Part shown: positions 1 through 64,000 of the stretch, piece by piece
How positions within the stretch are numbered: position 1 is the first letter of the stretch
Layout of the letters: every line of letters begins with the position of its first letter
Notes under the pieces: model-generated
Database searches by the model: none
What the model was told of the DNA's origin: nothing
Seen by the model: the letters and a program-made list of their open reading frames with translations, nothing else
Position numbers and translations under genes: made by a program
Assembly: GCA_028044295.1 (NCBI GenBank)
Contig: JAOFSE010000004.1
Location: 62,001-126,000, forward strand
DNA: 64,000 nucleotides
Origin: Sulfurimonas sp.
GTDB taxonomy: Bacteria; Campylobacterota; Campylobacteria; Campylobacterales; Sulfurimonadaceae
Direction: 5' to 3'

Positions 1-1
1 A

Positions 2-2491
2 GTTTTACAAGATTTAAAAAGTTCACTCAATACGAATAATACACTGATTTTAGAAGCACCTCCTGGAGCAGGAAAGAGTACTGTAGTACCTATCTCTTTA
101 CTCAAGGAAGCTTGGCTTGATGAGAAAATAATAATCATGCTAGAACCTCGTCGAGTTGCTGCTCGTATGGTTGCAACTCAAATGGCAAAAACTTTGGGTG
201 AAGATGTAGGACAAAGTGTAGGTTACCAAGTAAAGATGGATAGTTGTTTTTCTAAACAAACTAAAATACTAGTAGTAACAGAAGCCATTCTAGTACGTAA
301 ACTCCAGAGTAACCAAACCTTAGATGATATTGCTATGGTTATCTTTGATGAGTTTCATGAGAGAAGTATTCATACAGACTTATCTTTAGCACTATCCTTA
401 CAAGTGCAAGAGCTTCTTCGCGATGATTTAAAAATCTTGATTATGTCTGCTACACTTAATTCAGATGAGATTTCTTCTTTACTAGGTGACATTCCGGTTA
501 TCACTTCAAAAGGTAAGGTGTACGATGTCCAAAACATTTACCTAGATATCAAAACAAAACAACCAGATCCAAGATCACTAAATGCCCTACTTCTTAACAC
601 AACACTTAGAGCTATAAAAGAAAACGATGGAGATATATTAGTCTTTTTAGCAGGGGTTAAAGAGATAAGAAACTTACAAACCGCACTTTCAAACTCTTCT
701 ACATGTAGAGATGTTTTAGTACTACCGCTCTACTCATCTTTGCCAAAAAAAGAGCAAGACAGAGCGATAAACAAGTCTTCAAAAAGAAAGATAATACTAA
801 GTACAAATATCGCTCAAACATCGCTTACTATAGAGGGTGTCAAAGTAGTCATAGACTCAGGTCTAGAGAAACAATCACAATATAACTACTCAAATGCAAT
901 GGATCATTTAGAGTTAACATTTATCTCAAAAGATTCAGCTGTTCAAAGAGCCGGTCGTGCAGGTAGGCTTTCAAGTGGAGTATGTTACAAACTTTGGCAT
1001 GAGGGTAAGATTCTACTACAATCAACTAAACCTGAAATACTACGAGCAGATTTAACTTCACTTATGTTGGATTTAGCTTTATGGGGAGTTGAAGAGTTTA
1101 ACGAGTTAAAGTTCCTAGATGTCCCAAATGAAAAAATTATCCAAAACACTAAAGAGGTTTTACAAGAACTCGCTATGCTTGATGACTCCTTTAAAATCAC
1201 TAGTTTTGGAAAAGAGGCTCTTAGCTTAGGACTTCACCCAAGATTTGCTTATATGATTTTAAAAGCTAACGACTTAGGCTTTGCATATGAAGCCTGTCTC
1301 TTAGCATCACTACTGGGTGAAAAAGATATCTTCAAAAATTCTAGCAGAGACAGCGATATACTCTCAAGGTTCATACACCTTTTTGAGAAAGATTTTGACA
1401 ACGAGCACATAAATAGGTTCAAAGCCAAAGAGGTCATAACTGGAGCCGAGTTTTTTTACAAAAAGTTAAAAAGCATCACTAGAGTTGTAAACAAAAATAT
1501 TTCACTCAATCAAGAGATGATAAGCGTACTCCTTCTTTTTGCTTATCCTGACAGACTAGCACGTCGCAGAGCGAACAATGACAACAAATACATACTCAGT
1601 AATGGCAAGGGTGCAGTTCTACATGTAGAGGATTCTCTGTTTAATGAAGAGTACTTAGTGGTAGCAAACTTACATGCACAAGAGAGAGACTCCTTTATAA
1701 ACCAGGCACTGAGCATTAGCAAAGCTGACATAGAGGAGTACTTCTCTGTATTTATAATAAATAAAGAGTCCATCACTTACAACAAAGAAGCGAAGAAATT
1801 TGACATAAGAGAGAGTAGTTACTTTTTAAAATTACAACTTGATTCTAAAGCAGTTTCCTCATCAAACCAAGACTTTAAAAAACTACTTTTAGAGTTAGTA
1901 AAGACAGAGGGTTTAGAGATTTTGACTTGGAGTAAAAAAGCTACAAGACTTAAACACAGAGTAAATTTTTTAAACCTACATGTAGAGTTTGTAGACTTTA
2001 GTAATGAGGCATTACTTGGTAGTCTCGAGAGTTGGTTAGAACCATATCTTTCAGGTGTAACAACCATCAAAGCACTTGAAACTCTAGATGTTTACACTAT
2101 GTTACTCTCACTTATTTCCTGGGAAAAACAACAACTTTTAGACACTTTAGCACCTTTACATGTAGAAGTTCCTAGTGGCTCTAAAATACACATAGACTAC
2201 TCAGACTATGAAAAACCATCAATGAGCGTAAAGATACAAGAAGTTTTCGGACTGCACGAAACACCAAAGGTACTCAACAACACTTTGGCGCTACAAGTCC
2301 ACCTACTAACACCTGCGATGACTCCCATGCAGATAACCTATGATTTGAAAAGCTTTTGGGAAAACTCATACGCCGAAGTCAGAAAAGAAGTAAGAGGTAA
2401 ATACAAAAGACACTACTGGCCAGAAGACCCTTTTGAAGCTATAGCTACCAGTAAAACTAAAAAGCATATGATGAAGAACTTGAAAGAGTGA
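2..2491 (+). CDS. hrpB: ATP-dependent helicase HrpB, 5'-truncated by window edge
   Basis: Frame of ORF 137..2491 is open to base 2 and encodes Walker A APPGAGKST upstream of the called ATG; DEFHERS, SATLN, QRAGRAGR helicase motifs; HrpB-like C-terminus (YWPEDPFEA). Confidence 0.93.
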   Translation, partial: VLQDLKSSLNTNNTLILEAPPGAGKSTVVPISLLKEAWLDEKIIIMLEPRRVAARMVATQMAKTLGEDVGQSVGYQVKMDSCFSKQTKILVVTEAILVRKLQSNQTLDDIAMVIFDEFHERSIHTDLSLALSLQVQELLRDDLKILIMSATLNSDEISSLLGDIPVITSKGKVYDVQNIYLDIKTKQPDPRSLNALLLNTTLRAIKENDGDILVFLAGVKEIRNLQTALSNSSTCRDVLVLPLYSSLPKKEQDRAINKSSKRKIILSTNIAQTSLTIEGVKVVIDSGLEKQSQYNYSNAMDHLELTFISKDSAVQRAGRAGRLSSGVCYKLWHEGKILLQSTKPEILRADLTSLMLDLALWGVEEFNELKFLDVPNEKIIQNTKEVLQELAMLDDSFKITSFGKEALSLGLHPRFAYMILKANDLGFAYEACLLASLLGEKDIFKNSSRDSDILSRFIHLFEKDFDNEHINRFKAKEVITGAEFFYKKLKSITRVVNKNISLNQEMISVLLLFAYPDRLARRRANNDNKYILSNGKGAVLHVEDSLFNEEYLVVANLHAQERDSFINQALSISKADIEEYFSVFIINKESITYNKEAKKFDIRESSYFLKLQLDSKAVSSSNQDFKKLLLELVKTEGLEILTWSKKATRLKHRVNFLNLHVEFVDFSNEALLGSLESWLEPYLSGVTTIKALETLDVYTMLLSLISWEKQQLLDTLAPLHVEVPSGSKIHIDYSDYEKPSMSVKIQEVFGLHETPKVLNNTLALQVHLLTPAMTPMQITYDLKSFWENSYAEVRKEVRGKYKRHYWPEDPFEAIATSKTKKHMMKNLKE
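699..708. repeat. CTACATGTAG palindrome (within hrpB, STCR frame)
   Basis: Perfect copy read directly. Confidence 0.9.
1619..1628. repeat. CTACATGTAG palindrome (within hrpB, LHVE frame)
   Basis: Perfect copy. Confidence 0.9.
1976..1985. repeat. CTACATGTAG palindrome (within hrpB, LHVE frame)
   Basis: Perfect copy; a one-mismatch copy TTACATGTAG follows at 2156. Confidence 0.9.
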
Positions 2492-2549
2492 GTACTACTA
2501 TTCATTCCCTTTAATAAGCTAAATTACTGTATACTTCTCTTATAACTTT

Positions 2550-2882
2550 GAGTTATTTCATACTCGTAGGCAAGTAGGCCACTTTTATATAGTGGACTTA
2601 TCATTTTTACTTCGATTTATTTCACGATATCTATTCTTATCTTCTTCAGAAATAAGTTCTTTTGCACTATGTTTTATACATGTCGCAAGTCACGCCAACG
2701 ATAAACAGAAATTTCACTAACACCGAACCTTCTTTTTCTTGAACAGTACCCATTAAACACCTTAAGTAGCCATGTATTAAGGTAACGAATTTTATATACT
2801 GCTTTTCTCTTGAGGAAACCCTATACATATTTTGGTCATGAGTTTGGATATCTTCCAAATAAAGATGCATCTTCTTTTCCAC
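2550..2882 (-). pseudogene. Possible decayed transposase (OrfA-like HTH) remnant
   Basis: Minus-strand reading gives RKRRFGVSEISVYRWRDLRHV* then, in another frame, SAKELISEEDKNRYREINRSKNDKSTI*; HTH-like FGVSxxSVYRWR broken by stop/frameshift; no intact ORF. Confidence 0.35.
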
Positions 2883-2899
2883 CTACAAATAAGGTAATT

Positions 2900-3922
2900 A
2901 TGAAAATTGAAATTATTACAACACCAAATGAAGAACTTAAAGAGACAGGATTTGGAAGTATAAAAGCATGCAAAAATGTTTTACATTCCATCAATAATAT
3001 GGGGCATACCGTTGAACTCACTATCTGTAAATCACTTCAAGATTTAAAAGATGTTGTGCAGAGAAAACCGGACCTAGTTATCTTAGCCGTAAAGTATATT
3101 GTACTTAATGACATAGAAAATATTTGGTTATCAGAATATTTTGCAAAAAATGGTATTAACCATTCTGGTTCATCAAGAGAAACATTAAAGTATGACTCCG
3201 ATAAAGTACTTGCAAAATCTTTTTTAAGAAACAAAGGTATCAATACTGCAAAATACTTCACTGCAATTCCGGGAGAATACAAATCAACTTTTGATTTACC
3301 AACGGGCTATCCTCTTTTCATAAAACCACTCAATGCTGCAAATGGGAATGGTATTGATGATTTATCACTAGTAAATAATTTTGAAGAGTTTCAAAGTAAA
3401 GTACTCTCCTTATATGAGTCGTATGATGCTCCAGTACTAGTCGAAGAGTATATAAGTGGTCAAGAGTTTACTGTTGCAATCATTCAAACAAAGGATGATG
3501 GTTTAATTGTATCTGCTCTTGAAATAATAGCACCAGAATCAAGTAATGGTCTAAGAATTTTAGGAGAAAAAGTAAAAAGAGATGACACTGAAGTACTTAG
3601 AAAAACTAAAGACAATTTAATGATGGACAGAGTGAAAACACTTGCTATAGATGCTTATATTGAACTAGGTATAAGGGACTATGGACGAATTGATGTTAAA
3701 ACTAATAAGTATGGACACTGTTTTTTCATGGAAGTTAACTTAGTTCCAGGCATGGGAAATGGTTCAAGTTATTTTCCTATTGCCTGTGCATTAGAGCATA
3801 ATTTAAGTTACTATGATGTAATCAAACTAATCGTAGATAAAGGTATAAGTAGAGTACCATCAAATATTCCACTCCAAAAGCCACTACTGATAGATTCTGT
3901 TGAATTAGCGCCAGTAATATAA
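2900..3922 (+). CDS. ATP-grasp ligase, D-alanine--D-alanine ligase-like
   Basis: GYPLFIKPLNAANGNGI, VLVEEYISGQEFTV, FFMEVNLVPGMGNGS motifs; start at ATG 2900 preferred over 2810 because of preceding aaggtaatt. Confidence 0.82.
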   Translation: MKIEIITTPNEELKETGFGSIKACKNVLHSINNMGHTVELTICKSLQDLKDVVQRKPDLVILAVKYIVLNDIENIWLSEYFAKNGINHSGSSRETLKYDSDKVLAKSFLRNKGINTAKYFTAIPGEYKSTFDLPTGYPLFIKPLNAANGNGIDDLSLVNNFEEFQSKVLSLYESYDAPVLVEEYISGQEFTVAIIQTKDDGLIVSALEIIAPESSNGLRILGEKVKRDDTEVLRKTKDNLMMDRVKTLAIDAYIELGIRDYGRIDVKTNKYGHCFFMEVNLVPGMGNGSSYFPIACALEHNLSYYDVIKLIVDKGISRVPSNIPLQKPLLIDSVELAPVI

Positions 3923-3938
3923 TAAGTAATATACATAA

Positions 3939-4661
3939 ATGAAACAGATAAGCAACAATGTATTTTGCGATGATTATATATCTAACTTGAAACTTGATAC
4001 AAAACTCATGGCAAATCCATATTATGATTATCCATATCTTATAATCAAAAACTTTTTTTCAAAATCTATTTGTAATGATATAGCTAATTATACTTTTAAT
4101 GCTTCAGAGGTCCATAAAGCTCAAGTAAAGACTAGGCTGTTAAGTAGTGTGGTTGCTCCTAGTATAGATGAGTCTATTCGCAAGACTGCAATACATACAC
4201 TGCCAAATATATTTTTAGATATGTATGAAGAAAACTTCAAAGTTCATCAGGCAAAAATTGAAGATTATTTCTCTCTTGCACTGACTACATCTACAAAAGT
4301 ACAAACACTAGAATATACAAAGGGCTCGTTTTATATAAAGCATGCTGATGACTCAAGCGAACTTGTTAATAAAAATGGTCAAACTGTTGGTTTTACACAG
4401 GTGGCACCTCTACGTAAACTATCTAGCATACTATTTTCAACTTCACATGATACACACACTAGTGACATACATAGCTTTAAGGGTGGTGAATTACTCTTTA
4501 ATTATCTATTTGATAAAGAAGGTAATCAGGTAAAAATTTATCCTGAAGCAGGAGATATGATTGTCTTTCCTAGTAATCCAATATATAGCCATGAGGTTCT
4601 TCATGTAGATGATGGGTATAGACTTAGTTTGGTTCAATGGCATAATGCAATTATTAACTAA
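3939..4661 (+). CDS. 2OG-Fe(II) oxygenase (prolyl-4-hydroxylase-like fold)
   Basis: HxD (IKHADDSS), GGELLF, EAGDMIVFPSN, distal H and R (SHEVLHVDDGYRLSLVQW). Confidence 0.75.
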   Translation: MKQISNNVFCDDYISNLKLDTKLMANPYYDYPYLIIKNFFSKSICNDIANYTFNASEVHKAQVKTRLLSSVVAPSIDESIRKTAIHTLPNIFLDMYEENFKVHQAKIEDYFSLALTTSTKVQTLEYTKGSFYIKHADDSSELVNKNGQTVGFTQVAPLRKLSSILFSTSHDTHTSDIHSFKGGELLFNYLFDKEGNQVKIYPEAGDMIVFPSNPIYSHEVLHVDDGYRLSLVQWHNAIIN

Positions 4662-4682
4662 AACACTTAAAGGAAATATAAC

Positions 4683-4961
4683 TTGTTTAATTTTTTTAGA
4701 GAAATAAAAGATAAAGAAACAAAAAAAACAAAACTACAGAATCGTTTACTCGATATTAGAATAGGTAGACAGTATGCTAGAGGAGAGGACATGGGTGGCA
4801 ATACCTATGAATGTTTTAATAATACAGCAGAAGTTGTTTATAATCGTTCAATTGAAAATTCCGATGATTTAAAAGATGTTAATAAATCATATTTTATAGA
4901 AGGTTACAATGCCCAAACAGAAGCATTATATCGGGTAGTCAAGCTTAAGTTGAGAAGGTAA
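4683..4961 (+). CDS. Small hypothetical protein (92 aa, TTG start)
   Basis: Follows 3939..4661 by about 20 nt with RBS-like aaagga before TTG. Confidence 0.5.
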   Translation: MFNFFREIKDKETKKTKLQNRLLDIRIGRQYARGEDMGGNTYECFNNTAEVVYNRSIENSDDLKDVNKSYFIEGYNAQTEALYRVVKLKLRR

Positions 4962-5087
4962 AGGGCTCAGATTCGCAAAACTGGAATGTCTTATGAAGTG
5001 CAATACTTAGGTATATACCATTGTACTATCCAGCAAAATAAAATACCTTTTTTGTTACAATACCATACGAGATAAATAAGGAATATA

Positions 5088-5561
5088 ATGAAAGATTTTT
5101 CAATACTAAAGCGTAATTTAGAAACATTTTTAGAAATATGTATGCAAAAAACAAAAGAAGAAAAAACTACCAAAAGGTCAAAGCCCTCAAACATAAGAGG
5201 AACAATAAAAGGTTTCAATCTTACAGCAAATTTTGGTTCAGGTAAAGGTGCTAAAAGACCATTGTTAGCATTTTTAAAAGATGAGAACACCATATCTAAT
5301 GGTATCTACCCATTAATTATATTTGAACCATCGTTCAATGAGTTAATAGTATGTAAAGGTATTAGTTTTGATAACAAACCAAATACTAAATGGATAAAAA
5401 ATGTCAGGTCTGATATAAATTTTAAAAACACTAAGTACAAAGATGGTCTAAGAACAAATAGTTATTTTAGAAGTTCATACTCAACTACTAACTTGACAGA
5501 TACTACAATTGAAAATATCCAAAAAGATTTAGAAAGTATTATGAATGACTATCCCAACTAA
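5088..5561 (+). CDS. Stand-alone McrB N-terminal domain-like protein (MrcB_N/DUF3578-like)
   Basis: FGSGKGAKRPLLAFLKDENTISNGIYPLIIFEPSFNELIVCKGISFDNKPNTKW ... LESIMNDY resembles recalled E. coli McrB N-terminus (FGYGNFTSIPWFAFLGEGQEASNGIYPVILYYKDFDELVLAYGISDTNEPHAQW ... LDNIINDY); ORF ends with no AAA+ domain. Confidence 0.78.
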   Translation: MKDFSILKRNLETFLEICMQKTKEEKTTKRSKPSNIRGTIKGFNLTANFGSGKGAKRPLLAFLKDENTISNGIYPLIIFEPSFNELIVCKGISFDNKPNTKWIKNVRSDINFKNTKYKDGLRTNSYFRSSYSTTNLTDTTIENIQKDLESIMNDYPN

Positions 5562-5568
5562 ATAATTT

Positions 5569-5578
5569 CTACATGTAG
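5569..5578. repeat. CTACATGTAG palindrome (intergenic)
   Basis: Perfect copy 8 nt after the McrB-NTD stop codon. Confidence 0.9.
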
Positions 5579-5667
5579 ATATATAAAAATGACATTTTGC
5601 AATAAATTTAAACCTATACTAAATAATTGAATATTATTCCCAATTACAAAAGGTTTAAAGGCTAAAA

Positions 5668-5994
5668 ATGAATGGAATAATCATGGTTACATATAGAATT
5701 CTGTGTAATGGGGATTTAAATAAAGATATATCTCTAGACGAGTTACTTTTGAACGAAAAGGTGGCTAAAGCTATAAAAAGTGAATTTGCCAAGGGTTTTA
5801 GAAATATAGCCCTACTCTCTACTAGTACAGATGCATCTTTAAGGATTGAAACTTCCAAAGAGCTATATTCATTTGAGGTCGCTAAAAATGACTTTGCAGA
5901 TATACTAGTACTAGCGGAGGAAGACGCCGCAATTAAAAAGTTACTAAAAAAAGACTGTGAACGTGTAGAGTTGGTTAATATTGAGACTTTGTAG
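5668..5994 (+). CDS. Hypothetical protein (108 aa)
   Basis: ORF track; preceded by aaaggtttaaagg. Confidence 0.5.
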   Translation: MNGIIMVTYRILCNGDLNKDISLDELLLNEKVAKAIKSEFAKGFRNIALLSTSTDASLRIETSKELYSFEVAKNDFADILVLAEEDAAIKKLLKKDCERVELVNIETL

Positions 5995-6127
5995 TAGACG
6001 TATCTGCATCTGTCTCTTGTATTTCATCACTGTTTTGAGTTAACTTTTTCTTACGCTTTTCTTCTTTTTTTTTCTCTTTTTCGAGCTCACGAGCTCGTTT
6101 CTCATAACTATAGTTTGTTTTTGCCAT
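5975..6127 (-). CDS. Small charged protein (50 aa) not in the supplied ORF track
   Basis: Read directly: MAKTNYSYEKRARELEKEKKKEEKRKKKLTQNSDEIQETDADTSTTKSQY*; upstream aagaaggttac on minus strand. Confidence 0.6.
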   Translation of the reverse strand: MAKTNYSYEKRARELEKEKKKEEKRKKKLTQNSDEIQETDADTSTTKSQY

Positions 6128-6262
6128 TAGTAACCTTCTTTTTGTATTTGCTAAATCATAGTGCTGTAGTGTAGCGAGTTTTATTACCTCTGTTGTTTAC
6201 TTTACATAGCAACTAAGAAATTTATATGTTTTGTGTACAATACTCGGATATAAGGATTTTTC

Positions 6263-7015
6263 ATGAAAAAACTACAAAAGAACGACATCGCGATGTTTAT
6301 AGATTGCGATAATGTTAGTTCTAAGTATATAGAAAGTATATTTGAAGATTTGTCGCAGTACGGAACTGTAAATATTCGACGAGCTTATGGAAATTGGAAA
6401 GACAAAAAACTTATTGGCTGGGAAAAAGTTTTACACGAATACAACATTAAACCTATTCAGCAGTTTGCTTACACAAAAGGGAAAAATGCTACAGATATAG
6501 CTATGATAATTGATATTATGGACATTCTTTACTCCAAAGATCTTGCAGCCATCGTTCTCATAACAAGTGACAGTGATTTTACTCCTATTGTTACAAGAAT
6601 ACTGTCTGATGGACTAACCGTTTATGGATATGGTGAGTCCAAAACTCCTATGCCCTTTGTAAACGCATGTTCTCAATTTATATATGTTGAAAAATTAAGT
6701 GGTTTACAAGATGATAAAATAGTAGAAGATGATAATATTACTAATTATGTTGGAAATAACTATGATATACGAAAAGACTATAAACTTATTAACTTACTTA
6801 AACAAGGTGTTGAAATAACAGCAGATGAACAAGGCTGGGCAGATGTTAAAGATATGTCAATGTATATAAGAAAAAACTCTTCTTTTTCACAAATTAACTA
6901 TGGTTTTAAAAAGATGAGTGATCTTATCAAAGCGTTAGACTTATTTGATATGGAATACTTTGGAGAAAGAAAAACTCAACTAATGATTAGAATAAGAGCC
7001 AAGAAAAACAATTAA
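6263..7015 (+). CDS. NYN domain (LabA/DUF88-like) predicted RNase with C-terminal OST-HTH/LOTUS domain
   Basis: AMFIDCDNVSSKY, KNATDIAMIIDIMDILYS, LITSDSDFTPIV; C-terminal DEQGWADVKDMSMYIRKNSSFSQINYGFKKMSDLIKAL. Confidence 0.85.
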   Translation: MKKLQKNDIAMFIDCDNVSSKYIESIFEDLSQYGTVNIRRAYGNWKDKKLIGWEKVLHEYNIKPIQQFAYTKGKNATDIAMIIDIMDILYSKDLAAIVLITSDSDFTPIVTRILSDGLTVYGYGESKTPMPFVNACSQFIYVEKLSGLQDDKIVEDDNITNYVGNNYDIRKDYKLINLLKQGVEITADEQGWADVKDMSMYIRKNSSFSQINYGFKKMSDLIKALDLFDMEYFGERKTQLMIRIRAKKNN

Positions 7016-7020
7016 CCTAC

Positions 7021-7323
7021 ATGATTAACTTCTCTTTTGACCTGACCTATTTTCAAATATATCTGATTACAGTAAGTCTATTCTCCTTTTGGCTCTACAG
7101 TTATGACAAGCTCATAGCTCTTGGTGTCACTAAAAACACTTCAAGAGTATCAGAGTTCAAACTTTTACTCTCTTCGCTGTCAGGCGGTTCTATTGGTTCG
7201 TTAGTAGCTATGTTCCTTCTTAGACACAAAATAAAAAAAACATCTTTTGTAGTTAAGTATACTCTTGTTATTTTATTACAGTTTGTGCTAATATTTTTTA
7301 TTTACAAGGGTTTTGAGTTTTGA
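7021..7323 (+). CDS. DUF1294-like small membrane protein
   Basis: YDKLIALGVTKNTSRVSEFKLLLSSLSGGSIGSLVAMFLLRHKIKKTSF. Confidence 0.75.
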   Translation: MINFSFDLTYFQIYLITVSLFSFWLYSYDKLIALGVTKNTSRVSEFKLLLSSLSGGSIGSLVAMFLLRHKIKKTSFVVKYTLVILLQFVLIFFIYKGFEF

Positions 7324-7604
7324 GCTATGAATTTGAAGAAGATGAAGAACCCACTTGGCTAGTAAAACAAAGAGAAAATGCCCTACTCACTGAGAGCGCT
7401 TATGCTAAAAATGAGAAGGTACTTTACAAGCTAGGCGACCAGGTTGGAAACTTTTTGTTTGTGAAGTACAACAAGGCAAAAAATAGAGCTACATTTGAGT
7501 GTCAAGATTGTGGAAGAAAATTTACGTATAATATCTACTCAATTAAAAATAAAAAAAGGTGTAAGTGGTACAAATTTCATGACAGAAAATTCAATAAAAA
7601 ATAA
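7320..7604 (+). CDS. Small protein with CxxC, zinc-ribbon-like
   Basis: FECQDCGRKFTYNIYSIKNKKRCKW; TTG start overlapping previous stop. Confidence 0.5.
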   Translation: MSYEFEEDEEPTWLVKQRENALLTESAYAKNEKVLYKLGDQVGNFLFVKYNKAKNRATFECQDCGRKFTYNIYSIKNKKRCKWYKFHDRKFNKK

Positions 7605-7929
7605 AAATGCGATTCAAACTTTTTTAGAGTATAACGGCATAGACCCAGAGACAGCAATGGGTCAAGACAACCAACTTGAAACGAGATACTTTGTTGGTGA
7701 GAGCAGAAAATTTTCAGATGTAACAAGAATAGGTTTTAACATTATTGGTACTAACGACATAAATGTTTACATGTACGAAATAAATCATATTGAATTTGAA
7801 ACAGAGTTCAAGGTTACCGAACAAACATTTGTGTTTGATGAAGAGTTTGATACTTTAACAATCACTGGTGACAATTCATCAAAGCATGGAGCTTATAAAA
7901 TCATTATCAGCAGTATCTATCTAGATTAA
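7579..7929 (+). CDS. Hypothetical protein
   Basis: ORF 7495..7929; internal ATG 7579 more likely start. Confidence 0.5.
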   Translation: MTENSIKNKNAIQTFLEYNGIDPETAMGQDNQLETRYFVGESRKFSDVTRIGFNIIGTNDINVYMYEINHIEFETEFKVTEQTFVFDEEFDTLTITGDNSSKHGAYKIIISSIYLD

Positions 7930-7931
7930 AA

Positions 7932-8426
7932 ATGTTTAACAAAAAGCTGGAAGTATTTTTTATAGCACTAGTGGTAGTAGCACTTCTCTACCTAGCGAAC
8001 AATATATACATGTCTAATCAGTTTAAAAACAATGATATTCCAGATAGCTATAAAACGAGACTCAAAAACAAAGAGACTGAGGTTTTAAACCAAATGCAAA
8101 AGCACTATGGTCTCAAGCTAAATATCCCCATGATAGTTACTGATAAGTTTAAAGGTAGGTTATATGGTTTAACATCATATAAAAATGGTGAAATCAAAAT
8201 CTATCTAAACAAAAAAGTGATGCAAGAGAGTATGGACTATGTTGTTGAAAGTGTTATAGCACATGAGTATGCACACGCACTCATGTTTAAACTAGGAAAA
8301 AGAGCTCATAAAAAAGATGGTCACTCAATTGAGTGGCAAGAGACATGTGTGAAACTTGGTGGTCGTGACTGCCAACAGTACGTAGACCAACAAGAGATAG
8401 TTATGTCGAAGATGCCATTTCAGTAA
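7932..8426 (+). CDS. SprT-like zinc metallopeptidase, membrane-anchored
   Basis: N-terminal TM segment; VIAHEYAHALMF (HExxH), W-x-E region SIEWQE. Confidence 0.75.
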   Translation: MFNKKLEVFFIALVVVALLYLANNIYMSNQFKNNDIPDSYKTRLKNKETEVLNQMQKHYGLKLNIPMIVTDKFKGRLYGLTSYKNGEIKIYLNKKVMQESMDYVVESVIAHEYAHALMFKLGKRAHKKDGHSIEWQETCVKLGGRDCQQYVDQQEIVMSKMPFQ

Positions 8427-8428
8427 AC

Positions 8429-9076
8429 TTACTCTTCTTCGTTATCTTCTGCTTTGTCGGCTTTTCTTGACTTTCTATTACGGTGACGGTTTTTCTTCTT
8501 TTTTTCTTTTGTTTTGTGAGTTGCATCTTTCTCATCAGATGGTGTAAAACCTTCTAAAAATTCTTGCTTTATTTCATTTTTTAGTCTCATTTCTATTACA
8601 CTAAGGTATCCCTCTTCCTCAGTTGACACAAAAGAGATCGACTCACCTACTTCATCAACTAAAATAAGACGACTAAAATAATCTTCATGTTCAGATGGAA
8701 GGTCATAGTTTATTATTGTTTCTATACCCTTAAGTTCTATAGATTGTAAGATTTTGTCCGTAGTTATAATTATGTTTATCTCGCCCTTGTTAAACTCATC
8801 TGCTGCTTTGTCTATCTGCTCTTTTCTATGGTTACCGTGAATGGCTGTAGCTAGTATCTCTTTTGAGTTTAGATATGTGCAAAGTTCATCGGCTCTTTTT
8901 TTACTTTTAGCCACAACTATACTTTGCTTCTTTTCATTACATGTAAGATACATCTCAAACATGGAAGGCTTGTCTTTTTGTTCAGCAAAATATACTACTT
9001 GCTTTGTACGTTTTCCAACATTGACATTATCATAATACTTTTTTTTACTATATTTTTTAGTCGTTTCTTCGGACAT
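8429..9076 (-). CDS. Stand-alone helicase C-terminal (RecA2-like) domain protein with basic tail
   Basis: IVVAKSKKRADELCTYLNSKEILATAIHGNHRKEQIDKAADEFNKGEINIIITTD...INYDLPSEHEDYFSR; KEKKKKNRHRNRKSRKADK tail. Confidence 0.75.
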   Translation of the reverse strand: MSEETTKKYSKKKYYDNVNVGKRTKQVVYFAEQKDKPSMFEMYLTCNEKKQSIVVAKSKKRADELCTYLNSKEILATAIHGNHRKEQIDKAADEFNKGEINIIITTDKILQSIELKGIETIINYDLPSEHEDYFSRLILVDEVGESISFVSTEEEGYLSVIEMRLKNEIKQEFLEGFTPSDEKDATHKTKEKKKKNRHRNRKSRKADKAEDNEEE

Positions 9077-9257
9077 TTTCTTTTTTCCTTATTGTATCTA
9101 CGAGTAGTTTGAAAACTTTAGCCTCTGACATATTCATATCTAAGCTACTCTTTGGCTTTTGGGTTTTTATTTCTTTGATTGGTTCTATAGGTATCCAGTT
9201 TTTATCAGCATAAATATTTGTTGTTAAAAATAATAAAGTAAGTAAGATAGTTTTCAT
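9057..9257 (-). CDS. Small exported hypothetical protein
   Basis: Signal-peptide-like MKTILLTLLFLTTNIYA. Confidence 0.5.
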   Translation of the reverse strand: MKTILLTLLFLTTNIYADKNWIPIEPIKEIKTQKPKSSLDMNMSEAKVFKLLVDTIRKKENVRRND

Positions 9258-9310
9258 AATGACATCATATCTATATTGTACTTAACCTCTATTTTTTTAT
9301 ACTCTTTATG

Positions 9311-9316
9311 TATAAT
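9311..9316 (+). promoter_or_regulatory. Putative -10 box TATAAT upstream of 9354 CDS
   Basis: atgTATAATgcg about 38 nt before the start. Confidence 0.4.
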
Positions 9317-9353
9317 GCGTTAAATAATTAACCAGTATAAAAAGGAACAACAA

Positions 9354-9677
9354 ATGGCAATAGATAATTCACTATATGATTCACTAGAAAATGCGTATGT
9401 AAAGATACAAAGTTATTTAAACAACCGTCAACTTGGACGCGAGCATTCAGAAATGATAGTTAAGAATGAAGAACTAGGGGAGTTACTAGAAAGACTAGAT
9501 ATCGAAGCGATTGAAGAGCAACATAAAGATATAGATGCACTACATGCAATCTTAAATGACATCAAAGATGATTCTAAAAAAGTCATTGAAGACCTTAATG
9601 GCTCAGATACTACAGTGACTAATGTTGTAGCTGGACTCAATACAATATTTTCAAAAATAAATGAAGTAATTGTATAA
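9354..9677 (+). CDS. Hypothetical protein (107 aa)
   Basis: ORF with RBS aaaggaac and a terminator downstream. Confidence 0.65.
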   Translation: MAIDNSLYDSLENAYVKIQSYLNNRQLGREHSEMIVKNEELGELLERLDIEAIEEQHKDIDALHAILNDIKDDSKKVIEDLNGSDTTVTNVVAGLNTIFSKINEVIV

Positions 9678-9688
9678 GTATACTTTTT

Positions 9689-9724
9689 AAAATTGTTGAG
9701 TAATAAAAATGCTCAACAATTTTT
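9689..9724. terminator. Bidirectional intrinsic terminator between convergent genes
   Basis: aaaattgttgag / ctcaacaatttt, 12-bp perfect stem. Confidence 0.75.
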
Positions 9725-9728
9725 ACTG

Positions 9729-11153
9729 TTAGTTTGAGTACTTAGCTTTTTTCATAATATTTTTTATCATACTTCTAAAAACAAAATAATGTGCAGGAAC
9801 TAAACAATACCAATACAGTCTTCCTAATACGCCTTTTGGATAAAAATATGCAGATTGAATAAATTTGTCACCTTCTATTTTAAATTCAAGCCATGCAGTC
9901 CCTGGAAGTTTCATTTGGGCTAAAAGTAATAATCTCTCATTCTCTTTTATATCAACAACTTGCCAAAAATCTAAACTATCGCCAATTCGCAGTTCCTTTT
10001 CCATCCTTCTACCACGATGCAAACCAACTCCTCCTATCATTTTATCTATCATTCCTCTTAATTTCCATAAAAAGCTATATGCGAACCATCCGTTCTCTCC
10101 ACCTATACTCATAAAGGTTTTAAATACTTTTTTAGAGGTAATTTCATTCAAGTTCTCTAGCTTCCTATCTACAAAGATAGCATCAGATATTTCATGTTGA
10201 TGATCTTTGTCCCATGTAACTCCCCAGCTATCACTCCACCTACTTACTACTTGGTTACTTTTAATTTCTGAGATTGCTTTCTTAACAGAATCTTCATAAG
10301 ATAAAGGATTGATATGTGGATAATATTTTTTAGCATTATCATTTTGAATTGTTACTTCAGACTTTAATCCTTCTATCAAGGCTTTAGCAACTATAAAAGG
10401 AACTGGAGTAAATATATTAAGCCAATAAGATGATAAACCTATCGATAAAAAAGGAACAGGTATTATAAATCTCTTTAAGCCTAAAACATTTGCTGTTTTA
10501 ATCATCATCTCTTTATAGCTCAATTCTTCACTGCCAATATCAACTGTAATATTTTCTTTAATAGCTATTGATAAAGACTCATATAGATAAGACAATACAT
10601 CATCTACGGAAATTGGCTGTGCTTTTGTATCAACCCATTTTGGAGTTGTCATAATTGGAAGTTTTTCTGTTAGGTTTCTAATAATTTCAAAGCTTGTACT
10701 TCCAGAGCCTATTATAACCCCAGCTCTAATCCAAATAGTTTGAACTTCATTACATGAACTTAACACTTCACCAGTTTCAATTCTACTCAGAAGATGTTCA
10801 CTAGTGTTTTCATTTTTTACACCAAGACCACCCAAATAAATAACTCTTTTAACTCCACACTCTTTGGCAATATCTATAAAGTTTTGTGCTGATGTTTTGT
10901 CTAAATCTTTATAATTTTTTTTATTTAGTGAATGAATTAAGTAATAAGCTACATCTATATCTTTAAGAGCTAATTTTAGTTTTTCTCTATCAAAGGTATC
11001 ACCTTCAAATACATCTATGTCTTTTGATATATTTGAGGAAAGAGCCTTTTTATTTCTTACAAAAAGTCTCAATTCAATACTTTTATCTTGCAAAATCATA
11101 TATTTTAATCGTCTACCAATATAGCCAGTAGAACCAGTTAAAAGCACTTTCAT
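9729..11153 (-). CDS. SDR-family NAD(P)-binding protein with DUF2867-like C-terminus
   Basis: MKVLLTGSTGYIGRRLK; C-terminal LRIGDSLDFWQVVDI...MKLPGTAWLEFKI. Confidence 0.85.
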   Translation of the reverse strand: MKVLLTGSTGYIGRRLKYMILQDKSIELRLFVRNKKALSSNISKDIDVFEGDTFDREKLKLALKDIDVAYYLIHSLNKKNYKDLDKTSAQNFIDIAKECGVKRVIYLGGLGVKNENTSEHLLSRIETGEVLSSCNEVQTIWIRAGVIIGSGSTSFEIIRNLTEKLPIMTTPKWVDTKAQPISVDDVLSYLYESLSIAIKENITVDIGSEELSYKEMMIKTANVLGLKRFIIPVPFLSIGLSSYWLNIFTPVPFIVAKALIEGLKSEVTIQNDNAKKYYPHINPLSYEDSVKKAISEIKSNQVVSRWSDSWGVTWDKDHQHEISDAIFVDRKLENLNEITSKKVFKTFMSIGGENGWFAYSFLWKLRGMIDKMIGGVGLHRGRRMEKELRIGDSLDFWQVVDIKENERLLLLAQMKLPGTAWLEFKIEGDKFIQSAYFYPKGVLGRLYWYCLVPAHYFVFRSMIKNIMKKAKYSN

Positions 11154-11280
11154 ATATTAGCCTTGTATATAGAATATAATAAATTCTAATACAATAATCG
11201 TTAATTATTTATTTCATAAGTAAAGTATCTCTTCATCTTAATAAAAACAATGGTTTCATATAAAATCAATTATAAAGTCT

Positions 11281-11754
11281 TTACTTGTGGGAAATACTTT
11301 TATTGAGTAGTTCTCCATCAACACCCATCTTATAAGCTGCACCAAACCCAAGTACCAGACTTCTTTCTTGTGGGGAAATTTTTATTATTTTAAAATCTTT
11401 CATTGATCGTAAAAAGCTAAGCTTGTCGCCGTATCTTTCATCAAAAAGTTTAAAAATCTTCTCTTCATTCTCTTCAACTTCGCAAACAGCACTAAAGTAA
11501 AGTCTTTTCCTTGCATATATATGTTCTGCTGTTGCCTCATCTTCTATGATTAGTATATGTGCTTTTTTAGTCTCTTGCATATTTGTAAAATGAGGAAGAT
11601 TAGAACTTACACTAACATAATAATCCTCTTCTATCTTAACAAATGGAGCATAATTTGTGAGTGGCTCGTTGTGTGTACTAGTTGATGAAATAATTAAACT
11701 AAATTTATCTTTATCAAAATTTTTAAACTCTTCTACAATCTGTTCATTTTCCAT
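11281..11754 (-). CDS. HugZ-like pyridoxamine 5'-phosphate oxidase-fold protein
   Basis: SLIISSTSTHNEPLTNYAPFV, LVLGFGAAYKM. Confidence 0.75.
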   Translation of the reverse strand: MENEQIVEEFKNFDKDKFSLIISSTSTHNEPLTNYAPFVKIEEDYYVSVSSNLPHFTNMQETKKAHILIIEDEATAEHIYARKRLYFSAVCEVEENEEKIFKLFDERYGDKLSFLRSMKDFKIIKISPQERSLVLGFGAAYKMGVDGELLNKSISHK

Positions 11755-11859
11755 AATAATCCTTATTTTAATTTTGATATTATATATAAATTAAGCAATT
11801 TATTTGTTATAAAGTTAGTTGAGATATAAGTTATTATATTTCTAAAATAAGGAAGATAT

Positions 11860-13569
11860 ATGCAAGAGCTTAAACAAACTTCTCAGACTATAAATAGACT
11901 CGAAGATTTAGCAAAGTTAGCGAACTACTCACTGATAGATACGTTAAGTCCTGACCCTAGTTCTAAAGAAAATGGTATAGACCACTCACCTCGAGAAGTG
12001 TTTAGTGGACACTATGTTCCAGTAAACCCTACCCCCATCGATGCTCCAGTTTATATTGCACATAGTAAAACCTTTTTTAAAGAACTTGGCTTCTCTGATA
12101 GTTTAGCAACATCTCAAGATTTTATGAGAATGTTCTCAGGTGATACATCCCAGCTGCCAGAACCATTACGTCGTACTGGTTGGGCAACAGGATATGCACT
12201 CTCTATCTACGGTACAGAGTACTATGACCAGTGTCCTTTCAAAACAGGAAATGGATATGGTGATGGTCGAGCTGTATCTATACTTGAGGCTGTCCTAAAT
12301 GGTAAGCGTTGGGAAATGCAGCTTAAAGGTGGTGGTAGAACACCTTATTGTCGTGGAGCAGATGGCCGCGCAGTACTTCGTTCAAGTATTAGGGAGTTTT
12401 TAGCACAAGAGCACATGCATGCTCTTGGAATTCCTTCATCACGTTCTTTGAGTTTGTATGTGTCACAAACAGAAACAGTTAGACGACCATGGTTTAGAAA
12501 TGGGTCATATTCTAGAGATCCAGAAGTCATGATAGAAGAAGCTGCTGCCATTACAACTCGTGTTGCTCCCTCTTTTCTTCGTGTAGGTCAGCTTGAACTT
12601 TTTGCTCGTCGTGCACGTAAAAATGAACACCCCAAAGCTCTCCAAGAACTTGAAATGATTGTTTTACACTTAATTGAACGTGAATACAGTGATGTAATTG
12701 ACAGCACTTTAACTACCCAAGAAAAAGTGCTGTTACTAGCTCGTGAGTTTCGCTCTCGTCTAACTTCACTTATAGCTAACTGGATTCGTGTTGGCTACTG
12801 TCAAGGAAACTTTAATGGTGATAACTGTGCAGCAGGAGGTTTTACACTTGATTATGGCCCATTTGGTTTTATGGATATGTTCGACCCTAAGTATCAGCCA
12901 TGGACGGGTGGTGGAGTTCACTTCTCATTTTTAAACCAGCCTCAAGCAGCCGAGCGTAACTTTCTTATGTTTTGTAAAGCATTACAGCCCTTACTTCAGT
13001 CACATGAGGACGAGCTTCTAGAACTTGAAAAGATACTGCGTAACTTCGCTAATGTCATGCAAGAAAAAATGATAAAGATGTGGACTTCGAAATTAGGTCT
13101 GCAAACTTTTAATCCAGCTCTATTTAATGAACTAATAACGTTAATGATGGAAACTTCTGTAGATTACACCATCTTTTTTCGTGAGCTCTCTAGTCTACCA
13201 GAAGATATCTCTGCTCTTGCAGAAAGTTTTTATGGTGATTCTGTTTATGATGAAAAGCTAATGAAAAGATGGACTAAATGGCTACACATGTGGATGTCAT
13301 TTGTGGACCTAAGTACACAAGAATCTCGCGCAGATCTCTCTCAAAAGATGAAACAAGTCAATCCAAAATATACTCTACGAGAGTGGTTTTTAGTTCCTGC
13401 TTATAAAGAAGCTCAAAAAGGGGATTATACACTTATCAGAGAGTTACAAGAAGTTATGACAGACCCATATGCTGAGCAATCTTCTGAAGTGGAGAAAAAA
13501 TACTATAGAGAAAAACCTTCTGAATTTTTTGAAATTGCTGGGATATCTCACATTACCTGCTCTTCATAA
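11860..13569 (+). CDS. selO: Protein adenylyltransferase SelO (YdiU/UPF0061)
   Basis: [68 protein letters not shown]. Confidence 0.93.
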
Positions 13570-13601
13570 GAAATATGAAAAGCAATGTTCTTGCTTGTAG
13601 T

Positions 13602-14012
13602 CTATTTACTATAGTACTCAATATTAGTTTTTAGTCTATAAGCATCTTTGTGATTTAAGTTTAAAGTCACATCTTCATTATGATTGTTACAGAAAAAGTT
13701 TACTGTTTTTTGAGTAGAGTCTAGATTACTTATTGTACTATACTCATATGTCTTATTGTTATAAACAAGCTTGTCAGAAGATATAATTAATTCTTTCCCA
13801 AAAAACTGGTTACTAAAGAGTTTGACTAACTCCCACATAGGAATAAGAGCAAATAAAACCACCGAAGTTAAACCGATAGCAATTGCTATATTTGAAATTT
13901 CTACAGTTATTAAATATCCTAGTAAAAGAAGAACTAAAAAAACAACACAGTTGGCTGTTTTTCCGGACCTATCACATATTATTGATGTGTAAAAATCATT
14001 CCCATTATTCAT
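13602..14012 (-). CDS. Hypothetical membrane protein
   Basis: Two hydrophobic segments, PH-like C-terminal half. Confidence 0.5.
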   Translation of the reverse strand: MNNGNDFYTSIICDRSGKTANCVVFLVLLLLGYLITVEISNIAIAIGLTSVVLFALIPMWELVKLFSNQFFGKELIISSDKLVYNNKTYEYSTISNLDSTQKTVNFFCNNHNEDVTLNLNHKDAYRLKTNIEYYSK

Positions 14013-14251
14013 ATTATATTAGCCTTATAATTTATTTATTTTATTATAGTCAAAATATTTCAAATAAAAAAAAATTATAGTTAAAAATATAAATATATAA
14101 AAATATATTATACTAATAGTGTAAAAATGATACAAAGCATATTCAAAGTTAATTTCACCTACTAATATTTCATTATCACAAGAAGGTTACCTTAATAGAT
14201 AACACATTTTAAACTGATACAATACGTACAAAAAAACTTGGAGCTAGAATT

Positions 14252-14539
14252 ATGAGTATATCTTTAACGCAGGCATTTCATTTTGTTACAAAACCATTAG
14301 TTATATTTTTAAGTATCATACTTATAGGTTTTATCTATTTTGTTATCGATATTTCTAATAACCTTGATAGAACTAAACTATATATCCAATCCCTAAAAGA
14401 TAGTGGTATAGAGTGTAATAAATATCAAACAAGAAGCTTACATAGACAAGTGATTTATTATCAGTGTGACAATGGCGAAACAATTGAGCCTTGGTCATTA
14501 ACAGATGCACAACATCTAAAGATGGAACAATTTAAATAA
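14252..14539 (+). CDS. Small single-TM hypothetical protein
   Basis: Hydrophobic FLSIILIGFIYFVI. Confidence 0.5.
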   Translation: MSISLTQAFHFVTKPLVIFLSIILIGFIYFVIDISNNLDRTKLYIQSLKDSGIECNKYQTRSLHRQVIYYQCDNGETIEPWSLTDAQHLKMEQFK

Positions 14540-14564
14540 ATCTAGCAGTTACAAAAGGTTATAT

Positions 14565-15599
14565 ATGAGAATTCCAGCACAATCACATCAAGCTCAAGAA
14601 GCACTGACTTTAGTTGAAGAACTACAGTCTTACTTTGCAGAGAAACTTAACCAAGTGTCGATGACATTAGGTTCAAACTTTCCTTTTGAAGAAGTGGAGT
14701 GGATGCGTGATTCGGGAAAACATGGAGGTGGAACGCGTTACGAGGCTAGAGACAATACTTTATTTAATTGTGGTTCCATAAATGTATCACAAGTGCACTA
14801 TGATGATAATCCCGAGAAAAAGCTAGGGTCTGCTACTGCAATATCAACTATTATCCATCCTTTAAATCCAAATGTTCCTTCAATGCATATGCATATATCA
14901 TGGACCCAGATGCGAGATTCTTCAGGATACTGGCGTATTATGGCTGATTTAAATCCATCTATTAAAAATGAAGATGATAAAAAAACATTTGATACAATGC
15001 TAAAAAACTCATCTTATTCTTACTACGAAGAAGCTTCTGCACAAGGAGATAAATACTTTACTATCCCTGTTTTAAATCGTACACGGGGAGTCAGTCACTT
15101 TTACCTTGAAAATTTTTCAACAGGAGACTTTCAAGCTGATTATACTTTTGCTAAAGATATAGGTAAGAATATAATTGAAACATATACTCAAATCATTACA
15201 CATGCAATAACTCAAAATTCAGACAGTACTCAACAACAAAAAGATGAGCAACTAGCTTACCATACACTCTACCTTTTTCAAGTACTAACACTTGACCGTG
15301 GTACAACATCAGGTTTACTTGTTCATGACCAAAATGATGTTGGGATTATGGGTTCAATTCCATCTTTTGTAAATAGAGAGCTATTAAAGTCATGGACAAC
15401 TAAGATGACTCAGCCTCAAGATAAGTTAGTAGAAGACTTACTTCAAGCTTTACCTGAACAAAATCCAACTCCTGTCTCTGCTGATACAAAGAAGAAACTA
15501 GCAAGTGCAGTTCGTAAACACTACAAAAAATATCCTGAAGCTCTAAGTATGCAAGCAAGTGGAGAGATAATTCCTCCAACTGTAGATAACCATAGTTAA
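14565..15599 (+). CDS. hemF: Coproporphyrinogen III oxidase, oxygen-dependent type
   Basis: GGGTRYEARDNTLFNCGSINVSQVHYDD, SMHMHISWTQMRDSSGYWRIMADLNPS, FEF-type C-terminal DRGTTSGL. Confidence 0.8.
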   Translation: MRIPAQSHQAQEALTLVEELQSYFAEKLNQVSMTLGSNFPFEEVEWMRDSGKHGGGTRYEARDNTLFNCGSINVSQVHYDDNPEKKLGSATAISTIIHPLNPNVPSMHMHISWTQMRDSSGYWRIMADLNPSIKNEDDKKTFDTMLKNSSYSYYEEASAQGDKYFTIPVLNRTRGVSHFYLENFSTGDFQADYTFAKDIGKNIIETYTQIITHAITQNSDSTQQQKDEQLAYHTLYLFQVLTLDRGTTSGLLVHDQNDVGIMGSIPSFVNRELLKSWTTKMTQPQDKLVEDLLQALPEQNPTPVSADTKKKLASAVRKHYKKYPEALSMQASGEIIPPTVDNHS

Positions 15600-15679
15600 A
15601 AAGACTAGATTCTGAGCGATTCTTACACCCAGTCACTTCGTTAATCATAAAAATGGAATGCCCAATCGTAATTTATTTT

Positions 15680-15901
15680 CTAAAGCTTGCTGTCAAACCA
15701 TTTTTGTAAGTCTTTTCCATACTTATACTCTGACAATTCAAAGGTTTCTATACCCGTACTAAGATACTCATCATAAAGTATATCTACAGATATAGTTAAT
15801 GTTTTTTTCTCATGCTTAAGCCAGTTTTGTAAGAGTATAACAAAGTCACTTTTTCTATCTTGCCAATACTTTCTTCTCAATTCAATTTTTGATTTTTCCA
15901 T
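15680..15901 (-). CDS. Small hypothetical protein
   Basis: ORF track, close to upstream rhodanese gene. Confidence 0.45.
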   Translation of the reverse strand: MEKSKIELRRKYWQDRKSDFVILLQNWLKHEKKTLTISVDILYDEYLSTGIETFELSEYKYGKDLQKWFDSKL

Positions 15902-15917
15902 AGTCTCTTTCCGATAA

Positions 15918-16286
15918 TCATATAGTTTTAAAACCTTTATCTAACCAGCCCCAATTAATGCCGCCATCTAATTCATAAACATTTGTATACTTAAGCTGTA
16001 AAGCAAGTAACCTAGCAACTGCTTTTGTTTTTCTTGCATGAGCACAGACTAAGATAAAAGGTTGTTCTTTATCTATAATAATTTGAGTAAATGCTTCTAA
16101 GAAAGCATCAGCGTCATACCCACCTTCTTCATCAAAAAATGTGATCTTATGACTTCCTTCAATAACTCCATAGTATTCCCACTCATCAGCTCTTCTGATG
16201 TCAATTATTTTATATCCTTGCTCCACTTTCTCATTAAATTCATCTGCGGAGAGAGAGATAAAAGGCCCATCATCTAACATTAACAT
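15918..16286 (-). CDS. Rhodanese-like domain protein
   Basis: KIIDIRRADEWEYYGVIEGSHKI, ILVCAHARKTKAVARLLALQ, VYELDGGINWGW. Confidence 0.8.
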   Translation of the reverse strand: MLMLDDGPFISLSADEFNEKVEQGYKIIDIRRADEWEYYGVIEGSHKITFFDEEGGYDADAFLEAFTQIIIDKEQPFILVCAHARKTKAVARLLALQLKYTNVYELDGGINWGWLDKGFKTI

Positions 16287-16536
16287 CCTTATTTCAATAG
16301 TTTAATTAGTAAACGAATTTTAGGTAACTAATACAAAATATTTCTGTTCTTTGTTAATATAATATATAAACTAAAGAGTATCATAAGAGTAAGATATTTA
16401 AATAAAAAAATTAATTTTAAAATTATTTGACAGTTTGGTAAATTGGAAGTGAATCAGTGTATTCTCAGATACTAAGAAAATTTTATTTATTATTACAAAT
16501 GTTTTTTTAGTTTATAGAAATTTTAATTTTTAGTTG

Positions 16537-16542
16537 TATAAT
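16537..16542 (+). promoter_or_regulatory. Putative -10 box TATAAT for the lysine-rich ORF
   Basis: tagttgTATAATgattt, 31 nt upstream of ATG 16573, with aaaggact RBS. Confidence 0.4.
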
Positions 16543-16572
16543 GATTTATAGTTATAAATAAAAGGACTCAAC

Positions 16573-16788
16573 ATGGCGAAAAAAGAAGAAGAAAAGAAAG
16601 CTAAGAAGCTTGCTAAAAAATTAGCAAAAAAAGCTGAGAAGAAGCAAGAGAAAAAGAAAAAGACTAAGAAGAAAAAAGCTAAAAAAGAGGCTCAAAAAAA
16701 GCTCAAAGCAAAACTAAATAAGAAGAAAAAAGAGAAGAAAAAAGCTAAAGCTAAAAAGAAGCAAAAGGCTGAGAAAAAAAATAAATAA
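16573..16788 (+). CDS. Extremely lysine-rich small protein (histone H1-like composition)
   Basis: 71 aa, 41 Lys counted by hand; ATG, RBS and -10 present. Confidence 0.65.
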   Translation: MAKKEEEKKAKKLAKKLAKKAEKKQEKKKKTKKKKAKKEAQKKLKAKLNKKKKEKKKAKAKKKQKAEKKNK

Positions 16789-16963
16789 TATTTTACAAAT
16801 CATTGGTTTTGAAATTTTTTTATAATGAAAGTTCAAAACCACACTATTTAATATATCAGAGGTTGAGACATAATAGTCTCACTAAGTAAAAGTATAAGTC
16901 TTAAATCTCTACATTAACTGTAATATTAATGTATCATTTGATGCAAAATGGTGACAGTAGTTT

Positions 16964-17058
16964 TTATACAATCACATTACTAATTTTTGAGAATATTTCA
17001 TCCAGTATACTAACTGCAGTAGAAAAAGAGTAAACAGTATCATTAAGGTATTCAACAA
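16964..17058 (-). pseudogene. C-terminal remnant paralogous to the 9354..9677 protein
   Basis: Minus strand LNDTVYSFSTAVSILDEIFSKISNVIV* aligns without gaps to LNGSDTTVTNVVAGLNTIFSKINEVIV* and ends at the same stop position; stop codons upstream in frame. Confidence 0.4.
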
Positions 17059-17260
17059 TTTAGTTTGAAACTTATAAAATTCCAAAAACTACAGATTGTT
17101 GAACTTTTGTACAGCCATTCCTAAATAAACCTTTGCTTACTCCTGATATACCATAGTTTAGAAGGTGTTTTATGCACCCATTTTTGCAATTCAATAAATA
17201 ATATTTGTACTGTAAAATATATTGACATACACAACAATTAGTTGTATATCCTTGCTTCAT

Positions 17261-17749
17261 TTAATTGTTCTGTATCAACTTGAATGGTGGTGTATTTCTT
17301 ATACTACATTTAGGATGGTAAGGAATAAAAGTAAAGTATTGATTATGTACAGCTATTGGTTGTTTTGCAATAGTGTTGCCATCAGGGAAAATCAATATAT
17401 ACCATGGTGTGCCAAGTTTTTCAAATATTTTAAAACCAATAGTTCCCTTTGGTAAATTAGAGACAGAAGTCTTTTGTCCACCAAGTTCTACGGGTAAAAA
17501 TATACTACCTTTTTTAAATGTCATTGATTCATATGACCCTACTCCACAATCAAAGTCATAATTAACTTCATATAGGGTTGAATACTTTTTATCCTTATTG
17601 AGGTCTAATGATTTAGCCACAGGGTGACAAGCAGTGAGCAGTACACTAGAACATAAAATTAGTATATTTCTTATTATTTTCAATATAGATTCCTTAGTAT
17701 AGATTCTTAGAAGAATCTCCATATATTTGAGGTACTTGCATATATCCAT
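17261..17749 (-). CDS. Putative lipoprotein downstream of caspase-like gene
   Basis: ILILCSSVLLTACHP lipobox; start overlaps end of 17694..18713. Confidence 0.55.
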   Translation of the reverse strand: MDICKYLKYMEILLRIYTKESILKIIRNILILCSSVLLTACHPVAKSLDLNKDKKYSTLYEVNYDFDCGVGSYESMTFKKGSIFLPVELGGQKTSVSNLPKGTIGFKIFEKLGTPWYILIFPDGNTIAKQPIAVHNQYFTFIPYHPKCSIRNTPPFKLIQNN

Positions 17750-18713
17750 TACCTTTGTTTAAAGATATTCTCTTAATACTTCTTCTGATTATTTTATAGA
17801 CTTTAGATAAATTTTTCTCACCTTTAGCTAATTCATTGATTAGGTAGTAAGAAAATAGTCTATGCTCTTTATCTTTATAGTCATTAGCAAACTGATTACT
17901 TGCACCAGCTGTCATAACAGTAAGCTTCTTACCTCTTACTTTCATCTTATTTACCATAGTAGCTGCTGCTACTCCTTTGTATAGACCTTTCTTATTATCA
18001 TCTTGACCACTAAAGCATGAGTCCATAAATACAAATATGTTTGAAGCTAAAGATTTAGATAGGTTCTTATAGATATAGTTTACTTGAAGCTTTGGTTCTT
18101 CGTTTATAGAATCAGCACTCATGTCAGATGGCAATAGATATACATTTCCATCCTTGTCTGGAAGACCATGACCTGCATAAAATAGATATATTGTGTCACC
18201 TTCTTCAGGTATGTTCTTTATATAGTTTAGTTTATCTTTTAGTTGACCACTTGTCGCATCAGAATTAAGAAGAGTAGTAATATTTTCAGGTGGAATACCA
18301 AGAGTTGTTTTAGCAAGTTCTTCAAATGCTAAAGCTGATTTATCAGCATAAGCTACATCTGAGTTAGACTTATAGTTAGATATACCAATTATGAGTGCAT
18401 ATGAAGTATAGTTTTTCTTTGGGTTATTCTGAAAGTTAAAGTCTTGAGATGAATTTTTATAAGCCATTCTTGATTGTTTAGCTGAAGATACATCTCCACC
18501 TTTATATACTATTTTATCTTTGTATATAATTTTCTCTTTTTCAACTATCTTATCTTTATAAACAATTTTAGTTCCCGTGTTCTTTGGCGCTTCATATTGC
18601 TTAAATGCTGTACTTCCTCCACCAAATGCAGCACTTCCAGCACCTCCAGAACAACCATTAAATATTAATACTATCCATGCAATTAGGCCTATGACAATTG
18701 TGTTATGTTTCAT
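17694..18713 (-). CDS. Caspase-like (peptidase C14 family) lipoprotein
   Basis: YALIIGISNYK, IYLFYAGHGLPD (His), IFVFMDSCFSGQ (Cys); N-terminal hydrophobic segment ending in FNGC. Confidence 0.88.
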   Translation of the reverse strand: MKHNTIVIGLIAWIVLIFNGCSGGAGSAAFGGGSTAFKQYEAPKNTGTKIVYKDKIVEKEKIIYKDKIVYKGGDVSSAKQSRMAYKNSSQDFNFQNNPKKNYTSYALIIGISNYKSNSDVAYADKSALAFEELAKTTLGIPPENITTLLNSDATSGQLKDKLNYIKNIPEEGDTIYLFYAGHGLPDKDGNVYLLPSDMSADSINEEPKLQVNYIYKNLSKSLASNIFVFMDSCFSGQDDNKKGLYKGVAAATMVNKMKVRGKKLTVMTAGASNQFANDYKDKEHRLFSYYLINELAKGEKNLSKVYKIIRRSIKRISLNKGNGYMQVPQIYGDSSKNLY

Positions 18714-19049
18714 ACTTAGTTCCTTGTTCAGTCATTAATTATAACTATTTAAACATATTAATTCACTTATTCATGTATTAGTGTGTAGCAAGTGGTGAAA
18801 TGTTCCCTATAAAGTAGCCTGTCCCTTTTATTCTGTCAAAAGTGATAGTGATCACCTGTCTCCTATATTTTATCGCTGAGTAAGTATAGGGCTTTTAAAG
18901 GTGCACTTCAATAAAATAGCATAAAAGATAGTAGTAAAGATTGCATAGCGTACATGCTCTATCAGACCAAGTAATAAAACATACAAAATCAATGAACTGA
19001 TCAAGATAATAAAGATCTGGTAGAACTTGATTCATACAGAGGAATATAG

Positions 19050-20282
19050 ATGAACATTAGTTTTTCACATTTAGATATATACAAAGAATCCCAAATTGTC
19101 CCCTATTTAGAGGGTGAGTCTGGGATAGGTAAGACATCGATTATAGAGCAGTATGCTGCGTCAAAAGAAATGGATTGTATCATTATGGGAGTGGCTTCTT
19201 TAGATCATATAGAGTTTTACGGTAGGACAGTTTCAACAGATATTGTAGCAGGCTTTAATGATCAAAAATTTACTGTATTTAAGAAGTCTATACCTAACTG
19301 GGTATCAACAATACTTCAAAATGATAAAAACAATAAAGAAACGCTTCTTTTTATAGATGAGCTCAATCGAGCAGAGCCACAAAATCTTCAAAGTTTAATG
19401 AACTTAATACTTAAAAAAGAGTTTGGATCTGATAGTATTAAATTACCAGAGTCATTGTTTATTGTCTGTGCTGGTAATCCCGTCGATGACGGCAATTACC
19501 TTGTTGAGTCACTTGATAAGGCTATGCTAAGTCGAATGGCCATAGTAAAGGTTAAAGCTACGCTTGAGTCATGGAAAACGAGTTATGCTCTTTTGTATGA
19601 TACGAAAAACAATAGACAAAAGGTTCACCCCTTAATCATTAGCTACCTTGATAATAATCGTTCTGACTTTTTACTTCAAAGCAATGAAGATGACATGAGT
19701 GATCCAGGAATGGATCCAAGAAGATGGGATATGATTTCTAGACTACTGTATTCTTATGAAAAAAATACTACAAGTGATAATAACTTACTAAGCCTTTTAT
19801 CTACCGTATCTAGTAAAGAAATTACACCTAAACTTGTTAACTATCTTAAGAGCTCTAAGGTTTTAGTATTTAGCAAAATTCAAAAGCAACTTACAGAATT
19901 TTTGGACCTACATAAAGAAAAAGACTTCAAGGCATATTTAGTAGATGAAAAGAATGATACTTCTCATTATGATGAACTTATAGAGTCAATAAAATCACAA
20001 TTGGATCGTGCTCAACCCGTAACTCAGATGAATATTCTTAGCTCTTGTTTCTACGCTGTAGAGGCTGAGAGTGTAAGCGATGATATATTTGCAATTATGC
20101 TTAATGTAAGTTCTGAAGAACACATCATGTCAATAAAAGTTGGTATTAATGAGGCTGATATCTATATAGATAAGGTAGATGAAAAATATAGCTTAGGTGT
20201 CAATGAAAAACTATCTAGTGGTTTGGTGAAACACATAAATAAAACCAATCCCTATGTAGCAGAACTCCTTCGAGGGCAATAA
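19050..20282 (+). CDS. MoxR-type AAA+ ATPase
   Basis: Walker A GESGIGKTS, Walker B LLFIDELNRAEPQNLQSLMNL, sensor-1-like FIVCAGNP, DKAMLSRM. Confidence 0.88.
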   Translation: MNISFSHLDIYKESQIVPYLEGESGIGKTSIIEQYAASKEMDCIIMGVASLDHIEFYGRTVSTDIVAGFNDQKFTVFKKSIPNWVSTILQNDKNNKETLLFIDELNRAEPQNLQSLMNLILKKEFGSDSIKLPESLFIVCAGNPVDDGNYLVESLDKAMLSRMAIVKVKATLESWKTSYALLYDTKNNRQKVHPLIISYLDNNRSDFLLQSNEDDMSDPGMDPRRWDMISRLLYSYEKNTTSDNNLLSLLSTVSSKEITPKLVNYLKSSKVLVFSKIQKQLTEFLDLHKEKDFKAYLVDEKNDTSHYDELIESIKSQLDRAQPVTQMNILSSCFYAVEAESVSDDIFAIMLNVSSEEHIMSIKVGINEADIYIDKVDEKYSLGVNEKLSSGLVKHINKTNPYVAELLRGQ

Positions 20283-20283
20283 T

Positions 20284-21750
20284 ATGACACCATCTTACCT
20301 TCATGAAAATCTCATGCAAGCGTGTGAAGATGCTAATATAGACGAGGTGAAACGATGGCTAGCTCTTGGTGCTGACGTAAACTTAAATATACACCTTCCT
20401 AAGAATGCCTTAGATATAGCCGTACAAACAGGTAATGATCAAATTATTAATCTACTGTTAGAGTCTGACGCTACAGTAAAAGAGTATGTGCTTCAAAAAG
20501 CCATAGAAAAAGACAAAAAATATTTGCATCTTTTAATTCCAAACTTTGAAGCGTGTAAGGATGAAAAACTTCTTAAAGGGATGCTTCTAGCAGCCATTAA
20601 TATAGGTGATTTAGACCTCGCAAAGCACGCAATCAAGCAAGGGGTAAAACCAGCCTCATTGTTTGTATATGCAGTTTTAACCATTGCTAGTGTAGAAATA
20701 TTACAATTGTTACTTGAAAATGGTTTTAATATACATGCGGATTCAAACAAAATTTTAACCAAATGGATGGGTTCATCTCCAATAAACTCGCATGGAGAGA
20801 CAAGCCGTAAAAGAGATGATCTCTTACAATTTATCATTGAGTATTATCTAGAAAGACCCAACTCTATAGAAGGATTTAAATCTTGGAATCCATCGGATAA
20901 ATCACGTTTGTTTAGAATGGGATTAGACACTAATAATTTGAACATGATGAAATTTGCGGTTTTGACAGGGGCAAATAAAAATGAATCGCTTAATTCTGTA
21001 CTCAATCGATATTACTCAAAAACACAAGACCCTAAAGGTGTCAATGTTGACTCGGAGATAATCGAATATATTTTAAACTCAAATATAATATTTAATAAGG
21101 TGGTCATTGCAAACGCAGTATGTTTTAACTATACTGAAGTTTTGAATGCTCTAAGCCATATGGATGATTTAGAATATGCTTATGAGATAGCCTATAGCTA
21201 TGAAAATGAGGTCTTGCAAAACTATTTTATTAACAAAGGTGTTTGTTTACAAGCACAACACTGTACTAAAATGAAAGTTTCTGCCACCAAAGGCAATCTT
21301 AAAGACTTACGACAAGCCGTTAGTAATGGTGCTAATCCAGACCTGTTAGGTACTGATGTTATTGTTGAAATCATCAATGAAAATCAGCTAGAAATACTAA
21401 AATATCTTCATGCCTCAGGTACAGAGTTTAACGGGTCGTATAATGAGCACCTAAATAAGGCAATGAATGCTCACCATGCCTATGAAAGCATAAGCTACCT
21501 CATAGAATTAGGTCTTGATATAACCAGTATAGGAAACTTACCACTAGACTACAGGGCAAAATACCCCTCCTTTTCTGACATGTGGGGAAAAAAAATTAGA
21601 AATATCTTTAATTACACTGTTTATTTAGCAACAGAAGTGTATCCAAGGCAAGAAGGCAAAAAAAAAGAAGAGGTCTTAAAAAAAATTGCAGAGTTTTCAA
21701 CACTTCCTTATGTTATAAAAATGTCTGAGGCTGCATCACTTGAACAATAA
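20284..21750 (+). CDS. Ankyrin-repeat protein
   Basis: LMQACEDANIDEVKRWLALGADVNLNIHLPKNALDIAVQTGNDQIINLLLESDA and later repeats (SNGANPDLL). Confidence 0.85.
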   Translation: MTPSYLHENLMQACEDANIDEVKRWLALGADVNLNIHLPKNALDIAVQTGNDQIINLLLESDATVKEYVLQKAIEKDKKYLHLLIPNFEACKDEKLLKGMLLAAINIGDLDLAKHAIKQGVKPASLFVYAVLTIASVEILQLLLENGFNIHADSNKILTKWMGSSPINSHGETSRKRDDLLQFIIEYYLERPNSIEGFKSWNPSDKSRLFRMGLDTNNLNMMKFAVLTGANKNESLNSVLNRYYSKTQDPKGVNVDSEIIEYILNSNIIFNKVVIANAVCFNYTEVLNALSHMDDLEYAYEIAYSYENEVLQNYFINKGVCLQAQHCTKMKVSATKGNLKDLRQAVSNGANPDLLGTDVIVEIINENQLEILKYLHASGTEFNGSYNEHLNKAMNAHHAYESISYLIELGLDITSIGNLPLDYRAKYPSFSDMWGKKIRNIFNYTVYLATEVYPRQEGKKKEEVLKKIAEFSTLPYVIKMSEAASLEQ

Positions 21751-23290
21751 TCAAAATCACCTCTACAGTATGAAAACCATTGAGTCTATCATTGCTAATC
21801 CTGATAGTAGTTGGAAAAAAGTATTTAAAGAGATGATTATTTCTATGATCGCTTCTAATACAAATGAGTTGCTTTGGTATGCAAATTTTCTAAGCAGATG
21901 TGAATATGAATTTCACTTTGATGAATCATTTGTTTCATCGGTTTATTTTAATGGGAAAAATTTTGTTATTGTCGTCAATCCAGTGATACTTGGAGTCATT
22001 CATAAAGACCAAATTATTGCCATACTTAAACATAGTGCGGGACATATAATTAACCATCACTTTGCTCGAGGAAACTACGACAAAAGCATAAATAAAGAAG
22101 TGATTGAAACAGCAAAAGATATAGTCATTAATGGATGTATACAAGTTCCTTATATTAAAGATTTACCTCGTACTGGTCACTATAAAGATTCCCCTATTTC
22201 AGCACTTTTTTATCAGTCCCTTTTCCAAAAGTACCACATAGAAACGTATGAGGTTGGTAGAGAGTTTGAATATTATGTAGAGCTTATACAAGAAACTTTA
22301 AAAGATGGTTCTTTTCATGAAGCACAAGACACTAATGAATCATCTAATGATGAGATAGATATACCATCAGATACTTCGTCAGACAAAGATGAAAACAGTA
22401 AGCCCTCAAGCAATGGTAAAGAAGATAGCGTGCAAGACACAGATGAAAAGAGTGGATCATCCCAAAGAAATGATGAGACGCATACACAGTCACAATCTTT
22501 ATCTCATAAAACCTTAGAAGCCTTAAAAAATGGTGAGTGTAAGATGGATAACCATGAGTATGGTCAACAGCTTCAAGAAGCTGTGGAACTTAATGATGAT
22601 GTATTAAACTCTTTTATGCATAGCACATTAAATGAAATGATACATGATTCAACAGACTTTGCAAGAGGTTTTACACCGGGTGTTGCAACGGGGGTACTCA
22701 GTAACATTGAAAAAAAGAACTCACACAAAGATTGGAGAAAGATACTTAACAAAAAGATGCGAAACTCCTTCAATAATTCTACACGCTACAGAGAACCAAA
22801 TAAGTCGAGACAACATCCCATTTTCCAAGATGATTTAGACTTGTATGGATACAGCTACACAAAGAAACCTAAACTAGCCGTTGTACTTGATGTGTCAGGT
22901 TCTGTTGATGACAAACTTCTTGCTTCTTTGATGTCTGAAGTCCAAGCCATCCAGAGAAGATATTCTATTAAGAGTGTTACCCTAGTGCAAGTTGACACCG
23001 AGATAAAAAGCATAGAAAAGTTTGGATTTCGAGACAAGTTCATAAAGAGACAAGGTAGTGGTGGAACCATAATGGAACCAGGTTTTACGACCTTGTTAGA
23101 ACAATCACGTCGTGATATACCTGATATGATAATATGTGCTACAGATGGAGATATAGAAAAAAGTTTTAAACAAGTTAAAATCCCAAATAAAATACAGGTA
23201 ATTTGGCTTATTGAAAAAAAAGGCAGATTATTGTTTGATGTAAGTGAATATCCAAAACAGCAGATGCATGTTATTAAGTTTTCTGTGTAA
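21740..23290 (+). CDS. Zincin-like (DUF2201 N-terminal type) plus VWA domain protein
   Basis: AILKHSAGHIINHHF...AKDIVINGCI then acidic/Ser linker then MIDAS: VVLDVSGSVDD, GSGGTIMEP, IICATDGDIEK; TTG start overlapping the ankyrin gene. Confidence 0.82.
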   Translation: MNNNQNHLYSMKTIESIIANPDSSWKKVFKEMIISMIASNTNELLWYANFLSRCEYEFHFDESFVSSVYFNGKNFVIVVNPVILGVIHKDQIIAILKHSAGHIINHHFARGNYDKSINKEVIETAKDIVINGCIQVPYIKDLPRTGHYKDSPISALFYQSLFQKYHIETYEVGREFEYYVELIQETLKDGSFHEAQDTNESSNDEIDIPSDTSSDKDENSKPSSNGKEDSVQDTDEKSGSSQRNDETHTQSQSLSHKTLEALKNGECKMDNHEYGQQLQEAVELNDDVLNSFMHSTLNEMIHDSTDFARGFTPGVATGVLSNIEKKNSHKDWRKILNKKMRNSFNNSTRYREPNKSRQHPIFQDDLDLYGYSYTKKPKLAVVLDVSGSVDDKLLASLMSEVQAIQRRYSIKSVTLVQVDTEIKSIEKFGFRDKFIKRQGSGGTIMEPGFTTLLEQSRRDIPDMIICATDGDIEKSFKQVKIPNKIQVIWLIEKKGRLLFDVSEYPKQQMHVIKFSV

Positions 23291-23453
23291 AACAAAAACA
23301 ATGCGTAAAATCATATGCTGATTAAAGGCTATTTGCAAATAAAGTTGCCGCTCCCCTTTATTTATAACTTTGCAAAGCATTTATTAATGATAGAAAATTA
23401 AGTTGGAAATATAATCACTTAGATATACTCCGTTTATAAATGAAGGATAGACT

Positions 23454-23816
23454 ATGGCTTATATAGATTTAACAACTAAAAATTTTAATGAAGTTCTGGA
23501 TAATAACGAAATCGTGATAATTGACTTTTGGGCAGAATGGTGTGGACCTTGTCAAAAGTTTGCCCCGATATTTGAAATGTCATCAGAGTATCACTCGGAC
23601 GTAGTTTTTGCTAAAATTGATACAGAGGATCAGTCTGTTATCGCCAAACATTATGGGGTTGTCTCAGTTCCTACTGTAATGATTATGAGAGATGGTATTA
23701 TTGTTATTAATCATGAAGGAAGTTTGACAGAGGCCGCGATTTATGATCTTATTACGCATGTTAGGTGTCTTGATATGGATAAGGTACGTGAAGATTTAAA
23801 TAACAATGAAGAATGA
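23454..23816 (+). CDS. Thioredoxin family protein
   Basis: IDFWAEWCGPCQKFAP, VVSVPTVMIMRDG. Confidence 0.9.
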   Translation: MAYIDLTTKNFNEVLDNNEIVIIDFWAEWCGPCQKFAPIFEMSSEYHSDVVFAKIDTEDQSVIAKHYGVVSVPTVMIMRDGIIVINHEGSLTEAAIYDLITHVRCLDMDKVREDLNNNEE

Positions 23817-23866
23817 GAGAAATAAATTTAATGATTTTGGGAATGCTTGAAAGCTCGTAGTAATAG

Positions 23867-23943
23867 TGGTGGGTTCTGGGCGACTCGAACGCCCGACCAC
23901 TCCGTTATGAGCGGAGGGCTCTAACCAACTGAGCTAAGAACCC
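23867..23943 (-). tRNA. tRNA with CAT anticodon (Met or lysidine-Ile2; not distinguished)
   Basis: GGGTTCTTAGCTCAGTTGGTTAGAGCCCTCCGCTCATAACGGAGTGGTCGGGCGTTCGAGTCGCCCAGAACCCACCA; 7-bp acceptor, CTCATAA loop, encoded CCA. Confidence 0.93.
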
Positions 23944-24002
23944 ACTTACTAGGCCGGAATTATAATGTATGCGACCTTATAATATTCTGATTTTAAAGTA
24001 TT

Positions 24003-24440
24003 TTACTGAGTATTAATCATCCACAATGAAAATATATTTAAATAATCCCAAAGTGACTTGATCGACTCCTCTGAAATCCCCTCTTCTTTTAACTCTTTTA
24101 AAAGTGGTATATAGAGTTCTAGCCACACTTGTCTAGCATGTGCATCGATTCTAAAAGGTTGATGTCTTCCTGCCATTCTTGGTGCTCCACGACTCTCGTT
24201 GAAGTATGGGTAACCACCACATATTTGAATAAAAAAGTCACTTGAGTGTTTCTTCGCAAGTTCAAAACCTTCATCACTTGTTGGAAAAAGGTTCGCTATA
24301 TCACTCTGTCTTAGTTTATCGTAGTGTTTTGAGACTAACACTCTCATACCCTCTTCAGTTAACTCTTGCAGTACTTTATGTGTTGGTTTTGTAACTGGTG
24401 GTCTAAAACCAAACTGTGCTTGTGCTATGTCAAAATTCAT
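24003..24440 (-). CDS. Truncated hemoglobin-like globin
   Basis: FFIQICGGYPYFNESRGAPRMAGRHQPFRIDAHARQVWLELYIPLL. Confidence 0.75.
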   Translation of the reverse strand: MNFDIAQAQFGFRPPVTKPTHKVLQELTEEGMRVLVSKHYDKLRQSDIANLFPTSDEGFELAKKHSSDFFIQICGGYPYFNESRGAPRMAGRHQPFRIDAHARQVWLELYIPLLKELKEEGISEESIKSLWDYLNIFSLWMINTQ

Positions 24441-27400
24441 TAGTTTATTTCCTCTTGTGGTGATTTTATTTTAAATACTACTGCATAGAGTAGTGGTACG
24501 TAAATTAGGTTCAGTACTGTTGCCCATGCTATACCAAATCCTAGTGATATTGCCATAGGTTGAAGTATCATAGCTTGGCCTGATGCAAAAAATATTAGGG
24601 TTGAGAGACCAAGTACAGTTGTCAAAGACGTAAGTAAAATAGGTCTAAGCCTCGTTCCTGCTTGTTTCATCAGTTGTTCTGTATCACGTGCATGTTTTAT
24701 GAAGTTTACAACTATAAGTCCATCATTGACAACTACACCGGCAAGGCCTACTATACCTATCATTCCCGGCATAGTAATATTTATACCCATTAACCAGTGT
24801 CCAAAGAAAACACCAAGTAAAACTAGTGGTATAGTACTTATAACTATAAGTGGCTTTCGTATAGAGTCAAAAAGCCAAACTAAAGTAATAAAAATTAAAA
24901 AGATAGCTATCAGAGCTGAACGCATCATCTCATTCATATTCTTTTTGTTCTCTTTTTCTTCACCTTTTATCTCTATTTTGTAGCCATCTGACTTTAGTTC
25001 TGAAAAAGTTGTCTTTAACTTTTTCATAGTTTCAGAGGATGTTATGACCTTTTTATCTAAAGATGCAAATACAGTGTTGAGTCTAACACCATCTTCTTTT
25101 TTAAGAGCGACAAAGCCTTGTACCATTATGAACTCACATACATCACTTAAAAGTACATACTGCTCAGATGATGGTACTTTAACCTCAACACTATTTATAG
25201 AGTTTATGTCTTCATTTACTCCACTCTCTATCTTTATACGAACAAGACCTTTAGTGTTGAACATTTTTCCATACTCACCCTTTAAGTAGTACGAACGAAG
25301 TTCTCTTGAAATCAGCTCTTCATTGAAGCCAAGTTGCTGTCCATACTCATTTACACGGAGCTTTAACTCTTTTTCACCTATCTTAGAGTCATCTGAGATG
25401 TTGTTAACACCATCTATGGACTCAAGAGCATCTTTTAAGATCATCACACCTTCTAAGCTTTTCTTCTCATCTTTAGAGCTTATACTTATCTCTATATCAG
25501 AGGCAACTACTCCAGCTCCAGGCACATTTACAACAAGCTCTTCAAAAACTAAATCATCCCCATCTTTTAACTCTCTAAAAGTCTCTGCTACTTTATCTAT
25601 CTCTACAGATATACTTTTTGCATCTTTAGTTCTCGTTAATACGTCTTTGTTATATTCTATTGATAAGTAGGGACTTATGTATCTATCAAAAGCATTATCA
25701 GGTGCTCTCTCTTTTAAATCTACAAATATATGAAATAGATGATCCCCAGTTTCAGCTATTCTTTTAGCATCTAGTTTCATACCTATCACGGACGTTATAG
25801 AAGATATATCATTACCATCTATTTTCTCTAAAAGTTTCTTTTCTAACCTAGTTACATGTAACTCTGTATCTTCTAGTTCACTGTTGATATTTACATTACC
25901 AGTTACATAGATTTGTGTAGTATCAAAATCTGGAAAAAGTTGAAATTTTGAGTTTTTTATCATTACAAATGTTAGCCCTAAAATGGTTACTACTATGACT
26001 ATAAGAGATGTCCACTTTCTTTGAAAAACAAAGTGTAGTGCCCCGCTATGCCATCCGCCAAACTTCTTCCAAATCTTTTTTGTAAAACTTTCATCTTTAG
26101 AGACTCTCAAAAAGTCATGCGCATGTAAAGGAAGAAAGTAAAAGGCCTCAAAAAGTGAAGAGAGTAAAAGAACAGTGATCATAATAGGAATAATCTTTAT
26201 AAACATTCCCATCTCACCAGTTAGAAGAAGCATAGGTAAAAATGCAAAAACTGTAGTAAGTGTGGCAGTTAAAACAGCTGGAAACATCTCTAGAGCTCCA
26301 GTGATAGCAGCTTCTCTTCTCTCCATACCCTCCTCTAAATGTCTGTAAATATTTTCAGCTACAACTATAGCTTCATCCACTAGCATACCTAGTGCTATAA
26401 GTGCACCAAGAAGTGATAGCATATTTAAACTATCACCCATCAACTCGGTTACAATCAGACCCATCATAAAACTCATAGGGATACCAATAGCTACAACCAT
26501 AGCAATACCACGATTTATAAAAAACAGCATAGCTATAAAAACGAGCATAAGACCAAAAGCGATATTAGAAAAAACAGTATTCAGACGATTTTTAATCCAT
26601 ATAGATGTATCTGTATAGATGTCATATTGTAACTCGGGGTATTTTTTTGAACTCTCATCTAAAAGAGCGCGTATCTCTTTTACAAGTTCTATAGAGTTTC
26701 CATCTTTAGACTTTGTAATATTAATAGATACATTTCTAACGCCATTATAGTGTGATAACTCTACTTCATCACGAAGTTTAAATGATATGTCTGCAATGTC
26801 ACCTATACGTACTCTAGAATTACCAACACTAATGACAGTATCTTCTATGCTCTCTTTACTTTTTTCGCCATTATAAGTAGATATATATAGATGTGCACCC
26901 TTCTCTTTTATAGTACCTATTGGAAAGATTGAACTTATATCTTTAAGTGAAGAAATTGCCAATGATGGTGCCAGTCCAAAAGCTAATAGTTTTTGCTCAT
27001 TTATCTTTATAACAAGTTCAGTATCAGAATCACCACGAATAACTATTTCAGCTAAGTCTTTTAACTTACTTAGCTTACTCTTTAACTCTTCTGCACGTTC
27101 AAGTAATTCTTCCTTACTCTTATCACCGGCAAGCGCCACTAGTACAAGTGGAAAGTTATGAAGTCTTATCTTTGCTATTGGCTCAGACATATCAGCTGGT
27201 AAGTCTTTTTTTACATTACTGACTACATCTTTTACATCGTTTAGTACACTTATGTTCTCTGAGCCAGTTTTTATATCTGCTCGTATTGTAAACGAACCAT
27301 TTTTGATTGTACTTTTGATAGTATCTAACTCATTGATGTTTTGAAGGTCGTCCTCTATCGTTTTCACAACCATATTGTCGAGTATATCAGCAGATGTTCC

Positions 27401-27565
27401 AACGTATCCACCACTTACAGTTATCTTGTCCATATTCATAGGAGGAAATATCTCTTTAGGAATATTTATGTACGCGAATATAGATAGTAAAAGTATAAAT
27501 GTTAAGAAGATATGGTTAAGTAATGGTTTGTCTATGCCAAATTCTAAAAAACGACGTATCATCAA
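24440..27565 (-). CDS. RND efflux transporter permease (AcrB/CzcA-like)
   Basis: 12-TM RND pattern; LGMLVDEAIVVAENIYRHLEEG, GIVGLAGVVVNDGLIVVNFI. Confidence 0.9.
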   Translation of the reverse strand: MMIRRFLEFGIDKPLLNHIFLTFILLLSIFAYINIPKEIFPPMNMDKITVSGGYVGTSADILDNMVVKTIEDDLQNINELDTIKSTIKNGSFTIRADIKTGSENISVLNDVKDVVSNVKKDLPADMSEPIAKIRLHNFPLVLVALAGDKSKEELLERAEELKSKLSKLKDLAEIVIRGDSDTELVIKINEQKLLAFGLAPSLAISSLKDISSIFPIGTIKEKGAHLYISTYNGEKSKESIEDTVISVGNSRVRIGDIADISFKLRDEVELSHYNGVRNVSINITKSKDGNSIELVKEIRALLDESSKKYPELQYDIYTDTSIWIKNRLNTVFSNIAFGLMLVFIAMLFFINRGIAMVVAIGIPMSFMMGLIVTELMGDSLNMLSLLGALIALGMLVDEAIVVAENIYRHLEEGMERREAAITGALEMFPAVLTATLTTVFAFLPMLLLTGEMGMFIKIIPIMITVLLLSSLFEAFYFLPLHAHDFLRVSKDESFTKKIWKKFGGWHSGALHFVFQRKWTSLIVIVVTILGLTFVMIKNSKFQLFPDFDTTQIYVTGNVNINSELEDTELHVTRLEKKLLEKIDGNDISSITSVIGMKLDAKRIAETGDHLFHIFVDLKERAPDNAFDRYISPYLSIEYNKDVLTRTKDAKSISVEIDKVAETFRELKDGDDLVFEELVVNVPGAGVVASDIEISISSKDEKKSLEGVMILKDALESIDGVNNISDDSKIGEKELKLRVNEYGQQLGFNEELISRELRSYYLKGEYGKMFNTKGLVRIKIESGVNEDINSINSVEVKVPSSEQYVLLSDVCEFIMVQGFVALKKEDGVRLNTVFASLDKKVITSSETMKKLKTTFSELKSDGYKIEIKGEEKENKKNMNEMMRSALIAIFLIFITLVWLFDSIRKPLIVISTIPLVLLGVFFGHWLMGINITMPGMIGIVGLAGVVVNDGLIVVNFIKHARDTEQLMKQAGTRLRPILLTSLTTVLGLSTLIFFASGQAMILQPMAISLGFGIAWATVLNLIYVPLLYAVVFKIKSPQEEIN

Positions 27566-27571
27566 CTACTC

Positions 27572-27847
27572 TTAAAAAATTGTATCAAGGATTTGGTTTT
27601 TAAAGCGAATCGACTCAACCGAAGAACTTATAACCCTGTTTTCTTCTTTTAAAGTGTCATATTCACCTTTGAGTTTAGAGATATCTCTACTTTTAAAATA
27701 AATTTGTTGTTGTATATATATCTTTGGAAAGAGTACAACTACTACAAAAATGATACTTAGAACCGTATATGCCAAGTAAGTTGCATCAACACCCTTAGGG
27801 TTAATAAACGAGTCATACTCTTCTAATAATTCAGTTTTTTCACTCAT
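27572..27847 (-). CDS. FtsL-like small bitopic protein
   Basis: Single TM followed by coiled coil, immediately downstream of rsmH. Confidence 0.55.
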   Translation of the reverse strand: MSEKTELLEEYDSFINPKGVDATYLAYTVLSIIFVVVVLFPKIYIQQQIYFKSRDISKLKGEYDTLKEENRVISSSVESIRFKNQILDTIF

Positions 27848-28770
27848 CGCTTACTCATTTGAAATACTCTCATTTTAGCACTTCGACTTCTAACATTCTC
27901 TTTTAGTTCTTCATCCGTAGCCATAATAGGTTTTTTAGTTAAAACTTTACCTAGTGAGTTGTCATTACTACATGTACATCTCATTGCTTCAGGTGGACAT
28001 ATACAATTTTTCTTCCAATCAGAAAAAGTTTGTTTTACTATTCTGTCTTCAAGGGAATGAAAAGATATTATTGCTACTTTTGCATTGCTAAGCTTTGCAT
28101 CTGCGATAGTCTGTAGTAGCGATTTGAGCTCACCTAGTTCATCATTCACCTCTATGCGGATTGCTTGCATAAGTAGAGTAGCTGGATGAATCTTCTTGCC
28201 TTGAGGCATATGAGGTTTAAGAGTTGCACTTAACTCTTTAGCAGACGTAAATGGACGATTTTCTACAATAGCAGATGCAATTTTTTTGTAGTTTCTCAAC
28301 TCTCCATACTCATAAAGAATTCTTTCTAACTCATCACTAGAGTAATTGTTTACTACATCACTAGCACTAAGTGGCGCATCTTTGTCCATACGCATGTCAA
28401 GATTATCACTGTCATAAGAGAAACCCCTTGTTTTTTCATCAAGTTGGAGCGATGAAACTCCTATGTCTGCAAGTATTCCTCGGATATTTTCAACGCCATA
28501 TTCAGCAACAATATCTTTTATAACATTAGAAAAACGTCCCTTTTTTATGACAGCCCTATCTCCATAGCCTTTTAGCTTACATGTAGAAAAGATTATAGCT
28601 GTCTCATCTTGGTCTATTCCTATGAGTTTAATATTAGGATTTGCTTCAAGTATCATAGATGAGTGCCCACCATAACCAAGTGTGCAGTCTATAACTATTC
28701 CATCTTTTATATCAGAAAAAGTATCTACTACTTGAGAGTATAGAACTGGAATATGTGGTGTCTCTTGCAT
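27844..28770 (-). CDS. rsmH: 16S rRNA (cytosine1402-N4)-methyltransferase
   Basis: HIPVLYSQVVDTF, DCTLGYGGHS, GFSYDSDNLDMRMD, ISFHSLEDRIVKQTF. Confidence 0.95.
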   Translation of the reverse strand: MQETPHIPVLYSQVVDTFSDIKDGIVIDCTLGYGGHSSMILEANPNIKLIGIDQDETAIIFSTCKLKGYGDRAVIKKGRFSNVIKDIVAEYGVENIRGILADIGVSSLQLDEKTRGFSYDSDNLDMRMDKDAPLSASDVVNNYSSDELERILYEYGELRNYKKIASAIVENRPFTSAKELSATLKPHMPQGKKIHPATLLMQAIRIEVNDELGELKSLLQTIADAKLSNAKVAIISFHSLEDRIVKQTFSDWKKNCICPPEAMRCTCSNDNSLGKVLTKKPIMATDEELKENVRSRSAKMRVFQMSKR

Positions 28771-28880
28771 TTATAACCTAATATTTATTTTATATATTAT
28801 ACATTAAGTTAGATTATTTTTAGATACTTTGTTTAATTTAACTTTTTTTACAGTATCATAAATAAAAAAAGAGAGCTATC

Positions 28881-29939
28881 ATGGAACTAGTTAACCAATA
28901 CTTTATTGAGATAATATCTGCAATATCCATAGTAACACTTCTACTAATATATTTACTATTTAGAAAACCGTCAAATACTATCAAACCAATACATGAAGAA
29001 AAAGAACCAGATAAAGAAGAGCTACTTGTAGAAGATAGTGCACCTGTTCAAGAGCTACATGTAGAAGAGAAAAAACCATTAGAAAAAATTGCTACTCCTA
29101 CTAGACCAGCGCAAATAAATCGAGTAAAAAGAGAAGTAGTTCCACATGGTAAAATAGTCAAAGATTCTTTTAAAGATTTTACTGGAATGAGAATCTTAGT
29201 AGCTGAAGACAACCATATAAATCAAAAAGTAATTACAGCACTTTTAGCAGACTCTGGAATTGAAGTTATTGTTGTCAATGATGGACAAGAATGTCTAGAT
29301 ACTTTAAAAACAGACACCAATTTCACTCTTATACTTATGGATGCGCATATGCCAATTTTAGATGGCTTTCAAGCAACACGTAACATTAGAAAAGAGCATT
29401 CATTAAATCATATCCCTATTGTCGCTCTTAGTGGTGATACAGCAGTAGATGACATTCAAAACATGATGAACGTAGGGATGGAAGCTCATCTTGAAAAGCC
29501 TCTTAAGATGGATGCTTTGTATGATATATTTTACATATATACAAGTGAAGAAGGATTGAATCAAGCAACAGAATCAAAAAGCCTAGAACCAGAAACTAGT
29601 TCTCTCAACTTCAATATAGAAAAGGGATTATCAACCTGTGGTAATGATAAAGATTTTTTCGATGAAATTCTAGATGACTTTATAGCTAAATATGGTGAGT
29701 CTGCTGATATTCTGACAAATGATTTAAACTCAAATAACAGTCTACATGCTGCCCGTCAACTTTTAGACATATCAGGGGTTGCAGCAAATATAGGTGCATA
29801 TAATCTTTACAAAGCATCTTTAGAGTTAAAAAACAGTATTAAAAGCCCTGATGATTTAGAGTATATCAATATACTAAAAGACTTTAAAAGAGCACTTATC
29901 TCTACTCTTGATGAGATAAAAACATATCAGGCAAAATAG
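28881..29939 (+). CDS. Membrane-anchored response regulator with Hpt-like C-terminal domain
   Basis: N-terminal TM; REC ILVAEDNHINQKV...LILMDAHMPILDGF; C-terminal LDISGVAANIGAYNL. Confidence 0.8.
   Translation: MELVNQYFIEIISAISIVTLLLIYLLFRKPSNTIKPIHEEKEPDKEELLVEDSAPVQELHVEEKKPLEKIATPTRPAQINRVKREVVPHGKIVKDSFKDFTGMRILVAEDNHINQKVITALLADSGIEVIVVNDGQECLDTLKTDTNFTLILMDAHMPILDGFQATRNIRKEHSLNHIPIVALSGDTAVDDIQNMMNVGMEAHLEKPLKMDALYDIFYIYTSEEGLNQATESKSLEPETSSLNFNIEKGLSTCGNDKDFFDEILDDFIAKYGESADILTNDLNSNNSLHAARQLLDISGVAANIGAYNLYKASLELKNSIKSPDDLEYINILKDFKRALISTLDEIKTYQAK
29055..29064. repeat. CTACATGTAG palindrome (within 28881 CDS, LHVE frame)
   Basis: Perfect copy. Confidence 0.9.
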
Positions 29940-29945
29940 TTCAAA

Positions 29946-31178
29946 CTATCTTGTCTGTCCGCTACCATATATTTTAAACTTATAAGTAGTTAAGCCTTCT
30001 ATTCCCATTGGTCCACGAGCATGAAGCTTGTTCGTACTAATACCAACTTCTGCTCCAAAACCAAAAGCTCCACCATCTGTAAAACGAGTAGAAGCATTTA
30101 CATAAACAGCTGCAGCATCAATAGAGTTTAAAAATTTATCAGCAGTTGTAATGTTTTCACTGATGATTGCCTCAGAGTGACCTGAACCAAACTTAATAAT
30201 ATGTTCAATTGCTCCTTCAACTCCATCAACAACTCTAATGTTTAGTATATTCGCTAAGTATTCAGTATCGTAATCTTCATCAGTCGCATGCTTAGCCTCA
30301 ATAATAGATTGAGTCTCTAAACAACCTTTTAGCTCTGTATGAGCTTTGTCAAACTCTACCTTTAGAGTCGGTAAAACGTTTGAAGCAATAGCTCTATCTA
30401 CAAGTAAAGTTTCCATAGCATTACAAACACCAGGACGCTGAACTTTTGCATTTATAGCTATTGCTACTGCATTTTCTAAATTAGCATCTTTGTCTATATA
30501 TGTATGGCATTGACCTTTATCGTGTTTTACTACACTTACTGTTGCATTATCACATACATACTTTATAAGTCCTGCTCCACCACGTGGAATAATCAAGTCA
30601 ACATACTTATCCATTTTTATAAGCTTTGCAACACCCTCTCTAGAAGAATCTGGGATTAGTGAGATTAAAGAAGTTGGCAGTCCGTTTTTCGTAAGTACAG
30701 CTTGAAGAACAAGCGCAATAGCCTTGTTAGAGTTTTCTGCTTCTTTTCCACCCTTTAATACACATACATTTGAGCTTTTAAAACATAATGCTGCTGTATC
30801 AGATGTTACATTTGGACGAGACTCATAAATGATACCTATAACCCCAATAGGGATAGATGTTTTTTCAATTTTCAAACCATCTTCAGTAACCCATCCATCA
30901 ATCACACGACCAACTGGCTCTTTTAATGCAGCTATCTCTTCTAGAGCTACAGCCATTGCGTCTATACGTTTTTCATCTAGTAAAAGTCTATCCATAAGTG
31001 CTGAAGTAAGATTATTTTTCTTTCCATCAGCCATATCAAGCGCGTTAGCTTCTAGTAAGTTCATTGTGTTACTTCTTAAAGCTCCAGCCATCTCTTTTAA
31101 AATTCTATTTTTTTCTGATCCGCTAATAGTAGATAAAATTCTACTTCCTGACTTTGCTTCTTCTAAAAATTTATCCAT
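29946..31178 (-). CDS. proA: Glutamate-5-semialdehyde dehydrogenase
   Basis: IGIIYESRPNVTSDTAALCFKSSNVCVLKGGKEA, QRPGVCNAMETLLVD, TKLHARGPMGIEGLTTYKF; start MDKFLEEAKSG. Confidence 0.95.
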   Translation of the reverse strand: MDKFLEEAKSGSRILSTISGSEKNRILKEMAGALRSNTMNLLEANALDMADGKKNNLTSALMDRLLLDEKRIDAMAVALEEIAALKEPVGRVIDGWVTEDGLKIEKTSIPIGVIGIIYESRPNVTSDTAALCFKSSNVCVLKGGKEAENSNKAIALVLQAVLTKNGLPTSLISLIPDSSREGVAKLIKMDKYVDLIIPRGGAGLIKYVCDNATVSVVKHDKGQCHTYIDKDANLENAVAIAINAKVQRPGVCNAMETLLVDRAIASNVLPTLKVEFDKAHTELKGCLETQSIIEAKHATDEDYDTEYLANILNIRVVDGVEGAIEHIIKFGSGHSEAIISENITTADKFLNSIDAAAVYVNASTRFTDGGAFGFGAEVGISTNKLHARGPMGIEGLTTYKFKIYGSGQTR

Positions 31179-31179
31179 T

Positions 31180-31953
31180 TTATTTTTCCTTCTTCTTAGG
31201 TTCAAAAAGTGTTCCTAATGTATGAGTTTCTGATAAAAGAAATGATTCTACTGCTTCTAAATTAAAACCATTAGTTAAAAACATTTTTCTTCCATTATTC
31301 ATCATAAACTCTGCAGCTTTTAGTTTAGTAATTATACCTCCGGTTGCGAATGGATCATTAGGATTATTATCATGAGTTTGTATATCCCTAGGTAACTCAT
31401 TAAGGACCTTGTATAATTCAGCATCCTTATGCTCATCAGGATTCTTGTTGTAGTATCCATCTATATCACTCAATATTACAAGTAGTTCAGCATCAACAGC
31501 ATGTGCAACATTTGCTGATAGTTGGTCATTGTCACCGAAGAGTTGCTCTAGCGTTGATGTTATGTCATTTTCATTTACAATAGGTAAAATTTGATTATCT
31601 AAATGAGCGTCAATGATCTCTTGAAACATTATTGTTCTTTTTCTAGAATCGAAATCATCCTCTGTCAATAGTATCTGAGCGGTATCAATATTAAATATAT
31701 CAAATTTCTTTTTATAACTTGTCATTAAAATAGGCTGACCAGCTGCTGCAATAGCTTTTTTACTTATCTGTTTACTTTTATCTAGCTTCAATGCTCCATA
31801 ACCTGCAGCTACTGCACCAGAAGTTACTAAGACCACATCATATATAGCTCTTAATTTTGTGATTAATGTTACAAGATTTAACATTCTCTCTTTTGCAATA
31901 TTATTATTATCTGTTAATACAGCACTACCTACTTTAATTACAATTCTCTTCAT
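31180..31953 (-). CDS. proB: Glutamate 5-kinase
   Basis: RIVIKVGSAVLTD, VTSGAVAAG, FGDNDQLSANVA, LSDIDGYYNKNP, GGIITKLKAA. Confidence 0.95.
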   Translation of the reverse strand: MKRIVIKVGSAVLTDNNNIAKERMLNLVTLITKLRAIYDVVLVTSGAVAAGYGALKLDKSKQISKKAIAAAGQPILMTSYKKKFDIFNIDTAQILLTEDDFDSRKRTIMFQEIIDAHLDNQILPIVNENDITSTLEQLFGDNDQLSANVAHAVDAELLVILSDIDGYYNKNPDEHKDAELYKVLNELPRDIQTHDNNPNDPFATGGIITKLKAAEFMMNNGRKMFLTNGFNLEAVESFLLSETHTLGTLFEPKKKEK

Positions 31954-32073
31954 TAATTATACCTTTGGAATGCATTTTAACATATTCTAATTAACCCTAT
32001 CTTGAATAAGCTTTTATAAGATAATTATCACCAAGATGTTATACTACTGCAAAAATACAAAGGCTTTTTATTT

Positions 32074-32832
32074 ATGAAAACTATCACTTTTATCGGAAAT
32101 GGAAATATGGCTCTAAGCATTGCAAAGGGTTTAAAAGACAACTATAATCTTGAAGTTGTTGGTAGAAGTTTAGAAAAACTAGATAAGTTTGAAAGTGAAC
32201 TTGGCGTAAATATAAAAAAAGCTTTAATGGATGACTTTAACTGTGATGATAAGACAATCATGTTTTGTGTAAAACCTGCAAATGTTGAGACAGTATCTAC
32301 AAGACTAACTGGAAAAGCAAGGGTTGTCTTTTCTGTTCTTGCAGGAACTAAAGTTGAAAAATTAAAACAATATCTAAATCCTCACGCTGTTGTTCGTGCT
32401 ATGCCAAACCTAGCAGCTCAAGTTGGTAAGTCAATGACTACACTTACTGGAGACGTAGAGTTTAAAGATGAAGCTGTAGAGCTTCTAGGAGCTATTGGCG
32501 AAACACTTTGGTTAAGTACTGAAAAAGAGCTCGACATAGCTACAGGTTTAGCTGGAAGTGGTCCAGCCTACCTTACACTTATTGCTGAAGCCCTAGCAGA
32601 TGGTGCGGTAAAACAAGGTATGAAAAGAGATGATGCTATGGCAACAATGCGTGGTCTTTTTGCTGGTTTTGGAGAGTTAATCCAAGATGTTCACCCAGCA
32701 CTCTTAAAAGATGGTGTAATGAGTCCAGGTGGAACTACAGCAGCTGGCTATGGGGCACTTGAAGATGGTAATGTAAGAGCATCATGTATAGATGCAATTG
32801 CTAAAGCATATAAAAGAGCTACTGAGTTATAA
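32074..32832 (+). CDS. proC: Pyrroline-5-carboxylate reductase
   Basis: FIGNGNMALSIAKGL, GLAGSGPAYLTLIAEALADGAVKQGM, SPGGTTAAGYGALE. Confidence 0.95.
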   Translation: MKTITFIGNGNMALSIAKGLKDNYNLEVVGRSLEKLDKFESELGVNIKKALMDDFNCDDKTIMFCVKPANVETVSTRLTGKARVVFSVLAGTKVEKLKQYLNPHAVVRAMPNLAAQVGKSMTTLTGDVEFKDEAVELLGAIGETLWLSTEKELDIATGLAGSGPAYLTLIAEALADGAVKQGMKRDDAMATMRGLFAGFGELIQDVHPALLKDGVMSPGGTTAAGYGALEDGNVRASCIDAIAKAYKRATEL

Positions 32833-34299
32833 AAACTTCAGTATCTCTTTTTCTATATCTTCTTTTTCTATAATGGTGTCTTGAGTTATCTCTTTCGTAA
32901 ATAAACCTTTTACCATAGCTGGTATCTCTAAGTTAGCCTCTTTAGATATTGATTCTAAGGCTTCAAGATCATGAGCATCAACTTCACCAGTTAAAGCATT
33001 TGCAATCACAGGGGAAAACTTTGTCCACTCTGCAGTTGAGTAAGCAATAGTTTTGATTTTAGAATCACTGCATGTCTCGTAAGATTTTATACATGTAGCA
33101 GTATGTGGATCCATAAGATAGTTACAGTTTGTGAAATAGTCTTTTATGTAAGCCTTACCTTCATCGCCATTACAAAAGTCAGCATCAAAGCTTTTTTGTA
33201 GTTCTTCTAACTCTTGTGTTGTCAGTTCGTAAAAATCATTTTTTTCTAAAGATTCCATTAACTCTCTAGTTCTCTCGAAGCCAAACATATCATAAAGAAT
33301 TCTCTCTACATTTGATGACTTTAAAATATCCATAGCTGGAGAAGTAGTACCTACAACCTCAGAGTCTCTAAGGTCATACTTACCAGTTTTTATCAATTTA
33401 GTTAAAACATTATTCTCATTTGAAGATATAATAATCTTCTCAACAGGAAGTCCCATTTTCCAGGCATAGTAACCACCAAGTGCATTACCAAAATTTCCAC
33501 TTGGAACATTTAAGTAGACTTTTTCACCCATTGTCGTTGCACCTTGACGTACTAGCTCTAAATATGAATGAATATGATATATAATTTGAAAAATTATTCT
33601 TCCAAAGTTTACAGAGTTTGCAGCTGATAAAGATACATGCTTCTCTTTAAGTGCAGATTTGAAAGTATCAGATGCAAGAAGTCTTTTAAGAGCATTTTGT
33701 GCATCATCAAAAACACCATTAATACCAATAACCTTTAAGTTCTTAGCATCTTCAGTAACCATTTGTAGTCTTTGAACATCACTTGTCCCACCATCAGGAT
33801 AAAGACAAGCCACTTGAACATTCGCACGATTTTTAAATGTCTCTAAAGCAGCTGGACCAGTATCACCACTTGTTGCAGCAAGAATTAAATAGTTTTCATT
33901 TCTTTTTTGAGCAATTGATGAAAGTACTATTCCAAAAGGTTGAAGTGCCATATCTTTAAATGCACGAGTAGGTCCATGATATAGCTCACTTACATAAAGA
34001 TTCTCTTTTACTTTTACCACAGGTACAGGATTTGAAGCATCATCAAACTCATCATAAAGGTTTAAAGCTTCATCGATTACTTCTTTTTCGATATCAATTT
34101 CAAAACGATTTAACATATCACTTGCTAACTCTTTGTATGTTGAGTTAATATGTTTATTTAAAAAATCTTCTCCAAGTTGAGGAAGTGATTCAGGAACATA
34201 CAGGCCACCGAATGATGCTATAGGAGCTAATATTGCTTGAGAGAATGTAACACTTTGAGGTCTATTTTTGTCTTGTCCACGAGTTTGAATAAAGTTCAT
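32827..34299 (-). CDS. thrC: Threonine synthase
   Basis: FIQTRGQDK, YHGPTRAFKDMALQPFG, AATSGDTGPAALE, VPSGNFGNALGGYYA. Confidence 0.94.
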   Translation of the reverse strand: MNFIQTRGQDKNRPQSVTFSQAILAPIASFGGLYVPESLPQLGEDFLNKHINSTYKELASDMLNRFEIDIEKEVIDEALNLYDEFDDASNPVPVVKVKENLYVSELYHGPTRAFKDMALQPFGIVLSSIAQKRNENYLILAATSGDTGPAALETFKNRANVQVACLYPDGGTSDVQRLQMVTEDAKNLKVIGINGVFDDAQNALKRLLASDTFKSALKEKHVSLSAANSVNFGRIIFQIIYHIHSYLELVRQGATTMGEKVYLNVPSGNFGNALGGYYAWKMGLPVEKIIISSNENNVLTKLIKTGKYDLRDSEVVGTTSPAMDILKSSNVERILYDMFGFERTRELMESLEKNDFYELTTQELEELQKSFDADFCNGDEGKAYIKDYFTNCNYLMDPHTATCIKSYETCSDSKIKTIAYSTAEWTKFSPVIANALTGEVDAHDLEALESISKEANLEIPAMVKGLFTKEITQDTIIEKEDIEKEILKFL

Positions 34300-34353
34300 T
34301 TTATGCTTTGCCTGTAATTTTTATGAAATTATAGCAAAATTTATACTATTTAT

Positions 34354-34773
34354 CTAAAAATGCCTATCACTATGAGTCGTATCTTCATATTGTAAAAAAG
34401 CAATTAATATTGCTATTAGTATCATTGTTCCAACTATCTCATAACCTATCATCCAGACTATTAAAAAGTTATTAAACTCTATAAGTTTAAAGTTCTCCAA
34501 ACTAGCACCTGCTACAAAGAAAAATAAAACTATTGCTCCTACAATATAAGGAATCAATACAAAATATATAGGGTAAACAACACTCTCATAACCTTCTGGA
34601 GCTAGTAAATAGTCTTTAAAATCAACTTTTTGTGAGCCAAATGAAGGTCTAGCTTTTTTATTCGTTTGAGCATTCTCGTTATGAGGTTTATTTCTTTTTT
34701 CATTCTCTTCAACCATCTGGTTGAAATACATTAAATTAGTTTGATGATTTTTTCTGTCTTCTGATGATTTCAT
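34354..34773 (-). CDS. Hypothetical two-TM protein
   Basis: ORF track; hydrophobic C-terminal half. Confidence 0.5.
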   Translation of the reverse strand: MKSSEDRKNHQTNLMYFNQMVEENEKRNKPHNENAQTNKKARPSFGSQKVDFKDYLLAPEGYESVVYPIYFVLIPYIVGAIVLFFFVAGASLENFKLIEFNNFLIVWMIGYEIVGTMILIAILIAFLQYEDTTHSDRHF

Positions 34774-34837
34774 AATAAACTCTCAATGTAGATATATGTT
34801 AATTAATATGTATCATAGCAAAAAAATGGAAATTTTG

Positions 34838-36061
34838 CTACTTAAATAGTCTTATTGGATTAATATGGAACGACTTTTGAGTCACCTCGAAAATCAACTC
34901 ACTGCTTACTCGTCCAATTGTGTAGCCTTTTTTAACTCTTTTTCCCTTCTTAATATCTGGTGATATTTGAGAAAGGTTCGCATAAATAGTATGCAAACCA
35001 TTTGTATGCTCTACAATAACAATATTATCTAAAACAGCTGTTTTATCAGCATAAATAATCTTACCATTGAAAACAGTTTTAACCTTAGTGTTTGGTTGTG
35101 ATGGTTTCAATGATATAGACTCATTAAATACTTTTATACCATAAATAGGATCTGTATAAGTACCATATTTTTTTGTTATAGTATATGGAGAAAATGGTGC
35201 AATAGTCTTTTTACCCTTATACTTTTTAGTTTTTATAGCTTGGTATGAACTTCCATGCTTCTTAACTTTAGGTAGATCTTTTTCAGCAATAATTTTATTA
35301 TCATCAAATGCTTTTTGTCTTGCTTTTTCTTCTTTGGCTTTTTTAATCTCATCTATTTTAATAATATTTAATTTTGATAATGTCTGCTTAAGTGTATCTT
35401 GTTTTTTAAGTAAATTTTGTAGCTCTTTTTTATATGAAGACTTTGCTATTTTCAACTTTTCTAAGTCTTTTTTATTCTTTGCTTGAGTATCTAAGAGTTC
35501 TTTTCTCTTTGTATCTATAGATGTAATAGCTCTCTCAAGTGTACTAGCCTGTTTATTTAAAACCTTTATATTTAAAGAGTTTTTGTAAAACTTGCTGTTT
35601 AAACTTTTTATTTTAGCTTTTGACTTTTTCAGCATGGCCTGAAGGACTTCAAATTCCATTAGCGATTCTTCTGAAGATGTATAATCTTCTTCTAATATGA
35701 TAGATAAAGATACGCTCTGAGCAATGGTAAAAACTAGCTCTTCTTCTAATGCACTTGAATCTTTTTTAAGAGCATTTTGAGACTTTGTAAGGCCTATTAA
35801 ACTTTTTGTATTGGCCTTATAAATAGTCTCTTTTGATGATAGTTCACTTTTTAAATTTTCAAGATATTTTTCTTGTTTTAATATCTCTCTTTTTTGTTTT
35901 AAAATTGCTTTTGCATTTTGAGCAACTTTTTTATTTATGTTTTTATGAGTTTTATCATACTTATTTATTTTAGAACTAGTACTCTTAATCTTTGTGTCAA
36001 CACTAGTCGCTGACTCAGCTATTAAAAAAACAAAAGTTAAAAGTGCAAGTAAACGAATCAT
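34838..36061 (-). CDS. EnvC-like murein hydrolase activator (M23 fold)
   Basis: Signal peptide, long coiled coil, C-terminal degenerate LytM domain (VIVEHTNGLHTIYANLSQISPDIKKGKRVKKGYTIGRV). Confidence 0.85.
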   Translation of the reverse strand: MIRLLALLTFVFLIAESATSVDTKIKSTSSKINKYDKTHKNINKKVAQNAKAILKQKREILKQEKYLENLKSELSSKETIYKANTKSLIGLTKSQNALKKDSSALEEELVFTIAQSVSLSIILEEDYTSSEESLMEFEVLQAMLKKSKAKIKSLNSKFYKNSLNIKVLNKQASTLERAITSIDTKRKELLDTQAKNKKDLEKLKIAKSSYKKELQNLLKKQDTLKQTLSKLNIIKIDEIKKAKEEKARQKAFDDNKIIAEKDLPKVKKHGSSYQAIKTKKYKGKKTIAPFSPYTITKKYGTYTDPIYGIKVFNESISLKPSQPNTKVKTVFNGKIIYADKTAVLDNIVIVEHTNGLHTIYANLSQISPDIKKGKRVKKGYTIGRVSSELIFEVTQKSFHINPIRLFK

Positions 36062-36888
36062 ACCTCTTCTTTATGTCCTAAAACTATTAAAGATGCTAGA
36101 ACTATTGATATAGCAATAGAAACTCCTAGAAGAACTAAGAAGTCAAATACAGGGTTAAATATCACGATTTCTATGCCAATGTCTATAAACTGTTGAAGTA
36201 CCCAAGGAGACGATGCAATGTAAGAAAATGATATAAAAGCAAAAAGACTAGCCAGTATAGCATCAACAATTGACAGCCTAAAAAGAACTGCTGAACGAAG
36301 CCATGTAGCAGCACCGAAAAGCCCCATAATACTCATTCTCTCATTATGTTTATACTGCCAAATTTTAAGCTCTTTAAAAATCAGTAATATTGTTACTATT
36401 AAGACTACGATTGCAAATACAGAAACTACCTTTTTAAAAAGGAGTAAAAGCTTATACGTTGAATCATGATTATGTGAAAAGTCTTCTACCTTAGTTATTG
36501 AGGAAGTGTTTAGAAGTGTTTTTCTTAGACTTACAACTTCTTCAGGGCTTGGGTAATAAGCCAAGTGAAGCTTATAAAACTTTGGAAGAGACAGCTTAAG
36601 TAGTTCTATATTTTTACTTTTCATATCAGAGTTAAGTCTTCTGATAACAGCATCAGGTGATAATTCATCCACTTTTTTTATAAGTTTGTTTATATTTAAA
36701 AAATTATTCTCTGTTATTCTTGTTTGACTAACTGCAATGACAGAATAGTTTGTTGATAAATTAACTTTATAGGCATCTATGGATCTCTCTACAATCATAA
36801 AAACCTGTATAGAAAAAAGTATACTAAAAAGAGCAACTATAAGTGATAAATGATTTCTAATTGACTTCACGGATTCTCCCATACTCAA
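36058..36888 (-). CDS. ftsX: Cell division protein FtsX
   Basis: FtsX topology, overlaps ftsE upstream and envC-like downstream. Confidence 0.85.
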   Translation of the reverse strand: MSMGESVKSIRNHLSLIVALFSILFSIQVFMIVERSIDAYKVNLSTNYSVIAVSQTRITENNFLNINKLIKKVDELSPDAVIRRLNSDMKSKNIELLKLSLPKFYKLHLAYYPSPEEVVSLRKTLLNTSSITKVEDFSHNHDSTYKLLLLFKKVVSVFAIVVLIVTILLIFKELKIWQYKHNERMSIMGLFGAATWLRSAVLFRLSIVDAILASLFAFISFSYIASSPWVLQQFIDIGIEIVIFNPVFDFLVLLGVSIAISIVLASLIVLGHKEEV

Positions 36889-37540
36889 TATGAAGATGTC
36901 TATAATCTACATTTAAATTATGCGGTATTGAGTGAGTAACAACTATCACAGTAGTATTTAACTGGTCGTTTGCACCTTCAAGTAAATTCCATATAAGGTT
37001 TGCAGAATATTCATCAAGATTACCCGTAGGCTCATCTGCTAAAATAAGTATAGGATTATGAGAAAGGGCTCTAGCCATTGCTACACGTTGCTGTTCACCA
37101 CCACTAAGCTCTTTTGGATAACGTCCAGCTTGATGATTAAGTTTAACATGTTTTAAAAGCTTATCAACTTGCGCTAAGGCTACATCTTTAACATAACCAT
37201 TAATTAAAAGAGGAAGCATAATGTTTTTCTCAATACTCCACTCTTTTACAAGCTTATAATCTTGAAAAACTATTCCAAGGTGTTTTCTAAGAAAATTTAA
37301 CTTAGAACGTTTTACATTATTTAGTTCAACCCCACCAACAACAAGACTACCCTGCTGTGGTTTTAGTGCACCATATAAAGATTTTAATAGCGTAGACTTA
37401 CCACTACCACTAGCACCTGTTATAAAAACAAAACTACCGGAGTTTATCGAGAGATCAATCTCATTTATAATCGTCTCATCTTTTGAGTAAGACAAAGATA
37501 AGTTTTTTGCCATTATGACTTTATCCATTAAGTACCTCAT
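36857..37540 (-). CDS. ftsE: Cell division ATP-binding protein FtsE
   Basis: [46 protein letters not shown]. Confidence 0.9.
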
Positions 37541-38693
37541 CTAAAAATTTATGTGCTTTTAAATTACTTTTTGACTTTAGAGGTAACGAAGGAAAGTACT
37601 CTGCCTTAGTACCTCTAAGTATTAAGTAAAGATGCTCAGGTCTATCAAAACTACCCATTGATATACGAACCATAACACCATCATCCATTGTATAAACTCT
37701 TTCAAAGTGTATAAATCCACCATCAAACTTATTGGTTTGTTTATGTAGCTTTTTCAGCTCTTCATTGGAAAGTTTAACATCAGAAAAATTGAAATCACCT
37801 TCTAAAGTTAACTCTTCTGATTCTTCTTCATTTATCATAGTAATATCATAGATGTTTTTTTCCATCTTTTTCCATCGATCTTCATATTTTGAAGTTATGG
37901 CTATATCTTTGTTCTTATTTATATGTAGTGTTGTTTTGTTGAAGTTTATAAAAGTCTCATACGAGTATGCATAGTAGTTTTCGCTATCTGTTCTAAGCTC
38001 TAGCTGACCACCAACTTTTAAAACTCTGTTTGCTTCTTGAATAAATGAAGTTGATATCACACGTCTGTGCGGTTTTTTATCCCATGGTACAGGGAAATGG
38101 ACGTACACCTTACCAACTATATTGGATGGAATAAGTTCCATAAATAATCTTGCATCATAATCAAGAACAAGAAGGTTGTCTAATCCTTGAATACTTACTT
38201 GCTTTAAAACTTGTTCTATTGAAGGTCTATGAATCTCTATACCTATAAATAAAATCTCTGGATTGTCTGCAGCTTGATGAAGGAGATGTCTACCAGAGCC
38301 AAAACCAACCTCAACTCTAACCTCTTTATCACTAAGAAACCCATTAGCAAAATACTCAATTTTCTTAAGTGCTGTTATTTCTTCAAGATGTACATTTTTT
38401 TCTTGCACGGGAACATTAGAACTTTTTACTTGTAAATCTGCAATCTTTGCATAAGCAAGTAAAGCTTTATGAACACTATATATAGAAGCTGGACGCGTTA
38501 ACTTATCTGACTTTAAAAGGCATTTGTTCTCTTCATCTTTTACAAGTAAAAAGAAATCATCACCTTCAAGAGTTACTGCTATAAGTTTTTCATCTTGTGC
38601 ATTTGCATTTGTAGACATAAAGTTAAAAGTAACTCCATCCATCTCAGCAGGTGTTTGTATCTCTTTAAATTCTGTTATATGTAAGTGTGGCAT
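37521..38693 (-). CDS. trmB: tRNA (guanine-N7-)-methyltransferase
   Basis: [50 protein letters not shown]. Confidence 0.9.
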
Positions 38694-39979
38694 TATTCTA
38701 TAGGGCTACTTTCTTGTATATTTACAGTTTTATCTGTCTTTATAACAACTTCTATACTTGGTTCAGACTTGATACCATGCTCATCAACAGAAAAAACAAC
38801 ATACTTATAAGTGTTCTCAGGAGCTATTTCCGTGTCTACAAAGTCAAGACCTTTAATACCTTCAAACTCTTCTTCAAGACCTTTAAAAAGGTTTTTTCTA
38901 TATCTTTTTTGAACAATATAACTAACAGCTCTTTCATCTTCTTTATTCCAAGATATTTTGATCTCATTTTTAACAAGTTCAGCAGAAACTAGTGATGGTG
39001 TTTTAGGCTTTATAAGAGTCATACCCTGAATAGAATACTTATCGTGTATACTCTCTAATCCATCTTTATCGACAACACTAACTCTGTAAAAATATTGCTT
39101 AGCATCTTCTTCAACTGAGTCAATATAAACATTGTCTTGTTGTTCTGAGATAACTTTATAACTACCATCTACACTTTCAGCACTATAAACTCTATATGCT
39201 AGAAAATCTGTAGAAGCTGTAGCATTCCATCTAACTTCAATCTTTTTAGGAAGATCAATTGTAGCAGTAATACCATCAACATCAAGAGGAAGAGCTTTGG
39301 TTATAACACTTACTTCTTTTGTTGGCTTAGATACTAACTTGTCATATGTAGTTGAAAGAATACGGTACATGTAAGTAAATCTATCTTTTAAGTCATCATC
39401 AATATACTCTGCACTAAGTCTACCATCAACAGTAGTAACATCTTTCCATTTGTCAGACTCTAAAGTTCTTCTTTGAATTATATATCCATTAACCTTCTCA
39501 TTTGAGTGAGGTCTCCATAAAACTTTTGCTGAACGAGGCATATTTTGAACAGCATGAATCCATGAAACAGATTCCATTACAGGAAGAGACTCTATAAGTG
39601 TTGCCTCACTATTTAAAGATTCAGCTTTATTAGAGTATGTTTTAAAATAATAGCTGTACTTACTTCCTGGCTCTATATCAGTATCAAGGTAGTGAGTTGT
39701 AAAACGATTATTTACAGTATCATGGTAGTCACTAGTGGTCTCTCCTGCAACATCAACCTTCGCCTTGTATATGTAAACACCTTTAACTCTTTGATCACTA
39801 AATGATTCCCATTCCAAAGCTATTGCATTAACATCAACAATAGTTCCATTTTTTGTCAACTTTACTGTAGGCAGTGTCTCATCAATAGCTGCCTCTTTCT
39901 TCGGTGTTGGTTTAGGACTACAACCACTAAGAACTAGTAGTGAAGCTGTTAAGAATATGGCTAGGTTTTGTAACTTCAT
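38693..39979 (-). CDS. Fibronectin type III repeat lipoprotein
   Basis: [11 protein letters not shown] lipobox; repeated FnIII-like strands ([34 protein letters not shown]). Confidence 0.8.
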
Positions 39980-40901
39980 TTATTATCTCCGAATCAAATT
40001 TTTCATCTACATAATCTTTCATGTAAGCATCAAAAGGTGCAACAAATGAAAGTTTTTCCTTACTCGTTGGATGAATAAAGTATATCATGTACGCATGTAG
40101 CAAAATGCGTTCCGATTTCTCTTGTTTTGGGCTTATACCATATATGTGGTCACCTATAATATGTCTATTATTTGTTTCAAGATGAACACGAATCTGATGT
40201 GTTCTACCAGTAAATAGTTTACAAGCTATGAGCTGATTTTTTTCATCTTTACTTAGAGTAAGGTTTTTAAACATAGTCTTTGCATATTTACCAGCATTAT
40301 CTTCACATGCCATTTTTAGTCTGTTATGCTTACTTCTTTCTATATGCTTTTCTATTGTTGTCACATCTTCTTTTAGAGGTGGGTTTACAACTGCTAGATA
40401 GTATCTTCCCATACTCTTGTCTTGAAGTTGTTCAGATAAAAATTCATGTGCCTCATTGTTTTTAGCGACAATCATGCTACCACTCGTACCTTTGTCAAGT
40501 CTGTGAACGATTCCGTGACGTTCTTCACCACTAATAGTTGAGAGTCTAATACCCTTGTGTTTTAACCAATCAACTAGAGTTGCCTCTTTTACACTTGGTG
40601 CTGGATGGACTGTAACTCCACTTGGTTTATTAATTACTAAAACATCATCATCTTCATAAAGTACTTCTACATCAAAATCAATATCAAGTGCTGGTTGCTT
40701 TTCTACAAATGGAAAATCTACTCTTATTTTTTGATCTACTTTTAGTTTAACACCTGGACGAGTAACTAACTTGTCTTCTATATATACGCACTCTTTTTTT
40801 ATAAGCTGTGCTATTTGTGAACGTGTTTGTCCTATTTTAGTTGCTAAAAATGTATCTAACCGTTCTGCTTTTTCGCAAATATAGTTCTCTGTTTCGCCCA
40901 T
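39927..40901 (-). CDS. RluD-like 23S rRNA pseudouridine synthase
   Basis: N-terminal S4-like domain; GIVHRLDKGTSGSMIVAKN; KLFTGRTHQIRVHL. Confidence 0.9.
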   Translation of the reverse strand: MGETENYICEKAERLDTFLATKIGQTRSQIAQLIKKECVYIEDKLVTRPGVKLKVDQKIRVDFPFVEKQPALDIDFDVEVLYEDDDVLVINKPSGVTVHPAPSVKEATLVDWLKHKGIRLSTISGEERHGIVHRLDKGTSGSMIVAKNNEAHEFLSEQLQDKSMGRYYLAVVNPPLKEDVTTIEKHIERSKHNRLKMACEDNAGKYAKTMFKNLTLSKDEKNQLIACKLFTGRTHQIRVHLETNNRHIIGDHIYGISPKQEKSERILLHAYMIYFIHPTSKEKLSFVAPFDAYMKDYVDEKFDSEIINEVTKPSHILNSFTTSS

Positions 40902-40914
40902 ATTCTTTACCTTT

Positions 40915-42063
40915 ATGTTACAATTTCATAATTTATTTTGGAGTTATGATTTGTGGAGAATTGATAAGCGTATTTTAGCACAATTTGACTTTATTTCTAT
41001 GTTATTAATTATTCCAATTATTATAACTTCACACTCACTTATAAACGAAGCTGTTCCAGCTCTTGCTCAAAAGCAAACAGCTTATATTGGAATTGCATTT
41101 TTAACTTTTTTTGTAGTGTTTTTACTTCCTATTAGAAGAATGTCTTGGCTTATACCTCTTATATATTGGTTAAACATAGGTCTTCTCATAGCAGTTGAAT
41201 TTTTTGGGCACGCAAGACTTGGTGCTCAAAGATGGATTGAACTTCCATTTATAAATGCAACCATTCAACCATCAGAATTTGTAAAACCAGCTCTTATACT
41301 TATGCTTGCATACCTCATTCATAGAAAACCACCACAGATAAATGGTTATAGAATCAAAGACTTTCTATATCTTAGTATTTACATTCTTCTTCCTTTTATA
41401 CTGATCGCTAAAGAACCAGACTTAGGAACTGCACTAGTTCTTCTCCTTATAGGCTACGGAATACTCTTTATGGTTGGAGTATACTGGAAAATATGGGCTG
41501 TTATTGTAGGTGCTATACTACTCGCGTCACCATTAGTCTATAAGTTTGCACTGCACGATTACCAAAAGGTGCGTATAAAAGATTTTCTTAGTGAGAAACC
41601 ATCCTACCATGTTCAACAGTCTATAATTGCTATCGGTTCTGGTGGTATGAGCGGCAAGTCAAAAGATGAAGCCACACAGACTCAGATGAAGTTTTTACCT
41701 ATTGCTACTAGTGACTTTATCTTTGCTTTTTTAGTAGAGAGAAGTGGTTTTTTAGGAGCATTGGCAATTATACTTGTTTATATAATGCTTATACTTCATC
41801 TTTTGAGTCTAAGTATATTTAACAAAGACTACTACATTAAAGTTGTCACCGTTGGGATATCCTTTATGATATTCATATATATGGGTGTAAATATTGCCAT
41901 GACCATAGGTTACGCACCAGTTGTTGGTGTACCTCTACCCATGTTTAGCTATGGTGGAAGTAGTTTTATAAACTTCATAATACTATTTGCAATTATGCAA
42001 AACCTCATAACATTCAGGTATAAAGACATGTACGATGCAAGAGGAACGAAAAGCTTTGTATAA
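40915..42063 (+). CDS. rodA: Rod shape-determining protein RodA (FtsW/RodA family)
   Basis: PSEFVKPALILMLAYL, KEPDLGTALVLLLI, TSDFIFAFLVERSGFLG, VVGVPLPMFSYGGSS. Confidence 0.9.
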   Translation: MLQFHNLFWSYDLWRIDKRILAQFDFISMLLIIPIIITSHSLINEAVPALAQKQTAYIGIAFLTFFVVFLLPIRRMSWLIPLIYWLNIGLLIAVEFFGHARLGAQRWIELPFINATIQPSEFVKPALILMLAYLIHRKPPQINGYRIKDFLYLSIYILLPFILIAKEPDLGTALVLLLIGYGILFMVGVYWKIWAVIVGAILLASPLVYKFALHDYQKVRIKDFLSEKPSYHVQQSIIAIGSGGMSGKSKDEATQTQMKFLPIATSDFIFAFLVERSGFLGALAIILVYIMLILHLLSLSIFNKDYYIKVVTVGISFMIFIYMGVNIAMTIGYAPVVGVPLPMFSYGGSSFINFIILFAIMQNLITFRYKDMYDARGTKSFV

Positions 42064-44251
42064 ACTGATAAACCAACTCGATTTAAATGAACATATTGAT
42101 TCATTTAAACAGTTTTTCTCACGAGAAAGTGAACTCTATATCGAGGGAGACCAAGAACTTCATCATAAATACATTACTGCCCTAGACAAAATAGAGTTTA
42201 AAGCACCTCCTAAGGTAACTGACTTTAGTGAGATAAAACTGCACCTGAAAAAGCATGGTGTTCTAAAGTTTGAGCAAATCTTTGAGATTGTTAAAGTTGT
42301 TAGGTACTTTCGTTACTTTAAAAACCGTGAGTTAGATGGAATCATTGGTGAATGGATGTCTAAGTTCATTATAGAAGAGAAGTTCAACGAAGTAGACAAG
42401 TACTTCACTCACGATGGAAAATTTGAAGAGAATTTAGATGAGATGCTATTTGGACTAGGAAGTAGAATCAAGGAGCATAAAGCGAACATAAGTAGTTCTA
42501 TAAAAAGGCTGACTTCAAGCTCGAAACTATCTTCGTATCTTATCGACTCACAAGTACATCTACTCAATGATGAGGAATGTCTCTTAGTTAGAGGTGGTTT
42601 TAACCATGTTCTAAAGGGTGCCGTTATTGGGAGAAGTACAAGTGGTGGTTTTTTTGTCGCACCAGACTCCATTTTAAAATCTAAAGAACAGATTCGTTTT
42701 ATAAACCAAGAGAGAGAAGCTATCTTTTATACATATGCAAAAGAGTTTTCCTCTAAACTAGCTGAACTACAGCCATTTATAAACTTTATAGACAAGGAAT
42801 TTACTAAGTTTGACAACTATCAAGCGAGGGTTCTTTTTGCGCGCTCTTCTAACCTGCAAATCATAAAGTCTAAAAAAGATTCAAAAATAGTTCTTAATAG
42901 TTTTATACACCCTGCTCTAACAAATGCTAAACCTATAAATGTAGACTTCTCTAAAAACATTTTAATGGTAACAGGTGTAAATGCTGGGGGTAAGACTATG
43001 CTATTAAAGTCGATTCTCTCTGCATCATTTATGGCTAAATACATCATCCCTATGAAGATTAATGATGAAAAGTCACACATAGGTAGTTTTAAAAATATAC
43101 TTGCTATCATAGATGACCCACAAAATGTTAAAAATGACATATCAACCTTTGCTGGTCGAATGCAAGAGTTCTCGCATATCTTTAGTTACAAGTCCGCTCT
43201 GGTTGGAGTTGATGAGATAGAACTTGGAACTGACTCAGATGAGGCTGCCGCTCTTTTTAAAGTTATGCTTGATGAGCTTATAAGTAAAGGACAAAAGGTA
43301 GTAGTTACTACACACCATAAACGTCTTGCAGCTCTTATGGCGGACCGTAACGATGTAGAGCTTATGGCTGCAATATACGATGAAGAACACAGACGCCCAA
43401 CATACGAGTTTATGCAAGGGATTATAGGTAAATCATATGCTTTTGAGACAGCAAGTAGATATGGAATCTCAAACAAAATTGTAGACGAGGCAAAAAATGT
43501 TTATGGGGACAATAGTGAAAAACTTAGTCTTCTCATAGAACGTGGGTCTCAACTAGAACGTGAACTAAAACAAAAGCATGCAAAAGTTGATGAAAAACTA
43601 GATGAGTTAGCAAAAAAAGAGTTAGATATCAAAGCTGAAAAAGAGAAGCTTTTACAGGAGATAGAAGAGCAACGATCTGCACTTAAAAACAGTTACGCAG
43701 TTGCTATCAACGAAGCAAAATCAGCAGCAAAAGCTGGAGACACAAAAGCCATTCATCGTGCTATGGATAAAGCAAATAAGAAGTTACCAAAAGAGAAAAA
43801 AGAGTTAGAGAACTTACAAGTAGAATTTAAAGTTGGTGACCAGGTCAAATACCACTCTCAAAAAGGTACTATCGTTCATATGAAGGGTAAAAAAGATGCG
43901 ACCATAGAAGTTGAAGGAATGAAGGTACATGTAAAGACTAAAAACCTTCGTCCAACTCAGATAGTGAAACCAAAACCTAAAACAAATGTAAACCTACATG
44001 TAGAAAAGAGAAGTGGACTCAAATGTGACCTCCACGGTATGAGAGCAGATGAAGCAACAGAGACTTTAGACAAGTTCATCTCCGATGCACTTATAAATGG
44101 TTGGGATGAAGTTATCATCTATCATGGGATTGGTACTGGTAAACTTTCATACGCTGTTAAAAACTTTTTAATTGCTCATCCAAGAGTAAAAGGTTTTGAT
44201 GATGCACCACATCACCTTGGTGGCTTTGGTGCTAAAGTTGTTACACTTTAA
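42035..44251 (+). CDS. mutS2: MutS2-type ATPase with Smr domain
   Basis: MVTGVNAGGKTMLLKS, VGVDEIELGTDSDEAAALF, TTHHKRLA; C-terminal Smr CDLHGMRADEA...IYHGIGTGKL. Confidence 0.93.
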   Translation: MQEERKALYKLINQLDLNEHIDSFKQFFSRESELYIEGDQELHHKYITALDKIEFKAPPKVTDFSEIKLHLKKHGVLKFEQIFEIVKVVRYFRYFKNRELDGIIGEWMSKFIIEEKFNEVDKYFTHDGKFEENLDEMLFGLGSRIKEHKANISSSIKRLTSSSKLSSYLIDSQVHLLNDEECLLVRGGFNHVLKGAVIGRSTSGGFFVAPDSILKSKEQIRFINQEREAIFYTYAKEFSSKLAELQPFINFIDKEFTKFDNYQARVLFARSSNLQIIKSKKDSKIVLNSFIHPALTNAKPINVDFSKNILMVTGVNAGGKTMLLKSILSASFMAKYIIPMKINDEKSHIGSFKNILAIIDDPQNVKNDISTFAGRMQEFSHIFSYKSALVGVDEIELGTDSDEAAALFKVMLDELISKGQKVVVTTHHKRLAALMADRNDVELMAAIYDEEHRRPTYEFMQGIIGKSYAFETASRYGISNKIVDEAKNVYGDNSEKLSLLIERGSQLERELKQKHAKVDEKLDELAKKELDIKAEKEKLLQEIEEQRSALKNSYAVAINEAKSAAKAGDTKAIHRAMDKANKKLPKEKKELENLQVEFKVGDQVKYHSQKGTIVHMKGKKDATIEVEGMKVHVKTKNLRPTQIVKPKPKTNVNLHVEKRSGLKCDLHGMRADEATETLDKFISDALINGWDEVIIYHGIGTGKLSYAVKNFLIAHPRVKGFDDAPHHLGGFGAKVVTL
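43994..44003. repeat. CTACATGTAG palindrome (within mutS2, LHVE frame)
   Basis: Perfect copy. Confidence 0.9.
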
Positions 44252-44923
44252 ATGAATATAATTTTTGACAACTCAGATTTTGTAATCTTTGATAAACCAG
44301 CCCAGATGAACTTTCACTCTGAAGATGGTGAAGCTGGATTTGTAGTTCAAGCTACAGAGCAGTTAGGTTTAGAGCAACTATATAGTGTTCACCGTCTAGA
44401 TAAGATGACATCAGGTCTTATAATTCTTGCTAAATCAAGTGAGGTTGCAAATGAGTTCTCACAAATGTTTGCCTCTAGAGATATAGAGAAGTTTTACTTA
44501 GCACTTAGTCTGAGAAAACCAAAGAAAAAACAGGGTTGGATAAAAGCAGATATGGACTCTGCACGTAGAGGTTCTTACAAGCTTCTTCAAACAAAAAACA
44601 ATCCTGCCATAACTCAGTTTGTAAGCTCTACATGTAGAGTTGGTGAGAGAATCTTTCTCATCAAACCTCACACAGGAAAAACTCATCAAATTCGTGTCGC
44701 ACTTAAGAGCATTGGCTCACCTGTAGCTGGTGATATTCGTTATGCAAATGCAGATGAAGCAAAAAAAGAAGATAGAGGTTATTTACATGCTTACGCTCTG
44801 AAGTTTTCATTTAAAGATGAAAATTTTATCTTTACATGTAAGCCATCTTTTGGAGAGAAGTTTTTATCTCAAGAGTTTAAAGAAAAACTAGAAGCATGGT
44901 CAAATCCATGGGAATTATTTTAA
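44252..44923 (+). CDS. RluA-family pseudouridine synthase
   Basis: YSVHRLDKMTSGLIILAKS; PHTGKTHQIRVALKSIGSPVAGDIRY. Confidence 0.9.
   Translation: MNIIFDNSDFVIFDKPAQMNFHSEDGEAGFVVQATEQLGLEQLYSVHRLDKMTSGLIILAKSSEVANEFSQMFASRDIEKFYLALSLRKPKKKQGWIKADMDSARRGSYKLLQTKNNPAITQFVSSTCRVGERIFLIKPHTGKTHQIRVALKSIGSPVAGDIRYANADEAKKEDRGYLHAYALKFSFKDENFIFTCKPSFGEKFLSQEFKEKLEAWSNPWELF
44628..44637. repeat. CTACATGTAG palindrome (within RluA-family gene, STCR frame)
   Basis: Perfect copy. Confidence 0.9.
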
Positions 44924-44932
44924 GGAAATAAA

Positions 44933-45310
44933 TTGTTAGAAAAAGAATATACAAAACAAAACTTGAGAAGATTAGTCATACAGTTTTACACAAAAGTTTT
45001 AGATGATGAGTTAATATCTCCTGTGTTTATAGGTAAGTTAGGAGCTGATTTAGCGGGAGCTACCTGGGGACCTCACTTAGATACTATTACAGAGTTCTGG
45101 GCATCATTTACAACTGGAGGTTCTACTTATAATGGAAGTCCATTTGCTCCTCATACGCAACTAGGAAAACTTTCTCGTGAGATGTTTGAAAGATGGTTAA
45201 AACTCTTTCATGAGACGCTCGATGAGACCTATGAACCTCATCTGACTAAAGTGCTTAAAGATAGAAGTGAGCTAATAGCTGGAAACTTCATGCGTAATCT
45301 TCGTCTGTAG
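44933..45310 (+). CDS. Group III truncated hemoglobin-like
   Basis: FYTKVLDDELISPVF, HLDTITEFWASFTTG, PHTQLGKLSREMFERWLKLFHETL. Confidence 0.8.
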   Translation: MLEKEYTKQNLRRLVIQFYTKVLDDELISPVFIGKLGADLAGATWGPHLDTITEFWASFTTGGSTYNGSPFAPHTQLGKLSREMFERWLKLFHETLDETYEPHLTKVLKDRSELIAGNFMRNLRL

Positions 45311-45332
45311 TATTTTAGGATAGAATTTACGA

Positions 45333-46523
45333 ATGAAAAAAATAGCAATTATTGGCGGTGGTGCATCTGGTCTTTTATGTGCAATCTTTTGTGCTCAAAA
45401 ATCTTTACATGTAGACCTTTTTGAGCAAAACTCCAAGTGTGCTAAAAAGATTTTAGTTTCTGGAAATGGTCGCTGTAACATTACAAACAGATCTCTACAT
45501 GTAGAAGACTTTTTTGGCGACAATATTAGTTTTGTTAAAGATGCTCTTGATGAGTTTAGCTTTAAAGAGTTTGAGAAGTTTTGCCATAGCATAGGACTTC
45601 TTCTTGACATTAAAGATGATGGAAGATGCTACCCACTTAGCAATGAAGCAAAAAGTGTTTCATCCTTACTTATAAACTATGCTACTAGACTTGGTGTGAA
45701 TATACATGTAGACACTAAAATCACAGATATTAAAAAACTTTGTGATGATTACCACTCAGTAGTTATAGCTACAGGTTCTGAGGCAGCTTCACATCTTGGT
45801 GGGAACCGTGACGGTTTAGAGTTTGCTTTAAACTTTGGACATACTACAGTTCCTACTTACCCATCTTTAGTACAGTTTCACCTCAACTCAAATATAGCAC
45901 ATAAGATGAGTGGAGTTAAACTGGCTGGTGAAGTCACACTCCTTGTTAACAACAAAAAAGACTCTACATGTAGAGGTGATGTTTTGTTCACAAACTACGG
46001 TGTTTCAGGCTTTGCAATACTCGATATTTCCCAAAGAGCAAGTGTTGCGCTTATGGAGTACTCGAAGGTAGATATATCTGTAAATCTATTGCCAGAGTTT
46101 AATGCTAAAAAACTCTCAGACCATATAACTAAAGTAGCCTCTCTTCAAAAAGAGTTTACAATACTCGATATCTTAGCTGGACTAGTACCAGTTAAAATAG
46201 CTCATGGTTTACTAGAAGACTTAAAACTTTCACACTCTACATGTACTGAAGATATCGGTACTAAAATGGCTAAGAAAATTGCAAACCAAATGTTAAACTG
46301 GAGATTTGAAGTTCAAGAGACTCACGGTTTCCGTCATGCAGAAGTTGCTGGTGGTGGAGTTAACACTACTGAAGTTAATCCTAAAACTATGCAATCACTA
46401 AAACAAGACAATCTTTATTTCTGTGGAGAGGTTTTAGATGTAGTTGGTCGTCGTGGTGGTTACAACTTTGCATGGTGCTGGGCTAGTGCTTATATGTGTG
46501 CAAAAGATATAACAAAAGCTTAA
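45333..46523 (+). CDS. HI0933/YhiN-family FAD-dependent oxidoreductase
   Basis: IIGGGASGLLCAIFCAQ, KKILVSGNGRCNITN, GRRGGYNFAWCWASAY. Confidence 0.92.
   Translation: MKKIAIIGGGASGLLCAIFCAQKSLHVDLFEQNSKCAKKILVSGNGRCNITNRSLHVEDFFGDNISFVKDALDEFSFKEFEKFCHSIGLLLDIKDDGRCYPLSNEAKSVSSLLINYATRLGVNIHVDTKITDIKKLCDDYHSVVIATGSEAASHLGGNRDGLEFALNFGHTTVPTYPSLVQFHLNSNIAHKMSGVKLAGEVTLLVNNKKDSTCRGDVLFTNYGVSGFAILDISQRASVALMEYSKVDISVNLLPEFNAKKLSDHITKVASLQKEFTILDILAGLVPVKIAHGLLEDLKLSHSTCTEDIGTKMAKKIANQMLNWRFEVQETHGFRHAEVAGGGVNTTEVNPKTMQSLKQDNLYFCGEVLDVVGRRGGYNFAWCWASAYMCAKDITKA
45495..45504. repeat. CTACATGTAG palindrome (within HI0933-family gene, LHVE frame)
   Basis: Perfect copy; one-mismatch copies at 45405, 45702 and 46237 in the same gene. 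Confidence 0.9.
45964..45973. repeat. CTACATGTAG palindrome (within HI0933-family gene, STCR frame)
   Basis: Perfect copy. Confidence 0.9.
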
Positions 46524-46568
46524 CTATTTTTAGATAGACTTATACAATCATCAAAAAAGGACTCTCTT

Positions 46569-47123
46569 ATGTCAACACCACTTATTATTTTAATCGTAGT
46601 CGCTATTATATTAGTTCTTATGTACAACTCACTAGTAGCTAAAAAGAATCAAGTTGAAAATATATTCGCAAGTGTAGATACCGTGCTTAAAAAAAGGTAC
46701 GACCTTATACCAAACCTTGTTGCATCTGTAAGTAAGTATATGGAACATGAGAAATCTCTTTTAGAAGAGGTGACTAAACTCCGTGCCGAAGCGAATAAAC
46801 CAAATATCAGTGATGAACACAAAATAAACCTAGACGCAAAAATGAGCTCTGCTCTTGGCTCTATTATGATAGCTGTTGAGAATTATCCTGATTTAAAAGC
46901 AAACGAAAATGTTATGCACCTTCAACATTCACTTAATGAGGTAGAAGAACAGATTTCTGCAGCTAGACGCTCTTACAACCAAGCTGTTACGGACTATAAT
47001 AATGCCATAGAGATGATTCCCACAAATATTATGGCTAACTTTATGAGTTATAGAAGAAAACAAGTTTTTGAAATAGTAGAGAGTGAGAGAAAAAATGTAA
47101 ATGTAAAAGAGCTTTTTAACTAA
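46569..47123 (+). CDS. LemA family protein
   Basis: RYDLIPNLVASVSKYMEHE, AARRSYNQAVTDYNNAIEMIPTNIMA. Confidence 0.92.
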   Translation: MSTPLIILIVVAIILVLMYNSLVAKKNQVENIFASVDTVLKKRYDLIPNLVASVSKYMEHEKSLLEEVTKLRAEANKPNISDEHKINLDAKMSSALGSIMIAVENYPDLKANENVMHLQHSLNEVEEQISAARRSYNQAVTDYNNAIEMIPTNIMANFMSYRRKQVFEIVESERKNVNVKELFN

Positions 47124-47126
47124 AGC

Positions 47127-47136
47127 CTACATGTAG
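47127..47136. repeat. CTACATGTAG palindrome (intergenic, abuts DUF3137 start codon)
   Basis: Perfect copy. Confidence 0.9.
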
Positions 47137-48078
47137 ATGAAAAATGTAAGTGAATTAACTGACTTTTACTACAAAAGCTTATACCCTGCTCTGCAAAAAC
47201 TAGAAGCAGATAGAAAAGGTCTTAGAAAAAAGATAGTTATTGTTGCTGCTATTTATACCTTTCTAGTAGCCTTGATTACCTACAATATTAACACAGCATA
47301 TGACTTTATATTTGTAGCCTATATAGCACTAGGAACTATAATATATAAGTTTATGATTCATGACTATACCCATGAGTTTAAAATGAATGTGATAAAGCCT
47401 CTGATTAAAGCGATAGATTCCTCTCTTCTGTACTCTTCAAAAACTCATGTATCAGACTATATATTTAACCGTTCAGACCTTTTTTCAACTCCAGATAGAA
47501 TCAATGGAAATGATTATGTAAAAGGAAATATAGATGGTATAAATATCCAGTTTTCTGATATACATGCCGAGAAAAGAACAAAAAGTTCAAAGGGAAGAAG
47601 TAGTTGGCATACTCTTTTTCAAGGTCTTTTTATAGTCGCAGAGTTTCATAAAAACTTTGAAGGTCAAACTGTTGTTCTTCCAGATTCAGCTCAAAACACC
47701 TTTGGAAACCTCATAGGTAACTGGCTACAATCAAAAAATATGGCTAGAGATGAGTTAGTAAAAATGGATGACCCTGAATTTGAAAAGGAGTTTGTCGTCT
47801 ACTCTACAAATCAAGTAGAAGCTAGATATATTCTCTCACATTCATTGATGAAAAAACTTTTAATCTTTAAAAAGAAATCTAACCACCCTCTTCATGTATC
47901 TTTTATAGGTGATCACATTCATATGGCTTTAGAGTATGATAAGGATCTGTTTGAACCATCTGTATTTAAATCTCTGCTAGACTATAAAGTAGCTATGGAG
48001 TATGTACAAACTCTACATTTAGCTATAGGAATAGTTCAAGAACTAAAATTAAATCAAAAACTATGGAGTAAAAAATGA
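47137..48078 (+). CDS. DUF3137-like membrane protein
   Basis: Two TM helices followed by FEKEFVVYSTNQVEARYILSHSLM; adjacent to lemA. Confidence 0.8.
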   Translation: MKNVSELTDFYYKSLYPALQKLEADRKGLRKKIVIVAAIYTFLVALITYNINTAYDFIFVAYIALGTIIYKFMIHDYTHEFKMNVIKPLIKAIDSSLLYSSKTHVSDYIFNRSDLFSTPDRINGNDYVKGNIDGINIQFSDIHAEKRTKSSKGRSSWHTLFQGLFIVAEFHKNFEGQTVVLPDSAQNTFGNLIGNWLQSKNMARDELVKMDDPEFEKEFVVYSTNQVEARYILSHSLMKKLLIFKKKSNHPLHVSFIGDHIHMALEYDKDLFEPSVFKSLLDYKVAMEYVQTLHLAIGIVQELKLNQKLWSKK

Positions 48079-48590
48079 TAAAAAAAATTCTAACACTTAT
48101 TCTACTTACGATAAGTCTATCTGCATTACCGCTAGATAAAACTCCAAAAAAGATTATTATTGAAGGTGATAATGGTGGGTATGTTCAAGATGGAAGTCCA
48201 TGGAACTCATCTAGTATTAAAGATAAAGTCTATGTTATGTTTTATGTTGATCCAGATGAGAGAACAGTAAATGACGAGTTTTCACAAGTCTTAAAAGAAA
48301 AAAACTACAATAAAGAAAAGTTTGGAAGTATTGCTGTAATAAACCTTGCTGCTACATGGAAACCAAATATAATAATTGAAAAACTTTTACAAGATAAACA
48401 AGAAGAGTTTCCAGAAACTATATATATCAAAGATAAAAATAGTATCTTAGTTAATGAGTGGGGTTTACAAGATGACTCTTCTGAAATTATATTATTTTCT
48501 AAAGACTCAAAAGTCATATATTATAAATCAGGTAAGATGAGTAAAAATGATATAGAACAAGCTCTACAAATTATTGAGGAAAATAGATAA
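48075..48590 (+). CDS. YtfJ-like exported thioredoxin-fold protein
   Basis: Signal peptide; KDKVYVMFYVDPDERTVNDEF, INLAATWKPNIII. Confidence 0.6.
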   Translation: MIKKILTLILLTISLSALPLDKTPKKIIIEGDNGGYVQDGSPWNSSSIKDKVYVMFYVDPDERTVNDEFSQVLKEKNYNKEKFGSIAVINLAATWKPNIIIEKLLQDKQEEFPETIYIKDKNSILVNEWGLQDDSSEIILFSKDSKVIYYKSGKMSKNDIEQALQIIEENR

Positions 48591-49363
48591 TGCATACAAA
48601 TTTACTTCTACTAAGCATAAAAGACTTTTTGACACCTAAAATGTTAAAGTTTGCTCTACTTCCATTTGTTCTTACACTTATTTTTATGTACATAATATTT
48701 TTTGTTATTGCTGGGATTGGTGTTGAAAGTCTCTCTACTATAAATGTTGAGTCTACTCAAACAAGCATCCAAAATGGTATACCTCATACTGAAACTCTAA
48801 GTGCTAAACTAGAAGGTATGGCTATTATAAAGTACCTTATGAGCTTTGCTATGACGTCATGGATTGCTTCATTCCTTATCTACGCCATTGGTGGATTTTT
48901 AACGCTATATGCTTCTATATTTATAGCTGTCATAGTCATAGGATTCTTAACTCCATACATTATGCAAGAACTTCAAAATAGACACTATAATGATGTAGAG
49001 ATGATTGGTCATTCAAACATTATATTAGGGATTGTAGCGATAGTTAAATACACCATCATAATGCTATTACTTTTTCTACTTTTAATACCACTCTACTTCA
49101 TACCATTAGTAAATATAGTTGCTTTTAATTTTCCGCTCTATTACTTTTTTCATAAGATGATAACACTAGATATCTCATCAAATATTTGTACTAGTGAGGA
49201 AGATAAACATATAAGATATTTTTCTAAAAGCTCTTTGAGGTTAAAAACACTAGCCCTATATATAGTTTCACTTATACCATTTGCCATATTTTTTGGAGCT
49301 ATTTTTTATGTAGTGTATCTTGGTAATACCTACTTTGTAGAAGTTAGAAAAATCCGTAATTAA
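48590..49363 (+). CDS. EI24/CysZ-like integral membrane protein
   Basis: Multiple TM; LTPYIMQELQNRHY, NFPLYYFFHKM. Confidence 0.65.
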   Translation: MHTNLLLLSIKDFLTPKMLKFALLPFVLTLIFMYIIFFVIAGIGVESLSTINVESTQTSIQNGIPHTETLSAKLEGMAIIKYLMSFAMTSWIASFLIYAIGGFLTLYASIFIAVIVIGFLTPYIMQELQNRHYNDVEMIGHSNIILGIVAIVKYTIIMLLLFLLLIPLYFIPLVNIVAFNFPLYYFFHKMITLDISSNICTSEEDKHIRYFSKSSLRLKTLALYIVSLIPFAIFFGAIFYVVYLGNTYFVEVRKIRN

Positions 49364-50616
49364 GTTTTTATAATTGTAACTTGATTACGACCATTCTCTT
49401 TTGATTCATATAATGCTTCATCAGATAAAACAACCATCTGTTCAAGTGAATCTGAAAGTCCATATACAATTCCAAAGGAAACTGTATATTTTATTTCAAC
49501 TTCGCCACTAATAATTACATTAGATTCAAACATTTTTCTAATTTTTTCAAATAATTTATCCACATTCACTTCACTGATATCTTCAAGAACAATACAAAAT
49601 TCTTCTCCACCAAATCTCGCCATTAAATCAGAAGCTCTTAAATGTTTATCTAAAATTCTTTTGATCTCTTTGATAGCTATATCACCTACATCATGTCCGT
49701 AAGTATCATTGATATTTTTGAAATTATCAATATCTAACATAGCTACTGCAAGTGGATTGTGTTTTCTTTTTGCTTTCGCAAAAATAGCTGCTCCACTATC
49801 ATAGAAGTATCTTCTATTATATGCCCCTGTAAGAAAATCTTTATTTGCCATATCTGAAATTTTTGTAAAAAGATCAAGTAGTTCTAAGTTCGAGTTAAGC
49901 CTAGTAGTTACTTCATCGACCATATATGGTTTACTAATGAAATCATTTGCACCAAACTTTAAAAAATCAGCAAGAGCAGTCTTATCTTTAGTATCACTAA
50001 CACCAATTATGCTTAATTGATCTTTCTCATAAATCTCTCTTAGTTTTATAGTTACTTCTAGACCATCCATCCCAGGCATGTTAAAGTCTACAAAAACTAC
50101 AGATATTTTTTCTTCAGTCTTTTCTAAAATAGATAACGCATCTTTACCACTAGACGCTGTTAAAACATTAATGTTATTATTGTGTAAGATATTAGATAGG
50201 TCTTCAAGAGCAACATCCGAATCATCTATAATTAAAATATTCACATCATAGTTATCAAGTGCTCTTTGAACTAACTTTACAGCTTGTTTCGTACTCTTTG
50301 GAGTACCTTTTAAAACATACGATAAAACATCATTCTTTTTTATAAGCTTTTTTACATTTTCATTCATAGTACCTGTTAAAACAATACTAGGTATATTATG
50401 TAAATTTGCTAATGATATAACCTCTCCGTTAGGTGCATCAGGGAGACTAACATCAAGAAGAGCCATATGAATACTGTTTTTATTCTTTCGCATCAGTCTC
50501 ATTGCTGAGCTATAACTATCTGCGTAGAGAACCTCAACATTACTTAGTTGTTCAAACTCAATTTCTAACATTTGCAAAATTAGTTTACTATCATCAACAA
50601 CTAAGACTTTTTTCAT
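49360..50616 (-). CDS. REC-REC-GGDEF diguanylate cyclase
   Basis: Two receiver segments (ALLDVSLPD; FVDFNMPGMDG) and active-type ARFGGEEF. Confidence 0.9.
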   Translation of the reverse strand: MKKVLVVDDSKLILQMLEIEFEQLSNVEVLYADSYSSAMRLMRKNKNSIHMALLDVSLPDAPNGEVISLANLHNIPSIVLTGTMNENVKKLIKKNDVLSYVLKGTPKSTKQAVKLVQRALDNYDVNILIIDDSDVALEDLSNILHNNNINVLTASSGKDALSILEKTEEKISVVFVDFNMPGMDGLEVTIKLREIYEKDQLSIIGVSDTKDKTALADFLKFGANDFISKPYMVDEVTTRLNSNLELLDLFTKISDMANKDFLTGAYNRRYFYDSGAAIFAKAKRKHNPLAVAMLDIDNFKNINDTYGHDVGDIAIKEIKRILDKHLRASDLMARFGGEEFCIVLEDISEVNVDKLFEKIRKMFESNVIISGEVEIKYTVSFGIVYGLSDSLEQMVVLSDEALYESKENGRNQVTIIKT

Positions 50617-50659
50617 GTTTCACCTTATTTTGACTAAGTATACTAAAGTAAACTTTAAA

Positions 50660-52741
50660 CTATTCTTCTGTTTTTTCTTGTTCTTTCTCAACTAAAGATT
50701 TATAAACTTCATCTTTAGGAACTAAACCAGCTTCAAACAGAAATTGTGATGGAACAAAATTCATTTTCTTTATCTTGTCATACTTCGCATAACTCAAGTA
50801 TAAAATATCTTTCGCTCTAGTTACTGATACGTAAAAGAGTCTTCTTTCTTCATCTAAAGAGCCACCTCTTTGCATAAGCTTTCTGTTTGGAAACCTTCCA
50901 TCCATCAAATCAACTACATAAACTTCTTTATACTCTAAGCCTTTAGAAGCATGTACACTGAGTAAGTTTACACCCTCTCCTTGTGTCAAATCTGAAGAGC
51001 CTAAAATCATTGCATTCAAAAATCTTTCATGTTCATTGTATGGTTTAGACAACTCTTCAAGTAGCATCATTTTTCTCTTAATCTTTGAGAGTGCTTCTGT
51101 TTTTTGCTTCTCATCCACAGTCCCATCTTTGAGCTGTGCTCTTTTAGTTGCTAATATATCAGACATATATCCATAAACAGAAGATTCAGCTATCTTTTTT
51201 ACTATTGTTCTAGGCTGTTTGATACCTTTTAAATCTCTATATAATTTATAAAAATCATGTAAAAAAGTAGCAGATTCCTTTGTGAGTTTAGGGTGTTTGA
51301 GTATTGGATTTTTCATAAATTTAGCTTCAAACCCAAGTTTTGCATACTTACCAACAGCTCCTAACTCTAGGAAGTCATCAAATAGACCTAATTGATGGTT
51401 TAGTTTTCTCTTTTCAAAAGGGTTCTTCATAGACTCATCAGGTGCATAAAGACCATAAAATATACTACCATTTCCTAAAGTTTTTAATGCAATATATAAC
51501 TCTTTTGCCATTGCACTACCCACACCACGAGCAAACTCAAAAAGATGTATAAAACTCATCATATCAGACTCATTAACAAGTAGAGTATAAAAATCTAGTA
51601 CTGCTTTAACTTCACGTGAGTCAAAAAAGCTCGTACCACCTTTTCTCTTACAAGGAATATTCAATTCACGAAGGCCTACTTCTATACCATCAGCAGAAGA
51701 GTTGTTTCTAAAAATAACTGCTATTTCTTCTCTAGGAGTTTGACTGTCTCTGATCATTGCAGCCATTGCATGATACTGGTCAAACAATTCATCATAGGCA
51801 AGAAGTTTAGGAGCTTGTGTGTCCTTGTCCCTTGTTACCTCTAACTGCTTTGGATATATTCTCTCATTATGTTCTATAACTTTTGTTGCTAAAGAAAGAA
51901 TTGGAAGTGTTGAACGATAATTCTTAGTAAGTGTATGTACTACTGCATCTGGAAACTTCGTTGAAAAAGACCCTATTATAGAGATATCTGCACCATTAAA
52001 AGCATAAATACTCTGATCATAGTCACCAACACAAAAAAGTGATGGTGGTTTCATCGCTTCTATCAAAGTTCCTTGAAGTGCATTTGTATCTTGGTATTCA
52101 TCTACCAAAACTTCTTGATAACCTAAATCTTTTGTTTTGCATATTTCTCGAAAGTTCAGAAGTAAGTCATTAAAGTTTACAAAACCATACTCTTTTTTTA
52201 AACTCTCAAACTCATCCACAATGTCTGCATAAATCATGGCAAAAAGTTCATGCTCAGGATAAGTGTCTATTACCCATGTATCAAAAGAATTATTCAGTTC
52301 TGTATTTTGATAAAAAGAGTATAAATCATAAAGATAGTTTCCTCCGTATGGAGTTATTTCTGCTCCTATATGTTCAAATGAACGTTTTTCAAATACGCTT
52401 CTAAAAAGAGTTTTCAACTCTCTTTGTTGTTTGAGAACAACTTTTTTATCTTGTTTTTTCAGCCATCTATAACTAACTGCATGAAAAGTTCCTGCATCAA
52501 TCTTTGACGCTACATCTTTACCAAAAAGCTCAGCTACACGAGCTACCATTTCAGCAGCTGCCTTATTTGTAAAGGTAAGGAGTAGTATCTCTTGTGGTTT
52601 AACATCTCTTGAGAGTAAAAAACCTATTCTACCAACGATAGTAGAAGTTTTTCCTGTCCCTGCTGATGCTATAATTAGGTTTTTTGTATCTGTTGAAGTT
52701 GCTGCTGCATATTGTTCTGGATTTAAACGTGATAATGGCAT
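50660..52741 (-). CDS. UvrD/Rep-type superfamily I DNA helicase
   Basis: IASAGTGKTSTIVGRI, LLLTFTNKAA, LVDEYQDTN, VGDYDQSIYAFNGAD, SVHASKGLEYKEVYVVD. Confidence 0.93.
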   Translation of the reverse strand: MPLSRLNPEQYAAATSTDTKNLIIASAGTGKTSTIVGRIGFLLSRDVKPQEILLLTFTNKAAAEMVARVAELFGKDVASKIDAGTFHAVSYRWLKKQDKKVVLKQQRELKTLFRSVFEKRSFEHIGAEITPYGGNYLYDLYSFYQNTELNNSFDTWVIDTYPEHELFAMIYADIVDEFESLKKEYGFVNFNDLLLNFREICKTKDLGYQEVLVDEYQDTNALQGTLIEAMKPPSLFCVGDYDQSIYAFNGADISIIGSFSTKFPDAVVHTLTKNYRSTLPILSLATKVIEHNERIYPKQLEVTRDKDTQAPKLLAYDELFDQYHAMAAMIRDSQTPREEIAVIFRNNSSADGIEVGLRELNIPCKRKGGTSFFDSREVKAVLDFYTLLVNESDMMSFIHLFEFARGVGSAMAKELYIALKTLGNGSIFYGLYAPDESMKNPFEKRKLNHQLGLFDDFLELGAVGKYAKLGFEAKFMKNPILKHPKLTKESATFLHDFYKLYRDLKGIKQPRTIVKKIAESSVYGYMSDILATKRAQLKDGTVDEKQKTEALSKIKRKMMLLEELSKPYNEHERFLNAMILGSSDLTQGEGVNLLSVHASKGLEYKEVYVVDLMDGRFPNRKLMQRGGSLDEERRLFYVSVTRAKDILYLSYAKYDKIKKMNFVPSQFLFEAGLVPKDEVYKSLVEKEQEKTEE

Positions 52742-52796
52742 AACAAATACTCCTAATTTTAAGAGTGTGATTATACCTTTTAACTATTAAACTCGA

Positions 52797-55544
52797 CTAT
52801 ACCCTTGGTAAAAATTTATTGAGTTCCGAGATTAAAAGCTCTATATCTATAGGCTTAGATACATAACCATTCATACCTTCTTTCATGAATTTTTCTTTAT
52901 CCCCTTTTATTGCATTCGCAGTTAAGGCCATTATAGGAACAACTTTCATAGACTCTAAAATATCTTCATCATTTCGTATAGCATGCAGCGCTTCTATACC
53001 GTTCATTATTGGCATGTTGATATCCATAAGTATAAGATCAAACTCTTCGATTTTACATATATCTACTGCTTCTTTTCCATTAATAACTAGATGGTAGTCT
53101 AAACCTAAGTCATCTAAAAGTATTGATATAAGTAACTGATTTGTTTTATTATCCTCTGCGACTAGAACTTTCCCGCTATACTTCACATCTTCTTCTGAAA
53201 TACTTTCAAGGTTTTCTACATCTTCAGTATCATTTTTAGTTTCTATCGCTTTTATAGTAAATTTAAAAGTACTACCTTCACCATAGTTACTGACAGCACT
53301 TAAGTCCCCTCCCATAAGTTTACTTAAGGCCTTGCTTATATTTAATCCCAGTCCAGTACCACCATATTTTCTTGAGACAGAAGAGTCTGCCTGAGAAAAA
53401 GAGTCAAATATGATTTTTAATTTTTGTGTATCAATACCTATACCGTTGTCAGATACTTTTATGATTAAATCAGATTCACCGTAGTCTACATTAAATTCTA
53501 CAAGTCCATTTTCATTTGTAAACTTAATCGCATTAGACATTAGGTTTGATAGCACCTGCTTTATTCGTAAAGGGTCTCCTAATATAAATTTAGGAACTTC
53601 TGTACTAAAATCATATTGTAGTTGTATTCCTTTATTGTCTGCAGCAACACTATAAAGATTATAAACCGAGTCAACTACCTCTTTAATATTTAGAGGAATA
53701 GATTCTACAAGTAATTTTCCACTAGCTATCTTACTCATGTCTAATATGTCATTAATAATGCCGAGTAAATTCTTGGATGATTCTTTTACTACACTTAAAT
53801 ACTCTAGTTTTTTAGATTCTGTTTCCATACTTTCTAAGAGGTCTATGAAACCTACGATAGCATTTAATGGTGTTCTTATCTCATGAGACATATTAGCTAA
53901 AAATTCTGATTTAGATTGCTCAGAACTAATTGCAATATCTTTGAGTGTAGTTAACTCTTTTTCCGTATTTTTTCTTTCTGTAATATTCTTAGTCGTACCG
54001 ATAAGAGCAATAGCATTACCTTGAGAGTCTCTCCTTACTTTACCAAGTGCTTTAACAATTTTATATTCATTGCTTTTTAATAAAACTCTATGCTCAACAT
54101 TTAAATCTATATTAGACTCTATACACATTGATACAGCCATATCTACTAACTCTCTATCTTCTGGATATATTAAACTTAAAACTGATTCATAATTTACATC
54201 GAAGGTGTTTTTCTCAACTTGAAATATTTTATAAGTTTCATCACTCCACCATATATTATTTGTTTCTAGATCAATTTCCCAACTACCAACTTCAACAATA
54301 CTTTGAGTTTCATTTAAAATATCTTGAGCTTTAATGAGCTCTTGTGAAGTTGTACTAACTAAATGTGACAGTACTTTTAAACTATTCGTTTTCTTTGGTG
54401 TTTTTAAAGTATCTTGTACTATTCTTTTTTGAACCTTATCTGACTCAGAAAGAAATAAATACGTACTTGTAATGTTAAGTAATTCATTTTTATTTGACGA
54501 ATGGAAAAACTCTCCATAAGTAAAGTAACCTACTGTGGGAGCAACTTGATTAAAAAGTTCTAATTCAGACTCAAGTTCTTTACCTAGAAGGTACTTTCTA
54601 ACACTACAAGAATATATGAAAATTGATTCTATTGGTAAAGATTGGATATCTTTAAATTTTTTTCTATTTTTCTCTTGTATTACCTCTACATTACCAAATG
54701 CAAATGAGAGTTCTTCCCCAACCTCTATATTCCCACCAAAAAGAAGTGAGTTATCCTCAAGCAATGCTACCGGTGCACGCGCAACATCGATCAGACCCCT
54801 TTTAAGAATAAAAGGAAATTCAACTGCAGCTTCGGGAAGTGATAGTGAAACTTCATCACCAAGATATTTTTTATATATTTCAACTATTGGAGTATTATTT
54901 ATTTCATAAAGTATATTTTTTTCAGCCTTAGTAACCACCATAGGAATACCAAGTTTTTCCCAGTTTAGAACATAGTCTGTATTAGCTATAAGCTCTTTGC
55001 CACTCAAAGATGCAACTACAAACCCATTTTCAGATGTAGTAATTCCATCGAAAATGAATGTCTTACTAAAAGTGTAATTATCCCCAGCACGACCACCTGA
55101 TATAATTAAATTTTTTTGTAATTTAGTAATAGCTTTTATAAACTCTTCTCCATTACTTTTTAAACCGTCACTGAAAACTATAAGTACTTTAGTATCATCT
55201 TCTACTAGATCATTTATAATATCTTTAGCACAGTCTGATTCTGAAATATTTTCGTATAGTTTTGATTTTATTTTAGTACTATCAAATGTAGAAAAAGAAA
55301 TAGTGATTGACTTATCTAACATTTTGCCTTCGTTTATCTCTCCAGCGGATGTTGTCCCTATGATATGTACTTGTGGAATAATATTTTTAATAGAGTTACA
55401 CATATTCAGTAGTTTCATTTCATCAATTAAACCAGAAAAAACTTGTACTAACACATTTGAAGAAGTTGCAATGTCATGGTTTAAAATAAAGGATTCTAAT
55501 TCCTCTAAACTAGTATATACATGATTAAAACTCTTCAAGTTCAA
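52797..55544 (-). CDS. FIST-PAS-histidine kinase-REC hybrid sensor
   Basis: FIST N/C-like N-terminus (IIGTTSAGEI); PAS; SEFLANMSHEIRTPLNAIVGF; GGTGLGLNISKAL; LILMDINMPIMNGIEAL. Confidence 0.9.
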   Translation of the reverse strand: MNLKSFNHVYTSLEELESFILNHDIATSSNVLVQVFSGLIDEMKLLNMCNSIKNIIPQVHIIGTTSAGEINEGKMLDKSITISFSTFDSTKIKSKLYENISESDCAKDIINDLVEDDTKVLIVFSDGLKSNGEEFIKAITKLQKNLIISGGRAGDNYTFSKTFIFDGITTSENGFVVASLSGKELIANTDYVLNWEKLGIPMVVTKAEKNILYEINNTPIVEIYKKYLGDEVSLSLPEAAVEFPFILKRGLIDVARAPVALLEDNSLLFGGNIEVGEELSFAFGNVEVIQEKNRKKFKDIQSLPIESIFIYSCSVRKYLLGKELESELELFNQVAPTVGYFTYGEFFHSSNKNELLNITSTYLFLSESDKVQKRIVQDTLKTPKKTNSLKVLSHLVSTTSQELIKAQDILNETQSIVEVGSWEIDLETNNIWWSDETYKIFQVEKNTFDVNYESVLSLIYPEDRELVDMAVSMCIESNIDLNVEHRVLLKSNEYKIVKALGKVRRDSQGNAIALIGTTKNITERKNTEKELTTLKDIAISSEQSKSEFLANMSHEIRTPLNAIVGFIDLLESMETESKKLEYLSVVKESSKNLLGIINDILDMSKIASGKLLVESIPLNIKEVVDSVYNLYSVAADNKGIQLQYDFSTEVPKFILGDPLRIKQVLSNLMSNAIKFTNENGLVEFNVDYGESDLIIKVSDNGIGIDTQKLKIIFDSFSQADSSVSRKYGGTGLGLNISKALSKLMGGDLSAVSNYGEGSTFKFTIKAIETKNDTEDVENLESISEEDVKYSGKVLVAEDNKTNQLLISILLDDLGLDYHLVINGKEAVDICKIEEFDLILMDINMPIMNGIEALHAIRNDEDILESMKVVPIMALTANAIKGDKEKFMKEGMNGYVSKPIDIELLISELNKFLPRV

Positions 55545-55673
55545 CTCCTAAATAAATTACTTTTTATAATAATTCTACCTATTAAAACTTAAGCATTCCA
55601 TAAACTAAGTATACACTTAATGCTTTTTAGATATAATCGCAAATATATAATAACACTACATGTAAGGCTAAAA

Positions 55674-58301
55674 ATGTCAGCAAATGGCTATAATCCACAA
55701 GATATAGAAGATAAATTTTATAAAATATATGAAGATAGAAAATACTTTGAGATAGACGGAAATAAGAATATTCAAGAAGAGGGAAAAAACTTCTCTATAA
55801 TGATGCCTCCACCAAATGTAACAGGTCGTCTGCATATTGGTCATGCACTTACTTTTACACTACAAGACATTATAACTCGCTACAAAAGAATGGATGGTTA
55901 TAAAACTTTATGGCAACCAGGAACTGACCACGCAGGAATAGCTACTCAAAATGTTGTAGAAAAACAGCTTTTAGCAGAAGGTACAACTAAAGAAGAGCTT
56001 GGTCGTGAAAAATTCTTAGAACGTGTTTGGGCTTGGAAAGAAGAATCAGCTGGAATCATGACACAACAACTCCGTAAGATGGGTGTTTCTCCTGCTTGGG
56101 AGCGTGAGCGTTTTACAATGGACGCAGGACTTCAAAAAGGCGTTAAAGAAGCATTTGTAAAGCTTTATAATGATGGTCTAATAGTTCGTGGAAACTATAT
56201 GGTTAACTGGTGTACACATGATGGTGCACTTAGTGATATCGAAGTTGAGCATGAAGACCATGATGGTAAGTTCTATCATATCAAGTATCCATTTGCTGAT
56301 GGAAGCGGTCATGTAGAAGTAGCAACTACTCGTCCTGAAACATACTTTGGTGATACTGCGGTTATGGTTCACCCTGATGATAAAAGATACAAAGACCTAA
56401 TAGGTAAGAAGATTAAACTTCCACTTTTAGAGCGTGAAGTAGCTATCATTGCAGATGAGCATGTTGATATGGATTTTGGAACGGGTGTAGTTAAGGTAAC
56501 TCCTGCACATGACCAAAATGACTACGAAGTTGGTAAGCGTCACAACTTAGAATTCATTACTGTTTTTGATGAAAAAGGTATATTAAATGACTATGCTGAA
56601 GAATTCAAAGGTTTAGAGAGACTAGAAGCTCGTGAAACAATTGTTGCAAGACTTGAAGAAGAAGGGTTTATGGTTAAAGTAGAAGACCATAAACACCAAG
56701 TTGGACACTGTTATAGATGTAAAAATATAGTTGAACCTTATATATCAAAGCAGTGGTTTGTTCGTAAAGAAGTAGCAGACAACTCTATTAAAAAAACAAA
56801 TGATGGTGAAGCTAAGTTTTTTCCTCCACATTGGATAAACTCATATAACTCTTGGATGGGTGAACTTCGTGACTGGTGTATATCTCGTCAACTTTGGTGG
56901 GGACATCAGATTCCAGTATTTTATTGCGATGATTGTGACCATGAATTTGCAAGCCAAGAAGAGCATCCTGAGGCTTGTCCAAAATGTGCATCAAAAAACA
57001 TCACTCAAGACCCTGATGTTCTAGATACTTGGTTCTCCTCTGCCCTATGGCCATTTTCAACTCTTGGTTGGGGTAATGGTGATACAGAGATGGATAAACT
57101 ATTTAAATCAGATGATATGAAAGACTTCTATCCTAATACTCTTCTTATTACTGGTTTTGACATCCTTTTCTTCTGGGTAGCTAGGATGATGATGATGGGT
57201 GAAAACTTTAATGGTCAACTTCCGTTTAATCACATCTATCTTCATGCTCTTGTACGTGACGAGCATGGTAATAAAATGAGTAAGTCAAAAGGTAACGTCA
57301 TCGACCCTCTAGACATGGTTGAAAAATACTCAGCTGATATACTTCGTTTTACACTAGCAATATCTGCTGCTCAAGGTCGCGATATTCGAATGAGTAATGA
57401 AAAGTTAGAACTAAATCGTAACTTTACAAACAAACTATATAACGCGACAAAATACCTTCAAATGAATGTAGATACTTTCCCAGATATGGGTGGTTTTTGT
57501 GTGGAGACTGACCTTGGAAAATATATGGTTAGTCGTCTTAATCTAGCTACCAAAGAAGTTCGTGCAAACCTTGATGAGTATAAATTCAATGATGCTGCTA
57601 CTGTAATGTACAGATTTCTTTGGAACGAATTTTGTGACTGGGGAATTGAACTTTCTAAAGCTGATAAGGCCTCAATAGTTGAACTTGGTGCAATATTTAA
57701 AGAAGCCATGAAACTTCTTCACCCATTTATGCCATTTATTACCGAGTATCTTTATCATGAGTTATCTGGCACTTCACTAGAAGAATCAGAATCTATTATG
57801 ATTAAAAAGTATCCTTCTAAAACTAAACAACGTAAAGAAGAAGAGAAGTTTGAAATTATTATGGATGCGATTGTATCTATTAGACGTGCTAAAGTTCTTG
57901 TTGATTTGGCTAATCAAAAGATTGAAAAAGCTTTTGTAAAAATTGATGGTATATCTGAAGATGACAAAAACATGATGCTACCTTTCATAACTAAGTTAGC
58001 AAAAGTTGAATCACTAGAGTTTACAGAGTCTAAAATTGACAATGCGGTAAGTGATATAGCAGATACTTGTGAGACATTTATTCCTACGGACTCTATTGAC
58101 CTAAGTTCTATTATCTCTAAACTTACAAAACAAGATGAAAAACTTCAAAAAGAAATAGACAAGCTAAACAACATGTTAAACAACGAAAGATTCGTAGCCA
58201 ATGCACCAGAAGATGTTCTAGAAAAAAACCGTACACAACTAGCAGACGCATCAACTAAACAAGAAAAAGTAAAAGAGCAACTAAGCTCACTAAAGGGATA
58301 A
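55674..58301 (+). CDS. valS: Valyl-tRNA synthetase
   Basis: PPPNVTGRLHIGHAL, GTDHAGIATQNVVEKQL, KMSKSKGNVIDP; ATG 55674 is the likely start within ORF 55620..58301. Confidence 0.95.
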   Translation: MSANGYNPQDIEDKFYKIYEDRKYFEIDGNKNIQEEGKNFSIMMPPPNVTGRLHIGHALTFTLQDIITRYKRMDGYKTLWQPGTDHAGIATQNVVEKQLLAEGTTKEELGREKFLERVWAWKEESAGIMTQQLRKMGVSPAWERERFTMDAGLQKGVKEAFVKLYNDGLIVRGNYMVNWCTHDGALSDIEVEHEDHDGKFYHIKYPFADGSGHVEVATTRPETYFGDTAVMVHPDDKRYKDLIGKKIKLPLLEREVAIIADEHVDMDFGTGVVKVTPAHDQNDYEVGKRHNLEFITVFDEKGILNDYAEEFKGLERLEARETIVARLEEEGFMVKVEDHKHQVGHCYRCKNIVEPYISKQWFVRKEVADNSIKKTNDGEAKFFPPHWINSYNSWMGELRDWCISRQLWWGHQIPVFYCDDCDHEFASQEEHPEACPKCASKNITQDPDVLDTWFSSALWPFSTLGWGNGDTEMDKLFKSDDMKDFYPNTLLITGFDILFFWVARMMMMGENFNGQLPFNHIYLHALVRDEHGNKMSKSKGNVIDPLDMVEKYSADILRFTLAISAAQGRDIRMSNEKLELNRNFTNKLYNATKYLQMNVDTFPDMGGFCVETDLGKYMVSRLNLATKEVRANLDEYKFNDAATVMYRFLWNEFCDWGIELSKADKASIVELGAIFKEAMKLLHPFMPFITEYLYHELSGTSLEESESIMIKKYPSKTKQRKEEEKFEIIMDAIVSIRRAKVLVDLANQKIEKAFVKIDGISEDDKNMMLPFITKLAKVESLEFTESKIDNAVSDIADTCETFIPTDSIDLSSIISKLTKQDEKLQKEIDKLNNMLNNERFVANAPEDVLEKNRTQLADASTKQEKVKEQLSSLKG

Positions 58302-58305
58302 TAGA

Positions 58306-59847
58306 TTGTTTGATATAAGTAAGTACTCAAAAGAAAATGTTAAAAATGATATATTATCAGGATTAGTAGTAGCCGTTGCTCTTGTTCCAGAGGCGATAGC
58401 ATTTAGTTTTATAGCAGGTGTTAGTCCTATAGTTGGTCTTTATACCGCTTTCATACTTGGCCTTATCACTTCTCTCATTGGTGGTAAGCCAGGAATGATC
58501 TCTGGTGCTACTGGTTCTGTAGCAATAGTACTTGTTGGTCTTAGCATAGAAGCGACTGAGTTACTAACTCTTCAGGGCGTAACCAGCGATGAACTCATGA
58601 TGGGTATACTTCACTATATTTTACTAGCAACAGTTGTAGCTGGATTAATTCAAGTAGCTGTTGGTGTATTTAAACTAGGAAAGTTCATTCGTTTAGTCCC
58701 ACAACCCGCAATGTATGGTTTTGTAAATGGTCTAGCAATTGTTATAGCAACTGCTCAGTTTAAGTTCTTTGAGGGACAAGGATATATGATGTATGTACTA
58801 GTAGCTATTACTATGCTTATTATGTTTTTCCTTCCAAAAATCACAAAAGCTATTCCATCTGGTTTAGTTGCTATTGTAGTGATAACTCTCGTTGTTTATG
58901 TGAGTGGAACAAATACTTTACTTGTTGGTGGATTAACAGACCTAAGTGAATTCGCTGGAAAACTACCAAGTTTTATACTTCCACAGAATCTATTTAGTAT
59001 GGATGCTATTATTATGGTACTTCCTTATGCTCTAATCGTTGCTATGGTTGGTCTAATAGAATCTCTTCTTACACTATCTGTATTAGATGAGATGAGTGGT
59101 ACTCGTGGTTCTGCAAATAAAGAGTGTATTGCTCAGGGAACTGGAAATATTACATGTGGTTTCTTTGGTGGAATGGCTGGATGTGTAATGATAGGTCAAA
59201 GTATCATTAACTACACTTCAGGTGGTTTAGGCAGACTATCATCAACTGTTGCTGCTGTTGGTCTTCTAGTACTTGTTATCTCTATGACAGATGTACTTAA
59301 TGTTATTCCAGTAGCAGTTTTAATTGGTATCATGTTCATGGTTAGTATTGGTACATTTGAGTGGTCTAGTTTTTCTCATCTAAAACATATGCCTAGAACT
59401 GATGCCTTTGTAATGCTTATAGTAACAATTATTACTGTAGTTGAAGATTTAGCAATTGCAGTCATCGCTGGTGTAATTATCTCTGCTCTTGCTTTTGCCT
59501 GGAAGCATGCAAGAATTACTGCAAGAGTACATGCTGAAGATGACGGTACAAAAGTTTATGAATTAGATGGTCCTCTATTTTTTGGTTCAGCAACAACATT
59601 TGCTGATAACTTTGATGTTAAGAATGACTCTCCAAAAGTTGTAATAGACTTTAAAAATGCAAGAGTTATGGACTCATCAGGTGTTGAAGCAATTGATGCT
59701 ATCACTAAAAAATATGAAGATGCAGGGAAGAACCTTCTTCTTCGCCACTTAAGTGAAGACTGTAAAGCTATTCTTAAAAAGGCTGGTCCACACTGTACAC
59801 ATCAAGAAGATGATGATCCAACATATAAAGTAGCTTACAACTACTAA
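58306..59847 (+). CDS. SulP-family anion transporter with STAS domain
   Basis: ILSGLVVAVALVPEAIAFSFIAGVSPIVGLY; C-terminal STAS VVIDFKNARVMDSSGVEAID. Confidence 0.92.
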   Translation: MFDISKYSKENVKNDILSGLVVAVALVPEAIAFSFIAGVSPIVGLYTAFILGLITSLIGGKPGMISGATGSVAIVLVGLSIEATELLTLQGVTSDELMMGILHYILLATVVAGLIQVAVGVFKLGKFIRLVPQPAMYGFVNGLAIVIATAQFKFFEGQGYMMYVLVAITMLIMFFLPKITKAIPSGLVAIVVITLVVYVSGTNTLLVGGLTDLSEFAGKLPSFILPQNLFSMDAIIMVLPYALIVAMVGLIESLLTLSVLDEMSGTRGSANKECIAQGTGNITCGFFGGMAGCVMIGQSIINYTSGGLGRLSSTVAAVGLLVLVISMTDVLNVIPVAVLIGIMFMVSIGTFEWSSFSHLKHMPRTDAFVMLIVTIITVVEDLAIAVIAGVIISALAFAWKHARITARVHAEDDGTKVYELDGPLFFGSATTFADNFDVKNDSPKVVIDFKNARVMDSSGVEAIDAITKKYEDAGKNLLLRHLSEDCKAILKKAGPHCTHQEDDDPTYKVAYNY

Positions 59848-61046
59848 TCTATATCTGCCCTAGGCTCTCCAAAGTAGTAGCCTTGGGAGTAATCAATACC
59901 TAGCTCTACAATCTTGGCTTGTACCTCTTTTGAGTGTACAAACTCTGCTATTATTTTTATATTACTTCTTTTACATATATGAACTATAGCTTCCACAATA
60001 ATCAGACTTTTATTATCAGTCAAAATATTTTTTATAAATGAACCATCTATTTTTAAATAATCTGGAGAGAAATCTAATAACCTTGAAAAATTAGAGTTTT
60101 CACTTCCAAAATCATCTATTGCTATGTTAAAACCATTTTCTCTAAATGAATCTAACTGTTTAATAATATCAGGGTCATCTAGATTATTTATATCTTCTAA
60201 TATTTCTAATACAACTCTAGATGGCTTTATATTGTATTTATTTACATGACTTAATAGGTATTCTTCAAGATAATCAAGATGTAAATCAGTCCCAGTAATA
60301 TTTATTGAAAACTCATAGTCAGTTCCACTAAACTTTTTAAAGCTTTGCTCAATAATCTGTTTTGTTACTAAAGATAGTGTTCCCGTAAGCCTGGATGCTT
60401 CCAAAAAGCGAATTGGAGGTATTGTAACTCCATCATCTATTATTCTCACCAGACACTCATACTTTTCTATTTTTTTTGTTTTATTATTAATAATAGGTTG
60501 AAAGTATGCAGTAATATTTTCATCCATGAAAGCACTTTTTATTTTATCAACCCAGTAAACATTTTCTTTTTGTTTTAGTATATATGTTGAATTTTGATCA
60601 TATATTTTATATGCAGCTCGCTTATGTTTTCTAAGTTCAGTGATAGCTACATGTGCATGATTTAAAAGAGACTTAGAATCTCCAACTGAAATACCAATAC
60701 TAAATGAAATTTTTATATCTAAATCATCCACAGATATGTCTATATTGTCAAAAAAAGATATTATTGAACTAGCAGTTGTTGCTAGTTCTTTTTTGGTCAT
60801 AAACTCTTTTGAAACTAAAACAAATTCATCAGAGTTTAAACGGAATAACTCTGTTGAATTTGGCTTAGATATTTTTAATAGTCTAGCCACTTCAACTAAG
60901 ATTTCATCAGCTACTTCTAAACCATAAATATTATTAATATTATTGAAGTTATCTATATCAAGTAAAAATAGATTTCCCTCTTTCATGGATTTTATATATT
61001 CCATTAAAGCAAATCTATTAGATATCCCCGTTAATGTATCTATCAT
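59844..61046 (-). CDS. Degenerate GGDEF plus EAL domain protein (probable c-di-GMP phosphodiesterase)
   Basis: LNSDEF in place of GGDEF; YECLVRI, AIDDFGSENSNFSRL, YLKIDGSFIKNI, QGYYFGEP. Confidence 0.88.
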   Translation of the reverse strand: MIDTLTGISNRFALMEYIKSMKEGNLFLLDIDNFNNINNIYGLEVADEILVEVARLLKISKPNSTELFRLNSDEFVLVSKEFMTKKELATTASSIISFFDNIDISVDDLDIKISFSIGISVGDSKSLLNHAHVAITELRKHKRAAYKIYDQNSTYILKQKENVYWVDKIKSAFMDENITAYFQPIINNKTKKIEKYECLVRIIDDGVTIPPIRFLEASRLTGTLSLVTKQIIEQSFKKFSGTDYEFSINITGTDLHLDYLEEYLLSHVNKYNIKPSRVVLEILEDINNLDDPDIIKQLDSFRENGFNIAIDDFGSENSNFSRLLDFSPDYLKIDGSFIKNILTDNKSLIIVEAIVHICKRSNIKIIAEFVHSKEVQAKIVELGIDYSQGYYFGEPRADID

Positions 61047-62560
61047 TTATTTTTTACCACTATATATTTTTCTGGTTTAATAGATCGATACTTTGGCATA
61101 TTCATTCCTATATTAGAATTTATATAAGTTGGATCAGCTATAACAAACTCTCTAGACTTTGCTATTATCTTGTCCCCGTCCATAGGTATGTATAAAGCAG
61201 TTGACATATGATCTTTATATTTAACACCAACTACGGGTACACTAAACAACTTTTTAACTAAGTATGCAAAAAGTACTGCTCTATCTTCGCAATCTGAATT
61301 ATCAAAGTAAAGAGTCTCTTGAGCAAACATTGGTTTCTCACGCGAAAACTGTTCATCATCTGTTTTATACTCAAATGATTTTTGTACAAAGCTTAGAACA
61401 AAGTTCATTGCATCACTAGCTTTTTTACCATCTATATACTTTTTAAGTCCAACTGCAAGATCGTTATAAGTACTATCTTCTAGAGGAGTATTAAAATATG
61501 TTTCATAGTCAGCCTGTGGATATGTCATCATAAAGTCAATGAGGTTTTTATTATACTTATACTTAACGCTATACTCAATTCCATACTGCTTAAAACTCAA
61601 AGTTTTAAACTCCATACTAGGATTAAAAGTTGGTAAAGACTCGAGTGAAAGATCCATATCTTTTGTTGCATTTGGATAATCATGTTTATGCGAAAATAAT
61701 CTACCTACATTACCCTTATCATAATTTGATACCACATAATATTTTTTATTAGAGAAATTATAACTTGGAGTTGAATAAATAATCTTTTTAGAGTAGTACA
61801 TTACTACTACATGTTTATTAGCAAGTCCTATTTTTACTGCATATCCAAGCTTGTTAAATATAAACCAACTCATAAGTTTTGAGTTATCTGCATCAGAAAA
61901 AATATTTTTAGAGATACTATTTACAAGTAAGTAAACTCCCCAATCATTTAAATTTAAATCTTTTGAAGACTTTTTAATATTTTCAACTAAAGACTCATAT
62001 TCACTAGAAGCTGCAGAATTAAAAAAATTAGATATACCTTTTTGACTTCTTGGATAAAAAGTTGCATTTTTTATATTTTGAGGTATATCAAATCCTAATC
62101 TAGATCCAAAAAAATCGATATAAAAATCTTGGCTTTTTTGAACTTTTTCAATAACCTTTATCTCAGCTTCTTTAGTTTTGAGTATACGGATTTTTTTTAC
62201 ACTTTTTGGAAGTTCTTTTTTAGGAAGTATCTTTTCAGGAATACTAATTGTAAGTTTAGGCCCAACAGCTTTAATTTTTGTTGGTATTGCAGAAGTTATT
62301 TTCTTTGGTTTAGGCTTTTCGTATAAAGGTTCACCCTTATAGACTTTATAAGCTTTAAAGTGTTCTTTTAAATAGTTGTTAAAATGAGAGTCTCTTTCAT
62401 CTTTATAGGCCGTAAAAGAGCTAGCCTGAGATCTTTTAAACTTTGAGAAGCTGTCTTCTGCTGTTATGTTTATAGCAGTTGATAAAACTACTACTAATAA
62501 GAGTTTAAAATGGCCAAACAGCCTGAATAATTTTAGTTCCCCATGCTTGTTGTGTTGCAC
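61043..62560 (-). CDS. Exported transglutaminase-like superfamily protein
   Basis: N-terminal hydrophobic segment; DCEDRAVLFAYLVKKLF ... DHMSTALYI ... FVIADPTY. Confidence 0.7.
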   Translation of the reverse strand: MQHNKHGELKLFRLFGHFKLLLVVVLSTAINITAEDSFSKFKRSQASSFTAYKDERDSHFNNYLKEHFKAYKVYKGEPLYEKPKPKKITSAIPTKIKAVGPKLTISIPEKILPKKELPKSVKKIRILKTKEAEIKVIEKVQKSQDFYIDFFGSRLGFDIPQNIKNATFYPRSQKGISNFFNSAASSEYESLVENIKKSSKDLNLNDWGVYLLVNSISKNIFSDADNSKLMSWFIFNKLGYAVKIGLANKHVVVMYYSKKIIYSTPSYNFSNKKYYVVSNYDKGNVGRLFSHKHDYPNATKDMDLSLESLPTFNPSMEFKTLSFKQYGIEYSVKYKYNKNLIDFMMTYPQADYETYFNTPLEDSTYNDLAVGLKKYIDGKKASDAMNFVLSFVQKSFEYKTDDEQFSREKPMFAQETLYFDNSDCEDRAVLFAYLVKKLFSVPVVGVKYKDHMSTALYIPMDGDKIIAKSREFVIADPTYINSNIGMNMPKYRSIKPEKYIVVKNK

Positions 62561-63227
62561 GATCTACATCCCCCTCAGTCTTATAAAGAATTTTAGCTTC
62601 ACTCATTTGAGCAGAGCTAATATTATTGTTTTGGTCTATATCGTATGGTCTTATAACACCACTTATCTGCATAATTTGTTTCTGCTCATCAACTAATATT
62701 TCTCTTTTACCAGATATAAAATAGTTTCCATTTCTCAGAACTTTAACTATCCTAGCTGATATTGTTGTAGTAAAAGAAGCATCTTTTGTGGAACTACCCT
62801 GTCCAGTAAATGAAGTATCTTCACCAGCAAGCATCCCAACAGCTGCTAAACCATTTAACTTTCTTAGAGCTGAATTAACTGCGGAGTTTGTGCCTGTAGA
62901 TGTAAAACCACCTCCACCAAAATCAGAGCTACTCTCGCTTAAATTTTTACTCCCACTACTTGTACTAGTTGCATTTTCAGATATGACAACAGTAACTATA
63001 TCGTTGACATTCATGGCTTTATGGTCTGAAAAAAGTGGGTTATCACCTTGTCCAAAGATACTACCTGTAGAAGCATAATCTTTTTTATCTTCACGAGACG
63101 GCATCTGTTCTACATACTTAGGTGGTTCAAAATCTATCTCAGGATCAGTTAAATTTGCTGTACATCCAGTTAAAAAAAGTATAGCATAAATAAGCATTAA
63201 AAATATTAAATTTTGTTTTCTCATCAA
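62505..63227 (-). CDS. flgH: Flagellar L-ring lipoprotein FlgH
   Basis: LFLTGCTAN; GSIFGQGDNPLFSDHKAMNVNDIVTVVISENATS; ISGVIRPYDID. Confidence 0.92.
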   Translation of the reverse strand: MMRKQNLIFLMLIYAILFLTGCTANLTDPEIDFEPPKYVEQMPSREDKKDYASTGSIFGQGDNPLFSDHKAMNVNDIVTVVISENATSTSSGSKNLSESSSDFGGGGFTSTGTNSAVNSALRKLNGLAAVGMLAGEDTSFTGQGSSTKDASFTTTISARIVKVLRNGNYFISGKREILVDEQKQIMQISGVIRPYDIDQNNNISSAQMSEAKILYKTEGDVDRATQQAWGTKIIQAVWPF

Positions 63228-63295
63228 TGGCTCGCAATTGTAGGTTATTTAGTTATAATTCTAGCAATAACAGTTCCATAAAAGGTATATTAAAA

Positions 63296-63739
63296 ATGAG
63301 TTTAAGAGAAACTATAAATCAAGATGTAAAAAATGCCATGAAGTCTAAAAATAATAAAACAAGAGATGCTCTAAGACTTTTAACTAGTGCTTTTAAGCAG
63401 ATAGAAGTAGATGAAAGAAAAGAGCTTAATGACGATGATGTTATTAAGATTATTCAAAGTCAAGTAAAAAGAAGAAATGATTCAGCAACTCAGTACAAAG
63501 ATGCAGGACGTGATGATTTAATGCAAATTGAACTTGATGAAATTGCTATATATACTCCATATTTACCTGCCCAACTTAGTGATGATGAGCTAACAACAGC
63601 TGTACAAGAAGTTATAACAAAAGTTGGAGCTGTAACTATGAAAGATATGGGAAAAGTTATGGGTATGGCTTCTAAAGAATTAGCTGGAAAAGCTGATGGA
63701 AAAAGAATAAACGAGTGTGTTAAAAAGTTATTAGCATAG
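63296..63739 (+). CDS. GatB/YqeY domain protein
   Basis: RDALRLLTSAFKQIEVDERKELNDDDVIKIIQSQVKRRNDS; ATG 63296. Confidence 0.92.
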   Translation: MSLRETINQDVKNAMKSKNNKTRDALRLLTSAFKQIEVDERKELNDDDVIKIIQSQVKRRNDSATQYKDAGRDDLMQIELDEIAIYTPYLPAQLSDDELTTAVQEVITKVGAVTMKDMGKVMGMASKELAGKADGKRINECVKKLLA

Positions 63740-63749
63740 CCATAACTTT

Positions 63750-63998
63750 TTAACCAAATTTCAACTTACGGAGAGCTTCTTCTTCGTTATCCTGGCGCAT
63801 TAACGACTCACCAACCAAGAAAGCATCAACACCAGCCTTACTTAAGTCTTCAAGTTGACCATGTTCGTATATACCACTCTCAGCTACAATGATTTTACCA
63901 TTTGGTATCAAAGGAATTAAGTCATAAGATAGATTCATATTCATTTCAAAAGTTTGAAGATTTCTATGATTAATGCCTATAATATCACTACCAGCGTA
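63750..63998 (-). CDS. trpC: Indole-3-glycerol phosphate synthase, 5' part beyond right edge
   Basis: Reading through the called start gives [20 protein letters not shown]...[33 protein letters not shown]. Confidence 0.9.
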
Positions 63999-64000
63999 TA

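Follow-up and report, generated by a model that had tools for sequence, protein, structure and literature searches.

An over-represented palindrome of Sulfurimonas and its sister motifs as a putative DNA uptake sequence with dialects

Copies in the window and in the source genome

The window, namely the whole 64-kb stretch of Sulfurimonas DNA that was analysed, includes the helicase gene hrpB, an RND permease gene, a response-regulator gene, mutS2, a flavoprotein gene and valS, and a short palindrome is dispersed through it. Ten perfect copies of CTACATGTAG were found, all of them where the initial annotation had placed them, and 23 matches were counted when up to one mismatch was allowed, against 2.46 expected; none of 100 shuffles yielded as many as 23. 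The one-mismatch copies listed in that annotation were also present, except that the entry given as 33090 actually starts at 33089. The copies are reported below, the palindrome being designated dialect A and the motifs of other species of the genus dialects B to E.

699..708, CTACATGTAG, in hrpB (helicase), CDS 137-2491; position empty in relatives, in-place substitution
1619..1628, CTACATGTAG, in hrpB, frame L-H-V
1976..1985, CTACATGTAG, in hrpB, frame L-H-V
2156..2165, TTACATGTAG, in hrpB; CTACATGTAA at the same position in G031, a distant motif-rich species
5569..5578, CTACATGTAG, intergenic, directly past ORF 5088-5561
7767..7776, TTACATGTAC, holds the core octamer TACATGTA
8937..8946, TTACATGTAA, in a - strand ORF
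25852..25861, TTACATGTAA, in the RND permease CDS (- strand)
27968..27977, CTACATGTAC, in a - strand ORF
28577..28586, TTACATGTAG, in a - strand ORF
29055..29064, CTACATGTAG, in the response-regulator CDS
33089..33098, ATACATGTAG, in a - strand ORF
39365..39374, GTACATGTAA, core octamer
43925..43934, GTACATGTAA, in mutS2
43994..44003, CTACATGTAG, in mutS2
44628..44637, CTACATGTAG, in ORF 44252-44923; missing in L055
44832..44841, TTACATGTAA, in ORF 44252-44923
45405..45414, TTACATGTAG, in the flavoprotein CDS 45333-46523; identical in L055, dialect-B motif here in L065
45495..45504, CTACATGTAG, in the flavoprotein CDS 45333-46523; missing in L055
45702..45711, ATACATGTAG, in the flavoprotein CDS 45333-46523; L055 has TTACATGTAG
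45964..45973, CTACATGTAG, in the flavoprotein CDS 45333-46523; kept in L055, TTCCACATGC in L052 and L056 (dialect swap)
46237..46246, CTACATGTAC, in the flavoprotein CDS 45333-46523; L055 has CTACATGTAA
47127..47136, CTACATGTAG, adjoins the ATG of ORF 47137-48078; spacer length differs among relatives
55656..55665, CTACATGTAA, close to the valS start

Two perfect copies, at 5569 and 47127, are intergenic, as previously reported. The other eight lie in + strand genes and all ten are followed by an A, two regularities that had been taken from the window and that were both observed there. Genome-wide, however, perfect copies occur in genes of both strands (71 in + strand and 88 in - strand genes), and the all-plus pattern of the window is therefore a coincidence; the A follows 128 of 177 perfect copies and a T precedes 131 of 177, the trailing A forming half of a symmetric though weak 12-mer, TCTACATGTAGA. 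A motif oriented by strand or by gene was rejected on these grounds.

The source genome, a draft of 1.91 Mb that named relatives assign to Sulfurimonas (Campylobacterota) and whose contig 29 includes the window, contains 192 perfect copies of CTACATGTAG and none of the reversed control. Within its 1.82 Mb of readable sequence, 177 copies were counted against 2.2 expected from a third-order Markov model, an excess of about 80-fold that bears out, far more strongly than the window alone could show, the over-representation proposed from it. The core octamer TACATGTA occurred 652 times in the same 1.82 Mb against 48 expected (third-order Markov, z = 87) and ranked first for over-representation among all octamers. 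A profile built from the perfect copies relaxed to YTACATGTAR with a weak T and A outside, and this form was found 543 times in the source genome (reversed control, 6). The true unit is YTACATGTAR with core TACATGTA, rather than CTACATGTAG. Core variants with one mismatch remain at background (observed/expected about 1) unless the change affects the outer bases or turns the first T into C, and decayed copies are therefore rare. The palindrome is a genuine tag, repeated on a massive scale throughout the genome.

About 90% of the TACATGTA copies lie in coding sequence, where they are read as L-H-V (307) or T-C (153), with a single copy in the stop-containing frame, in agreement with the frames described earlier. 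A motif generated by conserved L-H-V or T-C peptides, or by codon bias, would account for this prevalence of coding copies. However, 361 instances of LHV were counted where 70 would be expected, compared with 41 of VHL, two reading frames are used in addition to intergenic DNA, and the peptide is missing from orthologous proteins whose genes do not carry the DNA motif. The explanation by protein motifs, which the initial annotation had also raised, is refuted by these ortholog alignments and by the intergenic enrichment described below, and we give it practically no weight.

Dialects in the genus and beyond

The distribution of YTACATGTAR in 100 Sulfurimonas genomes was bimodal, with 19 genomes carrying it abundantly (62 to 551 copies) and the others near background. 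In species poor in TACATGTA the octamer ranking was topped by other sequences, mostly non-palindromic motifs of similar density, i.e., TTCCACATGCCAA, AAACGCAG/AAACGCCA and CTCACGCAG. Dialect B is A..TTCCACATGCCAA, with a core of about 9 nt and weakly conserved flanks, dialect C is AAACGCAG, dialect D is TAAACGCCA and dialect E is tcTCACGCAg; C and D were pooled as one class, resulting in four motif classes. TCCACATGCM reached 734-878 copies in four genomes, most others having 5-15, AAACGCMR reached up to 4574 copies against 581 for its reversed control, and CTCACGCAR was present in 532-725 copies in five genomes. Dialect E was also recognised in Sulfurimonas indica NW8N. The cores differ strongly between dialects, ACATG in some and ACGC in others. 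Altogether, 55 of the 100 genomes strongly carry one of the four classes, and none of the four was found in the remaining 45.

Only one genome (G079) carries two classes, with 141 copies of A and 86 of B. This single overlap compares with 11.1 expected by random assignment (no draw of 20,000 gave so few), and nine dialect changes were counted on a ValS tree against 14.5 when shuffled (0 of 200 shuffles as low); the dialect comparisons draw on overlapping sets of taxa and are not independent of one another. The dialects cluster by phylogeny yet switch repeatedly. The genomes nearest to the source in HrpB contain few copies of the palindrome: at 83% identity, G008 has 17 copies of YTACATGTAR and 1405 of AAACGCMR (dialect C; reversed control, 261). 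The distant G054 and G031 (HrpB 71%) are rich in YTACATGTAR. Alignment of dialect A with dialect B genomes showed 10 sites at which each side has its own motif, where 0.26 would be expected. Outside the genus, YTACATGTAR was near background in most families among 200 genomes of the order; a sister genus (G199) has 499 copies, and another family (f20) reaches 1635, with several hundred to more than 1000 in the majority of its members. The NrfA of f20 fits several solved NrfA structures without singling one out.

Since the centre of the palindrome is methylatable, the repeat might have arisen, or be maintained, as a HIP1-type sequence, in which an orphan methyltransferase reads CATG or ACATGT and biased mismatch repair or selection builds the palindrome (Elhai model). 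Deviations fall mostly on the outermost bases, as for HIP1 (PMC4390886), and the source genome encodes an orphan D12 methyltransferase (N6-adenine class) between tsaD and dxr. Of the 19 genomes with dialect A, 11 have an orthologue, compared with about 9 of the 81 others. However, the closed and motif-rich genomes G010, G093 and G031, when searched for the D12 class, were found to have none, and the enzyme is thus not required; about nine genomes have it without the motif, and a search for DNA methyltransferase motifs in the source genome returned otherwise only one large Eco57I-like protein. The sister dialects, moreover, are non-palindromic and of unrelated sequence. Orphan D12 methylation, although associated with the motif, was discarded as a common cause; the enzyme may be a passenger or a modulator. 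We consider the HIP1-type explanation unlikely. Cyanobacterial HIP1 (GCGATCGC) resembles the Sulfurimonas repeat as a palindromic octamer with extreme over-representation and with alternate species that carry another motif, while it differs in that the repeat described here is AT-rich, lacks a consistent D12 methyltransferase, is enriched between convergent genes and is replaced by non-palindromic motifs.

Gain and placement of copies

All four sites of hrpB in the source genome were gained by in-place substitution with amino-acid change and no indel. The proposal of a mini-insertion was rejected on these coding copies, and the spacer at 47127 is merely length-variable. Of the five source-genome positions in the flavoprotein gene, four are also occupied by a copy in the nearest motif-rich relative (L055).

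The density of copies was highest between convergent genes (1.42 per kb), followed by tandem intergenic DNA (0.54), coding sequence (0.34) and divergent intergenic DNA (0.25), the difference between convergent intergenic DNA and coding sequence being significant (p = 6e-6). Pairs of copies 8-40 bp apart occurred 21 times against 7.1 expected, and paired copies of dialects A and B fold into strong hairpins (z -3.4 to -8.0). A 400 kb sample of the closed genome G054 showed 0.308 copies per kb in genes conserved with the source genome and 0.149 per kb in those that have no homologue there (p = 0.006), and density correlated with conservation when compared by window (rho 0.63, p = 0.003).

A palindromic site spread over the whole genome, whose core tolerates few mismatches, would also be compatible with a chromosome-organising or division protein of the SlmA, Noc, MatP or ParB-like kind having species-specific dialects. 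No gross ori/ter zoning was found among the sample windows of closed G054, where motif-rich windows occur before as well as after the GC-skew change and empty ones are mostly non-conserved. Non-palindromic dialects, repeated switching and hairpin pairs at convergent gene ends are likewise unexpected for such a protein, making this role very unlikely.

A Chi-like recombination hotspot or an FtsK-orienting sequence (KOPS) would be short, over-represented and variable within a genus, as observed here, and AddA-like helicases are known in Campylobacterota. Nevertheless, copies of the non-palindromic dialects are found on either strand of a given locus (8/7, 8/7, 17/9, 9/5 and 7/5), with no significant strand bias in these within-locus counts, and dialect A, being palindromic, is unable to orient. 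The density of about 1 per kb (L071) also exceeds that of E. coli Chi, which is roughly 1 per 5 kb. Given this strand balance and density, both functions are disfavoured and appear highly improbable.

A putative DNA uptake sequence and its relation to known systems

The source genome encodes ComEC (PF03772; C12:105790-107002), DprA (PF02481; C4:13233-14016) and ComEA (HHH_3; C6:36113-36362), together with several N-methyl type IV pilins. When three pilins and ComEA were joined into one query, every one of the 100 genomes gave a match. Identities of the pilins, in a search with these four proteins, do not clearly track the dialect, and PDB matches were weak and confined to pilin N-termini.

By analogy with the systems described below, TACATGTA within (T)YTACATGTAR(A) probably works like a DNA uptake sequence of the source species. 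We hold this reading because the mutually exclusive dialects, their swap in place, the terminator hairpins, the core bias, the indifference to strand and the competence genes match the published anatomy of DUS and USS. The initial annotation had left the choice between a HIP1-like and an uptake-like repeat; the comparative data back the latter, the repeat being more than a HIP1-like palindrome, as indicated by the non-palindromic sister dialects, their mutual exclusion, the hairpin pairs at convergent ends, the bias to core genes and the gain by in-place substitution. Against the uptake reading stand the 45 genomes unassigned to the four classes, the palindromic nature of dialect A, the unrelated cores, the failure of the pilins searched to track the dialect in any obvious way and the near absence of a one-mismatch halo, since a mutational halo is expected around uptake sequences.

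According to this uptake model, the tag would serve as a genome-wide mark of self, raising uptake so that fragments of the own species are preferred in natural transformation. The tag would be recognised at the cell surface by a DNA receptor, in all likelihood a pilin or pseudopilin of type IV. Import would then depend on ComEA and ComEC, and recombination on DprA and RecA. Through biased uptake and recombination, copies could accumulate in conserved genes and decayed copies could be restored, and the use of different tags by different species would steer gene exchange within a dialect.

Sequence-tagged uptake of self DNA is documented by experiment in two families, the Neisseriaceae, whose DUS is read by ComP, and the Pasteurellaceae, where PpdA/ComN has been proposed as the USS receptor. 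In Neisseria, dialects, inverted pairs at terminators, a bias to the core genome and absence from recently acquired genes have been described (PMC3630211, PMC2734928), and the dialects share CTG (PMC3630211); the anatomy of DUS and USS is also reported elsewhere (PMC7371117). The Sulfurimonas repeats resemble the Neisseriaceae DUS in their hundreds to thousands of copies of 10-12 nt, phylogeny-clustered dialects, terminator inverted pairs and core bias (PMC3630211, PMC2734928), whereas they differ in phylum and sequence, in having one palindromic dialect, while known DUS and USS are not palindromic, and in the lack of a core common within the genus; no homologue of ComP was identified in Sulfurimonas. 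With the Pasteurellaceae USS they share a core of about 9 nt with weak flanks (dialect B), about one copy per 1-3 kb and terminator hairpins, but not the sequence, the phylum or the number and divergence of dialects. Within the same order, Campylobacter jejuni discriminates DNA by RAATTY methylation. This is likewise a discrimination of self from non-self in transformation; however, it needs methylation of a short common site, while the Sulfurimonas case concerns an over-represented sequence tag.

Judging from the sequences compared, we regard it as fairly likely that Campylobacterota possess a DUS system of their own, independent of those of Neisseriaceae and Pasteurellaceae. Sulfurimonas alone would comprise four or more dialect classes of it, one of them palindromic, with unrelated cores (ACATG/ACGC), repeated switching between close relatives and a massive presence of the palindromic dialect in another family. 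In the open-access literature searched, we found neither a report of DUS or USS for Campylobacterota nor a paper on CTACATGTAG or TTACATGTAA as such a repeat. If correct, this would be a third and separate instance, in which a single environmental genus uses several dialects that can replace one another, and would point to convergent evolution of such systems. It would also make dialect switching testable and direct attention to a new DNA-reading receptor. In addition, the tag of the own species would be worth adding to constructs for Sulfurimonas transformation, and foreign islands would be recognisable as motif deserts.

Dialects across the genus and the order

YTACATGTAR (dialect A) reached up to 1635 copies in f20, a family-level group of the order (G264, G283, G150 and others), where its main form at the sampled loci was TTACATGTAA. 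Among the 100 Sulfurimonas genomes, two dialects were found in G079 only (A, 141 copies; B, 86 copies), possibly reflecting an ongoing dialect switch or a mixed assembly. None of the four motif classes was strong in 45 of these 100 genomes, which may use further dialects or may have lost the system; TAAGCGCA, observed at locus L101, is an example of a possible further dialect.

Motif-free regions and methyltransferases

The longest stretch without the motif in the window genome, G000, was C1:154955-174145, and the following gene was located within it:

G000:C1:168627-172434, large Eco57I-like methyltransferase/restriction protein (1268 aa)

The closed, dialect-A-rich relative G054 showed motif deserts in five sampled windows, which contained hardly any genes common to the window genome and are likely genomic islands:

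G054, 405-425, 540-560, 675-695, 1485-1505 and 2565-2585 kb, motif deserts (L249-L251, L257, L265)

Dialect-A genomes were enriched for the following methyltransferase, and no restriction partner adjoined the G000 copy:

G000:C34:26074-27070 (L211), orphan adenine methyltransferase of the D12 class, flanked by tsaD and dxr

Competence genes and a candidate receptor

Close motif pairs occurred inside the competence genes themselves, namely comEC (G000:C12:105833) and dprA (G000:C4:13381). The following cluster possibly encodes a pilus-tip complex and is a candidate source of a putative motif receptor:

G000:C12:135217-141184, pilin-like proteins, together with a secreted protein of 1315 aa
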